Below, piece after piece: positions 1 through 64,000 of a DNA stretch of 64,000 nucleotides. Source of the stretch: an uncultured Bryobacteraceae bacterium (GTDB lineage: Bacteria; Acidobacteriota; Terriglobia; Bryobacterales; Bryobacteraceae); NCBI GenBank assembly GCA_938027685.1, contig CALJAM010000029.1, forward strand, positions 1 through 64,000, given 5' to 3'. Positions within the stretch are counted from its first letter, which is position 1. Each line of letters starts with the position of its first letter. Made by a program: the position numbers and the translations under genes. Under the pieces are notes generated by a model. That model was not told the DNA's origin, searched no databases, and was given only the letters and a program-made list of their open reading frames with translations.

Positions 1-66
1 GGCACCGAGCGGATGCCGTGGGGTGAGGCGCCCGACGACCTGGTCAAGAGGGCTGCCGATGCCTGA
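1..66 (+). CDS. C-terminal fragment of a protein of unknown function
   Basis: Reading frame 1 is open from the first base of the window and ends in TGA at 64-66, giving 21 residues that include PWGEAPDDLVKRAADA. The composition looks like an ordinary charged C-terminus. The next possible start, an ATG at 59, overlaps this stop in the arrangement usual for coupled genes, which supports a real gene end. Too little is present to name a family. Confidence 0.35.
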   Translation, partial: GTERMPWGEAPDDLVKRAADA

Positions 67-290
67 GCCCGACTACCCGGTACCCGGCATCCGCCGCCCC
101 CGGTCGCCGAGATTCTGAGCGAACCCGGCCGGCCGCTGTCCTATCCGGCCGCCGCGGCGGCGCGCCGCGCCTACGCCGTGCTCGAAGCCGTACCGCTCGC
201 CAACCCCGGGCGCCTGGGTGACAAAGCCGCCGAGGAGCGCGTGCCGGCCGTCATCTACCGCTCCCGGTCCCCGAGGCGAGCGGCTCAACG
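59..290 (+). pseudogene. Possible frameshifted remnant of a small gene
   Basis: An ATG at 59 overlaps the preceding stop and begins MPEPDYPVPGIRR, but that frame stops near 115. Protein-like sequence resumes in another frame at about 100 and continues to about 290, with segments such as AYAVLEAVPLANPGRLGDK. The simplest reading is one small gene broken by a frameshift at about 95-105. I do not recognise the family. A sequencing error or chance open frames in GC-rich DNA are alternatives. Confidence 0.25.
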
Positions 291-841
291 GACGCAGCCA
301 ACCCAGCCGGAGCCCCATCGTCTCGCTCCAGCTGGGCTTCGCGGCAACCCGCGCTCAGACCGCCGACCTGAGGAAGATGGGATCGGGCTCGGCGGCGCCG
401 GCCCGCGCAAGACCGCGCCAGGGCCTACTGAGCCCGCCGCAGGCCCCCAAGCGCTTCCGGCATGGGACCGCTAGCCTCCACTCACGCCGGCGTGACGGCC
501 GGCCATGCAGCCCGCTTGGCGGACCGTCACTCCGGAGCTTTCGGTGCTTGCAAGCCTTGCGGGCGCAATCGGGTCCGCAGCCGAGCGTCCATGGCCCAGC
601 CCCGGCGAAAGCGGATACGGGCCCGAAAACTCCACCCCGCGCGAGAGGTATGGCGCGGGAGATATATATAGAGAGAGAATAAGGTTGCAGGCCGCTAGTG
701 GGCATCCGAGCGCGTTCACGCCGAGTTACCGGAGACCGTTAGAGTTCTTTATTTAATTCTCTCTTTTATCTCGCTACGTTTTCTCTCAATTTCAGCCGAT
801 TCGAGCCAAAAAATCGCGCTGGATGCTAAAATAATAATTAC
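291..841. other. Gene-free stretch with an AT-rich end
   Basis: Open frames here overlap on both strands and their translations are arginine/proline/alanine-rich low-complexity sequence without ribosome-binding sites, so I call none of them genes. Composition changes at about 660, where a short TA/GA simple-sequence run appears. From about 715 onward the DNA is clearly AT-richer than its surroundings and leads into the promoter at 842-871. Confidence 0.5.
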
Positions 842-871
842 TTGCCAAGAAATTACCATTTGTTTTACAAT
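842..871 (+). promoter_or_regulatory. Sigma-70-type promoter
   Basis: TTGCCA at 842-847 and TACAAT at 866-871 are separated by 18 bp, and each hexamer matches the housekeeping consensus at 5 of 6 positions. It lies at the end of an AT-rich stretch in otherwise GC-rich DNA, about 38 bp before the ATG at 909. It would drive the small ORF at 909 and probably the gene at 1207. Confidence 0.6.
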
Positions 872-908
872 GGAGGCGTGTCGCCTTCGCCGCAACAAGG
901 AGAATCTC

Positions 909-1184
909 ATGCATCGCACGCTCTTCAACAGCCTAGCTTTCGCTTTCAAGGCTCGCGCCCGGCCGACCGCCGGCTTTGCTCGCACCGGCTGCAGTCCGAC
1001 CCAGCCGTCGCCCGCTTTTCCCGCGGCCGCGAGCACCATGCACGCCCAACGCCCCCGCAGCGCGGGCGCGGGCGCACCTGGAACCGCCACGACAAGACCG
1101 GCAAAAGCCGACACCGATCGTGGCCTTCTCCGATGGAAGTTCGCCCAGGCAAGTCTGCCGAGGCCGTTTCGACACACCCCCTAA
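909..1184 (+). CDS. Small protein of unknown function (91 aa)
   Basis: This 91-residue frame starts at an ATG preceded by AAGGAG at 898-903 (spacing 5) and lies just after a good promoter, so initiation signals are stronger than for most short frames in this GC-rich DNA. The product begins MHRTLFNSLAFAFKARARPT and is otherwise rich in Ala, Pro, Arg and Thr, with no domain I recognise. An in-frame ATG at 870 overlaps the promoter -10 and is unlikely to be used. The ORF ends 22 bp before the next gene, suggesting co-transcription. It may be a leader ORF. The low-complexity composition keeps confidence moderate. Confidence 0.4.
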   Translation: MHRTLFNSLAFAFKARARPTAGFARTGCSPTQPSPAFPAAASTMHAQRPRSAGAGAPGTATTRPAKADTDRGLLRWKFAQASLPRPFRHTP

Positions 1185-1206
1185 CCCGCCAGGCGGAGGA
1201 TAAGGT

Positions 1207-1776
1207 ATGAAGTACCACTTTGGCGATTACCGTTTTCAATCCGCCCGCGATCTCGCCGACATGCTCTCGCGACTCGGCGAACCGCAGGACGTCTGGATCG
1301 CGGCAGGCCCTTTCTCGACCAAGTTGAGCTGCGAACGACTTCACGAGCTCGGCATGTCGCCCAGAGGCGTGGAGTGCTGGATGCGGGTCGAGCTGGAAAC
1401 CGGCCTGCTGCAGATCTCCTACGCCCCGCTGGATGAGTTCTACGAGGACATGCCCGAATACTACCGCATCGCCTTCATAACCCGTCGCCTTACCTTGCGC
1501 CGCATGACCGACTTCTTCACCCGCTACTTGGGCCTGAGCCTGCACACCGCCAGACGCCTCGCAAGACGGTTGCTCGGTACGATTTGGTCGCAAATGTCCA
1601 TTCACGCATATCGCGAACTCACCAAGCTGGTCAGCTGCTCGCCGGACCTGGAGCTCATGCTAACCAACGCCTTTTGCGAACCTACGATTGCCGAGCAAAT
1701 TGTGGATCTGCTCCGCGGGGAGGACCGTACGACCGACCTCGAGCTGAGGCGCGACCGCCTGGTTTACTACGGATGA
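1207..1776 (+). CDS. Hypothetical protein (189 aa)
   Basis: The frame starts at an ATG behind a strong GGAGGATAAGG ribosome-binding site. The product is a soluble-looking protein of 189 residues with no signal peptide or membrane segment and normal amino-acid diversity (MKYHFGDYRFQSARDLADML at the start). The middle (about residues 95-125) is a basic stretch rich in Arg and Leu, including TRRLTLRRMTDFF and TARRLARRLL, and is predicted helical. I do not recognise the family. It probably shares a transcript with the small ORF at 909 and the promoter at 842. Confidence 0.75.
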   Translation: MKYHFGDYRFQSARDLADMLSRLGEPQDVWIAAGPFSTKLSCERLHELGMSPRGVECWMRVELETGLLQISYAPLDEFYEDMPEYYRIAFITRRLTLRRMTDFFTRYLGLSLHTARRLARRLLGTIWSQMSIHAYRELTKLVSCSPDLELMLTNAFCEPTIAEQIVDLLRGEDRTTDLELRRDRLVYYG

Positions 1777-2128
1777 AATTCCGCCCGCGGCTGAGGCGCA
1801 CGACGAGCCGAAATTTGCGCCGGTTTTAGCATCGACACCCCGCGTTCGGCCGCCCGGCCCCGGAGGCCGGAAAAGCGAAATCCTCACAATTTCCACACGC
1901 CTTCCACAGTCGCCTGCCTCCCGCCGGCCACCGCGGCCCGCCCACCCAAACGATTCCCGCCCGGCTCGCCCGTCGTCGGCGATCCTCGACTCCCGCCGGC
2001 GTCCGCATGCGGACTCCATCGGCTTCAAGGGCTGCATTGCCGCCCTTCGCCGGTCGACGCGCTCGCGAAGGCGCACGACTCCTGCCGGGCCGATGCGCCC
2101 GTCATGCTACCATGTGGACCGGATTGCC

Positions 2129-3550
2129 ATGAATCGGCGAAAATTCTTGGCCGCCGCCCTTGGCCCTTGGATCGGCCGACCGGCCGCCGCGAACCGGCCC
2201 AACATTTTGCTGATCATGACCGATCAGCAGTCATCGGAAGCACTCAGCTGTCGCCTCGGGCACAGGTACCTCAACACCCCTCACTTGGACAGCCTGGCCG
2301 CCGAGGGCGCCTTCTTCTCGCGCGCCTACTGCGCGAATCCGCTCTGCGTGCCTTCCCGTACGTCGATGTTCACCGGCAGATACCCGGTGGAAACCGGCGT
2401 TCAGACCAATGACACCACCCCCATCGATTTCCAACGCTTTCCCAATCTGGGAACACTCTTCCGAAGGGCCGGTTACCAGACCGCCTACTTCGGCAAGTGG
2501 CATTTGCCTTACCGAGAGGACCGGCCTGACGCCCACGGCTTCGAAATCACCCGCGTGCGGAGACTGAAGGATGACGCCGTAGCCGCTGCCGCGGCCAATT
2601 TCCTCAAATCCGAACGCCGCGAACCCTTCCTCATGGTGGCTTCTTTCGTCAACCCGCACGATATCTGCCAGTGGGCGCGCGGCGAGCCTCTGCCCCAGGG
2701 AGAGATCGGAGCTCCTCCACCCCCGGAACAATGTCCCCCGCTGCGGCCCAACCATGCGCCGCAGGCCGACGAGCCGGACATTATGACCTTGATGCGCAGG
2801 TCTTACCAAAGCTCGCCCATGTTTCCCGTAGCCGATTTCGACGCCGGTAAGTGGCGCCAGTATATCTGGGCTTACTATCGGCTCATCGAAAAAGTAGACG
2901 CGCTCATCGGACTGCTCCTGCGCGCTTTGCGTGAATCGGGCTGCGACAAGCGAACGCTCATCGTCTTTCTCTCCGATCACGGCGATTGCCAGGGCGCCCA
3001 CGGCTGGAACCAGAAGACCGTTTTCTACGAGGAGGCCGCGCGCGTGCCCCTGATCCTATGTTGGCCGGGCGTGACGAAGCCCCAGGTCTCGGACCGCCTG
3101 GTTCATACCGGCGTCGACCTGATCCCCACTCTCTGCGATTTCGCGGGCCTCGAGCCGCCCGCGGGTCTGCCGGGACTCAGTCTTCGAGCCGGCGCGGAGG
3201 GTCGACGGGATCCGGATCCGCGCCGGTACGTCGTCGTCTCGAACAAACTGGTGCAGGGCGCACCCGTCGAAGGCAGGACGCCCATGCCCGAAGGGCGGAT
3301 GGTGCGCAGTCAGCGCTATAAATACTGCGTCTACAGCGAGGGCGTCCGACGCGAGTCCCTCGTCGATTTAGTGAACGATCCCGGCGAGATGAAGAACCTG
3401 GCGGGCGATGTCCGCTACCGCAGCGTCCTCGAGCAGCATCGCGCGATGCTGGCGGCCTGGCAACGCCTCACCCACGATGCCTTCCCGCTGCCCGCCGTCT
3501 CGCCGGCCCGTAGAGCCGAATCCTCCTCCGCCCTTTCCCTGTGCGACTAA
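2129..3550 (+). CDS. Tat-exported sulfatase (type I, formylglycine-dependent)
   Basis: A sulfatase of the alkaline-phosphatase superfamily, expected to hydrolyse sulfate esters, probably on a polysaccharide or other organic sulfate, outside the cytoplasm. The start at 2129 (MNRRKFLAAALGPWIG) is chosen over an in-frame ATG 36 bp upstream because it places a twin-arginine-like signal at the N-terminus. The core begins NRPNILLIMTDQQ, with metal-ligand Asp32. The formylglycine motif CVPSRTSMFTGR has Cys73 in a canonical CxPxR context, and FLSDHGDCQGAHG supplies the second metal-binding Asp-His pair. The length of 473 aa is normal. It stands alone, and its substrate cannot be deduced from its neighbours. 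An anaerobic-type sulfatase-maturating enzyme or FGE must lie elsewhere. Confidence 0.92.
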   Translation: MNRRKFLAAALGPWIGRPAAANRPNILLIMTDQQSSEALSCRLGHRYLNTPHLDSLAAEGAFFSRAYCANPLCVPSRTSMFTGRYPVETGVQTNDTTPIDFQRFPNLGTLFRRAGYQTAYFGKWHLPYREDRPDAHGFEITRVRRLKDDAVAAAAANFLKSERREPFLMVASFVNPHDICQWARGEPLPQGEIGAPPPPEQCPPLRPNHAPQADEPDIMTLMRRSYQSSPMFPVADFDAGKWRQYIWAYYRLIEKVDALIGLLLRALRESGCDKRTLIVFLSDHGDCQGAHGWNQKTVFYEEAARVPLILCWPGVTKPQVSDRLVHTGVDLIPTLCDFAGLEPPAGLPGLSLRAGAEGRRDPDPRRYVVVSNKLVQGAPVEGRTPMPEGRMVRSQRYKYCVYSEGVRRESLVDLVNDPGEMKNLAGDVRYRSVLEQHRAMLAAWQRLTHDAFPLPAVSPARRAESSSALSLCD

Positions 3551-3801
3551 GAAAGCCCGCTCCCTGTTACTGAGGCCGCGCTGTCGCCGGCTGCTCCTCG
3601 CACCCGCAGCTCAAACGCGCTTGGCTCGACTCGCTAAAACTCTCGAGCCCCCCGGCTGAAATTTGGGCGATGCACTTACTCTCCGACTTACCGCTCCGTC
3701 TCTGCCGACGTGCTCGCCGACCCGAAACCGCGCCGCCCATCCCCGCATGCGTCCAGTCGGCCATCCTGGCTCTCGGTCGGCTTTTTCCGACCGGACGAGA
3801 G

Positions 3802-5382
3802 TCAGTCGGAGGCACTCGCGGGAAAAGGCAACGGCTTGCCCGTAACGATCAACTCGATGCCTTCCTTCCTTCCCAGGTTACGGGAGTATTTGCGTTCTTT
3901 TGCGTTGTTCCAGTGCTCGTGCACGCCAAGACTGCTCAACCGCGTGCCGTCGCGCTCCGGATCATAGAGCGCGCCGGAGGGAGGCTTCTCGGCCAGCGCA
4001 GCTTCGTGCAGGTAGTTATCGGCGCTGCCTCGCACCTCGGTCGCGCGCGGCTCGGCCCGCAGGATGTCGAGACCTACCGAATCGATCGCCACGGGATCCT
4101 GCGAGACCAACAGGCTGGCCGTCCACCGGTCGCCGAAGGAAGCGAAGCGCATCACGCTGCCGCCCTGATGCTCGGCCACGTAAAGTCCCTCCAGCAGATA
4201 GAGCAGCGTCTTGCCTCCCACATGCCGATGACCGTTCAGATCCACCAGACAGTTATAACTTCCCATCGGACGCGAGCGCGAGCCGGTGGCGTGCAAGGGC
4301 GCGGGCGTCCAGGTTCCTTTCTCCGAAAAGTAAGTCGAACCGAAATGGTTCTTCGCGGACAAAGTAATGCCGAATAGCGTGTGCGCACGCAGCAGTCCCA
4401 GATTGATGAGGTACTTTGCTTCCGTCACCGCCTTGGGTAAATAGGCGGGCGACGGACCCTCCGCGAAATGGACCGGGTTTTCCAGGTCGGGTTCGGCCGC
4501 CAGTCGCCCGTTACCCGCCATTTTCGGATGGACCACGAACCGCACCGTTTGGAACTCCGGCCTCGCCCTCACCTTCTGGTAAATGGGATCGCCGATGCCG
4601 CGCGATGCATCGTAAATGGTGATCGCATCCGCAGGCACGCCCGCCGTCTTCACCAACTGCTCGAGCAGCGCTACGATCAGTTGCGGGCTATGCATGCCCG
4701 CGCCGGGCTTCCACTCGCCGCCTCGGTCCTGATTGGCGTTGATTTTGACGGCCACCTTTTCGCCCTTGCGGTAGCCCGCGTCTGCCAGACCGTGCGTGCG
4801 ATTGAAATGGCGGAACAGCGCCTCCCATGCGGCTCGGTCCGTTTTCTCGCCGGTCAGAGTGCGCAAGGCCTCGGAAAGCATGGCCGCAACCGCCTTCGGA
4901 TCCGTATTGGCGTCGTCCCACCAGTTGCCCGTCTTCCCGTCCCAGCGCGTCGCTTCGGGTTCGTACACCCAGACCACGCGCCCGGGATGGATGCCCTTGC
5001 CGACTCCTAGCGGCTGATTGGGCGGCTCGCTGGGTGTGAAGGCTTCCTGCGCGGCCGCGTCCGGTGCGATCCCCAACGGCAGCCAGACCAAATACAGCGC
5101 GCAGGCCAGGATGGCCGCCACGGCACCCCCTCGCCACCCGCGCGCCAACACCTCCCGCCGCAACCAATGAGCGCCCGCCAAGCCCGCCACCCACACCAAG
5201 AACCCACCGGCCAGCGGCGCGGCCGCCCTCTGGCATGGATAGGCGGCCCTGGAAGGCTTCGGAATCACCCGCACCAGAAACCAGACCAGCGCCAGCAGTC
5301 CCGCGACTGGAAACGCCCACCTCAGGCCGCGCCGCCGCCTGGCCTCGCCGCCGCCGACGCCTAAACCGCCGTAATGACCCAT
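3802..5382 (-). CDS. DUF362-domain protein with N-terminal membrane segments
   Basis: A 526-residue protein. Its C-terminal two thirds resemble the DUF362 family, including GEKVAVKINANQD, the segment AITIYDASRGIGDPIYQ, and KYLINLGLLRAHTLFGITLS followed by KNHFGSTYF. DUF362 proteins are often fused to iron-sulfur domains; here there is none. Instead residues about 20-115 hold three hydrophobic segments, beginning with AFPVAGLLALVWFLVRV, so the domain is probably membrane-anchored. GGGAGG lies 5 bp before the ATG at 5382. No biochemical role is established for this family that I can state with confidence, and the neighbours do not help. Confidence 0.8.
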   Translation of the reverse strand: MGHYGGLGVGGGEARRRRGLRWAFPVAGLLALVWFLVRVIPKPSRAAYPCQRAAAPLAGGFLVWVAGLAGAHWLRREVLARGWRGGAVAAILACALYLVWLPLGIAPDAAAQEAFTPSEPPNQPLGVGKGIHPGRVVWVYEPEATRWDGKTGNWWDDANTDPKAVAAMLSEALRTLTGEKTDRAAWEALFRHFNRTHGLADAGYRKGEKVAVKINANQDRGGEWKPGAGMHSPQLIVALLEQLVKTAGVPADAITIYDASRGIGDPIYQKVRARPEFQTVRFVVHPKMAGNGRLAAEPDLENPVHFAEGPSPAYLPKAVTEAKYLINLGLLRAHTLFGITLSAKNHFGSTYFSEKGTWTPAPLHATGSRSRPMGSYNCLVDLNGHRHVGGKTLLYLLEGLYVAEHQGGSVMRFASFGDRWTASLLVSQDPVAIDSVGLDILRAEPRATEVRGSADNYLHEAALAEKPPSGALYDPERDGTRLSSLGVHEHWNNAKERKYSRNLGRKEGIELIVTGKPLPFPASASD

Positions 5383-6155
5383 GACGCCTCCCGATCCAAT
5401 CTATCTCTACCGATTCCCTATTTCCGTGATCCTTACCGCCCCCACTATGAAACCACAAGCCGGCTCTCGCCCGCAGGGCGCACGGGTTTGGATGCCCAAG
5501 TAAATGCACGCCGCGCGGCACGCTCCGAGTAGGGTTCATCCACCGTGAAGCAAGAGAGCCGCGGCCCGCACGGCGAGTCGCCTCGACGCCCGGCGCGGTG
5601 CGAGTCCGGCCGCCGAAAACCGGCGAGGCGTATGAGCCGCGAAAAGTCGAGTCCTTGGATCACTAGCGCGGCTGCTACAACTCCCGGGCGCCCCCATGGG
5701 CCCGCCGTGAGAAGTTCGTGCCGAAGGACTGCCGCTACTGGCCGCTCGGTTCCCTCGCCCGACCGCCGTTCCGGCGTCCCTACCGGACGGCGGTGCGCGT
5801 GAAGGTGTGCTCCGAAGCTATAACGCGGCGATCCTTGGCGTCGATCGTGCGATTCTGCTTTAGCTCTCGGCGTGCGGTGAAGCCAGTCGCACTGACTCTA
5901 CCTCAGCGGCGCTGCAACGGACCGCCGGGCGCCCACACCGCTATGAATCACCCGAGATCCCCCGGCCGCCGCTTGGGACGAGGCTGGGTTGCCCCTCCCG
6001 CATCGGCGCAGACAGTTACCGACCGACGTGAGATGCGGGATCACTGTTCGTGCCAGGGCTGCGCGGCGGCTGCACAATTCAGCCCGCGAACGACTGAAAG
6101 CGCCACGAATACGCAGGGAGGCTCTCTTGAATGCTCGGTGCCGCGCTGAAACCCC
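5383..6155. other. Gene-free stretch upstream of the DUF362 gene
   Basis: The first 60 bp hold the ribosome-binding site and presumably the promoter of the leftward DUF362 gene. The remaining sequence contains only short overlapping frames with arginine/proline-rich translations and no initiation signals. I see no RNA gene, repeat or protein remnant before the tRNA. Confidence 0.5.
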
Positions 6156-6232
6156 TGGTGGGCTCGTGGCGACTCGAACGCCAGACCTCTACCGTGTCAA
6201 GGTAGCGCTCTAACCAACTGAGCTACGAGCCC
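6156..6232 (-). tRNA. tRNA-Val (anticodon GAC), CCA encoded
   Basis: Read on the minus strand, the sequence folds as a complete cloverleaf. The acceptor stem is GGGCTCG/CGAGCCC, the D-loop sequence is AGCTCAGTTGGTTAGAGC, the anticodon stem CTACC/GGTAG has loop TTGACAC, and the T-loop is GTTCGAGTC. The anticodon GAC reads valine codon GUC. The discriminator A is followed directly by CCA in the DNA, so the 3' end is genome-encoded. Confidence 0.97.
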
Positions 6233-6316
6233 GTTCATGCGCTACGCGCTATTCTAGCACACCGGGCGCTGGCCTGTTGCGTTACAATCAACCCTTCGCA
6301 ATCAGAGGATCCACCC

Positions 6317-6709
6317 ATGGTACAGTGCCCGCTCTGCGGCAGCCGCAACCTGCGCTACTCGCACCGCCGCACGAGGCGTGAGCGCCTGCTGAGCTGGCTC
6401 GGCATTCGCCCCTTGCGCTGCCGCGACTGCCGCGCCCGCTTCATCGCGCGGACCTGGCGGCTGAGTAATGTTCGTTGGGCGCGCTGTCCAAAGTGCTGGC
6501 GAACGGACCTGGCATCCTGGTCGCCTGAGCGTTATCCCACCGGCGCGCTCCGTAAGCTGCTGCTTGCCTTGGGCGCCCACGCGTGGCGGTGCGAATATTG
6601 TCGGCACAATTTCCTGAGCTTCCGGCCCCGGCGTGAAACCTACTCGGGCGCCAAGAAACCGCGGCAGTTCCCCGTGGGAGAGCAGGCGGCCGCTTCGAAC
6701 CGGCGTTGA
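6317..6709 (+). CDS. Small zinc-ribbon protein of unknown function
   Basis: A 130-residue basic protein with three cysteine-pair knuckles: CPLCGS at 4-9 with CRDC at about 36-39, CPKC at about 57-60, and CEYC at about 91-94. The arrangement is that of a tandem zinc-ribbon protein. The high Arg content suggests nucleic-acid or ribosome contact, but that is inference. AGAGGA lies about 9 bp before the ATG. The gene begins 84 bp after the tRNA and on the opposite strand. The last 20 residues are low complexity. Confidence 0.7.
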   Translation: MVQCPLCGSRNLRYSHRRTRRERLLSWLGIRPLRCRDCRARFIARTWRLSNVRWARCPKCWRTDLASWSPERYPTGALRKLLLALGAHAWRCEYCRHNFLSFRPRRETYSGAKKPRQFPVGEQAAASNRR

Positions 6710-7489
6710 AACTCGGTAGGACGGAAAACAAAAGCGGTTCCGAGTGACCCACGTCCCAGCTTGCTCCCCAGCCGGCATGCTCGGCCTGAGCGTGGCTCCG
6801 ACTCGCCTCGTGCCCTTCCCCTTGCTCCCCGCCGGCGCTTTTGGCGCCGACGGCTCGACGCTCCGGGAAAAGCCTCGAAGGCGCCGTCGGAGGAGCCGGC
6901 GCTTCGAAACGGCCTTTCGCTCCCCTGGAGCGGCTGCCCCTTTCGGAGCCACCTCTCCAGGCTCGTCGCTCCGGGCCTGCCTCTTCAGCGCCTTACAGGT
7001 TGTCACCCGGGCCCGTTCGGCCCTAGGCTCCCCTCCTCGAAGCGCCTCGGCGGTTCGGGGAGGATCAGCACCCAGGACCCGTTGCCCGAGCTCCGAACCT
7101 GCAATCCTAGAGCCTCCTCAGGCCTTGCTCCCCTTCGGGTTCTTTCGAACCCTCCGGTTCCTCGCTCGGCCCGATTCAGCCCCGGGAAGCTCACCCTCGC
7201 CGGTTCCAACCGCCCCGTCGCTCCCCAGTTCGGCCTTCCTAACCGGTCAACCGAACCGGATCATCGCTCCGAGGCAGCCGCCCCGGCTTAGGCTCGCTGT
7301 TCCGCGGACCTCTCGGAACCACTACCATCTTGCAATGCAGCCGCCCGCCTTGTCAACCCCCGTCGACCCGAAAAGGCCGGCCTTTGCACGGACTTTTTCT
7401 CTCTTTGCATCAATAGGATACGGACGACACGCAGTTGGAAACATGTTGATAAAACACCGGGGTCGGTGAATGTTTCAGTCCTCGCCCGA
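6710..7489. other. Gene-free, pyrimidine-rich stretch with inverted repeats
   Basis: Several overlapping open frames are present on both strands, but all translate to Ser/Pro/Arg-rich sequence without start signals. The plus strand is strikingly C/T-rich, with many short CTCC and GGTTCC-type words. Complementary words such as CGCCGACGGCTC near 6846 and GCCGTCGGAGGAGCC near 6880 could form hairpins, and 7372-7385 is a perfect 14-bp palindrome (AAAGGCCGGCCTTT). No known RNA family is recognised. Confidence 0.45.
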
Positions 7490-8590
7490 CTATTCCTCCA
7501 CGCGCTCCAAAATCATTCCCGCATCCGTTGCCAGCCACAGCCTCCCCGAGCCGGATTCCGCCAGCATCGCACGTCGGCCGAACGCGCGGTAATCCACCTC
7601 CGCTTCTCGCCAATCTCGCAGATTCTCGCTCTGCAACACCCTCACTTTACCCGCCACCGGGAGTCGAACCTTGCGCCCGACAGGCTCCACGCCCGCCAAA
7701 TATCCCCGGCCGTCGCCGGCGATTACCACATCCGTGATTGCCAAGTCGGCCCTGCGGAAGATCCGCTCGCTGCCGCCGGTCCTCCAGTCCAACAAGAAAA
7801 CCTCCGACGGCCACTCGAATGAGCGCTCAAACTCCACCACAGCCAGCGCGCGTCCGGAGGGGGAAAACCGCACGCGCGTGATCTGACCAAACATCGTGGT
7901 CACCGAAGCTTCCCAATTTTGTCCGCCGTCGCGCGTCTCCAGGACGATTCCCAATCCGGGGCGCTCGCGTTGCCGCTCGCCCATGCGCGGATCGAGCCAT
8001 TCCGGTATCGGCTCTCCCTCCTGGCGCCGTGGCCCCTGGTAGCCGCCGACGATCATGCCGTGCTGCCGATCTGCGAAAGCGATCCAGCGGAAACAAGTGT
8101 GGTCCGGATTGGCCCGGACCTGCTCGGCCGAGCCAACCCGCTGCCAAGTCTTACCGCCGTCTGAGGTCTCGTAAACTCCCTTGCGCCTCCCCACGGCCCA
8201 CCCGCGCTCCTCGTCGCGGAAGTACACACGAAGAATCCCTTCAGGTGCGGGGACGCGCTTCCAGGTACGCCCGCCGTCCTCGCTGCGGTAAGCAGCACGC
8301 GGAGCCACCATCCACAGCCCGGCCTTGCCCACCGCGCAGAGCGATAGACACGCCTCCGGGGCCCACCCCAGGGACCATGTCCGTCCCCCGTCAAAACTCG
8401 TTACGAGCGCCCCGCGCTCTCGACTGCGTTCCACGAGCGCGCCGCAAGCCACCCCGCGCTCTTCGGAAAGAAAGGCCAGATCGTTCAGGACCAGCCGGCT
8501 GTCGTCTTCGTCGTGGAAGAAGCGGATCTCCCACCGCTCCCCACACCAGGCGGCAGCGGCCAACGCCAGCAGCCACAAGCCCGCGCGCAT
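7490..8590 (-). CDS. Secreted Asp-box (BNR/Ycf48-like) beta-propeller protein
   Basis: A 366-residue protein with an N-terminal signal peptide (MRAGLWLLALAAAAWCGERW). Repeated Asp-box motifs of the form S-x-D-x-G-x-x-W follow: SFDGGRTWS near 67, SEDGGRTWKRV near 104, SDGGKTWQRV near 144 and TRDGGQNWE near 218. Such repeats build the propeller of sialidases and of the photosystem II assembly factor Ycf48. In heterotrophs the same fold occurs in many extracytoplasmic proteins of unknown role, so no enzymatic function is proposed. Its start lies 9 bp from the stop of the upstream GAF gene, so it is the last gene of a three-gene operon. Confidence 0.8.
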   Translation of the reverse strand: MRAGLWLLALAAAAWCGERWEIRFFHDEDDSRLVLNDLAFLSEERGVACGALVERSRERGALVTSFDGGRTWSLGWAPEACLSLCAVGKAGLWMVAPRAAYRSEDGGRTWKRVPAPEGILRVYFRDEERGWAVGRRKGVYETSDGGKTWQRVGSAEQVRANPDHTCFRWIAFADRQHGMIVGGYQGPRRQEGEPIPEWLDPRMGERQRERPGLGIVLETRDGGQNWEASVTTMFGQITRVRFSPSGRALAVVEFERSFEWPSEVFLLDWRTGGSERIFRRADLAITDVVIAGDGRGYLAGVEPVGRKVRLPVAGKVRVLQSENLRDWREAEVDYRAFGRRAMLAESGSGRLWLATDAGMILERVEE

Positions 8591-8599
8591 GGGAAAGGC

Positions 8600-9196
8600 T
8601 CAACGCCGCGGAGTACCGGAGGCCAGCACCAGCTCGACGTGATTGGCGCGTTCGACTGCTTCCGGATCCATGCGCGCCAGCACTAAAGCGCAACCCACCA
8701 GCTCGCCCACTGTGGTCAGCAGTTCCATTTCCGCCCCCGTGTGCTGGTGCGGGTCCTTGTGTTGCACGTTAATAACTCCCACTACCCGGTTGCGAGCAAT
8801 TACAGGCGCCGATAGGAAGGCTTCGTAGGTGTCCTCCGGCAGTTCCCGGAAGGCCTTGAAGCGAGGGTCCTTGTACGCCTCACGCGAAATGGCCAGCACG
8901 CGTCGCTCGCGCGCCACCCAGCCTGTCAAACCCTCGCTCAGCTTCAGGCGCAGCCGACCGATCTGATCCGGATGCGGCGAGTTGGAGGCGCATAGCACCA
9001 GCTCGTCATTGTCAATCAGGTAGACCAGGCAGGAATCGCACTTCATGAACTCCACGACGAGCGAAACGATGCCCTGCAGGACTTCCTGCAGGCTCATCTC
9101 GCGGACCATGAAGCGGCTGATCTTCTGGAAGAGCCGCAATTGCTGTTCGGTCCGCTCGAGCGTTGCGAGCAGATCTCTGGCCTTGGCCACGTCCAT
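8600..9196 (-). CDS. GAF-domain protein
   Basis: A 198-residue protein consisting of a short N-terminal helix (MDVAKARDLLATLERTEQQL) followed by one GAF domain from about residue 30 to 175. Typical GAF segments are seen: SLQEVLQGIVSLVVEFMKCD, SEGLTGWVARERR and SAPVIARNRVVGVINVQHKD. GAF domains bind small ligands or cyclic nucleotides, and no output domain is attached here. I start at 9196 because upstream in-frame sequence is low complexity and runs into the preceding gene. It sits between an inositol-monophosphatase-like gene (47 bp upstream) and the beta-propeller gene. The hybrid kinase starting at 10051 also carries a GAF domain. Confidence 0.85.
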   Translation of the reverse strand: MDVAKARDLLATLERTEQQLRLFQKISRFMVREMSLQEVLQGIVSLVVEFMKCDSCLVYLIDNDELVLCASNSPHPDQIGRLRLKLSEGLTGWVARERRVLAISREAYKDPRFKAFRELPEDTYEAFLSAPVIARNRVVGVINVQHKDPHQHTGAEMELLTTVGELVGCALVLARMDPEAVERANHVELVLASGTPRR

Positions 9197-9243
9197 ATTA
9201 TCGCAGAGCACGCCGATCGGACTCGTCGAAGCCGTCGCTCCTC

Positions 9244-10020
9244 TCACCCCGCGCCTAACTGCAGCCTCACCCAGCGCTCCAGTCCCCGCGCAGCAATTAC
9301 ACAGTTGCCGGCGTAAATGCTCGCTCGCCCGTCGAGATTGAAGAAGCTCGCACCCGCCTCCGTCGCGATCACCTTCAGCGCCGCCAGATCCCATTCACGC
9401 GCCTCAGGCTCGATCCAGACATCCACCCGCCCCGCGGCCACCATCATCGCGTCCAGGCAGCCGCCAAAGCAACGCACAGCGCGCACACGGCCCATTAACC
9501 CGATGACATTTTCGCGCCAGGGAGCGCCCGCCGCCTTGTGCAGCGCGTTCACGCAGACCACCGCCTCGGCAGGCCGGCTCGCGCGCGAAGCCTCCAGCCG
9601 GATGCCGTCTCGGTACGCTCCCATGCCGCGCGCGGCGTAATAGGTCTGGCCGGTCTCCGCCAAGTGGCAAACGCCCACGGCCACGTCATCCCCCTGCTCG
9701 AGAGCGATCAGCACCGACCAGACGGGGATCCCGCGCAGGTAGTCCAGCGTGCCGTCGATGGGATCGATAATCCACCGGCGACCGGAGCGCGATGGACGCA
9801 CCCCGCCCTCCTCGCCCAGAACGCCGTCGTCGGGAAACTTCTCTTCCAGACCGGCAACGATCAGCCGCTCGCACTCACGGTCCGCCTCGCTTACCAGAGA
9901 AAAATCCGCTTTCGCCTGCACGGCCACGCCGCGCTCCCGCAGTCGTAACGCCGTCTCTCCCGCCCGAACAGCCAATTCCCGAGCCATTTCCAGCTCTTTT
10001 TCCCACGCCATGGGTTCCAT
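9244..10020 (-). CDS. Inositol-monophosphatase-family phosphatase
   Basis: A 258-residue Mg-dependent phosphatase of the IMPase/FBPase superfamily. The metal-binding motifs are present: GEEGG at 69-73 with Glu70, DPIDGT at 86-91 with Asp86 and Asp89, and REWDLAALKVIATEAGA near the C-terminus carrying the third Asp. Members dephosphorylate myo-inositol phosphates, histidinol phosphate or 3'-phosphoadenosine 5'-phosphate, and sequence alone does not choose among these. Start 10020 (MEPMAWEKEL) is an ATG; a TTG 18 bp upstream is less likely. It heads an operon with the GAF and propeller genes and is divergent from the hybrid kinase. A role in the distant inositol locus is possible but unsupported by position. 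Confidence 0.88.
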   Translation of the reverse strand: MEPMAWEKELEMARELAVRAGETALRLRERGVAVQAKADFSLVSEADRECERLIVAGLEEKFPDDGVLGEEGGVRPSRSGRRWIIDPIDGTLDYLRGIPVWSVLIALEQGDDVAVGVCHLAETGQTYYAARGMGAYRDGIRLEASRASRPAEAVVCVNALHKAAGAPWRENVIGLMGRVRAVRCFGGCLDAMMVAAGRVDVWIEPEAREWDLAALKVIATEAGASFFNLDGRASIYAGNCVIAARGLERWVRLQLGAG

Positions 10021-10050
10021 TATGGCAAGCGTTCGCAACCGTGAACGAAA

Positions 10051-12327
10051 ATGTGCGGCTTCTTATCCGATAAGCGATACAGAATGGGCCCCGCGGACCT
10101 GGGCGAACCGCCGCCCTCTCCCTCAACCAAGCAGGAGTCCGGTGAGGAGCATTCGTATCCTGCTCCGCCCGCCCTGCTGAGCCGTCTTGCCCACCTCAAC
10201 CGCGTTTACGCCACACTGAGCCGCGTCAATGACGCGATTGCTCGCACCGGCGACCGCCAAGCCCTGCTCGAGGAGGTCTGCCGCATCGTGCACGAAAGCG
10301 GACTCTACCGGCTCGCCTTCGTCGCCATGTTCGATCCCGTCAGGGGCGACCTGAAACCCGCCGCCTACGCTGGAGTCGCTCCGCTTGTAGCAGAGAACGT
10401 CCGCATCACGGCCCGCGACGAACCCGAAGGTCAGGGCGCTGTCGGGCAAGCCGTCCGCACCGGACGCCCCTGTGTCATCCGCCATGCGCTCGAGGATCCG
10501 CGTTTGGCCCCATGGCGCCACATCCTCGCCGATGTCGGCGCTCAGTCCGTGGCCGCCTTTCCGCTTAGAGCGCGCGATCGCCTCTTCGGCGTCCTCGCCG
10601 TCTACTCGACCGACCCCATCGCCTTCGATACCGAAGAAACCGAACTGCTCGATCGCGTCGCGGCAAACCTTTCGGTGGCTCTCGATCGCTTCGAGAAAGA
10701 GGAACAGCGCCTTCACGCCGAGGAAGCCCGCCGCCGTGCCGAAGAAGCCCTCCGCGCCAGCGAAGCCCGCTATCGCCAGATCGTGGAAACCGCCGCCGAA
10801 GGAATCGGCCTGGTCTCGCCGAGCGGCCGGATCCTCTTCGCCAATCACGCGTTCGCGGAAATGCTGGGCCTCGATCTGCACGCGCTGCTGGGATGCTCCC
10901 TCCGCGAGATCGTCGACGAGGAAGGTTGGAGCGAGTACCTGCGACGCGTCGAACGCCGCCGTCAGGGACACCGCGCCAAAGACCGCTTCGAATTCCGCTT
11001 TCGACGCTCCGACGGGACTTCCGTCTGGACGCTCGTCTCCACCTCGCCCCTGCTCGATGATAACGGTCGCTACCTGGGCACCCTCGGCATGGTGACCGAT
11101 ATCAGCCCTCTGAAGTGGGCTGAGGCCGAACTGCGCCGTCGCCAAGAGGAACTCGAGCGCGCCAAAGAAGCTGCCGAGGCGTCCGCCCGCGCCAAGAGCG
11201 AGTTCCTCGCCCTGGCCAGCCATGAAATCCGCACTCCCATCAGCGGCGTGCTCGGCCTGGCGGAACTGCTGCTCGAAACCCCGCTCGACGGGCGGCAACG
11301 CGAGATGGTCTCGACCATCCGAACCTCGGCCGAAACCCTGCTTCGCGTCATCAACGACTTGCTCGATCTGGCGCGCATGGAGGCCGGCAAGCTCCCCGTC
11401 CGCGCGGAACCCTTCGATCTCGAAAGCCTCATTCGGCAGGTGATCGCCTTACTGAAACCCCTGGCCGACAAAAAGGGACTCGCGCTGCTCGTGCGCTATC
11501 CCGACGAGCTGCCGCGCCGCTTCCTGGGCGACGCCGACCGCGTGGCGCAGATCCTGCTCAACCTCACCGGCAACGCCATCAAGTTCACTCCTTCGGGGCA
11601 CGTGCGGGTGGGCGTCGATATGCGCACAGGCGAGAACGGCGGGCGCCTGCGCATCTCGGTCGAAGACACCGGACCCGGCATACCAGAACAGAAACAGCAG
11701 GAATTGTTCCAGCGCTTCGCGCGGCTCCCCGCCCCCAACCAGCCCCGCCTTCCCGGCGCCGGTCTCGGCCTCGCCATCAGCAAGAACCTCGTCGAACTCA
11801 TGGGCGGCCGCATCGGCGTCGACAGCCGCCCCGGCGCAGGTTCCACTTTCTGGTTCGAACTCGACCTCCCCCTCGCTCCGGACCCTCCACCGCCCCCGCA
11901 CTCGCGCGCCGCGGAAAGCGACTCTTCCCCGTCCGCCCTCTCGCTGCAGGTCCTGCTCGCCGAAGACGATCCCGTCAGCCGGCAGGTCGCCCGCCGCACG
12001 CTCGAGCGCCTCGGCTGCCGCGTGGACGTCGCTTCCGACGGCGAAGAAGCGCTCCGCTTGCACGCGCGCCGCCGCTACGATCTCATCCTGCTGGACTGCG
12101 AAATGCCCGCCCTCGACGGCTACGAAACGGCCCGCGAGATCCGCCGGCGCGAGCCGCAACATGACCGCACGCCGATCCTCGCTCTCACCGCATCGGCGTC
12201 CGCCGACGTGATCGCCCGCTGCCGAGACGCCGGCATCGACGACCTGCTCGCCAAACCTCTGCGCAGCAACGAACTCGAAGCCGTCCTGCGGCGCATGCGC
12301 CAGCACGCAGCCGCCCCACGCAGCTGA
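10051..12327 (+). CDS. Hybrid sensor histidine kinase (GAF-PAS-HisKA-HATPase-REC)
   Basis: A 758-residue cytoplasmic two-component hybrid. Domains in order: GAF (about 55-215, with AFPLRARDRLFGVLAVYS), PAS (about 235-350, with FANHAFAEMLGLDL), HisKA with the phosphorylated His391 in LASHEIRTPISG, and a catalytic ATPase domain with N-box NLTGNAIKFTP, G1 DTGPGIP and G2 GAGLGLAIS. The C-terminal receiver has acidic EDD near 640, phospho-acceptor Asp682 in LLDCEMP and Lys in LAKPL. No membrane segment is present, so the signal is intracellular. The start is uncertain: an ATG at 10084 (MGPADLGEPP) is equally possible. No separate response regulator or DNA-binding partner is adjacent, so phosphotransfer to a distant protein is likely. 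Confidence 0.93.
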   Translation: MCGFLSDKRYRMGPADLGEPPPSPSTKQESGEEHSYPAPPALLSRLAHLNRVYATLSRVNDAIARTGDRQALLEEVCRIVHESGLYRLAFVAMFDPVRGDLKPAAYAGVAPLVAENVRITARDEPEGQGAVGQAVRTGRPCVIRHALEDPRLAPWRHILADVGAQSVAAFPLRARDRLFGVLAVYSTDPIAFDTEETELLDRVAANLSVALDRFEKEEQRLHAEEARRRAEEALRASEARYRQIVETAAEGIGLVSPSGRILFANHAFAEMLGLDLHALLGCSLREIVDEEGWSEYLRRVERRRQGHRAKDRFEFRFRRSDGTSVWTLVSTSPLLDDNGRYLGTLGMVTDISPLKWAEAELRRRQEELERAKEAAEASARAKSEFLALASHEIRTPISGVLGLAELLLETPLDGRQREMVSTIRTSAETLLRVINDLLDLARMEAGKLPVRAEPFDLESLIRQVIALLKPLADKKGLALLVRYPDELPRRFLGDADRVAQILLNLTGNAIKFTPSGHVRVGVDMRTGENGGRLRISVEDTGPGIPEQKQQELFQRFARLPAPNQPRLPGAGLGLAISKNLVELMGGRIGVDSRPGAGSTFWFELDLPLAPDPPPPPHSRAAESDSSPSALSLQVLLAEDDPVSRQVARRTLERLGCRVDVASDGEEALRLHARRRYDLILLDCEMPALDGYETAREIRRREPQHDRTPILALTASASADVIARCRDAGIDDLLAKPLRSNELEAVLRRMRQHAAAPRS

Positions 12328-12438
12328 GCAACGGCTTGTGCTTTAATAGGAGCTTTTACCACCGACATCGGCGCTGCATCTGCGCGGCAACGTCGTTTGG
12401 GACGCGCGCTGGACTCAGCCCGACGAGGAGCGGCAGGC

Positions 12439-13563
12439 ATGTTCGTATCTTTCTACGGTCACGTTCGTCAGTACCGCAACATCCAGGCCGAAATCGACGC
12501 CAACATCCGCCAGGTGCTGGAAAGCGGCGAGTACGTCATGGGGCCGATGCTCAGACGCTTCGAAGGCGAGCTGGCCGCCTATTTCGGCATGAAGCACGCC
12601 GTCGGCGTCAACTCCGGCACCGACGCCATCTGGCTCGCATTGATGGCCCTGGGCATCGGCCCGGGCGATGAATGCATCACCACCGTCAACACTTTCTTCG
12701 CCACGGCCGAGGCCATCTGGATCGCAGGCGCTACCGCCGTCTTTGTAGACACCGACCCCCGCACCAACTGCATCGATCCCGAAAAAATCGAGCCCGCCGT
12801 CACCGAACGCACGCGCGCTATCGTCCCCGTCCACCTGTACGGGCAGTGCGCCGACATGAAGGCCATCCGCAAGATCGCCGATCGCTACAACCTTCTCATC
12901 GTCGAGGACAACGCCCAGGCCATCGGGGCGCACGGCGACGGCTTCCGCATCGGCGAACTCAGCGATGCCGTCGCCACCAGCTTCATCATTCAGAAAAACC
13001 TCGGCACCTTCGGCGACGGCGGCGCCGTCATTACCAACCGTGACGACGTGAATCGCGCCGTGCGCAGGCTGCGCAACCACGGTTCGGAAAAGCGCTCCTA
13101 CCACAGCTTCGGCTTCAACAGCCGCCTGGACGACATCCACGCCGGCGTGCTCAGCGCCAAGCTCAAGTACATCGATGCCTGGAACGACCTGCGCCGCAAG
13201 TGGGCCGCGCGTTATTCCGCCGGCCTGGCCCAGGCCCGCCACATCACGTTGCCGTACGAGAAGCCCGGGTATCGGCACGTCTACCATCTCTACGTCATCG
13301 AAACGCGCCGCCCCGAACAACGGGACCGCCTGCTGAAGCACCTCAACGACAACGGCGTGGACGCCAAGTGCCACTATCCCATCGCCATCCACCAACAGGA
13401 AGGCTACCCCTGGGGCAAACCCGCGCGCATCGTAGGCTCTCTGGCCAACTCCGAGCGCAACGCCGCCTGCTGCATCTCGCTGCCCATGTACCCCGAGCTC
13501 ACCGAGGAAGAGGTCGATTACGTGATCGAGAAGGTCCTCGAGTGGGATCGCGCTCAGGGCTAG
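12439..13563 (+). CDS. DegT/DnrJ/EryC1/StrS-family PLP aminotransferase
   Basis: A 374-residue fold-type I aminotransferase of the sugar-aminotransferase family, which converts keto-sugars (usually nucleotide-linked) or scyllo-inosose-type cyclitols to amines. Seen motifs: GTDA at 60-63 (phosphate binding), Asp157 in VEDNAQA (pyridine nitrogen contact) and Lys186 in FIIQKNLGTFGDGGA (Schiff base). Start 12439 follows GAGGAG with 8 bp spacing; the in-frame ATG 42 bp earlier lacks this. The next gene, an oxidoreductase of the Gfo/Idh/MocA family, begins 10 bp downstream. This pairing is typical of amino-sugar biosynthesis: oxidise a hydroxyl, then aminate. The substrate is unknown. Confidence 0.92.
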   Translation: MFVSFYGHVRQYRNIQAEIDANIRQVLESGEYVMGPMLRRFEGELAAYFGMKHAVGVNSGTDAIWLALMALGIGPGDECITTVNTFFATAEAIWIAGATAVFVDTDPRTNCIDPEKIEPAVTERTRAIVPVHLYGQCADMKAIRKIADRYNLLIVEDNAQAIGAHGDGFRIGELSDAVATSFIIQKNLGTFGDGGAVITNRDDVNRAVRRLRNHGSEKRSYHSFGFNSRLDDIHAGVLSAKLKYIDAWNDLRRKWAARYSAGLAQARHITLPYEKPGYRHVYHLYVIETRRPEQRDRLLKHLNDNGVDAKCHYPIAIHQQEGYPWGKPARIVGSLANSERNAACCISLPMYPELTEEEVDYVIEKVLEWDRAQG

Positions 13564-13573
13564 GGGGATCCCA

Positions 13574-14635
13574 ATGGCCTACCGCGTCCTCGTTGTGGGC
13601 ATGGGCAAGCGCGGCATGCACCATGCCGCAGCCTTTCACGCCAACCCCCGTTTCCAACTGGTCGGCGTTTGCGACATTGACCTTAGCCGCGCCGAGGCCG
13701 CTGCCGCCCGATTCGGCCTGACCGAGTTCGGCACGGACGCCGCCGAAATGGCGCGGCGTCTCAAACCCGACGTCTTCTGCTTCTGCACCCTGCCCGATCT
13801 GAGATTGCCCTTGATCCGCGCCGGCATTGCCGGCGGCGCCCGCCTTATCGCATTCGAAAAGCCCATCGCCCTTACCAGCGCGGAGGCCGTCCAGATCCGC
13901 CGCGAACTCGAGGATGCCGGCGTCAAGGCGGTAGTCAGCCACCAGCACCGTTACGGCGCTCACTACCGCAGGGTGCGCGAGATCATCGCTTCCGGCGCGC
14001 TCGGCCGCCTGCACACCGTTTACGGCACGGCCACCGGGTGGCTCATGCACATGGCTAGCCACCTGATCGACTACATGCGCTGGTACAACGACGACGCCGA
14101 AGCCCGGTGGGTCATGGCGCAGGCTGCGGGTCGGGGCAAGCTGGCCGACAATCACCCCTCGCCCGACTACCTCGCCGGCGTCATTCAGTTCGCGAACGGC
14201 GTGCGCGGCTGGATCGAGTGCGGCGCAGGAGCCCCCGACGTCCCTGAAGTCGACTATTGGTGGCGTAAGGCGCGCATTGGCGCGCAGGGAAGCGAGGGCT
14301 TCGCCGAAGTCCTCACCGGCGGCGGCTGGCGCGCGGTCAGCAAGACAACCGCCGAATCCGGCTCAGGCAGCATGAACTACGATCTGGACATGCCGCCTTA
14401 TATCCAGGACATCGCCGAGTGGCTCGAAGACGACTCCAAGCCGCACCCCTGCCGCTTCGAAAGCGCTTACAAGGGCCACGAGATCCTCATGGCGCTGTGT
14501 CGCTCGGCAGCGCTCGGCGGCCAAATTGCCCTGCCTCTGGAAGACGGCGCCGACGAAATCGCCCTTCTGCGGGAACGGCTGCCGGATCGCCCGGTGCTGC
14601 TTTCCTTCGAGGCGAACGCCGCGCAGTACCGCTAG
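13574..14635 (+). CDS. Gfo/Idh/MocA-family oxidoreductase
   Basis: A 353-residue NAD(P)-dependent dehydrogenase. The Rossmann start MAYRVLVVGMGKRGMHHAAA has the GxGxxG-like nucleotide loop, and FEKPIALT near residue 95 contains the EKP motif with the catalytic Lys. The C-terminal half is the family's alpha/beta domain. A conserved Asp/His pair appears in the MASHLIDYMRWY segment. It starts 10 bp after the DegT aminotransferase and probably supplies its keto substrate. Its stop overlaps by 4 bp the stop of the convergent SDR gene. The substrate is not determinable from sequence. Confidence 0.9.
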   Translation: MAYRVLVVGMGKRGMHHAAAFHANPRFQLVGVCDIDLSRAEAAAARFGLTEFGTDAAEMARRLKPDVFCFCTLPDLRLPLIRAGIAGGARLIAFEKPIALTSAEAVQIRRELEDAGVKAVVSHQHRYGAHYRRVREIIASGALGRLHTVYGTATGWLMHMASHLIDYMRWYNDDAEARWVMAQAAGRGKLADNHPSPDYLAGVIQFANGVRGWIECGAGAPDVPEVDYWWRKARIGAQGSEGFAEVLTGGGWRAVSKTTAESGSGSMNYDLDMPPYIQDIAEWLEDDSKPHPCRFESAYKGHEILMALCRSAALGGQIALPLEDGADEIALLRERLPDRPVLLSFEANAAQYR

Positions 14636-15408
14636 ATCGTCATCGCCAGGAAGCCGCCGTCCACGCGCAGAATCGAGCCCGTCACGAACGACGACGCGCG
14701 TTCCGACGCCAGGTAGATCGCCGCGCCGATCAGCTCCTCGGGCTCGCCGAACCGTCCCATCGGCGTATGCGACATGATCTTCTCGACACGGTCCGGCGTG
14801 AGCACCCGCCGGTTCTGCTCCGCGGGAAAGAATCCCGGTTGGATCGCGTTGACACGCACTTTGTGCGGCGCCCATTCGCGCGCCAGAAACTGCGTGATCT
14901 GGTTGACGCCCGCCTTCGTGATGCTGTAGGTGAACACGCGCGAGAGCGGCGGACCCGCCGACACCGAACTGATGTTGATGATCGAGCCGCCGCGGCCCGC
15001 TTCGATCATCGCCTTGCCGAAGACCTGGCAGGCCAGAAAAACGCTCTTCAGGTTGACGTCCAGAATCCGGTACCACTCCTCTTCCGTGATCTCGAAAAAC
15101 GGCGTCGGCGAGTTGATCCCCGCCGCATTGACCAGAATGTCCACCCGCCCGAAGTTCTCGAGCGTCACCGCCAACGTCTTCTCGAGGTCCGCCCGCTTGG
15201 TTGCGTCGCACGTCACGCCGATTGCACGCCCGCCTTCCTCCCGGATCGAACGCGCGCGCGCTTCGGCCGCCTCCCCGTTGTAATCGGCGACGACCACCGC
15301 GGCGCCCGCCCGTGCGAAGCCGGTCGACATGGCGCCCGCCAGCACGCCGCCGCCGCCGATGACCACCGCTACCCGATCATTCAAGGAAAACAGATCGACC
15401 TTCTGCAC
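14632..15408 (-). CDS. SDR-family oxidoreductase, possibly D-mannonate/fructuronate type
   Basis: A 258-residue classical short-chain dehydrogenase. The cofactor loop is GGGGVLAGAM at 18-27, NAAG at 94-97 is intact, and the catalytic residues are Ser147/148 in INISSVS, Tyr161 and Lys165 in YSITK. The nucleotide-loop variant ending in GVLAGAM, together with the overall length, recalls Bacillus-type SDR D-mannonate oxidoreductases (UxuB/YjmF), which interconvert fructuronate and mannonate; this is resemblance from memory only. If correct, it could act downstream of the tagaturonate produced by the inositol operon at 32797-43761. It is convergent with the oxidoreductase gene at 13574. Confidence 0.85.
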   Translation of the reverse strand: MQKVDLFSLNDRVAVVIGGGGVLAGAMSTGFARAGAAVVVADYNGEAAEARARSIREEGGRAIGVTCDATKRADLEKTLAVTLENFGRVDILVNAAGINSPTPFFEITEEEWYRILDVNLKSVFLACQVFGKAMIEAGRGGSIINISSVSAGPPLSRVFTYSITKAGVNQITQFLAREWAPHKVRVNAIQPGFFPAEQNRRVLTPDRVEKIMSHTPMGRFGEPEELIGAAIYLASERASSFVTGSILRVDGGFLAMTI

Positions 15409-15451
15409 TTTCGATGACTCCTGACAGCCGTTGTACCACAGGCCCGCGCGA

Positions 15452-18304
15452 TCAGTGGCCGCTCGCGGGCGTGAACTGCTCCTCGCTCGCTCGATCCTCT
15501 TCGGCTTCCCGGGCCGAGACCGCCAGTCGGTGATACGCGTTCACCAACCACCGCTTAAGTCGAGTCGCGTCTTCGGGCGGCTCCGTCGCGGCCCCCTGCC
15601 CGCCGGGTACGGCCTCGAACGCGAGCACGCCGCCCGGCGAAACCTCGCCCACGAAACGGCGCGAGGGCCCGCCTCCAAACATGAACGCCTGCGCCGAAGC
15701 CGCGCGCGCTCCGTGACCGGACGCATCCACCACCTGGAAGCCCCCCGCTCGCGGCAGCCCGGGCAACAGCGGCGCCAGCGATGGCAGACCCCCGCCGGGC
15801 GGAACGTTGAATCGACCGCCCAGCGGATGCCGAAACACCACCCGGTGCAGCCTGCCCCAGCGGTAATCGTCCTGGTTGCGCGAGCCGCGGAAGGCCGGCG
15901 CGAAGGCCTGCCCCGCCAGCAGATCCAGAGCCGCACGCAAGGCCCGCAGGATCGCCAGATCCCGCGCCTCCTCCGGCGTTCGCGCGTCTGCGCTCGCGAA
16001 GAAATTCACTCCCGACGATCCCCGCCCGCGCATCGTATCGAAATTCTCGAGCAGCCGACGCAGCGCAGCCAGCGTCTGATCGTCCGGCGGCCGCAGCTCG
16101 CCCAGACCCAGCCGCTCGAGCGTACCGTCCACCGTGAGTCGGATGAACTGTCCACGCCATACGCCGTACAGCGTCGCCGCGATGCTCGCCTGTACCTCTT
16201 GATGGGAGGGCTCCGGCAGCAGCTCCGTATCGTCCCCCGGATCGAAACCTTCCCGAATCCCCGTGGGAGTCGAGAAGTCCCACGCCCGCAAGCGTGCGAC
16301 CGCCTCCGCCAACTCGCGATCCCGCGCCAGCGCTTTCAGCGCCTCGCCCGCGTCCTCGCGCCGCGCCCGCTCCCAGGCCGCCGCGATGTAAGGCACGAAG
16401 ACCTCTGCATCCAGCATCTGGTTGTTGGCCTGGATGCTCGCCATCGTGCTCAGCGTCATGCGCTCGCCACGCCGGATCAAGTCGCGGATCAGCCCCGTGA
16501 TGCGCCCCGCACGGAACCCGCCGTCATAGCCCGGACTGAGGTAATACACGCCGCCTGTCGCACGTCGGCGGCCTAGCGGATCGTTGCCGAGCGTCACGCC
16601 CACCGGATCGTTGTTGGCGTTGACGACGAATCCTTCCGGCGGATTGTAGACGTGCGGCATCTCCTCCCTGGGCAGGATCTCGTACGGCAGCGCCTGGCCC
16701 GGCTGCCGCGTGCGCACGGGCAGCCACTCGTGGCGGTAACGATGCGTGCCGTCGCGGATCATGTACGGCGGCGCGCCGTCAGCCCGTCCCAGCGTCTCCA
16801 GATCCTCGCGCAGCGGCAGCTCGCCGCTCGTGAAGTACGCAATGTTGCCGTCGGCATCGGCGCACGCCCAGTTCTGCGAGCCGAACGTGAACCATCTGAG
16901 CGCCTGCCCGAACTCCACCACGTTGCCCGCTCGCGCGAACTCCAGAAAGCTCTGCGGCTCCCGGGTCGCTCCCCATCCCGCATACTGCACGCTCAGCCCG
17001 ATCAACGTCGTGAAGCCGCGCAGCTCGACCGCAAGGATTGGACCCTGGTTGCGCCTGGGCACGAGGAACGTCAGTCCGCCTTCGAACGGTCCCACCGGCG
17101 CGTCCTCCAGATCGTCCACTGCGCCGTTCCTCGGCCGGTTCACGCGGTAGCGCTGCTCGATGACCACCAGCGGCTCCTCCCGCCCCTCGAACACCGTAGC
17201 GCGCGGCCGCATCGCGGCGAAGTCCATCACCAACCGCTCTTCGTAAACGTCGGTGACGTCCAGCGGATTCATGGTGGCGCCCCAGCACAGCCGTCCATTG
17301 CAACCCAGGATCACGCCCGGAACGCCCGGTAGCGTCACGCCCGCAACGTTCATCGGGCCGCGCACGGGGTCGCTCGCCGCCATCAGATGCGCCTCGTACC
17401 ACACCGGCGGCATGCTCAGCGTCAGGTGCGGATCGTTAGCCAGCATCGGAAAACCCGTCGCCGTGAGCCTCCCGCTGACCACCCACCAGTTGCTCGCCCC
17501 GCGCGGTCCCAGCGTGCCTTCGAACAGCGGCGCTTCCTGAGCCCGCTCCAGGTATCGTCGCGCCAGATCCAGCGTCTCCGCCCGCAGCAGCGCATCCACC
17601 CGAGGCAACCGCTGAGCCGCGGCGGACGGCCGTCCCGTCCCTTTGCGGTCGCCGGCGAACTCCGCCATGGAAACCACCGGTTCGAACGGCGCCGCCCGCA
17701 TCAGATCCTCGAAGAACAGCCGCGTGCCGTCGAATCCCCGCCGCTCGCCCGCTCTCTGCGCCGCCGCCAGCCCCAGCGTCAGCGCGATGTCCAGCTCGGC
17801 GTCAAAGGAAAGCTGGAAGGCCAGGCCCTTCGCAATCGCCAGGCTGTCCACCGGCGTCCACTCCGGGATCGAGGCCCGCGTCAGCTCCAGCGCTGCGTAT
17901 TCGGGCGGCAGAGGATTTCGCGGGTCTCGCAACCACGCATTCACGCCCCGAGCGTAGGCCTCAAAAATCGCCCGAACCCCTTGCTCGTGCGCCTCCCAGG
18001 ATGCTTCCGCTGCACGCCTCAAGCCCAGCGTCCGCGCGCGGATGTCCGCCGGCAACGCCTCAGGCCCCAGCAGCTCGGCCGAAGTCCCCGAAGCCTGTCG
18101 CCGTAACAGATCCATCTGGAAGAAGCGATGGCGGGCATGCAGATATCCCAACACGGCCATCGCGTCCGCGTCGCTTTCCGCGAAAATGTGCGGGATTGCG
18201 TTCGAATCCCAGACTACGCGCACCGGGGCGCGCAGGCCGGGCAGCGTCGTCGCCGGCGCCGAACCCGCACACAGACAGGCCGCGAGCACCAGCCTCCCGG
18301 TCAC
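15452..18304 (-). CDS. Penicillin-acylase-family N-terminal-nucleophile amidase
   Basis: A 950-residue precursor of the penicillin/acyl-homoserine-lactone acylase family, periplasmic, cleaving amide bonds of acylated amines. It has a signal peptide (MTGRLVLAACLCAGSAPA) and an A-chain segment (VVWDSNAIPHIFAESDADAM, MDLLRRQASG). The autoprocessing site is GA-SNWWV, where Ser271 becomes the N-terminal nucleophile of the B chain, followed by ANDPHL near 289. The start is GTG at 18304, chosen because GGGGAGG lies just upstream. The gene lies 30 bp downstream of the sulfatase and is probably co-transcribed with it. Substrate could be acyl-homoserine lactones, N-acyl amino acids or beta-lactam-like amides. 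Confidence 0.9.
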   Translation of the reverse strand: MTGRLVLAACLCAGSAPATTLPGLRAPVRVVWDSNAIPHIFAESDADAMAVLGYLHARHRFFQMDLLRRQASGTSAELLGPEALPADIRARTLGLRRAAEASWEAHEQGVRAIFEAYARGVNAWLRDPRNPLPPEYAALELTRASIPEWTPVDSLAIAKGLAFQLSFDAELDIALTLGLAAAQRAGERRGFDGTRLFFEDLMRAAPFEPVVSMAEFAGDRKGTGRPSAAAQRLPRVDALLRAETLDLARRYLERAQEAPLFEGTLGPRGASNWWVVSGRLTATGFPMLANDPHLTLSMPPVWYEAHLMAASDPVRGPMNVAGVTLPGVPGVILGCNGRLCWGATMNPLDVTDVYEERLVMDFAAMRPRATVFEGREEPLVVIEQRYRVNRPRNGAVDDLEDAPVGPFEGGLTFLVPRRNQGPILAVELRGFTTLIGLSVQYAGWGATREPQSFLEFARAGNVVEFGQALRWFTFGSQNWACADADGNIAYFTSGELPLREDLETLGRADGAPPYMIRDGTHRYRHEWLPVRTRQPGQALPYEILPREEMPHVYNPPEGFVVNANNDPVGVTLGNDPLGRRRATGGVYYLSPGYDGGFRAGRITGLIRDLIRRGERMTLSTMASIQANNQMLDAEVFVPYIAAAWERARREDAGEALKALARDRELAEAVARLRAWDFSTPTGIREGFDPGDDTELLPEPSHQEVQASIAATLYGVWRGQFIRLTVDGTLERLGLGELRPPDDQTLAALRRLLENFDTMRGRGSSGVNFFASADARTPEEARDLAILRALRAALDLLAGQAFAPAFRGSRNQDDYRWGRLHRVVFRHPLGGRFNVPPGGGLPSLAPLLPGLPRAGGFQVVDASGHGARAASAQAFMFGGGPSRRFVGEVSPGGVLAFEAVPGGQGAATEPPEDATRLKRWLVNAYHRLAVSAREAEEDRASEEQFTPASGH

Positions 18305-18334
18305 CTTCCACCTCCCCTGCCTATCGTTGCACCC

Positions 18335-19717
18335 TCACACGCACCGTCGGCGCCACTCCTCGATCCTGCGCGTCAGCGACTCACGCACCGTTACGAACTC
18401 CGGGTTGTTGTACTGGTTCACTTTCTCCCGTGGGTCTTCCTTCAGATCGTAAAGTTCTCCCGGCCCCTCGCCGCCGTCCCGCAGGATCAGCTTGTAACGC
18501 CAGTCTCGCGCCATTTCCGTGTTGCGGAAGTGGCCGAACACCAGATTCCGCCACGGCTCTTCCAGTTCCTTGAGCCGTCCCGAAGCCAGCGGCCAGTAAC
18601 TCCGCCCGCAGAGGTTACGATCCGCCGGCGGCTCCACGCCCGTAACTTCGCATATGGTGGGGAAGAAATCGTAGAAACTCACTAACTCCGGACGCGCCGC
18701 CATCGGCGGCACTCTCCCCGGCCAGTTCCAGATCATCGGGACGGCCATCACCTCTTCGTACATGTTGGGCGGATGCGAGGCCAAACCCTTGCTCCAGAGC
18801 CCGTGCCGTCCCAGCAGAAAGCCGTTGTCGGCCGTGAAAATCACCAGCGTGTTGTCCCGCAAGCCCTTGCGGTCCAGTGCAGCCAGAATCGGCGGGATCT
18901 GATCGTCGAGCGCCGTCACCGCGGCCGCACAGCGGCGGATGTTACCCACAATGTCCTTCAGGTACTCCTTCTCGCGCAGGGCGTTCGGCGCCGCCGGTTC
19001 CCAGCCGATCGTTTCGAAGTCCACCTCCCGGTACATGTCGTAGTATTTCTCCGGATGCCCTTCGTAAGGCGTGTGCGGATTGAGATGGGAGACCACCAGA
19101 AAGAAAGGCTCGCCCGGCTTGCGTTGCTCGATATATTCGACTGCCTTCCGCGTGAGTAACTCCGCTAAGTATCCTTTTTCCTGCACCCGTTCGCCGTTCA
19201 GGCTCATCAGCGGATCTTGGTACCTTCGCTCACCCGGCGCCAACGTATAGGTGAAACCGAACCCGTGACCGGGCTTGTCATCGTTGCCCATGTGCCACTT
19301 GCCCAGATAGGCGCACTGATACCCCTTCCCCGCCAGCAGATCCGAAAGCATGATCTCGCGCGCAAAGGAGGGCGGCGGCTCCTTCTGACCCTGCGGCGGG
19401 TCCTCGATCGGCTTGTCCGTGAGGAAGCAGTGGATCCCGTGCTGGCGCGGGACGCGTCCGGTGAACAGCGTCGCTCGACTGGCCGAGCAGATCGGCGTCA
19501 CCACGAAATGGTTCACGAACCGCGTCCCGGTGCGCGCCAGCAGATCGATGTTCGGCGTTCGGATTTCCTTGTTGCCGTAGCAGCCCAGCATCCACGCCCC
19601 CAAATCGTCGGCCAGGATCAGCACGATGTTGGGCGGCGCGGCAGTCGAACGCCGCCGCTGCGCCCGCGCCGCCGTAGCCCAGGCGCCCGTGAGCATGCTT
19701 CGCCGCGTCAGCTTCAT
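18335..19717 (-). CDS. Tat-exported sulfatase (CSASR type)
   Basis: A 460-residue type I sulfatase. Start 19717 gives a twin-arginine signal (MKLTRRSMLTGAWATAARAQ); the longer frame upstream is ignored. NIVLILADDLG provides metal-ligand Asp37/Asp38. The formylglycine motif is CSASRATLFTGR with Cys77, so the usual Pro of CxPxR is Ala, a variant known in the family. IFTADNGFLLGRHGLWSKG carries the second Asp-Asn metal pair. It shares little with the sulfatase at 2129 outside the core, so the substrates are likely different. It is the first gene of an operon with the penicillin-acylase homologue. Confidence 0.92.
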   Translation of the reverse strand: MKLTRRSMLTGAWATAARAQRRRSTAAPPNIVLILADDLGAWMLGCYGNKEIRTPNIDLLARTGTRFVNHFVVTPICSASRATLFTGRVPRQHGIHCFLTDKPIEDPPQGQKEPPPSFAREIMLSDLLAGKGYQCAYLGKWHMGNDDKPGHGFGFTYTLAPGERRYQDPLMSLNGERVQEKGYLAELLTRKAVEYIEQRKPGEPFFLVVSHLNPHTPYEGHPEKYYDMYREVDFETIGWEPAAPNALREKEYLKDIVGNIRRCAAAVTALDDQIPPILAALDRKGLRDNTLVIFTADNGFLLGRHGLWSKGLASHPPNMYEEVMAVPMIWNWPGRVPPMAARPELVSFYDFFPTICEVTGVEPPADRNLCGRSYWPLASGRLKELEEPWRNLVFGHFRNTEMARDWRYKLILRDGGEGPGELYDLKEDPREKVNQYNNPEFVTVRESLTRRIEEWRRRCV

Positions 19718-19816
19718 ACCCGTCGCTCCGAAGTTTCGAATGTAACATGCAACGCCGCCGTGCCGTCGCCGTGCTTGCACATCCTCCCGCTTCCGCTACC
19801 TTGCTTGGAGATACGG

Positions 19817-21179
19817 ATGCCACCCGTTCTCGACGACGCTACCAAGGCGGAGCTCCGCAAGCTGCCTCCGGAACGGCGGCCCCTCTTCGGCGACCCTGAA
19901 TCACTTGCCGATCTGACCGTCGCCGAAGCGTCCCAGCGCCTCACCGACCCCTCCCGAGGGCTCATCGTCTGGGTGGACGACCGTCATAGCTACACCGACC
20001 CGGGTACCGACGCCTCAGGCCCCATCCAGGCCCCCGACAGAGCCGCCTTGGAAAACTACAGCAGACCTATGGCGATCGGTGACAATCGCGTCGCTGGGGA
20101 TCGCAATTCCATTCCGCGGCCCTGCCTCCCGGTCCGGGTCTGCCTACCCCTCCTCTCGAAGAACGACCCCTTGGAACCCTCGGGTTCCCCTCCCCGCATC
20201 ACTGACAATATGCGGCGCGCCATCGGCCCCGTGCGCGTCGACTGGACCTTCATGGAGCTCCCTCCTGACGCCTCCCACGTCCCCACGCCCGACAAAACTC
20301 GCCACCGTGCCCACCGCTCGATCCAGGAAATCGCGAAAAGCAATTCTCCCGAACTGATCGGCGGCAAGGATGGTGGCGGCATCCGCCCGCAAAACCCCGA
20401 TGCTTACTACAAAGCTCCCCTCGGCTTCGGCAGCCGCGACAGTCTCCTCCCCTGGCTCGCCTTCGACGATTCCGGCGCCTAAGCCGTCTGCTGTCTGGTC
20501 CACGACCATCTCGGCCAGCCGCCCGATAAACTGCGCAACTCCCACCTGGGCGCCGCCGGCATCTATCTCCGCCCTTCCCGCATCGCAGGCGACGGCTATG
20601 TTTTTTGCGCCCAGGTGAGCTTCAAACCGCTTCCCGGCGGCGCCGACTTCCCTAATCGCGCGGTTCTGGAAAAACGCTATCCCAAACGTCCCCTCGCTCG
20701 CACCGCCGGCCTTCGCGTCCGGCGTAAGACTTCTTTCCGCGGCTATATCGGCTGGCTGCCCTCTCTCCGCCCCAACTGGCGGGACACGATGGAGCGGGCC
20801 GCCGAATATTACCGCGCCGCCTATGTCGATTTTGTCCCGGAAAACGGAATCCAGGTCGAAGAATTTTCGGTTACCGACCTCATTGCCGACGACGAATACA
20901 AAAAAACCGTTGAAAGCATATTGAAAGCATCGGGCTCTCCGTACCAAAACTTGGATGCACAACTTAGCTGGGGGTATGTGTGGCCTTATCTGCACCATCC
21001 CCACTACGGCATTCCGCCGCGCGCGGGCGACCTGGCCTCATTCCGTACCTGGCTGAGCAACGGGTTCCTCGACACGGGCTGGCGCAGCTACCGCACCGCT
21101 CTGCGGCAAGTGCCTGCTGCGCAATCGCGGCTGGGCCGTCGAAATCATTACGCCCCCCAGCCGGAAACCTACAGGATCC
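19817..21179 (+). pseudogene. Disrupted gene of unknown function (in-frame TAA and a frameshift)
   Basis: A frame opening at an ATG (MPPVLDDATKAELRKLPPE, GGAG 7 bp upstream) reads well for 221 residues and then meets TAA at 20480-20482. The same frame stays open beyond it with protein-like sequence (VCCLVHDHLGQPPDKLRNSH, then MERAAEYYRAAYVDFVPENG) to about 21105. There coding quality moves to another frame (CLLRNRGWAVEIITPPSRK) that runs into the next ATG. So one gene of about 450 codons appears broken by a nonsense mutation and a frameshift. I do not recognise the family. It is divergent from the sulfatase. Consensus sequencing errors are the alternative, but two independent lesions here plus those next door favour decay. 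Confidence 0.65.
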
Positions 21180-22723
21180 ATGAACCGCCCGCCCACACGC
21201 CGCGCCGTCATGGGAGCGCTCGCCGCCGCGCTGCCTGCGTGCCTGCGGCAAGGCAACTTGAAAGGAGGCAAGCCCGTGTCCACCCTCGAGCTGACCCTGC
21301 TACTGGACCGGACCGATGTGGTCTGCGGTGAGTCCCTCGCCCTCCGCGCCGTGCTCGAAAATCGCGGATCCCAGCCCGTCTTCTTACAAACCTTTCCCGA
21401 CGTGCCGCTCGCGTCCGAGTTCCGCGACGCCAGGACCGGCGAGCTCCGCTTCCTCAGCTCGCACGCGGACTTTCGTGAAGCCCTCACAGCAGGGATGCAG
21501 ATGCCCCCACCGCCTGCGCCCCGGTTCGACTCTCTCGCCCCCGGCCAATCCCGCCGGTTCTTCGCTGATCCCGCCCTCTATCTGCGCCGAATCCTACCGC
21601 CAGGCGCCTACCTGCTCGCCGCGCGGCTGACCGGTCCCGACTACGAAGTCGCCTCGGCGCCCATCGAGATCCGCGTCTCCCCGCTGCGCGCCTCGGCGCT
21701 CGCCGTCGCTCATTGCGTCTACCAGTACGCCATGCTTGCCCTCGGCGCTCACACCGGCGAGGACCGTACCCCGTGGATCTTCTACCGCGAGACCCAAACC
21801 GGCATCCCGGTCGAGGCGGCCGTGGACGCGCGCCTGGAACAGGCCGCTTCGTCAGTCGCGACGCCGCCCTGTCAATCCACGCGGCGGCCGACATTCAGGG
21901 CCGCTGGATCGCATGGCTCGAAGAAGGAATGTCAAGGCCCGCCGCGTCTCGGGCGACGCTATCCTGGCAAGCCCCGCCGCGGCAGCTGCCGGGCTTGAAC
22001 AGACGCGCCTCGCCCAACCGGGCTTCTCGCTCGCCGACGGCTCTGCCATCTTCATCCTGGCGGGTATGGCCGGCGGCGAAGCGCGCATCCGCTTCGCAGG
22101 CCCGCGCGGAAGGAATTCGCCTTTCGACGCCCGCGCCCCTGAGAGCCCCCTTGCCCGCTCGCCTGCTCGCGCAATGCTTGCGAACCGGAGACCCGACGCG
22201 TCTCTGGCTCGCATGGGCCCGGGAGAGCGACGGTCTCGTGCGGATCTTCGCACGTCCCTTCGACGTGGAAGGCGTTCCGCTCACCTCCGAGCCCCGCCAT
22301 GTCTACTCGCGCCAGGCGCGTTTGGCCGCCCTCGATCTGGCCACCTTCGGTTCCGCGCAGCCGCCCTACGCCCACGCACTTCTCCAGACGCCCCCTCGCG
22401 AACAGCTCATCTACGTGCGCGCAGCACTCAAAGGCGAGACCCCGCCGCAGCAGCTCCGCATCGCCGAGCCCCCGAGGCCTCCCTCCCTATGGGCCGTCTC
22501 AGGCTAGGAAACGGGCGGCCTACTCGGGGCCGCCGCCATCGAACACCGAATCTGGGTGGCCTCGGCCCGCGGGCGCGCGTGGGAGCCGCTGACGCCGTCG
22601 CTCGGCCGCATCGCACGCCTGCACCTCATGGCGTCGAGCGCCGACTATCGGGGCGTGCTGTGGCTCGATCCCGCGACCGGCCTGCAAGGACTTTCCGATC
22701 CGCTCTACCGCGCCCGGGAATGA
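21180..22723 (+). pseudogene. Multiply frameshifted remnant of an exported protein gene
   Basis: The ATG at 21180 opens a signal-peptide-like N-terminus (RRAVMGALAAALPACLRQG). Coding sequence then changes frame at about 21850 (to FVSRDAALSIHAAADIQGRW), at about 21930 (to VKARRVSGDAILASPAAA) and back at about 22120 (to LRTGDPTRLWLAWARESDG). It meets an in-frame TAG at 22505 and continues in the same frame (GVLWLDPATGLQGLSDPLYR) to TGA at 22721-22723. Reassembled, this would be about 510 residues. The domain is unknown. Lesions are spread along the gene, as expected for long-standing loss of selection. The preceding gene is also broken. Confidence 0.7.
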
Positions 22724-22940
22724 GGCGGATCGTTCGCGCACACGGGCTTCTCCCCGGCCGTCAGGATGTGGAAGCAACCGAAAGGCGCCCACAGAGTGAC
22801 TTGCATGAGCCCGCTCCCCGCGCCTGAGACCGGCCGCGCGTGCGCTCGGCGTGCTTGCCGGCCCGGCCGATTCCATCATCAGCTCCGCAGGATGGATTTT
22901 TCTCTCCGCCGGCGCCGGGTAGGCTGACATAAGCTCTGGG

Positions 22941-24434
22941 TTACATTCCTCCTGCCAGCTTCAGATCGAGCTTCGCGCTGTCGCCCTCCTCCACTCTGAG
23001 CGTGGTCGCGCCGTATGTTTCCCAGTCCTGCTCGCGCGGCTGGGCTACCTCGAAGGAAGCGAACAGGCGATAACGGCCCGGCGCAAGGCCGGAAATGCGA
23101 TAGGTGCCCGATGCGTCGGCACGCGTCATCGTCCGCGCGCTGTCCAGCAGACGCTGCTGTGCGGGATCCTCGGCCCGCAGAAACACCGGGGCGCCCGCGA
23201 CCGGATTTCCATCCGCATCGAGCACCCGCCCGCTCACGGCAGCGGGCCGCGCTCCCAGAACCACGGTAATGTCCAGCGTCGCACGCGAGGGTACTTCGAA
23301 CAGCCCCGGCTCCAGTAGGGTCCGCGGCCCCTGCACGTCCGCTACGTAATGGTCAAGCGGTGCCGCGACGCCCATTCGATAAATGCCGGGCGCCACTGCA
23401 ATGGTCTGCCCGCCTTGCAGCCGCAACAGTTGACCGCCGGGCGGCTCGTGCCGTTGCAGGAAGACCGTCGTCCGCTCGGCTTCGGCCCGGCCGCCGTCCT
23501 TCTCGACGCAATGCAGGCTGAGGACGGCAAGCGGCGCCGGCTCGAGCGTCACCTGCGCGCCGCTCTCCCCGAGCACCAGTCGCTGCCAGGCTGCTCGCGG
23601 CGGCTGATCCGTGGTCAGAGCCAACACTTGATACGCTCCGGGCGCCAGCTCATCGAAATGAAAGGTTCCCTCCAGGCCTACCTGCGCCTCGCGCTGTCCG
23701 ATATCGCCGTACAGAGTTACGGTCGCCGGCGCTCCCGTGACCCGCCCGCTCAACCTCGTCAGCCTCCCCGGCAAGGGCTCGATATCCACATCCTGGGTCT
23801 CCCGGTCCAGTTCCACCGCAACCACGCGCGCCTCTGCGAGAACTGTACTCTGTCCGTAAAAAGTCGGCAGCAGGCCGCGGCCGTCCTCCAGCTGCCGTGG
23901 TCCCGTGCGCACGTAGTAACTGCCCGGCTCGAGACCGGTCAGACGATACACTCCACGGTCATCCGACAGCGCAGCCGCCGTGATGCGCAGCGGGCGCTCG
24001 CCCGCACGCAAGGCATAGACGGAGTGCCCCGTCAGGCCGATGCCGTTTTCGTCTGTGATCCGGCCCGTGATCACGCCCAGCCTCGGCAGCCGCAACTCGG
24101 CGAAATACTGCGAATCGGCGGCCAGAACTATGGGTGCGCCCGCCCCGTCCCAGCGACGTTGCCCGTAACGCGCCCGCACATAACCCGCCCGCTGCGCACT
24201 CAGTAGATAGGCGCCCTCGCTCAGCCCGCTGAAGGCGAAGCGCCCGCGCGAATCGCTCAGCACGCGCCGCGTTTCGGAGCCCCCTCTCCCGCGGATCAGC
24301 TCCAACGCCACTTCGGCCCGCGCCACCGGCCGCCCGCTGGCGTTCTCCAGCACCACCCCGTGAATCTCGGCCGCCCACGTAAGACAACAGCCGACGCACG
24401 CCGCCGTCCAACGCCGTTTCAGCACGGAGCGCAT
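22941..24434 (-). CDS. Secreted protein with carboxypeptidase-regulatory-like repeats
   Basis: A 497-residue exported protein (signal MRSVLKRRWTAACVGCCLTWA). It is built of repeated carboxypeptidase-regulatory-like, Ig-type beta-sandwich domains, each with a recognisable glycine turn and YR/Y-strand: EIHGVVLENASGRPVARAEV near 22, GVITGRITDENGIGLTGHSV near 121, LTRLSGRVTG near 225 and VSGRVLDADGNPVAGAPVFL near 407. Such domains act as structural or adhesive modules in cell-surface proteins; in acidobacteria they are very common and usually of unknown role. Start 24434 is chosen so that the signal peptide is N-terminal. It lies 30 bp downstream of the NHL protein and is likely in the same transcript. 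Confidence 0.85.
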   Translation of the reverse strand: MRSVLKRRWTAACVGCCLTWAAEIHGVVLENASGRPVARAEVALELIRGRGGSETRRVLSDSRGRFAFSGLSEGAYLLSAQRAGYVRARYGQRRWDGAGAPIVLAADSQYFAELRLPRLGVITGRITDENGIGLTGHSVYALRAGERPLRITAAALSDDRGVYRLTGLEPGSYYVRTGPRQLEDGRGLLPTFYGQSTVLAEARVVAVELDRETQDVDIEPLPGRLTRLSGRVTGAPATVTLYGDIGQREAQVGLEGTFHFDELAPGAYQVLALTTDQPPRAAWQRLVLGESGAQVTLEPAPLAVLSLHCVEKDGGRAEAERTTVFLQRHEPPGGQLLRLQGGQTIAVAPGIYRMGVAAPLDHYVADVQGPRTLLEPGLFEVPSRATLDITVVLGARPAAVSGRVLDADGNPVAGAPVFLRAEDPAQQRLLDSARTMTRADASGTYRISGLAPGRYRLFASFEVAQPREQDWETYGATTLRVEEGDSAKLDLKLAGGM

Positions 24435-24464
24435 CGCGGCCCCCTGATCCACGCCTCGGCGGCC

Positions 24465-27173
24465 TTAGGGTTGGGAGGGATTGGGATTGACCACAGGAAT
24501 CGTTACGATGTTACTGACGTAAACGTCCTGGGCAATCGTAAGTTGAGTAAATGGATTGGTGGGAAGATCGGAATTCAATTCCAGATCCACGCGGTAGACA
24601 CCTACCTGCCCCGGCACCATGGCCGCCAGCAGCACGTTGGCCGTCTTGCCGCCGGCGAGCGACGAAACGAATTCCAGAGGTTCGTTCAACTCCGGCCCGC
24701 GGTAGCGAAAACCGGTATGAAGCGCCTCGCGCGCTTCGTCGGGCTTGATCAGACCCAGCCCGGTGGCATACACGTAAATCGTCTCGCCGGGCAAGGCCGG
24801 ATTGTCCGGCGTGACCAGCGCACCCTCCACGTTGGCGCAACACAACGCCGGCGTCGTCGGCGTCATGATCACCTGCGCCCCCTCGGACGCCTTGGCCGAG
24901 TAAACAATCCCGTTGCCCTCCGGACCAGGAATGCGGGCGCGCAACCGGATGCGCGTCCACTGTCCCGCCGGGAATGCAAACACCTTCGGGTCCTGGTTGA
25001 TCAGCTCGATCAGCGCATCGCGAATCGTCGCCAACGTGTCGCCTTCCTGGACGGTGTAACTGTACTCCCGGTCCTCGATGATGACCGTCGCCACGTCCCC
25101 CGCCTTCACGCTGCCGTCCACCGACACCGTCCCCGAAGCGTGACTGCTGGCATGGAAAGCCACGGCCGGCCGCGGGTCCGGACCGTCGAATGCGAAAATC
25201 CCCGGATTCGATTTAATGATGGGCACCGCGATGGGGGTGGTGATGGTCACCCGCCCGTCCTTGTGGCGTGTCCTCACATACGCGTTTACGCTGGTGGTAT
25301 CCAGCACCTCGTACGGAATCTGCGCGTTGATCTGCGTGGGCGAAACGTACAAAAGCGGCGCCTTGATCCCGTCGAAGTAAACCTGGACACCGCCCAGCTC
25401 CGTGGGCAGGGGATCGGCGTCCGGCGGCGCGGCTTCCGTGAAGTCCGCCAGATCGTCACCCACGATGCTCACCAGCGTGCCCGGCGCGATCTTGGCCGCG
25501 TCCATGCCTCCGCTCAGCTTCGCCCCGCTTGTGCTGACCGCGATCTGCGCATTCTCGGAAGTCTTCACCGAAATGTCAATCTCGTTGCCCGCCTCGCCCG
25601 GCATGCGCGCGGTCAGGATGATCGCGTTCAGCTCATAGTTGGGCGTGGCCAGCACGTTAGGATCTCCGTCGCCCTCGTTGATCAGCTCGACGATCTTGCG
25701 GATGACGCTCTGAAATGTGTCGTCCTTGACGATCTTGTATTTGTACTCCTTTTCCTCGATGGTGATCGTGATCTCGTCGTCTTCCTTGACGGAACCGTCG
25801 AAGGTCAAGTAACCGACGGCGTACACTTCGCGGCTGGCGGAATTCCTCACGCCGGTCACAGGCAGATGCCGCTCGGCCACGGTGAAGACCATGATCCTGC
25901 GATTGAACGGATCGCTGACGTACAGATTCTCCCCGTCCCAGGCCAGCGACAGAGGCGTACGCAACGAGTCCGCACTCGAGCGCCGTAGCTGGTATGCGGA
26001 ATCCGAGGCCTGGTTGACCGTGCCCGCGATCTGGCCCAGCACCACGTCCGCCTTCGCCCCGTTCTCGGTGGGGATGCGGTTGAAGACCAGCACCCGGTCG
26101 TTGCCCCCGTCGGCAATGAAGAGACGCTGCCCGTCGGAGAGGGCGAAGCGCGGAAAATCCAGCGTGGCCAGGCACATCTTCGGATAAATGTTCTTGCCCT
26201 CCTCGTCCTGGCCCGTGGGCTCGCAAAGCTTCTCGACGTTGTTCGCCACGCCGCTTGTCATGTCGGGCTGGCCGATCACCACGTCGGCGGGCTGTCCATT
26301 GCGCGTGGGAATCGAGTTCCAGATCAGCACGCGACTGTAGCCCAGGTCGGCCACGTACAGACGCTGGCCGTCCGAGGTCACCGAAACCGGTGATAGCAGC
26401 GTATCCGGCTGCGGGTTGAAAGGCGCCTTGAAGAGGTCCACCTGCGCGCCGGTGCCGAAGTCTTTCTGACCCAGTACGATGTCGGCCGGCGCAAAGTTCT
26501 CGCGCGGGATGCGGTTCCAGATCAAAACACGGTCGTTGCCGGTGTCCGCCACGAACAGCCTCCCGCCCTGAATCCAAACGCCCTCCGGGCCGCGCAGCGT
26601 CTTTTGCCCTGGGACGCGCGGGTCGCCCGTACCCGTGTTGGGCGTCACGGTCTTGAAATCGGGCTGCCCGACCACCACGTCGGCGGGCTGCCGGTTGGAG
26701 GCGGGGATGGAAAACCAGATCAGCACGCGGTTGTTGTCCGTGTCGGCGACCGCCAGGATCGTGCCGTCGGTGGCCACGGCGGTGGGCGAGCGCAGTCCGT
26801 CAGGCCCCACACCCCAGTCGGTGCTCGTGAAATCCGGCTGCCCCAACACCAGCGTGGCGCGCCCCCCGCATACCGGACAGCGACGATCGTACGCCAGCTC
26901 GTCGGTCGGCGCAGGCAACATTCGGGACAGGTTCTTGTAAATTAGAACCCGATTGTTGATAGGGCTCGCGCCGATCCGATTGGAATCACACACAAAAAGC
27001 GTGTCGTTGGCGTACGCCAACCCGCTGACCCCGCCCAGGATCTCGGCCGAGGGATTGGGATCCTGCTTGGTGAAGGTAGGCTGCCCGATCACCAACCGGG
27101 CGGCCTGTCCCGTCGCGAAATCCGCGCCCTGCGCAGCAACCGTCACCCACAGCAGAACCGCCCACGATTTCAT
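24465..27173 (-). CDS. Secreted NHL-repeat protein with TIGR03437-type C-terminal domain
   Basis: A 902-residue secreted protein (signal MKSWAVLLWVTVAAQGA). Residues about 20-435 are NHL-like propeller blades with recurring phrases LVLGQPDF, VADTDNNRVLIW, VADTGNDRVLIW and IADGGNDRVLVF. Residues about 560-670 and 780-895 form the Solibacter-type C-terminal domain (IAPGTLVSIVGDDLADF, LLYVSPTQINAQIPYEV, LPGETIYVYATGLG). Two related modules of about 100 residues interrupt this plan at 456-556 and 682-778; the second splits the TIGR03437 domain. CxxC at about 99-102 is notable. The start is ATG at 27173. Function is unknown; the propeller suggests binding at the cell surface. Confidence 0.88.
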   Translation of the reverse strand: MKSWAVLLWVTVAAQGADFATGQAARLVIGQPTFTKQDPNPSAEILGGVSGLAYANDTLFVCDSNRIGASPINNRVLIYKNLSRMLPAPTDELAYDRRCPVCGGRATLVLGQPDFTSTDWGVGPDGLRSPTAVATDGTILAVADTDNNRVLIWFSIPASNRQPADVVVGQPDFKTVTPNTGTGDPRVPGQKTLRGPEGVWIQGGRLFVADTGNDRVLIWNRIPRENFAPADIVLGQKDFGTGAQVDLFKAPFNPQPDTLLSPVSVTSDGQRLYVADLGYSRVLIWNSIPTRNGQPADVVIGQPDMTSGVANNVEKLCEPTGQDEEGKNIYPKMCLATLDFPRFALSDGQRLFIADGGNDRVLVFNRIPTENGAKADVVLGQIAGTVNQASDSAYQLRRSSADSLRTPLSLAWDGENLYVSDPFNRRIMVFTVAERHLPVTGVRNSASREVYAVGYLTFDGSVKEDDEITITIEEKEYKYKIVKDDTFQSVIRKIVELINEGDGDPNVLATPNYELNAIILTARMPGEAGNEIDISVKTSENAQIAVSTSGAKLSGGMDAAKIAPGTLVSIVGDDLADFTEAAPPDADPLPTELGGVQVYFDGIKAPLLYVSPTQINAQIPYEVLDTTSVNAYVRTRHKDGRVTITTPIAVPIIKSNPGIFAFDGPDPRPAVAFHASSHASGTVSVDGSVKAGDVATVIIEDREYSYTVQEGDTLATIRDALIELINQDPKVFAFPAGQWTRIRLRARIPGPEGNGIVYSAKASEGAQVIMTPTTPALCCANVEGALVTPDNPALPGETIYVYATGLGLIKPDEAREALHTGFRYRGPELNEPLEFVSSLAGGKTANVLLAAMVPGQVGVYRVDLELNSDLPTNPFTQLTIAQDVYVSNIVTIPVVNPNPSQP
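24840..25130 (-). repeat. Copy 2 of the ~100-residue module, inserted in the TIGR03437 domain
   Basis: This encodes residues 682-778 with the matching pattern VDGSVKAGDVATVIIEDREY, then YTVQEGDTLATIRDALIELI, then LRARIPGPEGNGIVYSAKAS. It lies inside the C-terminal domain, between the strand ending in RPAVAFHASS and the strand ending in VTPDNPALPGETIYVYATG. Confidence 0.7.
25506..25808 (-). repeat. Copy 1 of an intragenic ~100-residue module
   Basis: This encodes residues 456-556 of the NHL/TIGR03437 protein. It has the pattern FDGSVKEDDEITITIEEKEY, then YKIVKDDTFQSVIRKIVELI, then ILTARMPGEAGNEIDISVKT, ending in SGAKLSGG. It is similar residue by residue to the segment at 24840-25130, which implies an internal duplication or repeated insertion. 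Confidence 0.7.
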
Positions 27174-27250
27174 ATCGGAGGAAGCTTCACCAACTGCCTG
27201 AAACCGTTAGTATAGCAGCCGCCCCCACACCGGCTGCCGATGCGGCGCGC

Positions 27251-28255
27251 TCACCGCGGCTTGCCAGGCCCGGGTATCTTCACAACGCCCATGTCGCTCG
27301 GCGAGGAATAAATCGTCACGCCGGTCTCGGCCGACTCCGCAGGTTTGGTTCCGCGCACAGGCCCGCCGCGCCCTAGCAACGCCATCATGCGGGCCAGCTC
27401 GCCGGCCGGGATCGTCATTGCGAGCCTCATCCTCTTACCTTCCACACTAAGATCGCGCAGGTAAGAGGCAGCCGCCGGCTCGCGCGCCTGCCACAATCCT
27501 GCGAAGAAGCGCAACGCGTTGGCCAGGTTCACCGCGTCCTGCTCCGTCCGGCTCACCGTCGTCAGCTCCAACTCGATCGCATCGTTCAGGCGCACGCCGC
27601 CTTCCGCCCGTTCGATCGCCTTCATGACCTCACCCGCCAGGATCCCCGCCGTCGGCTCCTTGGGTGCGCGCGCCGCCAACTCCTCCACCGGCACGACGGA
27701 CACGCCCCAAGCGTCGAAACGCGCCATCAGCTGCTCGGCAGCCCGCCGCAACTCACCGCCGGGAAGGCCGCCTCGGCTGTGCCGCGCGATCGCCCCACGC
27801 ACGCTGGCCGGATCGCCCGCCAGCAGGAGCGTGGCGTCGAGGAAGGCCAATGCCATCGGCTCGCCCTGCTTCTCCTCCGTCAGCAGGATTTCCACTCCCA
27901 GGTAAGTCTCCCGTCCCGCAATCTTGCCCCGCGCCACCGCGGCCAGATCCGTCCGCCCGAAAGCTCCCCGCGCAGCGAACAGGACATTGGGCTTGCTTCC
28001 GCCCGCGCTGGCGATGAGCACCTCGTCCAGATCGCGCAGCGGGTCGAAGCCCGTCAAGCGCGTCAGCTCCGCCAACTCACGTTCGCTGGACTGAGCCTGA
28101 GACCACAACGCCTGGGCGGGTTGAAACGCACGCACCCGTTCGACGTTGATCCCCATGAGCAGCCGGGCGTCCGGCATCGCCAGATCGAGCAGGTTCGTCT
28201 GCGCACCGGCCGCAATCGCCCACGCACACCCCCACACCGCCAGACGCTGCTTCAT
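27251..28255 (-). CDS. Exported protein of unknown function (334 aa)
   Basis: A predicted secreted protein with signal peptide MKQRLAVWGCAWAIAAGAQ and no membrane segment after it. The mature part has ordinary globular composition, with phrases such as LMGINVERVRAFQPAQALWS, LRDLDEVLIASAGG, LAFLDATLLLAGDPASVRGA and LSVEGKRMRLAMTIPAGELA. Proteins of this plan recur in acidobacterial genomes, but I cannot assign a family or function. Start 28255 is preferred to an upstream in-frame start because it puts the signal peptide at the N-terminus. It lies upstream of the NHL gene (78 bp between the two), possibly in one transcript. Confidence 0.75.
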   Translation of the reverse strand: MKQRLAVWGCAWAIAAGAQTNLLDLAMPDARLLMGINVERVRAFQPAQALWSQAQSSERELAELTRLTGFDPLRDLDEVLIASAGGSKPNVLFAARGAFGRTDLAAVARGKIAGRETYLGVEILLTEEKQGEPMALAFLDATLLLAGDPASVRGAIARHSRGGLPGGELRRAAEQLMARFDAWGVSVVPVEELAARAPKEPTAGILAGEVMKAIERAEGGVRLNDAIELELTTVSRTEQDAVNLANALRFFAGLWQAREPAAASYLRDLSVEGKRMRLAMTIPAGELARMMALLGRGGPVRGTKPAESAETGVTIYSSPSDMGVVKIPGPGKPR

Positions 28256-28882
28256 ACCGCGATTATACCAGCCGAGCGCACGGGGGCTCGCCAATGAGAA
28301 ATTTCGACGTGTCGGTGCAGCACCGATCTCGAAACCTCGGGCGGGGCGTAGTGACACCGGATCAACGCGCATGCAGAGGCTCGAGGCCGCTCATCGATCG
28401 TCATGGCTAGCCCAGTCCAGCGCCTGAAACTCCCGTACCTCGAGGGCGGCTTGAGGGTTAAATCCGCAGTGGCCTCTCCAATTAGTAGTAAGGCAGCGCG
28501 CGTTCCCCCAGTCCCTGCGCGGTGCCAAGGCCGGCGCACTGCGATGCCCGCTTCCGCACCCACTCCCCCTTCTCCATCCCCGTCTCCGGAGCGTGGAACG
28601 CGAACCCTCATGGCCGGCCTAGTGCGGGCCATGGGTTTTGCAGTCATTGACCGCATCTTTGTTCGCGACAGCAACGTTTCGAACCCGGATCCCACCGTAA
28701 AGAGAGCCAAACCCTCGAGCAGGGCGAGCGCCGGTTCACCTTGCGGCCGCGCCACTGGGTCACGACTCTTACCCGCGCAAGCAAATTCGAGGACGTCATG
28801 GTTGGGTCTGACGGAACGGTGACCGCCGGCCACGATTTTCCCATCCGATCTCATTCGGGTACAATCTCCGAAGGAAGTCACC
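28256..28882. other. Gene-free stretch between the exported protein and the nuclease-EVE gene
   Basis: The left end must hold the promoter of the leftward exported-protein gene and the right end that of the rightward nuclease-EVE gene; GAAGGAAG at 28870-28877 is the latter's ribosome-binding site. A 212-codon minus-strand frame spans the region, but its translation is low complexity with no start signal. No repeat ends or integrase remnants are visible. Confidence 0.45.
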
Positions 28883-30073
28883 GTGACCATTACGCTCGAT
28901 CAAGTCCTCGGACTCGTCGGCACGCTCGATGATACCCCTGGGGACGACACCCCCCGAGAACGGTTCCGGAGGTTTCTACGGGAAAACCTCTCGGAGGTCG
29001 GGCATCTCCGAGATTACATCGAAGCCTGTCTGCGTGCGTCCGGTCCTCAATACAGCCGAGCGCTCCAAGACCTGGTCAATCATCTCGGGCGTTTCCTGGG
29101 CTTCGAGGTGACCTATGGTCGTTACCAAGGAGTGCGCGGCGAGGTCGGTTTTGACGGGCTGTGGAAGTCGCCCACGGGATTTCATGTGGTCGTCGAGCTC
29201 AAGACCACAGAGGTTTACGCCGTCAAAACCGCCGCTTTGTTGAACTACATCAACGAATTGGTCTCGAGCAAGGCGATAACCGATCCCGGCACGGCCTTGG
29301 GCCTCTATGTGGTCGGCCGGCCTGATCCCGAACTCCGCTCACTCGAGAACGCAATCATCGCCGAACGGAAGACCGGCCGGCTTCGGGTCATCTCCGTCGA
29401 TTACCTCCTCTCCCTGGCCGAATTAGCCAAAGAGTACGGCCTTGCTCACGAAGACGTACTGGCGATCATTCGGCCTTCGGGGCCCAACCTGGACCCGGTC
29501 GTGGACCTCATGATCAGGCTGGTGGCCCAGTCGAGGGGTTCCGTCGAAGTTACGCCGGAAGCTTCCCCTCGTCGTGTGGTGGCCCCTGGCCTGGCGCAAC
29601 TCCAGGACCTCGAGACGCAGACCGCAGCGGCACACCAGTCTGAAGGCGCCTATTGGATCGCACCGGTGAGGTCCACCGAGGACGAGACGGCAGAAGCGTG
29701 CATCGCCAGGTTGGTCGGTAAAGAACATATTTTCGCCATTCGCGAAACCTCCCCCGCCAAAAAGCGCATCAAACCCGGCGATTGGATCGCCTTTTATGCC
29801 GCGAACGTCGGGGTCGTGGCGCACGCCAAGGCGACCTCGGCTCCCGAGCGGAGACCCGGTGAAGTCGTGCCTGAGCCCGGACTCTATCCCTGGGTGTTCC
29901 GGCTGAGCGATGCGGTGCTCTATCTGGACCGACCCGTGGTGATCGACCGCACACTGAGAAGCCGCCTCGACGCATTCCAAGGAAAAGATCCGGATGGGAA
30001 CTGGGCCTGGTTCGTTCAGGTTATGCGTCCGGTGTCGGAACACGATTTCAAAGTGCTCACCGGCCAGCTGTAG
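28883..30073 (+). CDS. PD-(D/E)XK nuclease-like plus EVE-like domain protein; candidate modification-dependent nuclease
   Basis: A 396-residue soluble protein starting at GTG 28883 behind GAAGGAAG. Residues about 25-175 look like a restriction-endonuclease-type fold: a helical lead (ALQDLVNHLGRFLGFEVTYG), then FDGLW with Asp91 and VVVELKTTE with Glu105 and Lys107, matching D-x(n)-ExK. Residues about 250-395 resemble an EVE/PUA-type domain: YWIAPV at 257, RIKPGDWIAFYAANVGVVAH at 295-314, and aromatic-rich WAWFVQV near 374. EVE domains read modified bases in DNA or RNA, and in modification-dependent restriction enzymes they are fused to nucleases. Base composition is visibly less GC-rich than its neighbours, suggesting transfer. 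It stands alone, without a McrB/McrC or methylase partner. Both domain assignments rest on motifs, not searches. Confidence 0.65.
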   Translation: MTITLDQVLGLVGTLDDTPGDDTPRERFRRFLRENLSEVGHLRDYIEACLRASGPQYSRALQDLVNHLGRFLGFEVTYGRYQGVRGEVGFDGLWKSPTGFHVVVELKTTEVYAVKTAALLNYINELVSSKAITDPGTALGLYVVGRPDPELRSLENAIIAERKTGRLRVISVDYLLSLAELAKEYGLAHEDVLAIIRPSGPNLDPVVDLMIRLVAQSRGSVEVTPEASPRRVVAPGLAQLQDLETQTAAAHQSEGAYWIAPVRSTEDETAEACIARLVGKEHIFAIRETSPAKKRIKPGDWIAFYAANVGVVAHAKATSAPERRPGEVVPEPGLYPWVFRLSDAVLYLDRPVVIDRTLRSRLDAFQGKDPDGNWAWFVQVMRPVSEHDFKVLTGQL

Positions 30074-31086
30074 ACCTGAATGCGCAGCATTGTCAGGCGG
30101 CGAAGATCAGGCGTTGAATTTCGAAATAGACTGGCAAATTATTACGTGGGATCCGATGCGATCTTGTGTTTCGCTTTTGCCCCTCTCCGGAACAGCCATG
30201 ATCGCTAAGTAAGTTTCGACCGCAATACTTCAACGGCTATTTTCTCCAAATTTTTCAAGGCTTCAAGAAAAAGTATTTCGGCCGTCGTGACAGCGCGGTG
30301 CTCGGAGCCTGCTCGTGGTCGTGAAAAGCACCTTCGGCGTCCCGTATAAAGTCGCCGCGTAGCCGGCCGGAGTGCTTTTTAAAAAATCGTAAATCGGCCC
30401 GTTAATCACTGGCTCACGGAGCGTGGCAGGCGCCTTATGCCGTCCCGCGGCCAAAAGGAGCCGGAACAGGTGTCCGGGTAGGCTGGGCTCTCCGAGCTGA
30501 AAGGCCCAGCACGCGCACCCGGCCCGGCAGCAGGCCGTCGGTGTCCGGGTAGGCTGCGCTCTCCGAGCTGAAAGGCTGCTCGCAGTACCGGCCGCCGGCG
30601 AGCACGACCTGGCCGCGGCTCGCACCGGGGACGCACGGCCCCGCCGGTCCACGGTCAACCACGAGGCAGCCTTCGGGAGTTTATCGGCGAACATTGCGAT
30701 GCCTACTGCGCCGCCTGCCTCGTTCCCCCCGCAATTCGCGAAAGCGTCAAACCCGGGATCGGAGCACGTTCCAGCGTCGATCCGCCGAGCGCTTTTGCCG
30801 GCTCTGACCGGCTCCTTCTGCCATTCATTCGCGAGCCGCCCGCCGAACCGAGGCTGCTGCTTTCCCGCCTTCGGAGACACGTGCCAAGGCCTTGCGGCTT
30901 CCGCCGGAGCTTTTTAGGAGGCAGAGCGCCACGGTCAACGCGGGCCTCCGCCGGAGAGCAGCCGGCTACGGCACACGGGTCGAGCAGCGCATGGGCACGG
31001 AGTCGGCCCGCCGCGGCGCGCGACGGGGCCGGCGGGCGATCAGGCCTTCAGCCGCGGAGGTCCGGCGGTAGGCCGCGTGGCGGCGC
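30074..31086. other. Gene-free stretch containing direct repeats and hairpins
   Basis: No frame here has start signals and protein-like composition together. A 205-codon minus-strand frame (30263-30880) has a plausible-looking last 45 residues but a low-complexity body, and I reject it. The region holds a complementary pair AAAAGCAC (30324-30331) and GTGCTTTT (30372-30379) followed by A/T runs, two 37-bp direct repeats at 30469-30576, and then very GC-rich sequence up to the FAS1 terminator. Confidence 0.45.
30469..30576. repeat. Two 37-bp direct repeats
   Basis: Positions 30469-30505 and 30540-30576 are identical except for one base (G/C in GGCTGGGCTC versus GGCTGCGCTC). They start GGTGTCCGGGTAGGCTG and end CTCTCCGAGCTGAAAGGC, with a 71-bp period. 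Each contains a short hairpin GCTC-TCC-GAGC. No gene spans them. They could be a REP-like family or the remnant of a repeat array. Confidence 0.75.
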
Positions 31087-31116
31087 AAAAAAGGCCGGCC
31101 TCTTGCGAGGCCGGCC
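31087..31116 (-). terminator. Rho-independent terminator of the FAS1 gene
   Basis: A perfect 10-bp inverted repeat GGCCGGCCTC (31093-31102) and GAGGCCGGCC (31107-31116) with a 4-base loop is flanked at 31087-31092 by six A on the plus strand. On the minus strand this is a strong hairpin followed by a T run, 20 bp after the stop of the leftward FAS1 gene. Confidence 0.9.
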
Positions 31117-31135
31117 CGTAAGCCCAAGGCGAGAT

Positions 31136-31615
31136 TCACTGCTTGGGAAGGATAACTTTGTCGATGACGTGGATGATCCCGTTGTCGGCCTCGATGTCGG
31201 CCTTGATCACGTTGGCGTCATCCACCTGGACCTTGCCGCCGCGGGCGCGAATGCGAACGCTCTGACCATTCAAGGTCTTGGCCGAGCGCAGCTTGACGAC
31301 GTCGCTGGAGGGCACGCGGCCGGAAACCACGTGATAGGTCAGGATGCCGCGCAGCTTCTCGCGGTTCTCGGGCTTGAGCAGGTCGTCCAGAGTGCCGGGA
31401 GGCAGCTTGGCGAAAGCCTCGTCGGTGGGCGCAAAGACCGTAAAGGGTCCGGGCGCCTTCAAAGCGTCCACCAGACCTGCCGCCTGGAGCGCGGCGGCCA
31501 GGGTTTTGAACTGGCCGGCAGCCACGGCGGTGTCGACGATGTCGGCGGCGCGCGCCGCCGGGGTCATCAGAAGGCAGGCGGCCGCTAGAGCGCCTGCCAT
31601 GAGTCGGAACTTCAT
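31136..31615 (-). CDS. Secreted fasciclin (FAS1) domain protein
   Basis: A 159-residue secreted protein (signal [23 protein letters not shown]) with a single FAS1 domain filling the mature part. Both family motifs are clear: H1 as [15 protein letters not shown] and H2 as [13 protein letters not shown] at the C-terminus, with YHVVSG between them. FAS1 proteins mediate adhesion, and some bind lipophilic ligands including carotenoids. GGAGG precedes the ATG at 31615. The gene has its own promoter, terminator and a divergent CarH-type regulator whose predicted operator covers the promoter, so light- and B12-responsive expression is inferred. Confidence 0.92.
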
Positions 31616-31666
31616 GGTTCTCGAGTCCTCCTTGGGAATTGCGCTGCGTTTGGGGCGCACGATTCC

Positions 31667-31696
31667 ACTGTACACCTATTGTCTAGCTTTTGTCAA
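31667..31696 (-). promoter_or_regulatory. Promoter of the FAS1 gene
   Basis: On the minus strand a perfect -35 TTGACA (31691-31696) is followed after 18 bp by TACAGT (31667-31672, 4 of 6). Transcription would start near 31660 with a leader of about 45 nt. Both elements lie inside the 11-bp operator repeats. Confidence 0.7.
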
Positions 31697-31701
31697 GGTC
31701 T
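31669..31701. promoter_or_regulatory. Three tandem 11-bp direct repeats, predicted CarH operator
   Basis: On the plus strand three consecutive 11-mers, TGTACACCTAT (31669-31679), TGTCTAGCTTT (31680-31690) and TGTCAAGGTCT (31691-31701), share TGTnnAnnTnT without gaps. A degenerate fourth copy may follow to 31712. The reverse complement AnAnnTnnACA agrees with the 11-bp direct-repeat operator I recall for Thermus CarH (AnnTnnACA core). The array covers the -35 and most of the -10 of the FAS1 promoter and so suits repression. Confidence 0.75.
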
Positions 31702-31714
31702 AGATCAAAAAAAC

Positions 31715-31743
31715 TGGACAAAATCAGGACGCCGCGGTATCCT
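31715..31743 (+). promoter_or_regulatory. Possible promoter of the carH-like gene
   Basis: TGGACA (31715-31720, 5 of 6) and TATCCT (31738-31743, 4 of 6) with 17-bp spacing lie just before the ATG at 31755. The leader would be only a few nucleotides, so translation would be nearly leaderless, in keeping with the absence of a good ribosome-binding site. Confidence 0.4.
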
Positions 31744-31754
31744 AGGGATAGGCG

Positions 31755-32654
31755 ATGGCGGAAGTCTACAAACTCTCGACGATCGTTAGGCTTACTGGCT
31801 TCTCGCCCGCGGTGTTGCGGGCCTGGGAGCGACGCTACGGCTTCTTGCGTCCCGCCCGCGGCCATGGTGGACAAAGGCTATACAGCGAGGAGGACCTCCG
31901 CGTCCTGCTGGCCGTCCGCCGCATGCTGGCCGACGGCCGCTCGGTGGGCGAGGCGGCGGCCTTGGGCCGGCGCGAGTTGCTGCGGCTGGGAACGCAGGCG
32001 GCCGGGGGCCAGCACCAGGCGACCCCCGTGGCCGAACTCGAGCGGATGCGCCAGGCCATGATCGAGGCCGCGCTTGCCGTCGACGCCGAGAGTTTGCGAC
32101 GGCGGCTCGATGAAGTCTTCGCACGACTCTCCGCGGAGCGCGCGGTGCTTGACGTTCTGGCGCCGGTGGCCTGGCGGATCGGCCAGTTGTGGGCGGAAGG
32201 CCGATGCAGCGTGGCGAGCGAACATTTGGTAACCGAAATGTTTTCTCTGCGGCTGCGCGGACTCGCCGAGGCCCTGCAGCCCACCGGCTCGCCGGCTTTG
32301 GCCGCCTGCTTCCCGGAGGAGCGCCACGAGCTGGGGTTGCTGGTGGCCGCCTGGTGGGCGGCGCGGCGAGGTCGGCGGGTGGTGTACCTGGGGCCTGCCC
32401 TGCCCTTGGAGGATCTGGAGAAGGCCTGCCAACGTGTGCAGCCGGAGACCGTGCTCCTGTCCGTCACCATTCCGGAACTCTACTTCAAACATCGCAGCGC
32501 CTTGGCCGCCTTGGTCAGCCGGCAGCGCGCCGCGCGTCACTGGATCGTCGGGGGCCAGGCGGTGCCCGAGCAGGACCCCGAGCTCTCGGCGGCCGGCGTC
32601 ATCCTGTGGCCTCCCAACCGCCCCTTGGAACAGGCGCTAGACTGGGCGCTTTGA
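31755..32654 (+). CDS. carH: CarH/LitR-type B12-dependent photoreceptor repressor (MerR family)
   Basis: A 299-residue transcriptional regulator. Residues 1-75 form a MerR helix-turn-helix (VYKLSTIVRLTGFSPAVLRA, WERRYGFLRP, RLYSEEDLRVL). Residues about 93-175 are the four-helix bundle that caps cobalamin and contain the light-sensing motif W-x9-EH: Trp146, Glu156, His157. Residues about 178-299 are the B12-binding Rossmann domain with ExHxxG at 189-194, where His191 is the expected lower axial ligand. All residues known to be required for adenosylcobalamin photosensing are present. In the dark such proteins bind DNA as tetramers, and light breaks the Co-C bond and releases them. The divergent FAS1 promoter with tandem 11-bp repeats is the likely target. 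Usual targets are carotenoid or photolyase genes, none of which is in the window. Confidence 0.9.
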   Translation: MAEVYKLSTIVRLTGFSPAVLRAWERRYGFLRPARGHGGQRLYSEEDLRVLLAVRRMLADGRSVGEAAALGRRELLRLGTQAAGGQHQATPVAELERMRQAMIEAALAVDAESLRRRLDEVFARLSAERAVLDVLAPVAWRIGQLWAEGRCSVASEHLVTEMFSLRLRGLAEALQPTGSPALAACFPEERHELGLLVAAWWAARRGRRVVYLGPALPLEDLEKACQRVQPETVLLSVTIPELYFKHRSALAALVSRQRAARHWIVGGQAVPEQDPELSAAGVILWPPNRPLEQALDWAL

Positions 32655-32796
32655 GCGGACCGCTCAAGCCCCCGATCACACCCGCTCTGTCCAGGCAACC
32701 GACGGTCAGCCTCGGCACGGCCCGCCAAGAGCCGCATCGCCGCTGCGCGCTGCAGCTCGGTGACGGCCGCAGCCGGAGAAGTCCGGTCGGCCGTCC

Positions 32797-33684
32797 TCAT
32801 CGCACCTCGTAGTTGTCGCGCAGGAACTGCTCGACCTCGCCGCGTGTGGCGCGCAAGGGGCCTTCGGCTTCCAGCTTCAGACTGGTGACGGCCGCGGCCC
32901 ACAGCGTCGCCTGCCAGGGGGAGGCGCCCTCCAGACGGCGGCACAGGTAGGCAGCGATGCATGTATCGCCCCGCCCGGAACGGCCGCGCAGTTCGCGGCA
33001 GCGGAAGGGAGCGGCGTGAAGCGTGTCGCCGGCGAGCGCCAGCACGCCTTCCCGATGCGTGATGACGACCTCGCGCGGTCCCCAGGCAGTAATGCGGCGC
33101 GCGGCTGCAACGGGATCCTCCTCACCGGTCAGGGCTGCGGCCTCGACCGCGTCTGCCTTGAGCAGGTCCAGCGCGCCCAAGACGGCATCGCGCTCCGCCC
33201 AGGGCGTGAAGCGCAGCGTTCGGTCGGGACCGACCTCGCGCAGGAAGCCTTGCGCGTCGGCCGCCAGCCATTCGGCTTTCGGGCGCAGCTCCCGCACGAC
33301 CTCGAGCGGGATCTCGCCGCGGAACGAGCCGTTCAGTAGCCAAGCGCGCCCAGCCAGCAGGCGAACCTGCTCGGGGCTGAACGGGCCGGCGTCGGAGGAG
33401 ACGGCAATGACGCGCTCGTCGGGATCCGAACTCGGGTAGCGCAGCTCGAGACCGGTGGACTCCGGGCTCCAGGCGGGGAAGACGGCTACGCCGAGGCTTC
33501 TCAGCCGTTCGACGACGCGGCGGTCTTCCCAGGCCAGGCGCGTGACGGCCGCGGCGCGCAGTCCCATCATGGCGGCCACGTGCGCGCCGTAGTTGAAACC
33601 GCCGCCGTCGACCCTGCGCACGCCGGCTGGGGAAACGATGGTGTCCTTGGTGTAACTTCCGATGAACACAATGTCGTATGTCAT
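32797..33684 (-). CDS. PfkB-family carbohydrate kinase of the inositol operon
   Basis: A 295-residue ribokinase-like sugar kinase. The N-terminal GGGFNYGAHVAAMM (27-40) and C-terminal GRSGRGDTCIAAYL, with catalytic Asp240 in the anion-hole loop GRGD, are the two PfkB signatures. It is the last gene of the minus-strand inositol operon, 24 bp after the OPA transporter. A PfkB kinase occupies a comparable place in the Thermotoga maritima TM0412-TM0416 inositol cluster (TM0415). The phosphorylated intermediate is not known to me; a keto-aldonate or inositol derivative is likely. Confidence 0.88.
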   Translation of the reverse strand: MTYDIVFIGSYTKDTIVSPAGVRRVDGGGFNYGAHVAAMMGLRAAAVTRLAWEDRRVVERLRSLGVAVFPAWSPESTGLELRYPSSDPDERVIAVSSDAGPFSPEQVRLLAGRAWLLNGSFRGEIPLEVVRELRPKAEWLAADAQGFLREVGPDRTLRFTPWAERDAVLGALDLLKADAVEAAALTGEEDPVAAARRITAWGPREVVITHREGVLALAGDTLHAAPFRCRELRGRSGRGDTCIAAYLCRRLEGASPWQATLWAAAVTSLKLEAEGPLRATRGEVEQFLRDNYEVR

Positions 33685-33708
33685 GCAGCGCCTTGGTAAG
33701 CCGACTTA

Positions 33709-35058
33709 TCAATCCGCCGGACGCGCGCGCCAGAGCGAAGTCGCCAGGATGAGCGAAACCACGGAGGCGCCGATCCAGAAGAGCACCGGGTAAGTGAAAT
33801 CGTAGTGGCGGACGCCGTCGACGAAGTAAGTGCCGCGCTGGATGAGGTAGCCGCTGATGCGCTCCTGCACGGCGGCGCCGAGGTAACCGAAGATGCCCAA
33901 GACGCCCATGACGGCGCCGGCAGCGCGCTTGGGCACGATATCCACCGCGAACAGGCCGCCGAGCGAAGTGATCAGACCATTGATCGAGAGGCCGTAGACC
34001 AGGAAGGCGGCGGTAAGCACCAGCGGATGATGCGCGGTGAAGATGACGACGAGCGAGGCGATCTCCAGCAGGCCGCAGAGCAGATTGACCGGCGGCCGAC
34101 GCGCGTTGAAGAGCTTGTCCGAGACGAAGCCGTACGCCACGCAGCCCACGATGCCGGCCAGGGGGTTGAGCGCCAGCAGCGCGCCGGCCTGGAGGTCGGA
34201 GTAGCCCTTGGTCTCCTGGAAGAAGAGCATGCCCCAACTGTTGACCCCGTAACGCGTCATGGTCATGGTGGCGCAGGCGAAGCCCAGCACCCAGACGGCC
34301 GGCAGCTTCAGGATGGAGAGCTGAACCTGAAAGGTGGAGTGCGAACGCGCAGCTTCGAGAGCGACCCCGCGCTCGCCCTTCCATTCGTTCACCGAAGGAA
34401 GCCCGAGCGTTTCGGGCCGGTCGCGCATGCTGAAGTAGAGGACAAGAGCGACCGCGACGCAAAGCAGACCAGGCCCGATGAAGCCGCCGCGCCAGCCGAA
34501 CCAGGTCACCAGCGCAGCAAGCCCCACGAAGGTGAGGCCTTCGCCCAGCGAGTGAGCGGTGCTCCAGATGCCGTAGATGCGGCCGCGTTCGCTATGACTG
34601 AACCACTGGGTCATGGCGACGACGCCGGAGGGCGCGCCGAATCCTTGGAACCAGCCGTTCAGCGCCCACAGCACCACGGAGAGCCAGAGCACGGTGGATC
34701 CGCCCATGGCGATGTTGAGCAAGGCCGAAACGAGTACCCCCGTAGGCCAGAAGATGCGAATGTTGGCGTGATCGGCGAGGAAGCCGTTGATGCACTTACC
34801 CAGGGCGTATCCGTAGAAGATGGCGGAGCCGATGAGGCCCAGCTCTTCGGCGGTGAAGATGCCGCCGTCGATAAGAGGCTTCTTCACCACGGAGAGGCCG
34901 AGCCGGCAGGTGTAGGCAAGGCCGTAACCGATGGTGATCGACAGGAGCACGGAAAGCCGCGCGCGGCGGTAGAGGCGGTCGATCTCCTGCGCGTCCCGCA
35001 GACGGGGACGAGGTGAACCTGCAGCGAACAAGCGGAGCACGCGGGTCAATGCCAGCAT
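33709..35058 (-). CDS. MFS transporter of the organophosphate:phosphate antiporter (OPA) type
   Basis: A 449-residue membrane protein with about twelve hydrophobic segments. The first segments (ITIGYGLAYTCRLGLSVVKK followed by ELGLIGSAIFYGYALGKCIN and GFLADHANIR) follow the GlpT/UhpT pattern, whose members exchange glycerol-3-phosphate or hexose-6-phosphate for inorganic phosphate across the inner membrane. Its position between the inositol dehydrogenase and the kinase suggests that the substrate may be an inositol phosphate or a phosphorylated catabolite; this is inference. The gene is 15 bp from iolG and 24 bp from the kinase. Confidence 0.88.
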   Translation of the reverse strand: MLALTRVLRLFAAGSPRPRLRDAQEIDRLYRRARLSVLLSITIGYGLAYTCRLGLSVVKKPLIDGGIFTAEELGLIGSAIFYGYALGKCINGFLADHANIRIFWPTGVLVSALLNIAMGGSTVLWLSVVLWALNGWFQGFGAPSGVVAMTQWFSHSERGRIYGIWSTAHSLGEGLTFVGLAALVTWFGWRGGFIGPGLLCVAVALVLYFSMRDRPETLGLPSVNEWKGERGVALEAARSHSTFQVQLSILKLPAVWVLGFACATMTMTRYGVNSWGMLFFQETKGYSDLQAGALLALNPLAGIVGCVAYGFVSDKLFNARRPPVNLLCGLLEIASLVVIFTAHHPLVLTAAFLVYGLSINGLITSLGGLFAVDIVPKRAAGAVMGVLGIFGYLGAAVQERISGYLIQRGTYFVDGVRHYDFTYPVLFWIGASVVSLILATSLWRARPAD

Positions 35059-35073
35059 CCCTCGGAAGTCGGC

Positions 35074-36096
35074 TCAGGCCGGGATCTCGTCGAGCCGGAC
35101 CGGACGACGCTCGCGGGCCGAGCCTGCGGCAGCCAAGGCGATCCGGACGGCGGCGAGCCCATCCTCGCCGGTTACGGGCATGGGTTTGCCGTCGAGCACG
35201 GCGTCTACGAAGGCCTGCATCTCGCGCAGGTAGGATTCGGTGTAGCGCTCCATGAAGAAATAGAGCGGCAGCGAGGCGTGCGCGCCGGTCGAATCGAAGA
35301 GTATGTGGGTGTCGGGCGTGTTGTTGGAGACGGCGACCATGCCCTCGCTGCCGAAGACTTCGACGCGCTGATCGTATCCGTAGACCGCCTTACGACTGTT
35401 ATCGATGGCGCCCAGTGCGCCGCTCGCAAAGCTGAGCAGGGTGACGGCCGTGTCCCAATCGCCGGCGCGCTCGAACATAGGATCGACCAGCACGGCTGTG
35501 CGGGCAAAGACCTCGACGACCTCGCTGCCGACCAGGAAGCGGGCCATATCGAAGTCATGGATGGTCATATCGAGGAAGATGCCGCCCGAGCCGCGGATGT
35601 AACTTTCCGGGGGCGGCGCAGGGTCGCGGCTGGTAATGCGTAGGACGTGGGGCACCCCGATCTTGCCCGCGCGCACGAGCTCGTGGACCTTGGCGAAGTT
35701 GGGATCGAAGCGCCGGTTGAAGGCCACCATGAGCTGAACGCCGCAGGCAGCGACATGGCGGTTGACGTGGCGGATCCGCTCGATCTCCAGGTCCACCGGC
35801 TTTTCGCAAAAGATGTGCTTGCCAGCGTCGGCAGCGTCGAGCAAGATCCGGTAGTGCGTGTCCGTGGGGGTGCAGACCGCCACGGCATCGACATCAGGCA
35901 GCTCGAGGGCTCGGCGGTAATCGGTGTAAGTGCGCGTGATCCCGAGCCGCGAGGCCAGCGCCGCGAGCGCGTCGGCCGAGACGTCGGCCAGGGCGACCAC
36001 CTGGGCGCGCGGAATCCGTGTGGCGAGATTGGCCGCGTGGATCCTGCCGATGCGGCCTGCACCAAGGACAGCGAATCGCAGCTTCTCTTCAGGCAT
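35074..36096 (-). CDS. iolG: myo-Inositol 2-dehydrogenase
   Basis: A 340-residue Gfo/Idh/MocA dehydrogenase oxidising myo-inositol to 2-keto-myo-inositol (scyllo-inosose) with NAD. Motifs: GAGRIG at 12-17, CEKPVD with Lys99, and DMTIHD with Asp176 and His180. The Lys, Asp and His correspond in order and spacing to the catalytic triad of Bacillus IolG. The central stretch NRRFDPNFAKVHELVRAGKI is characteristic of the IolG subgroup rather than generic oxidoreductases. Start 36096 is chosen because AAGGAAGGAG lies 9 bp upstream; the longer frame is ignored. It is flanked by the IolO-like gene (4 bp upstream) and the OPA transporter. Confidence 0.9.
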   Translation of the reverse strand: MPEEKLRFAVLGAGRIGRIHAANLATRIPRAQVVALADVSADALAALASRLGITRTYTDYRRALELPDVDAVAVCTPTDTHYRILLDAADAGKHIFCEKPVDLEIERIRHVNRHVAACGVQLMVAFNRRFDPNFAKVHELVRAGKIGVPHVLRITSRDPAPPPESYIRGSGGIFLDMTIHDFDMARFLVGSEVVEVFARTAVLVDPMFERAGDWDTAVTLLSFASGALGAIDNSRKAVYGYDQRVEVFGSEGMVAVSNNTPDTHILFDSTGAHASLPLYFFMERYTESYLREMQAFVDAVLDGKPMPVTGEDGLAAVRIALAAAGSARERRPVRLDEIPA

Positions 36097-36100
36097 GACG

Positions 36101-36937
36101 TCAGACTCCTTCCTTGTCCACTCTGGCGCCGGATGAGAGATCATGCACGGTCTTGACGCCCTGGCGCAAGGCGGCGACCGGGTCGGGAATAGGGAACACC
36201 TCGAAAGAAAGGAATCCCTGATAGCCGGAACGGGCCAGCAGATCGAGCAGCGGAGCAAAATCGAGGTGGCCGCGGCCCGGGGCCTGACGATTGGAATCGG
36301 CCAGATGGACGTGACCCAATTGCGGCAGGGCGGCGGCCAGCGCAGCCGGCATGTCGGCTTCCTCGATGTTCATGTGAAAGGTGTCGGCGAGCAGGCGCAA
36401 GTTGGGCGCCCGGATTTCCTCGGCCACGGCGAGGACGTCGGCGATGGTATTGAGGTAATCGCATTCGTAGCGGTTCAGGGGCTCCAGCAGGATGGTGACG
36501 CCGTGCGATTCCGCATAGCGGCAGAGCTCGGCCAGCGCGTCCAGGGCGGCGGCGCGTCGCTCGCGGCGCGTGGCTGCATCGGGCCCCAGGCGGCCGCTGA
36601 CGCTGCCCACGGTCACGGCCGACCCGATTTCGGAGGCGAGCCGCACGTGGCCGCGGAGGCGGTCCACAGCCAGCCGGCGCACGACCGGGTCGGCGAAAGT
36701 GAGCCCGTCGAGCGTGGCAGCCATGCCGGTGCCGAGGGTGGGCACGGCAAGACCGTAGTCGGACATCAGCCGACGAACCGTAGGGGCATCAACTTGGGAG
36801 GCCTCGCGCAGGTGGATTTCGACGCCGCGGCAGCCGCACTCGGCCGCGAGGCGGAAAGCGCCCGCCAGGTCGCCGCGCACCAAGATCGGCGCGCAGCGGA
36901 CCTCGGCGGGCGTGGCGGTCAACGCGAGGGGAAACAT
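36101..36937 (-). CDS. TIM-barrel sugar epimerase/isomerase, IolO-like
   Basis: A 278-residue xylose-isomerase-like TIM barrel (AP endonuclease 2 superfamily). The expected metal ligands are Glu152 in LLEPLNRYECDYLN, Asp185 and His188 in LLADTFHMNIEE, His211 in HVHLADSNRQAPGRG and Glu246 in FLSFEVFP. In Thermotoga the TIM-barrel protein of the inositol cluster (IolO, TM0416) epimerises 5-keto-L-gluconate to D-tagaturonate, and gene context argues for the same step here. IolE/IolI-type enzymes of the Bacillus pathway and D-psicose epimerases share the fold and cannot be excluded by sequence alone. Start 36937 lies 12 bp after the IolN-like gene. Confidence 0.8.
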   Translation of the reverse strand: MFPLALTATPAEVRCAPILVRGDLAGAFRLAAECGCRGVEIHLREASQVDAPTVRRLMSDYGLAVPTLGTGMAATLDGLTFADPVVRRLAVDRLRGHVRLASEIGSAVTVGSVSGRLGPDAATRRERRAAALDALAELCRYAESHGVTILLEPLNRYECDYLNTIADVLAVAEEIRAPNLRLLADTFHMNIEEADMPAALAAALPQLGHVHLADSNRQAPGRGHLDFAPLLDLLARSGYQGFLSFEVFPIPDPVAALRQGVKTVHDLSSGARVDKEGV

Positions 36938-36948
36938 CGTGGCAGCGC

Positions 36949-38052
36949 TCAGACGTCGAGAATGGGCGGCAGACCGTACACGGACTTCCAGCCGGGACTC
37001 AGCGGCTCCCGAAGGTACGGCTCCAGCTCCGCCGGATCGCGCAGGCTGACGTCGCTGGCGGCGGGGACCTTGCCCGGCGGGAAGGCTTCCAGCCACTCCT
37101 CGATGAGCAGCGTCAGGTAGCGAAGGATCGCGGCCACGGGCCGCTTGGCCTTGCGGGCCTCGCCGAGGGTGGGCTTGCCGACGACGCCTTCGGGCGTGCC
37201 GGAGATCTCGAAGGCGGCGTGGCCCTCGCTTTCCGACCAACGGCTGGGACGGCCGAAGGCATCGACGGCCGTATCCATGTGGCCGCCCGGCAGCAGAGCC
37301 TTCGGTTCGGTTTCGACCGCGCGGCTCATGTCCACCATGTCGGGGAACAGCAACAGGCCGACGGAGGTTTCGGCTTCGTCGGCGTGGATGAAGTTGGTCT
37401 CCCAGTCGCCGCCGCGATCGCGCGTGCGCCACATCTCGCGCACGGCGCGGTGCCAATCGATGACGCGGTAGATGCCGGGCAGCTGATAGCGCTTGACGAA
37501 CTGCTGGAGGGCGGCTTCCAGGACCCAAAGCTGGCCGTGGTTGTTGAGAATGATCTGCTTGCGGAAGCCGTCGTTCCACAGCCCGAGCATGACGTCGATC
37601 AGCAGTTCGCGGGCCACGTTTTCGCGCACGATGACGGTGCCGGGCATGCCGATGTGATGCGCGGGGTGGCAGCCGTACATGAGCGGCGGCAGGGCCAAGG
37701 CGACGGGCCGGCCCTGGCGGGCGAAGTAGCGGCGGACGCCCTCGGCGATCATGCTGACGAAGAGGGTGTCCATGGCCGAGACGGTGTGGGCGCCGTGCAG
37801 TTCGGTGGAGCCCACGGGAATGATCACGACGTCGTTCTTGCGACGCTGAGCCTCGAGCTCATGGCGGATGGTGGTCTGGATGTAGGAGCCGGCCTTGGCC
37901 CACTCGCAACCCCCGGGGGCGGGGATGCCGTACTCGGCCAGGATGGCGTCCAGCTTGGCTTCGTCCGCCTCCCAGATTTCCTTTTTCATGCGCCCGACCG
38001 GAGTATCTTCGAAATAGAGATCCGGCTGGTTGGTGGCAAGCCACTTAGTCAT
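36949..38052 (-). CDS. iolN: Creatininase-family hydrolase, IolN-like (3-dehydro-scyllo-inosose hydrolase)
   Basis: A 367-residue metal-dependent amidohydrolase-fold protein of the creatininase family. Ligand motifs: PVGSTELHGAHTVSAMDTLF with Glu84, His86 and Asp95; CHPAHHIGMPGTV near 128-140; NNHGQ at 170-174; and HADEAETS. The long N-terminal extension (about 70 residues before the core) and the neighbours match IolN, which hydrolyses the diketo-inositol ring to 5-keto-L-gluconate in the Thermotoga pathway. AAGGAG precedes the ATG. It is 36 bp downstream of the IolM-like gene. Plain creatininase activity is unlikely given the operon. Confidence 0.85.
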   Translation of the reverse strand: MTKWLATNQPDLYFEDTPVGRMKKEIWEADEAKLDAILAEYGIPAPGGCEWAKAGSYIQTTIRHELEAQRRKNDVVIIPVGSTELHGAHTVSAMDTLFVSMIAEGVRRYFARQGRPVALALPPLMYGCHPAHHIGMPGTVIVRENVARELLIDVMLGLWNDGFRKQIILNNHGQLWVLEAALQQFVKRYQLPGIYRVIDWHRAVREMWRTRDRGGDWETNFIHADEAETSVGLLLFPDMVDMSRAVETEPKALLPGGHMDTAVDAFGRPSRWSESEGHAAFEISGTPEGVVGKPTLGEARKAKRPVAAILRYLTLLIEEWLEAFPPGKVPAASDVSLRDPAELEPYLREPLSPGWKSVYGLPPILDV

Positions 38053-38088
38053 GACGATAACTCCTTTTCTGCCCTATTTTTTCACGAA

Positions 38089-39273
38089 TTACGAAAAGAC
38101 GCAGGTGATCTTGCAGTGCGTCTTGTCGGTCTGAAGCAGGACGATATGGTCAGGGACCTCGTCCAGGCCGATTTTTTTGGTGATGATCGGGGTAATGTCC
38201 ATGCCGGCGGCCATGCAGGAGATGACGCGCGGGAAGGTGCCATAGCCGGAGTGGCCCTGGGCCCCGGCGATTTTGGCCTTCTTGACTTCGTAGACCTCGC
38301 AGTTGATCGGCGGGTTGATGGGAGCGCGGGCGACCAGGACGATCTTGGCGCCGATGAACTTGCCGTACCAGATGGCCTCCTCCATCTGAGGGAGGACCTT
38401 GTCGGGCAGTCCGGTCGCTTCCAAGTAAAGCGCCGCACCCAGTCCGCCGGTATATTCCAGGACTTTCTCGGCGAAGTTCTCGGTGAGCGGGTTGATCACG
38501 TGGTCGGCGCCGAGACGGCGGCCCAGCTCGGCGCGGGATTCCGAGGGTTCGCTGAGGATGACCTTGGCGGCGCCGGCGCGCTTCATGACGGCGACCGCGG
38601 CCAACCCGATGGGACCGCCGCCGCAGATGACGGCGTGGTCGCCGGGGCGGATCCCGCCGCCGCACTCAATGACGGCGTTGTAGGCGACCGAGGTGGGTTC
38701 CACGAGGCTGCCGGCGAGAAACAATTCGTCGCCGGGGTAGCGATCGCGCAGCTCGGCGAGGCTCCACAGGTAACGAGCGTCGATGGCGATGTAAGGAGCG
38801 AAAGCGCCGGGGACGCTGAAGCCCATTTCCTGCAACTGCTCGCACTGGTTGGGATTGCCCTCGGCGCAGGGGCGGCAGTAGGAGCACCAGAACATTTCCT
38901 CGGAGCAGACGGGTTCGCCGGGCTCGAAACGGCGGCCGGTGCGTTTGTTGTAGGCGCGCTCGCCCGCTTCGACGACGACACCCGACATCTCGTGGCCCAG
39001 TACGACCGGAAAAGCAGTCAGTCCGGGATAGAGAGTGTAGCCTTCGCTGTCGGTCTGGGCCATGTGGACGTCGCTGCCGCAAATGCCGCAGGCCTTGACC
39101 TGAACCAGGCACTCGGTGGGCCCGATCTTCGGGGTTTCGCGTTCTTCGACGGAGAGCTTGGGGTATCTCCAGACCATGCTGCCCAGGTAAGTGAGCTTGC
39201 CGTCGATATCTTTGGGTCCCAGCCGGAAACCAGGCCTGGGTTCCCATTTGGCGGACAAAACCACAGTCTTCAT
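38089..39273 (-). CDS. iolM: Zinc-dependent scyllo-inosose 3-dehydrogenase, IolM-like
   Basis: A 394-residue medium-chain zinc alcohol dehydrogenase. Catalytic zinc ligands: Cys65 in ACGICGSDVH and His94-Glu95 in LGHEMSGVV. Structural zinc ligands: Cys130, Cys133, Cys136 and Cys144 (C-x2-C-x2-C-x7-C). The nucleotide fold contains AVICGGGPIGLAAVAVM. The long N-terminal segment before the GroES-like core (EPRPGFRLGPKDIDGKLTYL) and the length match Thermotoga TM0412 (IolM), which oxidises 2-keto-myo-inositol to a diketo-inositol. AAGGAGG lies 6 bp before the ATG at 39273. It precedes the IolN gene, the same adjacency as in Thermotoga. Confidence 0.88.
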   Translation of the reverse strand: MKTVVLSAKWEPRPGFRLGPKDIDGKLTYLGSMVWRYPKLSVEERETPKIGPTECLVQVKACGICGSDVHMAQTDSEGYTLYPGLTAFPVVLGHEMSGVVVEAGERAYNKRTGRRFEPGEPVCSEEMFWCSYCRPCAEGNPNQCEQLQEMGFSVPGAFAPYIAIDARYLWSLAELRDRYPGDELFLAGSLVEPTSVAYNAVIECGGGIRPGDHAVICGGGPIGLAAVAVMKRAGAAKVILSEPSESRAELGRRLGADHVINPLTENFAEKVLEYTGGLGAALYLEATGLPDKVLPQMEEAIWYGKFIGAKIVLVARAPINPPINCEVYEVKKAKIAGAQGHSGYGTFPRVISCMAAGMDITPIITKKIGLDEVPDHIVLLQTDKTHCKITCVFS

Positions 39274-39351
39274 CGCAAAGCCTCCTTGGGTGAAGTTAGT
39301 AGATTGCATGGGTTCCGGTCTCGCTCCCGGGCGTGCGGCGACGAGCCGATC

Positions 39352-40293
39352 CTAGCGCAGAAACTCATGGGCGTTCTCCCGGGTAACCAGGCCGGTGCCG
39401 ATGTCAACGAACCTCTCGACGGGCAGGCCGCGGGCTGCCTTGATGGCTTCCTGAACGGCGCGACGGCCGATGCGCTCCGGGAACTGGGCGACAACGGCAT
39501 CCATACGTCCCTCCATCACGGCACGCACGGCTTCGCGGCCGGCATCGAAACCCACCAGCACGATTCGGCCCGTCAGGTTGCGCGCGGCGATCGCCTCCAT
39601 CGCGCCCAGGGCCATCTGGTCGTTGGTGGCGAAGACGGCACGCAGGTCGGGGTGGCGCGTAAGCAGGTTCTCCATGACGGTCATGCCGAGGGGGCGCTCG
39701 CTATTAGCCGGCTGCGCGCCGACGAACCGGACGCCGGGCGCCTTGCTTACCACGTCGAGGAAACCGGCCAGGCGATCCTCCTGGGTAGCGACCCCCAACA
39801 CGCCGCGGATGACGGCGACCTTGCCGCGTCCGCCGATGGCGCGCAGGATGAATTCGGCGGCCATGCGGCCGCCCAGGCGGTTGTCGATGCCGACGAAGCC
39901 CGCGCGGTGGGGCCAGGGAATATCGGTATCCACGATGAGCACCGGGATGCGGGCGGCGCGGGCCTTCTCGAGCACGGGGATGATCTCGGCCACGCCGGCC
40001 GGGGCCACGGCGAGAGCGGCCACGCGCTTGAGAATCTGGTCTTCCAGGATGGCGACCTGCTGGTCGATGTTGATTTCACGCTCCGGGGCGAGCACCGCGA
40101 GGCGCACCTCCGGGTCCTCGCGCGCGGCCTGTTCGGCGCCGGATTTCAGGCGCTGCCAGAACTCGGAGTCGAGCGCCTTGGTGACCAGAACAATATCCAG
40201 CTTTTTTGTTCGATTGGCCCGCGAGCAACCCGCGGCCAGGATGACGCTCAGCAGGGAAACGGCGAGAACGACGCTGCGAGATGAGAGCATCAT
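39352..40293 (-). CDS. Sugar ABC transporter substrate-binding lipoprotein (RbsB-like)
   Basis: A 313-residue periplasmic binding protein of the ribose/galactose type. A lipoprotein signal ends in the lipobox LAAGC. The mature part has the two-lobed pattern: DIVLVTKALDSEFWQRLKSG, QILKRVAALAVAPAG, IPVLIVDTDIPWP, FVGIDNRLGGRMAAEFIL and FATNDQMALGAMEAI. Inositol and inositol-phosphate binding proteins belong to this class, fitting the operon. ATG at 40293 overlaps the permease stop by 4 bp (ATGA). Ligand identity (inositol versus a phosphate ester) is not visible in the sequence. Confidence 0.9.
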   Translation of the reverse strand: MMLSSRSVVLAVSLLSVILAAGCSRANRTKKLDIVLVTKALDSEFWQRLKSGAEQAAREDPEVRLAVLAPEREINIDQQVAILEDQILKRVAALAVAPAGVAEIIPVLEKARAARIPVLIVDTDIPWPHRAGFVGIDNRLGGRMAAEFILRAIGGRGKVAVIRGVLGVATQEDRLAGFLDVVSKAPGVRFVGAQPANSERPLGMTVMENLLTRHPDLRAVFATNDQMALGAMEAIAARNLTGRIVLVGFDAGREAVRAVMEGRMDAVVAQFPERIGRRAVQEAIKAARGLPVERFVDIGTGLVTRENAHEFLR

Positions 40294-41264
40294 GGACTCC
40301 TCTGCGCGGCGCGCTGGCGCACCACGTCCACCCAGACCGCGGCCACGATGACCGCGCCGATGACGACGGTCTGCCAGTAAGCGGAGACATCGAGAAGGTT
40401 GAGCCCGTTGCGCAGCACGCCCATAATGAGCGCCCCCACCAACGTTCCCAGCACGGTGCCCACCCCGCCGAAGAAGCTGGCACCGCCGATGATGACGGCT
40501 GCGATCGAATCCAGCTCGGCCCCCACGCCGGCCAATGGGAAGCCGGAATTCATGCGGCCGGCGAGAATCACGGCACCGGCGCCGGCCATCAGACCGCTGA
40601 GCGCGTAGGCCAGGATGAGGCGCCGGTCTACGGGCACGCCGCAAAGCAGGGCCGCCTGGCGGTTGCCGCCGATGGCGTACAGGTCGCGGCCGGGCGTGGT
40701 TCGAGTCAGGAAGAGGTGGAACAGAAGGCAGAAAACCAGCACGACGACGACGGGCATGGGCACGCCCGCCAGCGTGCCCGCACCCCAGTAGCGGAACGAG
40801 GAGGGCAGCTCGGAGATGGGGAAGCCCCCCGTGAGGACCAAGGCGAGCCCGCGCGCCACGTTCATCATGCCAAGGGTAGGAATGAAGGGGTGCGGAAGCC
40901 GGAGCTTGGTGAAGAGGATGCCGTTCAGCGCGCCCAAAGCGGCGCCTGCTCCCAATGCGATCAAAATGGCGGCGGCGGAAGGCACACCGGCTTTCAGGGC
41001 CATGGCGGCGAGCACGCAGCAGAGCCCGAGCAGGGAACCGACCGAAAGGTCAATGCCGGCCGTGATGATCACCGTGAGCTGGCCCAGGGCCAGCAGGGCG
41101 TTGACTGCGGACTGACGGAAGACGTTCAAGAGGTTGTCGACAGTGAGGAAGTGCTCGGAGAGCAGGGCCAGCGCGGCGCACATCAGCAGGAGCGCCAACA
41201 AGGGGCCGAAGCGGCGCAGGACGCCGGAGAGCGTACGAGCGAGCCAGGAGGCCTCGGAGTTCAT
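40290..41264 (-). CDS. Sugar ABC transporter permease (RbsC-like)
   Basis: A 324-residue inner-membrane permease with eight to ten hydrophobic segments. The CUT2 family pattern is seen in ITAGIDLSVGSLLGLCCVLA, GFPISELP, IGGNRQAALLCGVPVDR and AVIIGGASFFGGVGTVLGTL. It forms the channel of the importer with the ATPase, whose stop overlaps its start by 4 bp (ATGA), and with the lipoprotein, whose start overlaps its stop. One permease gene implies a homodimer. Confidence 0.93.
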   Translation of the reverse strand: MNSEASWLARTLSGVLRRFGPLLALLLMCAALALLSEHFLTVDNLLNVFRQSAVNALLALGQLTVIITAGIDLSVGSLLGLCCVLAAMALKAGVPSAAAILIALGAGAALGALNGILFTKLRLPHPFIPTLGMMNVARGLALVLTGGFPISELPSSFRYWGAGTLAGVPMPVVVVLVFCLLFHLFLTRTTPGRDLYAIGGNRQAALLCGVPVDRRLILAYALSGLMAGAGAVILAGRMNSGFPLAGVGAELDSIAAVIIGGASFFGGVGTVLGTLVGALIMGVLRNGLNLLDVSAYWQTVVIGAVIVAAVWVDVVRQRAAQRSP

Positions 41265-42745
41265 GCAGCGCCTCCGGTAGCCAGGCGCATGACGGCTTCT
41301 TCGGTGGCCTCGCCGCGAGGCAGCTCGCCGGTGACGCGGCCGCGGTGCATGACGAGGATGCGGTCGGCGAGGCCGAGGACCTCCTCGAGCTCGGAAGAGA
41401 CGAGAACGACGGCTGCGCCACGGGCAGCGAGGCGGCGGATGAGTTGATAGACCTCGGCTTTGGCGCCGACGTCGATGCCGCGAGTCGGCTCATCCATCAG
41501 AAAGACTCGGGCTTGCGCGAGCAGCCAGCGCGCGAGCACGACCTTCTGCTGATTGCCGCCGCTCAGGGAGGCCACGGGAAGGCGGGCGCCGGGCGCGCGG
41601 ATGCGCAATTCCTGCATGAGAGCCTGTGAGCGGGCCAGTTCCTCGGACGGGCGCAGCAGAAAACGGCGGTAAGAAGGCAGCACGAGGTTCCAGAACACGG
41701 GGGCGCCCGGGATGAGCCCCTTGCTCTTGCGGTCGTCCGGGACGAGAGCGATGCCGAGGCGAATGGCGTCGAGCGGGCAGCGAATGCGGACGGGGCGGTC
41801 GTCGACCCAAATCTGACCCGCCTCAGCCGGGGGTGCGCCGAAGAGGGCCTCCAGCAGCTCCGTGCGACCCGCGCCGACTAGACCGGCCAGGCCGAGGATT
41901 TCTCCAGCGCGGACATGGAAGCTGACATCCTGAAAACGTTTGCGGCTTGACAAGGCCCGGACGCGCAGCACCGGGGGGCCTGAGGGCGGCGGCCCGGGAG
42001 GCGGGAACTGTTCTTGGGCCGGGCGCCCCACGATGTGGCGAATGAGCAGGTCGGGCGGCATCTCGGATACGGGGGCAGAAACCACGCGGCGGCCGTCGCG
42101 CAGGACGGTGACGCGGTCAGCGGTCTGGTAAATTTCACGGAGCCGATGAGTGATGTAAACCACGCTGACGCCGCGCTGCCTGAGGCGGGCGATGACCTGG
42201 AACAGGCGCGAGACCTCGTGTTCGGAGAGAGCGGCGGTGGGCTCGTCCATGATGACGAGGCGGGCCTGGAAAGCCAGGGCGCGGGCGATTTCTACCAGTT
42301 GCTGCTCGCCGACGCTCAGGCGGCCGACGGGAAGATCGGGCTCGAGCGGGCGGCCCAGCTCAGCCAGCAGCTGGTGCGCGCGCTCCCGCATCTTCGGCCA
42401 GTCCACCAGGCGAAGCTCAGCCAACGGGTGGCGCCCCAGGAAGATGTTTTCGGCCACACTGAGCTGGGGGACGAGGGCGAGCTCTTGATGCACGAAAGCG
42501 ATGCCGAGCTGTTGAGCGCGACGCGGATCCAAGTCAGGCAGGGCACGGCCCTCCCATAGGATGCGGCCGGCGTCGGGCCGGAGGACGCCGCTGGCGATGT
42601 TCATGAGGGTGGACTTGCCCGCCCCGTTCTCGCCCACCAGTGCGTGAACTTCGCCGGGCAAAACCTCGAAGCTGACGCCGTCCAGAGCGCGCGCGCCGCC
42701 GAAGGATTTCGAGATCTCCCGCATTTCCAACAAGGGCGGCGTCAT
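41261..42745 (-). CDS. Sugar ABC transporter ATPase with two nucleotide-binding domains (RbsA-like)
   Basis: A 494-residue tandem ATPase of the CUT2 sugar importer class. First domain: Walker A GENGAGKSTLMNI, signature LSVGEQQLVEIARAL, Walker B LVIMDEPTAAL. Second domain: the degenerate Walker A GLVGAGRTELLEALFG, typical of RbsA/MglA, with LSGGNQQKVVLARWL and FLMDEPTRGIDVGAK. Start 42745 forms an ATGA overlap with the LacI-family gene, so regulator and transporter are translationally coupled. An upstream in-frame ATG within the regulator gene is rejected. Confidence 0.94.
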   Translation of the reverse strand: MTPPLLEMREISKSFGGARALDGVSFEVLPGEVHALVGENGAGKSTLMNIASGVLRPDAGRILWEGRALPDLDPRRAQQLGIAFVHQELALVPQLSVAENIFLGRHPLAELRLVDWPKMRERAHQLLAELGRPLEPDLPVGRLSVGEQQLVEIARALAFQARLVIMDEPTAALSEHEVSRLFQVIARLRQRGVSVVYITHRLREIYQTADRVTVLRDGRRVVSAPVSEMPPDLLIRHIVGRPAQEQFPPPGPPPSGPPVLRVRALSSRKRFQDVSFHVRAGEILGLAGLVGAGRTELLEALFGAPPAEAGQIWVDDRPVRIRCPLDAIRLGIALVPDDRKSKGLIPGAPVFWNLVLPSYRRFLLRPSEELARSQALMQELRIRAPGARLPVASLSGGNQQKVVLARWLLAQARVFLMDEPTRGIDVGAKAEVYQLIRRLAARGAAVVLVSSELEEVLGLADRILVMHRGRVTGELPRGEATEEAVMRLATGGAA

Positions 42746-43761
42746 CGGGGCTCCGGGCAAGGCGGGGGTGCAGTGGACTGGCGAAGGATGAGTTCGCCGG
42801 GGACACGGATGATCTCTTCGGCCTGCTGGCCTTCGATGAGTTTCAGGAGGATTTCGGCGGCCAGGCGGCCCATCTGGCGGCGCGGCTGCCTGATGGTAGT
42901 GAGGGGCGGATCGGAGTATTCGGCGACAAAGAGGTCATCGAAGCCGACCAGCGAGATGTCGCGCGGGACGCGCAGTCCCGCCTCGCGGATGGCTTTCAGG
43001 GCGCCGAGCGCGGACATGTCGTTGTAGCAGAAGACGGCGGTAGGCGGGTCGGCGAGAGCGAGCAGCTTTGTCATCGCCTCGTAGCCGCCTTCGGGGCGCC
43101 CGTCACCGTGACTGACCAACTCGGGGAGGAAGGGCAGCCCGCCGCAGTCGAGGGCCTCGCGATAGCCCGCGAAGCGTTCGCTGTCGGACTGGTAGCCGAA
43201 GCGGTCGCCGAGGTAAGCGATGCGGCGGTGACCGAGGCGAACCAGCAGCTCGGTGGCTTGGCGGCTGGCCTCGAAGTTGGCGATCATGACCGAGTGGACG
43301 AACTGGCCGGGGTGCTGGTTGTTGACGAGGACGATGGGGACCTGCATGGAGGAGAGCATGGGGGTGTAGAGGGCGCCGACGCGGGAGGAGGTGACGACGA
43401 TGCCGTCGACGCGGTGTTCGGCGAAGGAGCGGACCACGTTCATTTCGCGTTCGGGGTCAGCGTTGGAGTTGGCGAGGAAGACCGAGTAACGGTGCTCGTT
43501 GGCGGCCTCCTCGATGCCGGAGACGACCTCGGCGACGAAGGGGTCGGCGATGGTGGTGACGACGACGCCGACGGTCTGGGTTCGTCTAGTTACGAGCGAG
43601 CGGGCTACGGCGCTGGCGGTATAGCCTTTCTCCTGGGCGATCTTTTGGATGCGGGCGATGGTTTCCGGCTTGAGCAAGGGGCTGTTGCGCAGGGCGCGGG
43701 AGACGGTGGAGTGGGAGACTCCGGCAGCGGCGGCGATGTCCTTGATGGAGACTTTCCGCAA
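42742..43761 (-). CDS. LacI-family repressor of the inositol/phytate regulon
   Basis: A 339-residue LacI/GalR regulator. The helix-turn-helix VSIKDIAAAAGVSHSTVSRA and hinge region KGYTASAVARSL are at the N-terminus. The ligand-binding core follows (GVVVTTIADPFVAEVVSGIE, LLVRLGHRRIAYLGDRFGYQ, ISLVGFDD). No in-frame ATG precedes the helix-turn-helix downstream of the promoter. TTG at 43761 is the best start and lies within about 10 bp of the promoter -10, implying a nearly leaderless mRNA. It heads the ten-gene minus-strand operon. Operators at 43758-43770 and 43860-43872 suggest it represses itself, the catabolic operon and the divergent receptor-phytase operon. Inducer unknown, presumably inositol or a derivative. 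Confidence 0.9.
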   Translation of the reverse strand: MRKVSIKDIAAAAGVSHSTVSRALRNSPLLKPETIARIQKIAQEKGYTASAVARSLVTRRTQTVGVVVTTIADPFVAEVVSGIEEAANEHRYSVFLANSNADPEREMNVVRSFAEHRVDGIVVTSSRVGALYTPMLSSMQVPIVLVNNQHPGQFVHSVMIANFEASRQATELLVRLGHRRIAYLGDRFGYQSDSERFAGYREALDCGGLPFLPELVSHGDGRPEGGYEAMTKLLALADPPTAVFCYNDMSALGALKAIREAGLRVPRDISLVGFDDLFVAEYSDPPLTTIRQPRRQMGRLAAEILLKLIEGQQAEEIIRVPGELILRQSTAPPPCPEPR

Positions 43762-43770
43762 ACGTGTCCA
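43758..43770 (-). promoter_or_regulatory. Predicted LacI-family operator O1
   Basis: On the minus strand TGGACACGTTTGC lies immediately after the -10 and overlaps the TTG start of the repressor gene. It has the central ACGT common in LacI/GalR operators and differs at a single base from the site at 43860-43872. Confidence 0.6.
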
Positions 43771-43799
43771 TTGTATGCGAGGCCCGAGCCGGCTGTCAA
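43770..43799 (-). promoter_or_regulatory. Promoter of the inositol operon
   Basis: On the minus strand a perfect -35 TTGACA (43794-43799) and TACAAT (43770-43775, 5 of 6) are spaced 18 bp. This is one of the strongest promoter-like sites in the window and lies directly before the regulator gene and operator O1. Confidence 0.8.
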
Positions 43800-43822
43800 C
43801 GGGTTTGCGGATGCGTTTGGCC

Positions 43823-43851
43823 TTGACAGGAGCCCGCCGGGGGTGTAAGGT
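43823..43851 (+). promoter_or_regulatory. Promoter of the receptor-phytase operon
   Basis: TTGACA (43823-43828, perfect) and TAAGGT (43846-43851, weak) with 17-bp spacing. The expected start is near 43858, next to operator O2 and about 128 bp before the receptor ATG. Confidence 0.6.
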
Positions 43852-43859
43852 AAGCAGCG

Positions 43860-43872
43860 TGGACACGTCTGC
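43860..43872 (+). promoter_or_regulatory. Predicted LacI-family operator O2
   Basis: TGGACACGTCTGC lies at about +2 to +14 of the rightward promoter. It matches 12 of 13 positions of the site at the leftward promoter and is in the same position relative to that promoter, which supports one repressor acting on both divergent operons. Confidence 0.6.
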
Positions 43873-43985
43873 AAAAGGCGGGGCAGGCCTCGATCCGCTC
43901 GCGCCCATTCTTGTGCATTCCTTAGCCTGGCGGTCATCACTCCTTAACGCCAGGAGGCTTCACTAATTCCTTCAGGAGGCTGAGC

Positions 43986-46900
43986 ATGAGGTTTTCAAGC
44001 TGGAGTCGGCGCCGGGCGGCGCCGGCAGTGCTAGCGGTGTGGCTGACGATTCCCGGCAGCCTGCGGGGGCAGTTTGAAACCGCGACCGTGCTGGGCACCC
44101 TCCGCGATCCAACGGGCGCGGTGGTGACCCGGGCCAAGGTCACGCTGGAGAACCTGGACACGGGCATCACGTCCGTCACCCAGACGGACGAGATGGGCAA
44201 CTACTACTTCTTTAACGTGCGCGTGGGAACCTACCGGGTGCGGGCGGAGGCGCCCGGCTTCAAGCTGGCGGTGGCCGACGCCTTCTCGGTCGCGGTTGCC
44301 GCCCGGCAGCGCGTGGATCTGACGCTGGAGGTGGGCACGGCGACCGAGAGCATCACGGTCACCGGCGCGGCGCTGGCTCTGGAAACAGAAACGAGCTCGC
44401 GCGGCACGATCGTGAGCACGCAGCAGGTGGTGAACCTGCCGCTGAACGGGCGGGCGTACGCGGACCTGGCGCTTCTGGCCCCGGGCGTGCGGCGCAGCGT
44501 GATTGCCAGCTCTCGCGACGCCTCGTTCAACGTGAACGGGATGCGCAGCTCGCAGAACAACTTCCTGCTGGACGGCGTGGACAACAATGCCTACGGGACC
44601 TCGAATCAAGGCTTCTCGAATCAAGTGGTGCAGATCACGCCCGACGCCATGCAGGAATTCCGGCTGGAAACGAACAACTTCAGTGCGGAGTACGGCCGGG
44701 CCGGCGGGGCGGTCATCAACGCCACCATCCGTAGCGGGACCAACGAATTTCACGGGGCGCTGTGGGAGTACATCCGGAACACCCGACTGAACGCTACGGG
44801 ATTCTTCAAGCCGGTGCAAAACCGCAAGCCGGTGTTGATCCAGAACCAGTTCGGCGGGGCGCTGGGCGGTCCCATCCGCCGCGAGAAGGCCTTCTTCTTC
44901 GCCGATTACGAGGGCTTCCGGAGGGTGTCGCGCACGGTGACCTTCGCCACGCTGCCCACGCTCGACATGCGCAGAGGCCTTCTGGGCGTGCCCATCATGA
45001 ACCCGTACACCGGGGAGCGGTACATGGACGGCGTGGTGCCGGAGCGGGTGATCACGCGCTTTGCGCGCGAGGTGCTGAACGACCTGCCGGCCCCCAATCG
45101 TCCGGGCCTGGCGAACAATTTCCAAAGCGAGCCGCGGCGCACCGAACAGACCGACAAGGGCGACATCCGGCTCGATTACTATTTCAGCTCCAAGCTCACG
45201 GGTTTCCTGCGTTACAGTCACCGGCTTATGAACAACTTCGAACCGCCGGCGGTTCCGGGTCCTTCGGGCGGCAACGCGAACGCGGACGTGCGAGTGATGA
45301 ACTGGCAGTGGGCCTGGGGAGGCACTTACACGCTGAGCCCGACCGCGCTGATCGAGTTCCGCATGGGCGTTTCGCTGACCGAGGGCGGGAAGTTCCCGAT
45401 GTTCCGCGGAACTCCGACGATCGGCGAGCGGTTCGGGATCCCGAACATTCCCAAGCACCCGCTTTATACGGGCGGCATACCGGCCCAGAACATTACCGGT
45501 TTTACGCAGTTGGGCATCCAGTCGAGCAACCCGCAGTTCCAGAATCCGTTCGTGGTGAATCCCAAGTTGAATTACGCGAAGGTCGTCGGCCGGCATTCGC
45601 TCAAGATGGGCTACGAGCACCAGCGCATCAACACGGACATCGAGGACTTCCATCCCAAGTACGGCCGCGACAGTTACGGAGGCCGGTTTTCGCGGGTTCC
45701 GGGCACGCCGACCTCCGACATGCAGTATCTGGCGGACTTTCTGTTCGGTGCACGGTCGCGGTACGAGTTGACGAATTTCCAGGTGATGGACTACCGCCAG
45801 AGGATGCATTTCTGGTACCTACAGGACGACATCAAGGCGACGCCGCGCCTGACTCTGAACGTGGGAGTCCGTTACGAGTTCGCCACGCCCCAATACGAGG
45901 GGCAGAACCGGATTACCAACTTCGACGCGGTAGCGGTCAAGCTGGTGCAGGCGGAGCCGGGTTCGTTGTATCGCCGGGCGCTGGTACACCCGGACAAGAC
46001 CAACTGGGCGCCGCGCGTGGGGCTGGCTTACACGCTGACCCGTCGCACGGTGATTCGGACGGCGTACGGCATCAGTTACATGCATTTCCACCGACTGGGC
46101 GGGGAAAACATCCTGGCGTACAATCTGCCATGGATCCTGAATCCGATCATCGACCAATTGCCGCCGACGGTAGCGGGGTCGGGCCTGCCGCTCTGCACCA
46201 GCACACGTCAGAGTCCGTTCGAGTGCTTCCGCACGACGGAGATGGGCTACCCGGACAACTTCCTCTCGCTGGCGAACATCAACGTGATCGGCGTGCGGAC
46301 CAACCACATCCCTCCCAATACGCCCACGGCCTACACACAGAGCTGGCATTTCACGATCCAGAGGGAGCTGGCGCGGGATCTGGTTCTGGACCTGGCCTAC
46401 GTAGGGAACCGTAGCGTGCACCTGCCGATTCTGGGCGATTACAACCAGGCGAGGCCCAACCAGCCGAACGAGAATCTGCCGGTTCAGGCGCGGCGGCCTA
46501 TTCAGAACTTCGGTTACATTCAGATCTGCTTCAACGGCGGCTTCCTGAACTATCACGCCTTTCAGTCCAAGCTGGAGCGGAGGTTGGCGGGCGGTTTCTA
46601 CCTGCTGAACTCCTTCACCTGGTCGAAGGGGATCGACAACGCCTCGGGACACCTGGAGGCACACAACGGCGACAACTCGCGCGTGAACTATCGCGACCTT
46701 AAGAACGAGAAGGGCGTCTCGGGTTATCACCAGCCTTTTATCAACGTGACCACAGTGCTGTGGGATCTTCCCTACGGAAGGGGCCGAAGGTTCGGGGCCT
46801 CGGCGCATCCTGTGCTCAACGGGGTCCTCGGGGGCTGGCGGCTGGCCGTGATCAACTTTGCTTACGCGGGAATGCCGGTGAACCTGAGTTATAATCCGGC

Positions 46901-47285
46901 CTCGCAGTTTCAGGTGAGCTCGGCGCCTACGTACCGGCCGAACATCACAGGCGATCCGATGATGCCGAAGGGCGAGCGGCGCGCGGAGCGTTGGTTGAAC
47001 CCGGCGACGGTACAGATTCCGACCGATCCTTCGCGGCCGTTCGGCAACGCGGGTCGCAACATCGCCGTGGGACCGCCGCTGCATCAGATGAATTTCGGTC
47101 TGCACAAGGATTTCCCGGTGCGGGAGGCGCGGCGGCTCGAAGTGCGCATGGAGGCGTTCAATTTCCTGAACAAGACAAACCTGGGCACGCCGAACGGCAA
47201 CCGCTCGAGCGCGGCCTTTGGTACGATTTCGTCGCTGGCGCAGCCGGCGCGGGAGGTTCAGCTCGCGGTGCGGTACGCGTTTTGA
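43986..47285 (+). CDS. TonB-dependent receptor (carboxypeptidase-regulatory-like/plug/barrel), first of the phytase operon
   Basis: A 1099-residue outer-membrane protein with signal peptide to about residue 29. A carboxypeptidase-regulatory-like domain follows at about 30-115 (TVLGTLRDPTGAVVTRAKVT, YYFFNVRVGTYRVRAEAPGF). A plug-like region spans about 120-240 (VVNLPLNGRAYADLALLAPG, NNFLLDGVDNNAYG, EYGRAGGAVINATIRSGTNE), and the rest is a long beta barrel ending in aromatic VRYAF. This is the Oar-like class abundant in acidobacteria. AGGAGG lies upstream of the ATG. Transcription is predicted from the LacI-controlled promoter at 43823. Located two genes ahead of a phytase, it is a candidate importer of inositol phosphates or of the complexes they form. 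Confidence 0.9.
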   Translation: MRFSSWSRRRAAPAVLAVWLTIPGSLRGQFETATVLGTLRDPTGAVVTRAKVTLENLDTGITSVTQTDEMGNYYFFNVRVGTYRVRAEAPGFKLAVADAFSVAVAARQRVDLTLEVGTATESITVTGAALALETETSSRGTIVSTQQVVNLPLNGRAYADLALLAPGVRRSVIASSRDASFNVNGMRSSQNNFLLDGVDNNAYGTSNQGFSNQVVQITPDAMQEFRLETNNFSAEYGRAGGAVINATIRSGTNEFHGALWEYIRNTRLNATGFFKPVQNRKPVLIQNQFGGALGGPIRREKAFFFADYEGFRRVSRTVTFATLPTLDMRRGLLGVPIMNPYTGERYMDGVVPERVITRFAREVLNDLPAPNRPGLANNFQSEPRRTEQTDKGDIRLDYYFSSKLTGFLRYSHRLMNNFEPPAVPGPSGGNANADVRVMNWQWAWGGTYTLSPTALIEFRMGVSLTEGGKFPMFRGTPTIGERFGIPNIPKHPLYTGGIPAQNITGFTQLGIQSSNPQFQNPFVVNPKLNYAKVVGRHSLKMGYEHQRINTDIEDFHPKYGRDSYGGRFSRVPGTPTSDMQYLADFLFGARSRYELTNFQVMDYRQRMHFWYLQDDIKATPRLTLNVGVRYEFATPQYEGQNRITNFDAVAVKLVQAEPGSLYRRALVHPDKTNWAPRVGLAYTLTRRTVIRTAYGISYMHFHRLGGENILAYNLPWILNPIIDQLPPTVAGSGLPLCTSTRQSPFECFRTTEMGYPDNFLSLANINVIGVRTNHIPPNTPTAYTQSWHFTIQRELARDLVLDLAYVGNRSVHLPILGDYNQARPNQPNENLPVQARRPIQNFGYIQICFNGGFLNYHAFQSKLERRLAGGFYLLNSFTWSKGIDNASGHLEAHNGDNSRVNYRDLKNEKGVSGYHQPFINVTTVLWDLPYGRGRRFGASAHPVLNGVLGGWRLAVINFAYAGMPVNLSYNPASQFQVSSAPTYRPNITGDPMMPKGERRAERWLNPATVQIPTDPSRPFGNAGRNIAVGPPLHQMNFGLHKDFPVREARRLEVRMEAFNFLNKTNLGTPNGNRSSAAFGTISSLAQPAREVQLAVRYAF

Positions 47286-47394
47286 GGCGGGCGGCCGGCC
47301 GGCAATGTGGAGGTCCGCGCGTACCGCGGGGATTGAATGTCTGCACCGGGCCGCCGGGCGGCCCGGAGCGAAGGCAGACGGACGGGAGGCAAGA

Positions 47395-50367
47395 ATGAGG
47401 TTAGTCTCGGTTCTGAGCATTATCCTGCTGGCCGCAGGGTGGTTATGCGGTCAGGGCACTCTGGCCACTTTGAACGGGACCGTCACGGACCCAACCGGCG
47501 CAATCATCGCGGGAGCCACGGTGGCGGCCGAGCATGAGGAAACCGGTCTGAGGCGGCAGGTGACCACCTCAGCCGCAGGGACCTACGTGGTCGCGCAATT
47601 GCCCATCGGCACGTGGCGGGTCACAATCGAGGCGCCCGGGTTCCGGCCGGTGCGCTTCGAAAAGATCGTGCTTCAGGTAGGCGACGTGCGGACCCTGGAC
47701 GCACAGCTCGAGGTAGCGACGATCCGGGCTGAAGTCGAGGTGCGGGAGACACCGGTCCCGCTGGAGCGTACGACGGCGGCCCTCGGCACGGTGATCGCTT
47801 CGCAACAGGTGCGAGAGATCCCATTGAACGGGCGGCACTGGGCGAGCTTGATGGCGCTGGCGCCGGGAGCGATCAACACCGGCGACGGTAGTCAGCAGAC
47901 CATCCGCTTCGTGGGACGAGCTCGGGATGACAACAATTGGACCTTCGACGGCCTGGACGCCACCGGGGTCAAGGATCCGCGCCAGGAGGCCGCGCTGCGG
48001 TTGATCATTTCGACGGACGCGATCGCCGAGTTCCGGGTGAATGCCAGCCTGTATTCGGCCGAATTCGGCGGCGGGGCGGGAGCGAACGTGAGCCTGGTCT
48101 CCAAGTCGGGGACCAACGAGTTCCACGGAAGCCTGTTCGAGTTCGTGCGGAACGACAAACTGGATGCGCGCAACTTCTTCGATGCGGCCAAGCCGGCCTT
48201 TCGGCTGAATCAGTTCGGCGGTAATCTGGGCGGACCGATCGTGCGCAACCGCACCTTTTTCTTCGCGAACTACGAGGGACTAAGGCAGCGGTTGGGGCAG
48301 ACGCTTTACGCCAGTGTGCCGAGCGCCGCCTATCGGGAGCGGGCGCTGGCCACCTCGCCGGCCGTCCGTCCCATCATCGAGGCTTATCCGAAGGGAATGC
48401 GGCCGCTGGCCGATCCCAACATCGACGAGCTCTGGGTCAACCGATCACAGGCCTGGCGCGAGGACTCCGGTATGCTGCGCATTGATCATCGTGTCACGGA
48501 TTCCGACCTTTTGTTCGGACGCTTCAACGTGGACGACGGACTGATTGACGCACCGCGCAGCGTGCTAGAGGTGGACCGACAGGAGAGTGCGTTCCGGCCG
48601 TCTAGCTTTGCGTTGCAATACCAGCGAATTTTTTCGCCCACGGTGATCAATGAGTATCGAGCGGGATACAACCGCTCGGCGCTGACCCGTTCCAGTTACG
48701 GTCCCCTGGGCCCTTCGATCAGCGTGCCGGGATTCATGACCCTGAACAGCACCAGCCTGCTGATCGAGAAGCCGACCTCGTACTCGATGATTGACAATGT
48801 GACGTTAACCAGGGGCCGGCACACACTGAAGATGGGGGTGGAAGTGCGCCGGGTCCATGTGAACGTCGCGGACCCGGCAGTGCACACGACATCGATCACT
48901 TTCGCCAGCCGCGACGATCTGGTCCGCAACCGGGTGGATTCTTTCAGCATCAACGCGGGCAGTCCGGTGCTGGGGGCGCGGCGCACGTGGCTGATGGGTT
49001 TCCTCCAGGACGATTTCAAGGTGCGGCGGAACCTGACGCTGAACATGGGCGCCCGGTACGAATACTACTCAGTGCCGCACGAAGTGAATCGACAGGAGCG
49101 GGTGTTCGACATGTGGGCCTGCCAGGGCTTCTGTCCGCCGGGTACGCCCTGGTTCTATCCGGATCGCAACAACATTGACCCGCGGGTGAGCATCGCCTGG
49201 GCGCCGGCAGCGCTCGGCGACAAGACGGTGTTCCGCGTCGGCGCAGGGGTATTCCACGGGCCGGGTCAAAACGATGATGTGAACGCCTCGCTGGATAACA
49301 TGGCGGAGCGCTATTCGCTGACGGCGCGGGACGTGACGGGCGGATTGAGTTTCCCCATCGATCGTTTCGTGCCGCTGGCGCGGTCGGGCGGGGTGACGCC
49401 GCGGTCGCTGCAGCGTGATCGCCGGGATATTTACAACATCCAGTGGGGTTTTTCCGTGCAGCAGCAGTTGCCCGCGGAGTTCATCATGCAGGTGGGTTAT
49501 CTGGGCAACCAGGGACACAAGCTGTTCGCGCGAACCTACATCAACGTGATCGATCCGGCGCTGGGTCGGCGGCCGCTGCCGGCATTCGGGCGGATAGACG
49601 AGAAGCGTAATGACGGCAACTCGAACTTCAACGCGTTGCAGGTCTCGCTGCATCGACGGTTCCGCGAGGGGTTCCTCTGGGGGACCGAGTACATGTGGTC
49701 GCATGCCATCAACGACGGGAACCTGGGCGGCGGGGAAGGCGCAGCGCCGCAGAACGTCAAATGCCGAGCTTGCGACCGCGGCAACAGCGCGCAGGACATC
49801 CGACACACCATCACCAGCAACTGGGTGCTGGAGTTGCCCTTCGGGCGCGGCAAGAGGTACGCGACCCACGGTACGGCGGCCAGACTGCTGGGCGGTTGGG
49901 AGCTGAGCGGGATCTGGACAGCGCGGACGGGTCGCGCAGTGAACATCAGCGTGTCGCGCAGCTCCTCGGCAGTGCCCGACGGCAATACGTCGAACCAGCG
50001 ACCCGACGTAGTATACGGCGTGCCGATGTACCCTCCGAATCGGACCAAAACCGAGAATTGGTTGAACATCGCGGCGTTTGCGACGCCGCGTGCGGGCACG
50101 TGGGGCAACGCGGGCCGGCACATTGCGCGGGGGCCGGGCCTGGTGCAGGTGGATCTCGCAGTGCACCGCAAGTTCCAACTGACTGAAAAGGCCAACCTGG
50201 CTTTTCGGGTCGAGTCGTTCAACTTGTTCAACCGTGCGCAGCTTGGCGATCCGAGCGCGAACATTTCGACGCCGGCGACGTTCGGACAGATTCGCAGCCC
50301 GCTGAACCGCACGATCGGCACGGGCACCTCCCGGCAGGTCCAGCTTGCGTTGCGGTTGAATTTCTAA
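47395..50367 (+). CDS. TonB-dependent receptor, second of the phytase operon
   Basis: A 990-residue Oar-like receptor. Signal MRLVSVLSIILLAAGWLCGQ is followed by a carboxypeptidase-regulatory-like domain (LNGTVTDPTGAIIAGATVAA, YVVAQLPIGTWRVTIEAPGF), a plug-like part (VREIPLNGRHWASLMALAPG, WTFDGLDATGVKD, EFGGGAGANVSLVSKSGTNE) and a barrel ending LALRLNF. Start 47395 has GGGAGG upstream; the longer in-frame extension into the previous gene is not used. It follows the first receptor by 109 bp and precedes the phytase by 39 bp. The two receptors are clearly different proteins, so this is not a recent duplication. Confidence 0.9.
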   Translation: MRLVSVLSIILLAAGWLCGQGTLATLNGTVTDPTGAIIAGATVAAEHEETGLRRQVTTSAAGTYVVAQLPIGTWRVTIEAPGFRPVRFEKIVLQVGDVRTLDAQLEVATIRAEVEVRETPVPLERTTAALGTVIASQQVREIPLNGRHWASLMALAPGAINTGDGSQQTIRFVGRARDDNNWTFDGLDATGVKDPRQEAALRLIISTDAIAEFRVNASLYSAEFGGGAGANVSLVSKSGTNEFHGSLFEFVRNDKLDARNFFDAAKPAFRLNQFGGNLGGPIVRNRTFFFANYEGLRQRLGQTLYASVPSAAYRERALATSPAVRPIIEAYPKGMRPLADPNIDELWVNRSQAWREDSGMLRIDHRVTDSDLLFGRFNVDDGLIDAPRSVLEVDRQESAFRPSSFALQYQRIFSPTVINEYRAGYNRSALTRSSYGPLGPSISVPGFMTLNSTSLLIEKPTSYSMIDNVTLTRGRHTLKMGVEVRRVHVNVADPAVHTTSITFASRDDLVRNRVDSFSINAGSPVLGARRTWLMGFLQDDFKVRRNLTLNMGARYEYYSVPHEVNRQERVFDMWACQGFCPPGTPWFYPDRNNIDPRVSIAWAPAALGDKTVFRVGAGVFHGPGQNDDVNASLDNMAERYSLTARDVTGGLSFPIDRFVPLARSGGVTPRSLQRDRRDIYNIQWGFSVQQQLPAEFIMQVGYLGNQGHKLFARTYINVIDPALGRRPLPAFGRIDEKRNDGNSNFNALQVSLHRRFREGFLWGTEYMWSHAINDGNLGGGEGAAPQNVKCRACDRGNSAQDIRHTITSNWVLELPFGRGKRYATHGTAARLLGGWELSGIWTARTGRAVNISVSRSSSAVPDGNTSNQRPDVVYGVPMYPPNRTKTENWLNIAAFATPRAGTWGNAGRHIARGPGLVQVDLAVHRKFQLTEKANLAFRVESFNLFNRAQLGDPSANISTPATFGQIRSPLNRTIGTGTSRQVQLALRLNF

Positions 50368-50406
50368 AAGCCCCAAGAGGCGGCGAGGTCAACTGGAGCG
50401 AAAGGA

Positions 50407-51498
50407 ATGAGTGCGGGAGTACTGGCGCTTGTACTTTGGCTGGCGGTGCAGGGGAAGATCGAGGTACGGCCGACGCTGGCGACGGAGCCGGTGAGCGACG
50501 ATCCCGATGATCCGGCCGTATGGGTGAATCCGCAGGACCCGGCGAAGAGCCTGATCGTAGCAACGAACAAAGTGGCCGCGCCGCGCGGCGCGCTGTATGT
50601 CTATGGGTTGGACGGCAGGATCCGGCAGGTGATCGACAACCTGAATCGGCCTAACAACGTGGACGTGGAGTACGGGATGCTGCTGGGTGGGCAGCGAGCG
50701 GACATCGCGGTAGTGACCGAAAGAATGGAGCGGCGGCTGCGCGTGTTCCGCATCCTGCCCGAGGGCCGACTCGAGGATGTCTCCTCGCTCGAAGGTCTGC
50801 GCGTCTTCGAAGGCTGCCAGGGCGAGCAGGCTGCGCCCATGGGCGTTGCGCTCTACCGGCGGCCGCGAGACGGAGCGGTTTTCGCGATCGTGAGCCGGAA
50901 AGAGGGGCCGCGCGAAGGCTATCTCTGGCAATATAGGCTCGTGGATGACGGCGCCGGTCGGGTGCGGGCGGAGAAAGTGCGCGAGTTCGGGCGTTTCAGC
51001 GGCCAGGCTGAAATCGAGGCGGTGGCGGTGGACGACGAGCTGGGCTACGTTTATTACGCCGACGAAGGCGACGGGATCCACAAATATCATGCCGATCCCG
51101 ATCATCCGGGGGCGGCGCGCGAGCTGGCCCATTTCGGTCGGGAGGGGTTCCAGGGGGATCGCGAGGGCATCGCAATTTACACGCTGCCCGGCGGGCGCGG
51201 TTACATTGTCTGCACGGACCAGTTACCGGGCAACAGCAAGTATCATGTGTACCGGCGGGAGGGAGCACCGGGCCGACCGCACGATCACTCCCGGCTGCTG
51301 AAGGTCTTCTACGGCGGAGCGGATGAGACCGACGGGATCGAGGTCGTTTCGGCGCCGCTGGGATCGGCGTTCCCCCACGGCCTGATGGTGGCGATGAACA
51401 GCGGCCCCAAGAACTTTCTCATTTACCGCTGGGAGGATATCGCGAGAGCGGGCGGCGTTCGGCTGCGAATCAACGGGCGCGGAGGGCCGCGGCGCTGA
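50407..51498 (+). CDS. Beta-propeller phytase
   Basis: A 363-residue phytase of the beta-propeller (BPP, alkaline, calcium-dependent) family, which removes phosphates from myo-inositol hexakisphosphate. Family landmarks match Bacillus-type phytase in order: SDDPDDPAVWVNP, LYVYGLDGR, RPNNVDVEYGMLLGGQRADI, SGQAEIEAVAVDDELGYVYY followed by ADEGDGIHKYHADP, DREGIAIYTLPGGRGYIVC, and DETDGIEVVSAPLGSAFPHG. A short hydrophobic N-terminus (GVLALVLWLAVQG) may be the export signal. GGAG precedes the ATG with 8-bp spacing, and the gene is 39 bp behind the second receptor. The divergent operon degrades inositol, so phosphate and carbon are both plausibly recovered. Confidence 0.93.
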   Translation: MSAGVLALVLWLAVQGKIEVRPTLATEPVSDDPDDPAVWVNPQDPAKSLIVATNKVAAPRGALYVYGLDGRIRQVIDNLNRPNNVDVEYGMLLGGQRADIAVVTERMERRLRVFRILPEGRLEDVSSLEGLRVFEGCQGEQAAPMGVALYRRPRDGAVFAIVSRKEGPREGYLWQYRLVDDGAGRVRAEKVREFGRFSGQAEIEAVAVDDELGYVYYADEGDGIHKYHADPDHPGAARELAHFGREGFQGDREGIAIYTLPGGRGYIVCTDQLPGNSKYHVYRREGAPGRPHDHSRLLKVFYGGADETDGIEVVSAPLGSAFPHGLMVAMNSGPKNFLIYRWEDIARAGGVRLRINGRGGPRR

Positions 51499-51510
51499 TC
51501 CGGATGCGAC

Positions 51511-52764
51511 TCACTTAGGCAAGTTAGTCATGCCGGGCGAGGTTGCGTAGAGGCGTGCGCCGTCGCTGACAAAGGTTTGCGCCGAGCAGGTATTGGGCTC
51601 GGTTCCTATCTCCATGCCGCCGCGGACCAGGGCCGGCCAGAGGAACTTGCGTCCGCCTACATCGTCCTGGCAAATCAGGAACGAAATCGTCTGGCCGTCG
51701 GTCAGGCCCGTGAAGGTCGGAGCAACCACGTCACCCGCAAGCGTGATGCTATGGGCGGTGCCGGCGCTGAAGTCGAAGACAGGCGTCGGCGAGAAGGGCA
51801 CCTCCACCCGGCCGGTGACGACGGGCGTTCCCGCCATCCCGGAATTGGGGCTGATCATCAGCGAGGAGACGTCGACCGCCTCGAGATCGGAGCCGCGCAC
51901 GCGCTTCAGCGTGTTGAGGGCTTCTTCGTTCCAGCGTGCGTCCGGGGCGCCGGTGATGTACCAAGAAGAACCGTTGTCGGCCAGGATGAGACCGTATTTC
52001 TTGATCGCGCGCAGGATCACCTGGACTTCGGGCGGGAAGCCGGAGATGTCGTAATCCTGGCGGAGGCGAAAGCGCTGACCCATGGGCGGAAGGTCGGGGT
52101 CGCTCGAGCGCGAAGCGAAATGGCGGGCGGGCCAGACGTACTCGCGGCGGGTGCGGGGCACGGTAAGGCGCAAGGCATGACGAATCTCGCCGCTGGCGAC
52201 TTCGTCGTAGCGGACCAAGCCGGGGAGAATGGGCAAGCCCGCCGCGTCAGCCGAAGTCCAACCGGCTGGCCGCAGAGCATTCGAGCGCAGATCGAAGACG
52301 GCTCCCGAGTAAGCGACCCAGGAGCCGTCGGGTTGTGGTCGCGCCAGATATAACTCGAACAGCTTACAAACGCCCTGCTGCAGGATGAGTAAGTGGGCGT
52401 CTCCCGCGGGCTCGATGGCCGGATTGGGCGGGATGGGATAAGGCCCGGGGTCGCTTTCAGCTGCTCCTTCGACAAACCGCACCGGGACCAGAGGCTGGTC
52501 GGCAGGAACGATGTTGTACGGGATGGCGCCGGTGCGTCCGAAGTCAGGGTGGAGGCTCCGTTCGGGCCCGTTGTTTTCGATGTATTTGGCCGATTTGGGG
52601 TGAACCGGGAGGTGATCTACCGGTGTATTCCAAATGTTATTGGCCGGAAAGATGGGGCAGCCGGCGATTTGGGGTTGGCCGCCGAGGCGCGCGTAGCCTA
52701 CGAAAAGAACTGCGAAAAGGATGCGCCAAGCTAAGCGGCCAGCGCGGCTTTGCACGAATAACAC
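51511..52764 (-). CDS. Secreted protein of unknown function (417 aa)
   Basis: A predicted exported protein with an N-terminal hydrophobic segment (LAWRILFAVLFVGYARLGG). The conserved-looking block GCPIFPANNIWNTPVDHLPV is followed by a region of about 300 residues containing GVCKLFELYLARPQPDGSWV and IKKYGLILADNGSSWYITGA. The C-terminal 100 residues look like a separate beta-rich domain (VFDFSAGTAHSITLAGDV, LTDGQTISFLICQDDVGG). Proteins starting in this way are recurrent in soil bacteria, but I cannot name a function. It is convergent with the phytase (12 bp between stops) and is probably not part of that regulon. Confidence 0.75.
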   Translation of the reverse strand: MLFVQSRAGRLAWRILFAVLFVGYARLGGQPQIAGCPIFPANNIWNTPVDHLPVHPKSAKYIENNGPERSLHPDFGRTGAIPYNIVPADQPLVPVRFVEGAAESDPGPYPIPPNPAIEPAGDAHLLILQQGVCKLFELYLARPQPDGSWVAYSGAVFDLRSNALRPAGWTSADAAGLPILPGLVRYDEVASGEIRHALRLTVPRTRREYVWPARHFASRSSDPDLPPMGQRFRLRQDYDISGFPPEVQVILRAIKKYGLILADNGSSWYITGAPDARWNEEALNTLKRVRGSDLEAVDVSSLMISPNSGMAGTPVVTGRVEVPFSPTPVFDFSAGTAHSITLAGDVVAPTFTGLTDGQTISFLICQDDVGGRKFLWPALVRGGMEIGTEPNTCSAQTFVSDGARLYATSPGMTNLPK

Positions 52765-52996
52765 GGATGACTCCCTTCGAACCGCCAGCCATTATAACAG
52801 GCTGGGGTTAGGACCGACGGGAGGCGAGTCTGGCAGCGGAGCCCGGGAACGGCGGGCATTGAGACCCGCAAGGCGTTCAGCGCGCTTGTTACAGCCAACC
52901 ACGCGTTGACAGGCCCAAGGGCAGTCGCGGCGCGGCAGGCCTCAGGCGATAGAATGGTGGCGAAGTCCGACCAAAAGATTAAGGAGCGAGCAACGC

Positions 52997-54277
52997 ATGG
53001 GCATGCTTTGGGGCGTGGGTTCGCCCGCGACGGAGCTGACGAGCGAGGAGCTCCGGCAGGGCCTGTACCAGGCATTGCAAGGATTGGGAACGCGCCGCAA
53101 GGTGCTGGCTGTACCGCCGGACATCACGCGGCTGCACTCGCGCGCGGGCGAGCTGACGCGGTATGTGCGGGATTATTACGGCGACCGGCTGACGGACGTT
53201 CTGCCCGCGCTGGGCACGCACCTGGCGATGACGGCTGCAGAGGTTCGCGAAATGTACGGCGATCTCGATCCCGGCCTATTTCGCCCGCACGACTGGCGGC
53301 GCGCGCCGATCACACTGGGCGAGGCGTCGCCGGAGCTGGTGCGCGAGCTTTCCGGTGGACTGGTCGAGTTCCGCTGGCCGGTGCAGGTGAACCGGATGTT
53401 GGTGGAGGGCGGCTATGATCTGATCGTCTCGATCGGGCAGGTGGTGCCGCACGAGGTCAGCGGCATGGCCAACTACACCAAGAATCTAGTGGTTGGCACG
53501 GGAGGCGCGGAGGCCATCAACAAAAGCCATTTCCTGAGTGCGGTGCACGGGATCGAGCGGATCCTGGGCCGTGCGGACAATCCCGTGCGGCGGCTTTTCG
53601 ATTACGCGGAGCGCGAATATCTGAGGCAATTGCCCGTGGTTTACGTTTTGACAGTGATCGGCCGCAACGCGGAGGGCCGCCTGGTCGTGCGGGGGATGTT
53701 CATCGGCGAGGATCGGGAGGGCTTCGAGAAGGCGGCGGAGCTGGCCTTCGCGGTGAACGTGGAATTGCTGGAGCGGCCGCTAGCCAAGGTTGTGGCCTAT
53801 CTGGATCCCACTGAGTACAAGAGCACGTGGCTGGGCAACAAAGCGATTTACCGCACGCGGATGGCCATCGCCGACGGCGGCGAGCTGATCGTACTGGCGC
53901 CCGGCGTAAGCCGCTTCGGCGAGGATGAGGAGATCGACCGGTTGATCCGCAAGTACGGCTACGTGGGGCGCGAGCGGGTGCTGGCGGCGGTGAGCCGCGA
54001 GGCCGACTTGGGTGCGAACCTTTCGGCGGCCGCACATCTGATCCACGGCTCTTCGGAAGGGCGGTTCCGGATTACGTATTGCCCGGGCGGCTTGAGCCGG
54101 GAGGAGACCGAAGGTGTTAACTTCGGCTATGCGGATCCGGCGGCGATGATGAAGCGTTACGATCCCTCGCGACTGGCCGACGGCTTCAACAGGGTGGACG
54201 GCGAAGAGATTTACTTCATAAGCAATCCGGCCACGGGACTTTGGGCCGCCCGCGAGCGGTTCGAGGCGGCGGCGTGA
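52997..54277 (+). CDS. LarA-like (lactate racemase family, DUF2088) protein
   Basis: A 426-residue protein of the nickel-pincer racemase family. PPDITRLHSRAGELT at 40-54 matches the phosphate-binding DxTR motif. GTHLAM supplies His75, and VVPHEVSGMANYTKNLVVG supplies His152 and Lys162. The His-to-Lys spacing of ten equals that of LarA His174 and Lys184, the lysine carrying the nickel-pincer cofactor, and His75 fits LarA His108. AAGGAG precedes the ATG. No larB, larC or larE is adjacent, so cofactor synthesis must be encoded elsewhere. The substrate is probably a 2-hydroxy acid, not necessarily lactate, since the family acts on several. Confidence 0.82.
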   Translation: MGMLWGVGSPATELTSEELRQGLYQALQGLGTRRKVLAVPPDITRLHSRAGELTRYVRDYYGDRLTDVLPALGTHLAMTAAEVREMYGDLDPGLFRPHDWRRAPITLGEASPELVRELSGGLVEFRWPVQVNRMLVEGGYDLIVSIGQVVPHEVSGMANYTKNLVVGTGGAEAINKSHFLSAVHGIERILGRADNPVRRLFDYAEREYLRQLPVVYVLTVIGRNAEGRLVVRGMFIGEDREGFEKAAELAFAVNVELLERPLAKVVAYLDPTEYKSTWLGNKAIYRTRMAIADGGELIVLAPGVSRFGEDEEIDRLIRKYGYVGRERVLAAVSREADLGANLSAAAHLIHGSSEGRFRITYCPGGLSREETEGVNFGYADPAAMMKRYDPSRLADGFNRVDGEEIYFISNPATGLWAARERFEAAA

Positions 54278-54384
54278 GACGCCGGGAACCGCGATTGCGG
54301 GAGCGCCGAGAGGAAGTGAGAGAGTAGCCGCGCAGGCATGCAACGGCTCCGCTCGGGGCGCTCAGCGAATCCTACAACTCAAAG

Positions 54385-54400
54385 ACAACCCGCGGGTTGT
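54385..54400. repeat. 16-bp perfect palindrome
   Basis: ACAACCCGCGGGTTGT is exactly self-complementary. It lies about 108 bp after the LarA-like stop in a 222-bp gap between convergent genes. It has no following T run on either strand, so it is not an obvious intrinsic terminator; a protein-binding site is possible. Confidence 0.5.
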
Positions 54401-54499
54401 GAGGAACTAAGTTACTCGACGGCCGATGGAGACGATTTTACTCAAAAGAGGCCGCCGGGCGCGCGGCAGCAAGTCGCGAAGTTACTGAAGCTACTAAGA

Positions 54500-55006
54500 T
54501 TACTGGCCGGCAACCTCGGGCGCGGAGCCGGCGGCGCCTGTCAGCGGACGAGGCCGGCAGCCCTCCTCTTCCAGCAACTCGAGCGCGAGGCGCACGGCGT
54601 CGCGGACGTAGGGCGGACAGCGCTGCTGGAATAGATTTTCGCGTCGGGCTCGGGTCAGCCCTTCCGGCGTCGAGAGGTTGCAGCCGAGCAGATCGCGGCA
54701 AAGCGTCGAGCCGTGAAGCTCGCGAAACCGCTCGAGCAGGCGGCGGCAGCGTTCGTAGGTCTTCTCTTTCTCGGGGACGTTGTCGGCGGGGCTGACGCTC
54801 GCCTGAGCCAGACCGATTGCCATGGCGGCGCCCGTGAGGCTGCCGCAGACGCCGGCGGTGCGAGCCAGGCCGCCGCCGAAGGCGGCGGCAACGCGGAGGG
54901 AGACTTCAGCTGGAATTCCCCAGGGTTCGGCAAGCACGGAGAAGACGGCCTGGGCGCAGGAGTAACCCTGGCGGAAACGTTTCTCGGCGGCATCGGCTGG
55001 ATGCAT
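54500..55006 (-). CDS. C_GCAxxG_C_C family protein
   Basis: A 168-residue small protein of the family named for its cysteine pattern. FRQGYSCAQAVFSVLAE at 11-27 carries Cys17, and GGLARTAGVCGSLTGAAMAI around 45-64 carries Cys54. Further cysteines are in YERCRRLLERF, STLCRDLLGCNL and QRCPPYV. Members are thought to be redox-active or metal-binding and often sit beside electron-transfer genes; no biochemical role is established to my knowledge. The C-terminal 15 residues are low complexity. It is convergent with the LarA-like gene and divergent from the Thi4-like gene. Confidence 0.85.
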   Translation of the reverse strand: MHPADAAEKRFRQGYSCAQAVFSVLAEPWGIPAEVSLRVAAAFGGGLARTAGVCGSLTGAAMAIGLAQASVSPADNVPEKEKTYERCRRLLERFRELHGSTLCRDLLGCNLSTPEGLTRARRENLFQQRCPPYVRDAVRLALELLEEEGCRPRPLTGAAGSAPEVAGQ

Positions 55007-55175
55007 AGCCCCGCATCATAGCACGAGGCTTTTGCGACCGCCATATGGCAAACGGGGCGGCACAAGAAGACGCCGATCAAACTGTGTCTGCCGCAGGTTA
55101 GAATTGTCGCAGAGGCTCGGTCGGGTTCCGGCAGACGAGGCATAAAGCGAAGAGGTCCGACAGGAGGCAACGAGG

Positions 55176-55970
55176 TTGTCGAAGATCGAGGAGAATGCGA
55201 TTTCGCGCGCCATTGTCGAGGCATATCAGGAAAAACTGGCGCGCAGTCTGGCGAGCGACGTCATCGTGGTGGGCGCCGGGCCGGCGGGGTTGACGGCGGC
55301 GGCGACGCTGGCGCGGGCGGGCAGGCGGGTCACGGTGATCGAAAAGCGGCTGGCGGTAGGCGGTGGGATCTGGGGCGGCGGCATGGGGATGAACGAAGTC
55401 GTGGTGCAGGAGGAGGCGCTGGAAGTGCTGCAAGCAGCGGGCGTGCGGGCGCGGGCGCGCGAAATGGGGCTCTACGTAGCGGATGCGCTGGAGCTGGCCT
55501 GCGCGCTCTGCCTGGACGCGCTGCGCGCGGGAGCGACGATCCTGAACCTGGTGACGCTGGAAGACGTCTGCGTGCATTCGGGCCGTGTGACGGGCGTGGT
55601 GGTGAACCAGACCGGGCTTTCGGGTACGCTGCCCATAGATCCCATCGCGCTGGTGGCGGCGGACGTGATTGACGCGTCCGGACACGAGGCGGTGGCGGTG
55701 GAGAAGCTGGCGAGCCGCGGGTTGCTGCAGCCGGCGGCACCGCGAGGCAGGATCGGCGACGGCCCCATGGATGCGGCGACGGCCGAGCGTTTCGTTGTGG
55801 AGCGCACGGGCCCCATTTATCCCGGGCTGTGGGTGGCAGGCATGAGCGTGTGTGCGGCCTATGGGGGACCGAGGATGGGCCCGATTTTCGGCGGGATGCT
55901 GCTTTCGGGTCGGCGGGTGGCGGAGCTGATTCTCGCCGGGGCGCGGCAGACGAACGAAGTACGCAGCTAG
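55176..55970 (+). CDS. Thi4-like FAD/NAD-binding protein (thiazole synthase family)
   Basis: A 264-residue flavoprotein-fold enzyme of the Thi4 family, which makes the thiazole precursor of thiamin from NAD and glycine. The nucleotide loop VIVVGAGPAGLTAA is at 29-42, followed by GGGIWGGGMGMNEVVVQ, IDASGHEA and the C-terminal GPRMGPIFGGMLLSGRRVAE. The start is TTG at 55176 with AGGAGG 8 bp upstream. At the position where yeast-type enzymes have the sulfur-donating Cys, and archaeal sulfide-using enzymes have His, this protein reads LPIDP, so Pro153 appears to take its place (alignment by eye). No other thiamin gene is nearby. It may use free sulfide or have a different activity. Confidence 0.85.
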   Translation: MSKIEENAISRAIVEAYQEKLARSLASDVIVVGAGPAGLTAAATLARAGRRVTVIEKRLAVGGGIWGGGMGMNEVVVQEEALEVLQAAGVRARAREMGLYVADALELACALCLDALRAGATILNLVTLEDVCVHSGRVTGVVVNQTGLSGTLPIDPIALVAADVIDASGHEAVAVEKLASRGLLQPAAPRGRIGDGPMDAATAERFVVERTGPIYPGLWVAGMSVCAAYGGPRMGPIFGGMLLSGRRVAELILAGARQTNEVRS

Positions 55971-57343
55971 CGGGCGAGCGCCAGGAAAGACAAGAGCCTG
56001 TAAGCGCGCACAACGGCCGGCGCCGTGGTGTGTGCCTAGGAGCGGGAGAATGCGTCCGTCGCTTTGCAGGAATCGTGAGAGGTCTGCACGCCTTGCTGTT
56101 CATTTGCACCGAGATTCACGCTTGTGTTACCGGCCACACCGGTGCGGGTACATCGTAGGGTCCGTCTTTCACGAACTGCCGCGGCCGGACACTCAAACAT
56201 GATCTGGGAGCAAAGTTGCCGCGGATGCTCCCGGGGCTCCGCGGGGTGACTGGCGATGGCCGTGCGGGGGCGCCCGAAGCCCGTCAGGCTACCGCCGTTG
56301 CGTCCGAGGACGAATCGGTCGATCCACAGTCGTTATTGGGAAGCGGTGAGACCAGCAAGCTCGCGAGCCGCGGCGGCACGAAGCCAGGTCCGCAGGGCGG
56401 AAGGGCTCCGGCGTCCGAGGCCGTGTCGGGTACGGGGACGTAAAGTTGTCGGTGCAAAAGCCGGAGCGCAGTAAGTGAGGTTCTGGATTAGGAACCTAAA
56501 TCCGCGAAAGTAACTTACATCCTACCGCCTGTATAACGACGATTCGGGCGACAAAAGTAAGTCAAGTACCCGCTCCGCCGATTTGAACAAGAGTTTCTGG
56601 GGCGGCTTGCACACCGGGACGCGGCCGGCCTGGAAAGCACTTGCGGGCCCAGCAGTCCTCGCGGCACCGGGGCGGGCTGCATCACATCGGCTGGCCTGAG
56701 CGGGTGAAGCGGTCCAGGCGGCAGGATTTCTGCGGCGCGTTTGATGAGCGAGACTGCGCCGCCGGAGGGCCGGCAAGTCGCGCTCGTGCCGGCGGAGGCG
56801 GGTTCGGCGGCGCGGGATGCCTCCGCACGCGACGGAGTGCGCGACGACGGGGCTGCGGCGCGCGGCGGAGAAGGTCCGTGGGCCAGGCATGCCTCCGCAT
56901 GTCTCGAGGACCGACGCGGTCGGACTGCGTCGGCATGGTTCAAGAACCGGGGGGCGGGACCTGCCGGGGCTCGCGAGTATCTTCCCTGCCCCGAAGCGCT
57001 TCCCGCGCCGGGCGCGGAGGCCGAATGGGATCGAGGCGCGGGAAGTGGAGGAAAAGCTCCGCGCCCGAAACTTGCGCCCGCGATGAGGAGCGCCGAACGA
57101 AATCGAGAGGCTAAGTCGAGTAAGGGCGGAGGCGGTCCGTGACGAGGCTTGGCGGCCGACGACGAATGTGATCGGGCGGATGCTCAAGGAGGTCCGGAGG
57201 CGCACCCGCCGGATGGTCTGCTTCGTCAACGCGGCCGGCGTGGATCGCTTATTCGATCTGTCACCGGTTGGATTTCAAGCGGCCAACCGCACCCGCCGGG
57301 TATTCGCGCCAGCGAATTGACATCACCCCGTTCGGGCCGCGCC
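55971..57343. other. Long gene-free stretch
   Basis: About 1.4 kb in which open frames overlap on all sides and translate to Gly/Ala/Arg-rich sequence without initiation signals. A cluster of short inverted repeats lies at 56471-56518 (GTAAGT with ACTTAC, enclosing AGGTTC with GAACCT). Beyond 56600 the plus strand is G-rich. I find no tRNA, transposase remnant or recognisable protein fragment. Confidence 0.5.
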
Positions 57344-57373
57344 TTGACGGCCGTGTGGCAGCTGTGCTAGTTT
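57344..57373 (+). promoter_or_regulatory. Possible promoter of the third TonB-dependent receptor
   Basis: TTGACG (57344-57349, 5 of 6) and TAGTTT (57368-57373, 4 of 6) with 18-bp spacing, about 77 bp before the receptor ATG at 57451. Confidence 0.45.
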
Positions 57374-57450
57374 AAGGCGCGATCCGGGTGAGGCTGCGGA
57401 GCGTTGCTCGGAAAGGGTGAGCGGCGTGCGGCCCGCCTAGGCTTGCACAG

Positions 57451-60400
57451 ATGAGGGTTGGTCCTATGCGTTGGAAGGCACCAAGCAGTGTCTTTATAAG
57501 CATTCTGGCTTGGTTGCTCCTGACGTCTCCGCCCGTGCCGGCTCAGGAGACGCGGGGCACGATTCTCGGCATCGTCAAAGACCCCTCCGGAGCTGTCGTG
57601 CCCGGAGTAGCGATCACGCTCCTTCAATTGGAGACCAACACGGCGATTCGCACCCAAACCAACGCCGCGGGCCTGTTCGAGGTTCCATTACTGATGCCCG
57701 GGCCTTACGAGATCACTGCAGAGGCGGCGGGTTTCAAGCGCTTCGTACGCCGCGGGCTGACTCTGACAGTAGGCGCGCGGCTCAACATCGAAATCCAACT
57801 CGAGCTGGGGCAGGCCGCAGAAACCGTGACGGTCACGGCGGAGGAGCCGGTGCTGGAAACGACCTCGGCCACCCTAGGCCAGACCTTTGACAATAAGGCC
57901 GTGATGGAGTTGCCTGTGCTCGGCAACAACGTCATGCTCTTAGCCGGGCTTGCCGAGGGCATGCAACGCACCGGCGGCTACAATTACCTGGGCCTTCATT
58001 CCACGATCGGCGCTTCGTCGTACTCGACGGCGGGCGGCGTGGGCGGCAACGAGTGGGCGCTGGACGGCACACCCAATACGGGCCACTCGCGGCGGGCGGC
58101 GTACCTGCCTTACACCGACGCGGTGGCTGAATTCCGCGTAGAGGCCACCAGCTTCGACGCGAGCGTGGGGCACACCACCGGGGCCTACATCAGCATCCAG
58201 TCCAAGTCGGGCACCAACGTCTACCACGGCACGCTGACCGAGAGCCATTGGCAGCAGCGCTGGAACGCGACCCCCAGCAATGACAACGCAGCCTACTGGG
58301 GCCGCATTCGCGACGCGGAGGCGCGCGGCGACTACGCTTTGGCCGAACAGCTTCGCCGCGAGCCGCGGCAACCCTCGGGCCGCTCCAATAATTACGCGGC
58401 GTCCGTCGGCGGTCCGGTAAGAATCCCGCGCGTTTATGACGGTAAGGACAAGCTATTCTTTTATTTCATCTTCAACGGCTTCAAGGACGCCAAGACCGAG
58501 GAGCCCGGCAACAAGCTCTTTTCCGTGCCCACGGCCGAGGAGCGCAAGGGCGATTTCTCCCGGCTGCTGCGGGTGAACGCCTCCAAGTACCAGATCTATG
58601 ATCCCCTCACGACGCGACTCAATCCGGCCACGGGCATCTACGAACGGGATCCCATTCCCGGCAATATCATCCCGGCCAGCCGCCAGCTCAACCCGATGTA
58701 CAAGTTCTACGAAAAGCTCTATCCGCTCCCCAACAATCCGCCTCAGACGGACATCGAAGGCCGCAACAACTACTTTAACGGGCGAATTCCCTTCAACTGG
58801 GATTACAAGGCGTTTCAACACCGGACGGACTACGTTCCCACCGAGAAGAATCGCTTTTTCGTCCGCTGGAGTTATAACAAATTCGTCGAGGATCGCAACG
58901 ACTGGACCTATGACACAGCTCGCTGGCTGCACTCCAACGCGCTGCACCGCATCAACAAGAACGCCGGTTTCGATTACGTACGCACGTTCACGCCCAGCAC
59001 GATTCTCAACGTGGCCGTTTCCTACAACCGATACTACGACAGCGGTCTCAACAAGGAGCAGCTCAAATACAAGCCGAGCGACGTGGGCCTGCCCCGCTAT
59101 TTGGACGAGAAGGCGGGCGACAACCATATCCTGCCCAGAGTGGATTTCTCCGATTACCGCGACGTGAGCGGCACTGTGCCGCGGCTGAACCCGGTTTCGG
59201 TCGGCGCGGCGAAAGCCGACCTCATGAAGTACGCAGGCAAGCACAGCCTCAAGATGGGCTGGGACGGCCGCATGTACTACCGCACCACGGGGTCGCCCGG
59301 CTACAGCTCGGGCTACTTCGAGTTTCGCAACAACCTGTTCCGCAAGACCTCGGCGACGACCGGCGTGGGCAACCTGGGTATCGAGTGGGCCGCGTTCATG
59401 CTCGGCATTCCTAACGCGATGAGCGTGGACACTAACGATTCCTCTTACATCACGACACCCTATCAGGGTATCTTCGTGCAGGACAATTATCGGGTCACCA
59501 CCAAGCTGACCCTTAACCTGGGAGTGCGCGTCGAATACGAGGGCAGCATCCGGGAGCGGTTCAACCGCGGGCTCCGCGATTTCGATCCGACGAAGGAGGT
59601 GGCGATTGCCCGCGCCGCTGACGAGGCTTACGCACGCGCGCCGCTGGCCGAGCGGCCGGCATCGGATTTCGTGATCCGGGGCGGCGTCAACTACCTCGGG
59701 CTGGGTGTGCCGCGCACGCGCACCAATCCCACCTGGCGCGCCATGCCCCGGTTCGGTTTCGCTTACGCGGCGACGTCCAGGTTGGTGCTGCGGGGCGGCT
59801 ATGGCATTTATTACGATACGCTCAACGTCTCCCACACGACCATCGATCAATCCGGTTATAGCCGCAGCACATCGACGATCATGACGACCACTCAGGGTGT
59901 GACATGGAACTGGGGCTACTTTACCCGCGACAATCCGCCAGTCACCGATCCGTTCCCGGTTCGTGAGGACGGCACGCGTTTCAACGTTCCTCTGGGCAAC
60001 GCGCTCGGGGTCAATAGCTTCCTGGGTCGCAGCTTCAGCTTCCTGAACCCGAACTATCAGCCGGCCGAACAGCACCGTTGGCGTCTGGAGATCCAGCGCC
60101 AGATCGGTCCGAATTCGGTCTTTTCGCTCGCCTATTCTGGGTCCTGGGTAGGTAACTTGGGCGTCGACCGCAGTTTGCGACCGCTGCCCGAGAAGTATTG
60201 GGCAGGAGGATTGGTCCGGAACAACGCCGTGGCTCAGGACATGACGCGGCAGGTGACGAATCCCTTTTACATCGCGAACTTCGCCGACCTTCAGCAGAGC
60301 CAGCCTCTGCTTTACCAGCAAATGACTACCCTGAGTTTCTTCACCAGCCGCACGATTCAGAAACAGCAGCTTCTGAGGCCTTTTCCGCATATGACGGGAC

Positions 60401-61116
60401 TCACTTTGCAGGCCGATCCCATCGGCAAGAACAAATACAACGCCCTGCAAACGAAATTCGAAAAACGCCTGACCGGAGGCTGGTGGGTCAACACCCACTA
60501 CGAGTGGTCCCACACCATGAGCAAGGATTGGATGGCGAACGAATTCGATCCGGCCCCGCTCTGGCGCGAGAGCGACAACTCGCGACCCCACCGGTGGGTC
60601 ACCACCTGGATTTACGAGCTGCCGTTCGGGGCCGGCAAGCCGATGCTAAACCGCCGCGGTTTTTGGAACGGCCTGCTGGGGGGCTGGCAGATCGGCGGCG
60701 TACTTCAGGTGCAGTCGGGCGAGTGCATCGACTTCGGCAACGTTTTCTACTACGGGAACAACTACCGGGACATCGTCCTGCCGGCCAGCCAGCGGACGAA
60801 GGACCGCTGGTTCAATACCGACAATTTCGAGCGGGATCCCACCCGCACCCCCACCAGCTACCACAGGCGGGTTTTCCCCAATCGGCTGAACTGGCTCCGA
60901 ACCCAGCGGTTGACGCAGCTCGACGCCAACGTGCAGAAGACCTTCGCGGTTTACGAGCGGCTTCGGGCCCAGTTCCGGGTGGATCTGCTCAACGCGCCCA
61001 ACCACCAGGTGATGTCCAATCCGAACGTCGATCCAACCAGTGCCTCGTTCGGCCGGATTACGGGCTACGTGAACACGCCGCGCTACATTCAGTTCCAGCT
61101 GCGCTTGGCCTTCTGA
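57451..61116 (+). CDS. TonB-dependent receptor (carboxypeptidase-regulatory-like/plug/barrel)
   Basis: A 1221-residue outer-membrane receptor. The signal peptide runs to about residue 32 (ILAWLLLTSPPVPAQ); an in-frame ATG 15 bp downstream is an equally good start. The regulatory-like domain is at about 33-115 (ILGIVKDPSGAVVPGVAITL, LPGPYEI-type strand, GFKRFVRRG). The plug-like region (AVMELPVLGNNVMLLAGLAE, VGHTTGAYISIQSKSGTNVY) leads into a long barrel ending in FQLRLAF. It lacks the usual LPLNGR form of the plug motif, having LPVLGNN instead. No enzyme gene follows; the next gene is a fourth receptor 236 bp downstream. The substrate is unknown. Confidence 0.9.
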   Translation: MRVGPMRWKAPSSVFISILAWLLLTSPPVPAQETRGTILGIVKDPSGAVVPGVAITLLQLETNTAIRTQTNAAGLFEVPLLMPGPYEITAEAAGFKRFVRRGLTLTVGARLNIEIQLELGQAAETVTVTAEEPVLETTSATLGQTFDNKAVMELPVLGNNVMLLAGLAEGMQRTGGYNYLGLHSTIGASSYSTAGGVGGNEWALDGTPNTGHSRRAAYLPYTDAVAEFRVEATSFDASVGHTTGAYISIQSKSGTNVYHGTLTESHWQQRWNATPSNDNAAYWGRIRDAEARGDYALAEQLRREPRQPSGRSNNYAASVGGPVRIPRVYDGKDKLFFYFIFNGFKDAKTEEPGNKLFSVPTAEERKGDFSRLLRVNASKYQIYDPLTTRLNPATGIYERDPIPGNIIPASRQLNPMYKFYEKLYPLPNNPPQTDIEGRNNYFNGRIPFNWDYKAFQHRTDYVPTEKNRFFVRWSYNKFVEDRNDWTYDTARWLHSNALHRINKNAGFDYVRTFTPSTILNVAVSYNRYYDSGLNKEQLKYKPSDVGLPRYLDEKAGDNHILPRVDFSDYRDVSGTVPRLNPVSVGAAKADLMKYAGKHSLKMGWDGRMYYRTTGSPGYSSGYFEFRNNLFRKTSATTGVGNLGIEWAAFMLGIPNAMSVDTNDSSYITTPYQGIFVQDNYRVTTKLTLNLGVRVEYEGSIRERFNRGLRDFDPTKEVAIARAADEAYARAPLAERPASDFVIRGGVNYLGLGVPRTRTNPTWRAMPRFGFAYAATSRLVLRGGYGIYYDTLNVSHTTIDQSGYSRSTSTIMTTTQGVTWNWGYFTRDNPPVTDPFPVREDGTRFNVPLGNALGVNSFLGRSFSFLNPNYQPAEQHRWRLEIQRQIGPNSVFSLAYSGSWVGNLGVDRSLRPLPEKYWAGGLVRNNAVAQDMTRQVTNPFYIANFADLQQSQPLLYQQMTTLSFFTSRTIQKQQLLRPFPHMTGLTLQADPIGKNKYNALQTKFEKRLTGGWWVNTHYEWSHTMSKDWMANEFDPAPLWRESDNSRPHRWVTTWIYELPFGAGKPMLNRRGFWNGLLGGWQIGGVLQVQSGECIDFGNVFYYGNNYRDIVLPASQRTKDRWFNTDNFERDPTRTPTSYHRRVFPNRLNWLRTQRLTQLDANVQKTFAVYERLRAQFRVDLLNAPNHQVMSNPNVDPTSASFGRITGYVNTPRYIQFQLRLAF

Positions 61117-61192
61117 GGCGGCGCGGGGACGGGAGAGACCAGGCAGCGGCCCCGCGTGCCGGAAGCGTCTAACATATTGAAAAACCGGAATT

Positions 61193-61211
61193 TTAGATTC
61201 TTCTTAGATTC
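61193..61211. repeat. 8-bp direct repeat in an AT-rich leader
   Basis: TTAGATTC occurs at 61193-61200 and again at 61204-61211, an 11-bp period, within the AT-rich part of the 236-bp gap between two receptor genes. The spacing of about one helical turn is compatible with tandem protein binding, but no regulator is suggested by the neighbours. Confidence 0.35.
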
Positions 61212-61352
61212 ATTTTAAGGCCGCCTTCTTGGGCTGCCCGCCGCACGTATCCGACACTCGTGTTGGGCGGGCAGGACCCGGTGGCGGCGGACCACAACGC
61301 CGCAGCGCACTGCCCGAGCCCAGTCTCGTACTGCTCCAGGAGGTCTTTACGA

Positions 61353-64000
61353 ATGTCTTACTTCAAGCTTCCGCGTCGGGCTTTGGGGGCGGTGAGCACG
61401 TTTTTCCTACTGACGGCGCCGCTGGCAGCTCAGGAGGCCCGTGGCACCATCGTCGGACGCATCATGGATCCCTCGGGTGCGGCCATCCCGGGGGCCACCG
61501 TGGAAGTGACCCACAAGGCCATGGGGACTAAGTTATCGGTCACCACCAATGAGGTGGGCTTCTATCAGGCTCCTTATCTGATCCCCGGCTTATATCAGGT
61601 CACCGTCCAGGCTGCCGGCTTCAAGACTGCCATCCGCGACAACATCGAGGTGCGGGTCAACGACCGCCTCGAAGTCAACCTCACGCTGGAAGTCGGCGCG
61701 CAGGTCGAAAGCGTGACGGTGGTGGGCGAGACCCCGTTGCTGGACACCGCTTCGGCTTCGTTGGGCCGGGTCGTGGACACACGCCGCATTTCGGAGCTGC
61801 CCCTGGCGCACGGCAATCCGTACCATCTGATCGGGCTCGCCGCGGGCGTCACCTTCACCCGTGATCCCCGGCTGGATCGTCCCTTCGAGCCGACCCACAT
61901 CGTGGGCTACACCATCGACGGCACGCGCGCCAACCGCAGCGACGTGACCATGGACGGTGCGCCCAGCACGGCCACCGCCAACCCGGGCGAGGTGATCGCC
62001 TCCTACGTGCCGCCGGCCGACATCATTGCCGAGTTCAAAGTCCAGACAGCGACGTTCGACGCCAGCTTCGGCCAAACCGAAGGCGGCGTCACCAACATCA
62101 GCATCAAGTCCGGGACCAACCAGCTCCACGGCTCCGCATACTACACCAAGATGGCGCCGGGACTGTTTGCCAACGATTTCTTCGCCAACGCCAACCGCAT
62201 CCCGCGGCCCGATTTCACTTACAATCGCTGGGGCGCGCACGGCGGAGGACCGGTCCGGCTGCCCAAGCTTTACGACGGCCGCAACCAGACCTTCTTTATG
62301 TGGGGCTACGAGGGGATCCATGAGGCGAGACCCCGCAACAACGGGACCTTTACCGTTCCCACCGAGCAGATGAAGCAGGGCGACTTCTCCCAGTTGCTGG
62401 CCTTGGGCCCCCAGTATCAAATCTATAACCCCTTCACGCGCCGGGCTATCGGCGCCGGTCGTTACCAGCAGGATCCTTTTCCCGGCAATATCATCCCGCC
62501 TTCGTTGCACAATCCGGTAGCGAAAAAGATTCTCGAGTATTACCCGAAACCGCTTACACCCGGCCGTCCGGACGGCACCAACAATTATGCCGACGCCAGC
62601 TTGAAAGAGCGAGCCAAGTATTATACGCATACCGGGCGCTTCGACCACGTAGTTAGCGAGAGACAGCGCCTGTTCGTGCGCGGCAGCGTCTATCGGCGTG
62701 ACAGCGATTACAACAACTACTTCTATAACATCGCCACCGGTCAGTGGTTTCAATTCCTCGCCCGGGCTGGCGTCTTCGACGACGTCATCACGCTCAGCCC
62801 CACTACGGTGGTGAATTTTCGCTACGGCTACAACCGCTTCATTCGCGTGCAGAAGCCCAATCCGGGCGCGAAGGGCTTCGATTTGACGACTCTCGGTTTT
62901 CCCAAAGCCTACAACGATCTGATCCCCAAAGAAATCCGTACATTCCCGCGCATCGACTTCCCGGGCGGGACCTATCAGGGCACCGGAGCGAGCGGGGAGT
63001 GGCGGCCCAACGACATCCACTCGTTCAACACCACCCTCCAGCGCGCCGCCGGTTCCCACTTCCTCAAGACCGGCATGGAGTTCCGCGCCTACCGGGAGAA
63101 CAACTTCTTCTTCAGCAACGACCAGACGGGCCGTTTCAATTTTGACGCCACTTGGACCCGCGGCCCACTGGACAATTCGCCGACGGCGCCCGGCCAGCTC
63201 GGCCAGTCGGTGGCCTCGTTGCTGCTTGGCTTGCCGTCGCCCACCAACAGCCTAGTGGAGCGCCGCGCCAGCTATGCCGAGCAATCGACTTCCTGGGGCT
63301 TTTTCGTGCATGACGATTGGAAAGTGCACCCCAGGCTGACCCTCAACATCGGCCTGCGGTGGGAGTTCGAAGGTCCGCTGACCGAGCGTTTCAATCGCAG
63401 CGTGCGCGGCTTCGATTTCGTTTATGTCCAGCCCTTCGAGGCCGCCGCGCGGGCCAAATATGCCCTGAACCCGACGCCTGAAATCCCGCCTGAGCAGTTC
63501 TTCCTGCGCGGCGGATTGACCTTCGCAGGCGTGGACGGCCAGCCGCGCGGTCTTTACGAAACCCCCAAGAGGAACCTGATGCCCCGATTCGGCATGGCTT
63601 GGACGGCGGCCAACCGGACCGTCGTGCGCGGCGGCTACGGCATTTTCTACGGCTTCCTCGGCCAGCGCCGGGGCGATGTGATCCAGAGCGGCTTCAGCCG
63701 TACAACGCCCATGATCCCCTCCCGCGACGACGGGCTGACCTTCATCGCCACGTTGTCGAACCCGTTCCCTGACGGGATCCTGGAGCCGCTGGGCGCTGCC
63801 CTGGGCCGCCAGACTTTCGTCGGTCAGAGCATCGCTTTCTTCGATGAGTTTCCCCTGATGCCTTACATGCAGCGCTGGCAACTGGGCGTTCAGCGCGAGT
63901 TGGGCGGCGGCTTCGTGGCCGAGGTCGGCTACGTGGGCAACCGGGGCACGCACATCGAAATCAGCCGCAACGTCAACGTCACCCCGCAGCGCTACCTGAG
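61353..64000 (+). CDS. TonB-dependent receptor, 3' end beyond the window
   Basis: The frame is open from the ATG at 61353 (AGGAGGT 8 bp upstream) to the last base, 882 codons so far. Signal peptide [20 protein letters not shown] is followed by a regulatory-like domain ([40 protein letters not shown]), a plug-like region ([60 protein letters not shown]) and barrel strands including [20 protein letters not shown]. It is most like the receptor just upstream, sharing the PLAHGN/PVLGNN type of plug. The C-terminal strands are missing only because the window ends. Confidence 0.9.

Follow-up and report, generated by a model that had tools for sequence, protein, structure and literature searches.

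A putative one-gene type IV restriction enzyme combining a PD-(D/E)XK nuclease and an EVE domain in an uncultured Bryobacteraceae bacterium

The DNA analysed here (a 64,000-nucleotide stretch of contig CALJAM010000029.1, hereafter the window) encodes a 396-residue fusion of an N-terminal PD-(D/E)XK nuclease domain and a C-terminal EVE domain that is probably a one-gene type IV (modification-dependent) restriction enzyme. This kind of protein is already known, as a survey has assigned EVE-PD(D/E)XK proteins a putative role as type IV restriction enzymes (Bell et al. 2020; PMC7641849). The family of the window protein is without a name: no Pfam, NCBIfam, PHROG or PADLOC model spans the whole protein, and PADLOC, NCBIfam and PHROG scans returned nothing usable. 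Feature coordinates are listed in Table 1.

Table 1. Features of the nuclease-EVE gene and its surroundings (window positions)
Feature	Position	Strand	Basis
Gene for 396-aa PD-(D/E)XK nuclease-EVE fusion protein	28883..30073	+	open frame, full-length relatives, AF2 model
Ribosome-binding site AAGGAAG	28871..28877	+	read from sequence, 5 nt upstream of GTG
N-terminal PD-(D/E)XK nuclease domain with leading helices, residues 1-218	28883..29536	+	PDB structure matches, Z 13.0-14.4
Asp91 codon, start of second core strand	29153..29155	+	conserved in homologs except L054, L024; strand 92-95
Glu105-x-Lys107 codons, end of third core strand	29195..29203	+	conserved except L020, L054, L024; strand 101-107
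Flexible linker, residues 221-253	29543..29641	+	pLDDT <50
C-terminal EVE domain, residues 252-396	29636..30070	+	structure matches; weak PF01878
Segment absent from same-genus G001, with this gene as the only one picked inside it	28269..31086	.	blastn

The initial annotation placed an open reading frame on the forward strand at 28883-30073, isolated between gene-free stretches and lower in GC than its flanks. The frame exists as described, with a GTG start and 396 open codons, and is considered a real gene because of its AAGGAAG site, a full-length relative with 58% identity and approximately 20 further homologous loci. It is the sole gene picked in 28373-31135, with nothing in 28373-28882 or 30074-31135. 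The lower GC is also correct (60.9%, against approximately 65% for the window) but weak: several other window stretches are equally low, so this character was dismissed as evidence by itself. Codon usage is the stronger foreign sign, the gene being the most deviant of the 31 in the window (z=-5.4). Families assigned among ten scanned neighbouring proteins include NHL/TIG repeat and fasciclin-domain proteins, a MerR/B12-binding regulator, a PfkB kinase, an MFS transporter and a Gfo/Idh oxidoreductase; none of the ten is a methyltransferase or a recognisable defence protein. A single sigma-70-like site upstream of the gene (28838-28865) is not above chance expectation, and an Rfam scan gave one chance-level match only, on a terminator hairpin near 31.1 kb.

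The protein was modelled with AF2 from a 22-row homolog alignment (mean pLDDT 79.7; residues 221-253 and 367-377 under 50), a single-sequence model (pLDDT 34) being unusable. Residues ~10-218 of the model match N.BspD6I (Z 14.4), HindIII (Z 13.7), R.BspD6I2 (Z 13.6; 156 of 186 aligned, rmsd 2.7) and FokI (Z 13.0; 18% identity) in the PDB. The modelled core consists, in order, of a helix (55-71), three strands (75-78, 92-95, 101-107), a helix (116-128) and a further strand (138-144). D91 opens the second core strand and E105 and K107 close the third, and an aspartate followed by ExK at these two places is the usual PD-(D/E)XK layout. The D-x(8,25)-[DE]xK pattern was dismissed as evidence by itself, as 15 of the 31 window genes contain it and shuffling the protein's N-terminus produces it in 43% of cases. 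The nuclease-like pattern proposed earlier (Asp91, Glu105, Lys107) does lie at those residues, and its support comes from the structure and from homolog conservation, not from the pattern. Among the homolog rows that cover these positions, all three residues are identical except in L020 (ExR), L054 (D91 to E, and ExR) and L024, where the active site is lost. D63 is likewise retained wherever a row covers it, the one exception being the broken end of a fragment from genome G030. The window protein thus has a predicted nuclease fold with intact catalytic residues, in a domain covered by no curated model in Pfam, NCBIfam, PADLOC and PHROG scans.

In the same model, residues 252-396 match the PDB structures MJECL36 (Z 12.1) and PH1033 (Z 12.0), as well as the EVE domain of the modification-dependent enzyme VcaM4I (Z 10.4). 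The top three Foldseek matches are PH1033 (E-value: 8.9e-5), Rpa0253 and Atu2648, all EVE-fold proteins. By sequence, the EVE model PF01878 scores 14 bits on the window protein (E-value: 0.052), below the Pfam curated cut-off of 23 bits, and 18.2 bits on its relative L033 (E-value: 0.0026). A PDB search with the EVE profile had the EVE-fold protein MJECL36 as its best match (E-value: 0.17), and PDB sequence searches found nothing significant. No sequence alignment of the EVE domain with VcaM4I was obtained, and the VcaM4I pocket residues P24, W82 and Y130 could not be placed on the window domain. The EVE/PUA-like C-terminal half of the initial annotation is clear as a fold, with a sequence score under the Pfam cut-off. 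The structural check suggested with it, for a PD-(D/E)XK core and an EVE fold, was run and recovered both, so that by predicted structure the nuclease is fused to a PUA-superfamily reader domain (EVE).

Full-length relatives have 49-58% identity to the window protein. They are encoded by a Planctomycetota assembly (G454, locus L005; 49%), genome G066 (56%) and an IMG/VR contig (L033; 57-58%). In G030, a genome of the same family, the homolog is present in pieces, broken into separate frames. The L005 copy shifts frame near its end, possibly through a sequencing error, since the adjacent methyltransferase gene is broken in the same assembly. Phage records gave no match, and a plasmid search gave one partial archaeal match only, which was left out of the analysis. 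More distant homologs have mainly the N-terminal domain in common. The EVE-type members form one clade (99/98), apart from members with another C-terminal domain. The sister clade (L022:8335-9546 with L018, L021, L023, L026, L034 and L050-L053) has the same nuclease domain and a different C-terminal domain with the motif ...YWYA/YWFA..., its family unassigned, with no Pfam match where scanned. One member has a short different tail. Tentatively, the N-terminal domain may represent an unnamed BspD6I/FokI-like nuclease family that swaps C-terminal sensors, moves as single genes among chromosomes, phages and defence islands, and recognises modifications not yet known as restricted.

Most homologs, the window copy included, stand alone outside recognisable defence islands. 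The candidate defence role put forward in the initial annotation gains support from the defence neighbourhoods of some relatives. L033 lies among MTase_II methyltransferase, mad8-like, HTH, GIY-YIG and PAPS-reductase-like genes. The L034 homolog directly follows a KwaB-like gene, with an integrase close by; the KwaB-like gene (L034:5032-5940; PF16162, E-value: 1.2e-6) and this sister-clade homolog possibly form a new two-gene arrangement. In L018 and L036 the homolog is flanked by phage terminase and capsid genes (in the IMG/VR contigs, L036:5764-6942 sits between a terminase large subunit and a capsid gene), so this nuclease family also travels in phages or prophages. L005 has HmaB (DUF1156), an AAA ATPase and a DUF4276 protein upstream and HmaC/DUF499 downstream, and in this Hma-type locus another nuclease-like protein with a weak HSDR_N match (L005:4783-5943; E-value: 0.013) directly precedes the homolog. 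In L026 (genome G319) the homolog sits between HEPN-DUF499 (HmaC, E-value: 1.7e-302) and a serine resolvase.

The direct adjacency to HmaC/DUF499 in L005 and L026 raises an alternative, that the window protein is an accessory nuclease of multi-gene methyltransferase/ATPase systems (Hma, DUF499-centred and BREX-related), now orphaned and dependent on its partners. Such systems frequently include PD-(D/E)XK nucleases as auxiliary components (PMC12839542). This is unlikely here: only these two of approximately 20 homologous loci have such a neighbour, and the window genome (97% complete) has no DUF499 (PF04465) match, whereas G319 and G454 have DUF499 beside their homologs. Furthermore, in two genomes of one genus (L050 and L051) the homolog is solitary, adjoining the same threonine-dehydrogenase-like gene near a ketobutyrate-ligase-like gene (names assigned by eye).

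YTH domains, which are related to EVE, bind m6A in RNA. Because they match residues 252-396 nearly as well as EVE proteins do (Z ~10-11), the C-terminal domain might instead read modified RNA, with the nuclease cutting RNA or acting as a suicide effector. This alternative is quite improbable, as the nuclease half matches DNA restriction enzymes and EVE proteins score slightly above YTH. For a DNA-directed enzyme, the target is probably modified cytosine, and the ligand of the EVE domain would most likely be 5mC or 5hmC, with 6mA second; the phage hydroxymethylcytosine named initially is thus one candidate among several. The EVE domain of the EVE-HNH enzyme VcaM4I binds 5mC/5hmC DNA (PMC7897488). 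No C5-methyltransferase match exists in the three genomes that carry EVE-type genes with all catalytic residues kept (G000, G066 and G454), and one is present in G030, where the copy is broken. A 5mC-cutting enzyme would predict such an absence, so the three carriers give a weak hint of 5mC. As 27 of 61 relatives also have no C5-methyltransferase, three absences would arise by chance approximately 1 time in 11 (a rough figure treating them as independent), and the absence was rejected as proof of 5mC specificity.

Within the EVE clade, L020, L054 and L024 form a long-branched subgroup. The side branch with active-site loss comprises L020:9295-10431, L054:200-1450, L024:8088-9251 and L055:7314-7916, the last keeping the N-terminal domain only; its members are possibly reader-only proteins. 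L020 and L054 come from one genus, and L024 and L055 appear to have a neighbouring gene in common. That these copies persist after losing active-site residues, with neighbours apparently in common in L020/L054 and in L024/L055, could point to a host gene that serves regulation or repair rather than defence. Such a role is very improbable for the window copy, which retains all catalytic residues. Matches occur in only 2 of the 61 closest genomes, counting the window genome, which argues against a long-kept host gene there; in the phylum as a whole, 10 of 396 sampled genomes have one, on the same count.

The gene appears to be acquired, as proposed initially. When window positions 26501-33500 were compared by blastn with the same-genus genome G001 (L073), the matches ended at 28268 and restarted at 31087, with 82 bp between them in place of a segment of approximately 2.8 kb; the G001 flanks are contiguous and 77% identical. 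This empty site and the codon usage make acquisition likely. Insertion in the window lineage fits best, because the gene is absent from nearly all relatives, with loss in the relatives as the less likely alternative. At the same place, G002, of the same genus, has an unrelated 520-aa ORF (L074:2546-4108), so this spot between genes may receive a different insert from one genome to the next. The segment ends are marked by no repeats or integrase, and the 2.95-kb region is single-copy in the genome and free of inverted repeats of at least 14 nt, which leaves a transposition mechanism without support. The gene-free part of the segment contains a 37-nt direct repeat (30469-30505 and 30540-30576; 97% identical, 71-nt spacing). 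The lowest point of the cumulative GC skew falls within 28000-32000, around 30-31 kb, where the inserted segment lies, and could be a replication landmark or merely a gene-orientation change. A selfish homing-type nuclease spreading as a single gene would fit the solitary gene, scattered distribution, empty site and phage copy between terminase and capsid genes, but this is the least probable reading, as the gene is intergenic rather than inside an intron or intein, carries a reader domain and comes with no target site or co-conversion evidence.

The model proposed for the window protein as a type IV enzyme is as follows; its DNA substrate, its dependence on modification, the flipping of the base, the pairing of domains before cleavage and the role against phages are all predictions. 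The C-terminal EVE domain would bind DNA with a modified base, probably with that base flipped into the domain's pocket. Cutting close by would then fall to the N-terminal PD-(D/E)XK domain, which resembles those of BspD6I, HindIII and FokI, probably after two such domains pair on the DNA. Because the modification itself is the target, no protecting methyltransferase would be needed, and none is encoded among the ten neighbouring proteins scanned. The type IV reading is favoured by the predicted structure of both halves, conservation of D91, E105 and K107 outside one side branch, the single clade of EVE-type members, the lack of a methyltransferase or defence gene among the neighbours, and the segment's absence from a same-genus genome together with deviant codon usage. 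It is favoured too by relatives that adjoin Hma genes, phage genes, an MTase_II island or a KwaB-like gene, by putative type IV enzymes of the same architecture (PMC7641849) and by the VcaM4I EVE precedent (PMC7897488). Counting against it are the sub-cut-off Pfam EVE score, the VcaM4I pocket residues that could not be placed and the position of most homologs outside defence islands.

Several known systems resemble the window protein in part. The EVE-PD(D/E)XK proteins of Bell et al. 2020 (PMC7641849) have the same two-domain architecture and the same predicted role; that survey groups many PD(D/E)XK types, whereas the window protein has specifically a BspD6I/FokI-like nuclease and an EVE domain below the Pfam cut-off. 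VcaM4I (PMC7897488) likewise fuses an EVE reader to a nuclease, but its nuclease is HNH and its EVE domain N-terminal. BspD6I (Nt.BspD6I with its small subunit), FokI and HindIII share the nuclease fold; unlike the predicted enzyme, they recognise sequences in unmodified DNA and are accompanied by methyltransferases, and they have no significant sequence match to it. CMoRE (PMC12923530) is also a single gene with an N-terminal nuclease and a C-terminal modification sensor, a likeness of overall architecture, but its nuclease is GIY-YIG. The Hma/DUF499-centred BREX-related systems (PMC12839542), whose core genes adjoin two homologs, are built around a DUF499 ATPase, whereas the window gene is solitary.

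As the domain pair has been described before, the conclusion is unsurprising. Should it prove active, the window protein would add to the one-gene systems that counter phages whose DNA is concealed by base modifications, and it could serve as a reagent for detecting such bases. One nuclease domain joined to two different C-terminal domains also provides ready material for studying sensor swapping in such enzymes.

Follow-up and report, generated by a model that had tools for sequence, protein, structure and literature searches.

The window, a stretch of 64,000 nucleotides from an uncultured Bryobacteraceae bacterium, contains a minus-strand inositol operon of ten genes. Two genes for TonB-dependent receptors and one for a beta-propeller phytase run divergently from it (Table 1). 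All 13 genes named in the preliminary description were found, with strands as it had given them. The CUT2 sugar-binding protein has a lipobox-like LAAGC.

Table 1. Genes, promoters and operator sites of the locus, with positions in the window.
Feature	Position	Strand	Basis or remark
PfkB-family kinase, probably of the pyrophosphate-dependent TM0415 type	32797..33684	-	phmmer to TM0415 chains
OPA-family organophosphate:phosphate antiporter, predicted inositol-phosphate importer	33709..35058	-	GlpT 1pw4 match
IolG, inositol 2-dehydrogenase	35074..36096	-	TIGR04380; refined start 36096
IolO-like epimerase	36101..36937	-	NF041099 below cut-off; refined start 36937
IolN, 3-dehydro-scyllo-inosose hydrolase	36949..38052	-	NF041098
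IolM, scyllo-inosose 3-dehydrogenase	38089..39273	-	NF041097
CUT2 sugar-binding lipoprotein (SBP)	39352..40293	-	PF13407 3.8e-58; refined start 40293
CUT2 permease	40290..41264	-	PF02653 6.5e-41
CUT2 ATPase, two ABC domains	41261..42745	-	PF00005 2.3e-57, two stretches
LacI-family regulator	42742..43761	-	PF00356 and PF13377; TTG start at 43761 possible; longest ORF to 43908
Operator site 1, TGGACACGTTTGC	43770-43758	-	at end of -10 of minus promoter
Sigma-70-like promoter of iol operon, TTGACA-N18-TACAAT	43770..43799	-	promoter scan
Promoter-like element of receptor-phytase operon, TTGACA-N17-TAAGGT	43823..43851	+	below scan threshold
Operator site 2, TGGACACGTCTGC	43860-43872	+	just past -10 of plus promoter
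TonB-dependent receptor 1	43986..47285	+	PF25183
TonB-dependent receptor 2 (TBDR2)	47395..50367	+	PF25183; refined start 47395
Beta-propeller phytase	50407..51498	+	PF02333 2.6e-50
Nickel-dependent putative hexonate epimerase (LarA family), probable locus member	52997..54277	+	NF052594 616 bits, cut-off 500

Both divergent promoters carry the motif TGGACACGTYTGC at the -10 end. The operators had been described as matching, and this was borne out: TGGACACGTTTGC and TGGACACGTCTGC are the sole exact matches of TGGACACGTYTGC in the 3.93-Mb genome, with a chance expectation of about 0.23 per genome if equal base use is assumed. With 2 mismatches the genome-wide count was at background (57+62 versus 64+59 in a reversed control), and a wider regulon, sought in the same genome with 1-2 mismatches, gave no excess over the reversed control. 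The minus promoter scores 11/12 and is the stronger of the two hits in 19.5 kb, a number no higher than shuffles yield (1.7). The motif was derived from the two window sites themselves; independent support therefore comes from the relative RSWS6. Its sequence largely conserves the window operators: site 1 lies inside an identical 20-base run, and the counterpart of site 2 is TGAACACGTATGC. The operator is weakly palindromic (8 and 10 of 14). It appears to be common to both divergent operons, with LacI as the predicted binder.

The inositol enzymes were called by curated NCBIfam models with their cut-offs. IolG (TIGR04380, 453 bits, cut-off 355), IolM (NF041097, 497 bits, cut-off 450) and IolN (NF041098, 309 bits, cut-off 245) exceed them, all within one operon. 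IolG, IolM, IolN and IolO is the pathway order in Thermotoga maritima. Of these four proposed enzymes, the last is only IolO-like in the window, at 221 bits versus a cut-off of 300 (NF041099); the homologue in genome G432 passes with 310. The earlier claim of complete inositol catabolism was not borne out, given the epimerase below cut-off, a reductase that was not found and an unlinked dehydratase homologue. The Thermotoga-type lower pathway uses a UxaB-type tagaturonate reductase. The window's own genome (96.7% complete) has no PF08125 match for such an enzyme; 7 of 14 control genomes do. Only one homologue of altronate/galactarate dehydratase turned up; it is not linked to the locus and does not reach the galactarate-dehydratase cut-off. 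The putative hexonate epimerase gene directly follows the phytase in RSWS6, where it is interrupted by the contig end, and this close LarA form was found in the window and RSWS6. A LarA-type gene was rejected as a general iolN partner: a distant homologue (27-31%) occurs in just 14 of 80 iolN loci, and of the four scanned among the 14, none matched any NCBIfam model at E 1e-60.

The phytase aligns over nearly the whole length of solved Bacillus-type phytase chains (1cvm, residues 24-363, 3.2e-40). It keeps eight of the nine positions that we take to form the active site of beta-propeller phytases (K76, R122, Y159, K179, E211, E227, D258, E260 and D314). Y159 is replaced by methionine, as in all window-type phytase rows covering that column. 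K77 is replaced by valine, and D308 aligns with glycine in an uncertain stretch. The phytase of G418, G424 and G425 is of a different type, 27-28% identical to that of the window, with glutamate at R122. At E 1e-20 the only NCBIfam match of the window phytase is the model 'myxosortase-dependent phytase-like phosphatase', whose cut-off it misses by a wide margin (147/440). The substitutions at Y159 and R122 and this sole match would suit a phytase-like phosphatase acting naturally on a different stereoisomer or inositol phosphate, for example lower inositol phosphates or the hexakisphosphates of scyllo- or D-chiro-inositol that occur in soils. The kept active-site positions speak against this, which makes it somewhat doubtful; the pathway enzymes would presumably converge on inosose anyway.

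The neighbourhood recurs in other genomes. In seven genomes (G000, G411, G418, G423, G432, G436 and G515) a single contig carries both phytase and IolN, at a distance of 9.6-14.1 kb; one of the seven is an Ignavibacteria MAG (G411). Genes in GC-rich relatives were mapped by tblastn. A TonB receptor adjoins in G411, G418, G423, G432, G436 and G454. Many linked genomes are closely related (IolN 90-95% identical). The phytase match of G436 is split into two pieces and the gene may be broken; in G459 the phytase showed no link to IolN. A draw of 147 genomes from the class of G432 contained 12 with IolN and 12 with phytase, of which 10 had both, 2 IolN only and 2 phytase only (Fisher 4.5e-12, phylogeny ignored). 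The search for phytase genes near iolMN clusters, proposed with the preliminary description, found linkage in seven genomes and strong co-occurrence in the class draw. Co-occurrence was weak (p 0.08) in an even draw of 396 genomes across the phylum, where IolN exceeded the cut-off in 12, phytase was present in 16 and both in 2. With IolN in 12/396 and phytase in 16/396, the combination was rejected as characteristic of the phylum at large. Whole-genome searches, which took 78 of the 80 iolN loci (L111 and L131 share record sets with L103 and L128), found 66 of 78 IolN genomes without a PF02333 match. Within the 80 loci only one phytase was seen because the loci end at most 10 kb from iolN.

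The relatives have an operator of their own, the palindrome TTGGAACGTTCCAA, unlike that of the window. Its 8 exact sites occur in 7 of 20 genomes, every one on the phytase contig, and the exact palindrome is absent from 5 same-class genomes without a match to either phytase or IolN. With at most one mismatch it was found neither in the window genome nor in RSWS6 or the Ignavibacteria genome. Two one-mismatch sites each are present in G441, which has IolN and no phytase match, and in the control genome G494. The regulators of the window, Ignavibacteria and G432-class types are 31-40% identical. The linkage is kept despite these differing regulators and differing phytase types. The link looks functional because phytase and IolN are linked elsewhere and operators are shared, and on the same two observations a chance neighbourhood was rejected.

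Phytase and receptors could instead be an ordinary phosphate-controlled scavenging pair that by chance adjoins an inositol operon. A phytase adjoins a TonB-dependent receptor, as in the window, in Citromicrobium (PMC3400609) and in the low-phosphate-induced pair Fjoh_1367/1368 of Flavobacterium johnsoniae, whose phytase Fjoh_1367 is a PF02333 protein (PMC8115612); the available text of both sources does not mention inositol genes. Homologues of receptor 2 (44-57%) lie beside phytase in G242, G333 and, in pieces, G341. The short contigs of G242 and G333 (5.7 and 10.3 kb) showed no iol gene. The recurrent linkage and the shared LacI-type operators make a mere scavenging pair very unlikely; in G432, G423 and G515 the phytase lies downstream of lacI on the same strand. 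Judged by its genes, the window pair differs from the F. johnsoniae pair, as far as the latter is described in the accessible text, in being joined to ring catabolism under LacI. A homologue of receptor 1 (55% identical) adjoins iolM-iolN in G062.

The PfkB kinase is probably of the pyrophosphate-dependent TM0415 type, judged by its match to TM0415 chains (phmmer 6.3e-47 and 1.5e-45) and its residues. Four of the five positions of the PPi signature (K171, F221, R229, R232, M266) are kept, with leucine for M266. The three basic residues K171, R229 and R232 are kept in 25/25 kinase rows, about 21 distinct genes; in the residue alignment, L177/L092, L170/L106, L172/L110 and L199/L203 are one gene each, entered twice. 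The acceptor residues D11, Q141 and R145 are also kept. According to the portion of the source available, TM0415 has a poor Km for inositol, 12 mM (PMC5931981). This would suit a lower-pathway enzyme that phosphorylates KDG with PPi rather than an inositol kinase. The same portion describes homologue No. 49 of Levilinea, whose Leu, Leu, Ser at the acceptor site resembles the Leu, Ile, Ser of the window kinase. No. 49 was active on inositol, the only active acceptor reported from a screened set that included KDG, and its discoverers themselves doubt inositol as the genuine acceptor (PMC5931981). A KDG kinase in the window is somewhat unlikely.

The role of the OPA transporter could likewise be narrowed. 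It matches GlpT 1pw4 (7.5e-52), and its Arg52 and Arg269 align with two arginines of GlpT, presumably the phosphate-binding ones. Both are kept in 16/16 rows covering both columns (12 distinct genes, window included); L098 lacks the first column. This suggests uptake of inositol phosphate.

The closest known system is the inositol operon TM0411-TM0416 of T. maritima, which has the IolG-IolM-IolN-IolO set, matched in the window up to the IolO-like epimerase, and the PPi-dependent PfkB kinase TM0415, whose probable counterpart is the window kinase (PMC5931981). As far as the available text describes it, that operon is regulated by a ROK-family IolR instead of LacI and goes without mention of phytase, TonB receptor and OPA antiporter, all three present in the window; the CUT2 importer is a further feature of the window. 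In Caulobacter, an ABC importer is the only inner-membrane myo-inositol transporter, according to the accessible part of PMC2597717. The lgu L-glucose pathway of Luteolibacter starts from L-glucose or L-galactose, with ring opening and phytase unmentioned in the text available (PMC12632266). Other phytate users resemble the window in dephosphorylation followed by inositol catabolism, also inside one strain. Mitsuokella performs both (PMC12482443), and Klebsiella and Chryseobacterium isolates use phytate as sole carbon source, in a report whose available text lacks the terms 'gene cluster' and 'operon' (PMC11219571). Among pig phytate degraders, the iol cluster is missing in 7/18 and present in the rest, with 'No conserved gene neighbourhood' of phytase genes across genera (PMC12838507), unlike the window locus. 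In the gut, Bifidobacterium and Anaerostipes form a cross-species chain (PMC8355322) in contrast to the one-genome locus here. The combination of phytase, receptors and inositol catabolism was not described among the literature matches listed, a scope that leaves out most subscription journals.

Quite probably, this is a conserved locus under LacI control, dedicated to the utilisation of phytate or related inositol phosphates. The one regulon of the preliminary description is supported by recurrence and shared LacI-type operators, minus its 'complete' catabolism. The reading is sequence-based: gene content, promoter-like elements, the operator pair, linkage across genomes and shared operators. 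The TonB-dependent receptors would deliver the polyanion, free or complexed with metal, to the cell surface or into the periplasm. A presumably secreted phytase would strip phosphates. The CUT2 importer would bring in free inositol. The OPA antiporter probably takes up inositol monophosphate, with phosphate going out. The probably PPi-dependent kinase may interconvert inositol and inositol phosphate or phosphorylate an intermediate. IolG, IolM, IolN and the IolO-like epimerase would open the ring towards D-tagaturonate, and the hexonate epimerase with unlinked enzymes probably completes the route. Repression of the two divergent operons by LacI would be lifted by an inducer of the inositol type. 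A bolder and quite unlikely version has the OPA protein exchange phosphate for the inositol monophosphate left by phytase and the TM0415-type kinase run in reverse (inositol phosphate + Pi -> inositol + PPi), saving phosphoester energy as pyrophosphate. If true, this transporter-kinase pair makes phytate an energy source besides a phosphorus and carbon source.

Phytate is the main phosphorus store of plants and a large pool of soil organic phosphorus (PMC9430895, PMC9414882). Phytases are usually seen as phosphorus scavengers. In the proposed locus, phytase, uptake and ring catabolism would be coupled under one carbon-type regulator. Phytase, iolN, OPA antiporter, PPi kinase and operator may serve together as genomic markers for environmental tracking. 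For the PPi kinase of the TM0415 type, the locus further suggests a role in the cell; in the text available, those who discovered it did not settle which acceptor is the true one (PMC5931981). If the dedicated-locus reading is true, phytate is consumed in its entirety by some members of the Acidobacteriota and Ignavibacteria, which are represented here by MAG records.

The locus joining phytase, receptors and inositol catabolism is real and conserved across genomes. The preliminary description had placed a ten-gene minus-strand operon divergent from two TonB receptors and a phytase, and every gene was recovered on its strand. The minus-strand genes encode LacI, a CUT2 ATPase, a permease, a binding lipoprotein, IolM, IolN, an IolO-like enzyme, IolG, an OPA transporter and a PfkB kinase; on the plus strand, both receptors match PF25183 and the phytase matches PF02333. 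The four proposed inositol enzymes held for IolG, IolM and IolN, which exceed their curated cut-offs, and not for IolO, which falls below. The window is contig C29 of a 3.93-Mb genome (96.7% complete). The closest IolN among named relatives (best 80 of 305) is that of RSWS6, a related Bryobacteraceae MAG (L070, 95% identical), which makes an acidobacterium from this family or close to it (Acidobacteriota, Terriglobia at NCBI) the likely source.

The components are already known. The preliminary description knew of no account of the combination in acidobacteria, and none was found in the literature among the matches listed; the same holds, in the partial texts available, for a phytase inside an iolMN cluster. 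In the available excerpts, phytase-receptor pairs are a known arrangement (PMC3400609; PMC8115612) and single strains combine phytase and inositol catabolism (PMC12838507). The main text of a large inositol survey (PMC9430895) mentions neither IolM, Thermotoga, TonB nor Acidobacteria, and a marine inositol-phosphate paper (PMC12406696) neither TonB, operon, gene cluster nor iolG.

Features of the window and of related loci
Feature	Source	Position	Strand	Remark
MerR-type regulator, B12-binding domains	window	31755-32654	plus	adjoins end of iol operon
Promoter-like element TTGACA-N17-TAAGGT	window	43823-43851	plus	
Receptor 1	window	43986-47285	plus	
Receptor 2	window	47395-50367	plus	
Phytase	window	50407-51498	plus	
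417-aa protein, signal-like N-terminus	window	51511-52764	minus	between phytase and hexonate epimerase; no Pfam match
Nickel-dependent putative hexonate epimerase NF052594 (LarA family)	window	52997-54277	plus	616 bits, cut-off 500
Third large PF25183 receptor	window	57451-61116	plus	1221 aa; beyond locus
Phytase and receptor-2 homologue	L063 (G341)	5715-9024		phytase frame with internal stop, receptor in several pieces; decayed or misassembled copy
Phytase	L172 (G436)	520-1399		match split by gap, possibly broken gene; locus otherwise typical
PF01663 phosphodiesterase	L174 (G453)	1239-2885		between phytase and lacI; may act as a second phosphatase on lower inositol phosphates
Window-type phytase	L200 (G562, contig C463)			genome without IolN match; contig piece of 3.5 kb only

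An IolN alignment scan of genome contigs retained the best 80 of 305 relatives. Partners in these 80 loci were IolM (64), IolO (63), IolG (56), PfkB (18) and OPA (10, nine of them with PfkB). A whole-genome search found PF02333 in 12 of 78 IolN genomes, and in 11 of these 12 the phytase adjoins parts of the inositol system. It shares the IolN contig in G411 (an Ignavibacteria MAG), G418, G423, G432 and G436 (here in two pieces). In RSWS6 (G396), a single contig bears LacI and both receptors together with the phytase and the beginning of a hexonate epimerase. Elsewhere, the phytase neighbours LacI (G416, G453), IolM (G424, G425) or a permease, LacI and a receptor (G454); in G459, no link to inositol genes was seen within the 19 kb examined. 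G515, recovered later, has a likewise linked phytase.

Co-occurrence of phytase and IolN was strong within the class of G432 and weak across the phylum. Among 147 class genomes, 10 had both, 2 IolN only, 2 phytase only and 133 neither (Fisher p 4.5e-12; 7.5e-13 omitting G477, a marginal phytase-only genome at 20.8 bits), in a sample not wholly blind, as it contains all ten class members already found by the IolN scan, with several genomes near kin (IolN 90-95% identical) and a test that ignores phylogeny. Both class searches were treated as one genome set; listed handles agree. The evenly drawn phylum sample of 396 genomes gave p 0.08. There, the IolN of 8 of the 12 IolN genomes is of another type that scores higher (490-509 bits), and none of these eight genomes has a phytase match.

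The locus is probably functional as one regulon. The two operons are divergent. The minus promoter, TTGACA-N18-TACAAT, scores 11/12, in a scan giving 2 sites vs 1.7 in shuffles. Predicted operator sites TGGACACGTTTGC and TGGACACGTCTGC are positioned at or just beyond the two -10 boxes. The matching operators proposed for both promoters were confirmed: their common motif TGGACACGTYTGC has no other exact match in the genome and is largely kept in RSWS6, where site 1 lies inside a 20-base identical run, site 2 reads TGAACACGTATGC and much adjacent DNA has diverged. Several relatives carry a different palindrome. Scanning nine loci for CG-centred palindromes revealed TTGGAACGTTCCAA-type sites in six, with two to three copies close to the point where receptor and lacI diverge, and G418 has such sites upstream of iolM-phytase as well; the scan found none in the window, RSWS6 and G411. 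Twenty whole genomes were searched, 15 picked for IolN and/or phytase and five same-class controls without matches to either. Exact TTGGAACGTTCCAA occurred at eight sites in seven genomes, always on the phytase contig, and in none of the five controls. One-mismatch sites also lay off the phytase contig (G436, G453, G515, G562, G424, G441 and control G494), so exact sites alone were counted as evidence.

G411 is nearer to the G432-class forms (IolN 82-86%, OPA 65-69%, phytase 62-66% identical, the latter omitting the other-type phytase of G418 at 29%) than the window is (68-71, 61-63 and 51-55%). Its LacI is merely 31-40% identical to other LacIs. This pattern would fit an enzyme set that has been transferred and is controlled by different regulators. 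G418, G424 and G425 have the other-type phytase, 27-28% identical to the window's, adjoining IolM.

A receptor 1 homologue adjoins iolM-iolN in G062, a genome without phytase match, and receptor 2 homologues adjoin phytase in G242, G333 and G341. These neighbourhoods suggest that receptor 1 may serve inositol-type and receptor 2 phytate-type ligands.

The phytase alignment keeps 8 of 9 known active-site positions; Y159 is Met in every window-type row covering that column. According to a review (PMC12482443), Bacillus phytases yield InsP3 isomers, so additional phosphatases would probably be needed.

The window PfkB has four of five PPi-signature residues of TM0415, the PPi-dependent kinase of Thermotoga maritima; all 25 rows compared (about 21 distinct genes) conserve the three basic residues of this signature. 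In OPA, both GlpT arginines, presumably functional in phosphate binding, are kept in all 16 rows with both columns covered (12 distinct genes). TM0415 and a Levilinea homologue produce inositol monophosphate from PPi (PMC5931981). PfkB possibly acts as a KDG kinase, with a precedent in LguH of the Luteolibacter lgu pathway (PMC12632266); the PPi signature together with the OPA arginines makes inositol-phosphate uptake the likeliest role of the transporter.

For the lower pathway, the UxaB family PF08125 had no match in the 96.7% complete window genome. One PF04295 dehydratase, galactarate-dehydratase-like (352 bits, cut-off 731), and one KDPG-aldolase-family gene are present, both unlinked. 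The hexonate epimerase is linked to the locus, and in RSWS6 (L164) it follows directly downstream of the phytase, with about 90 bases between. Its place downstream of the phytase may hint at what its LarA subfamily acts on.
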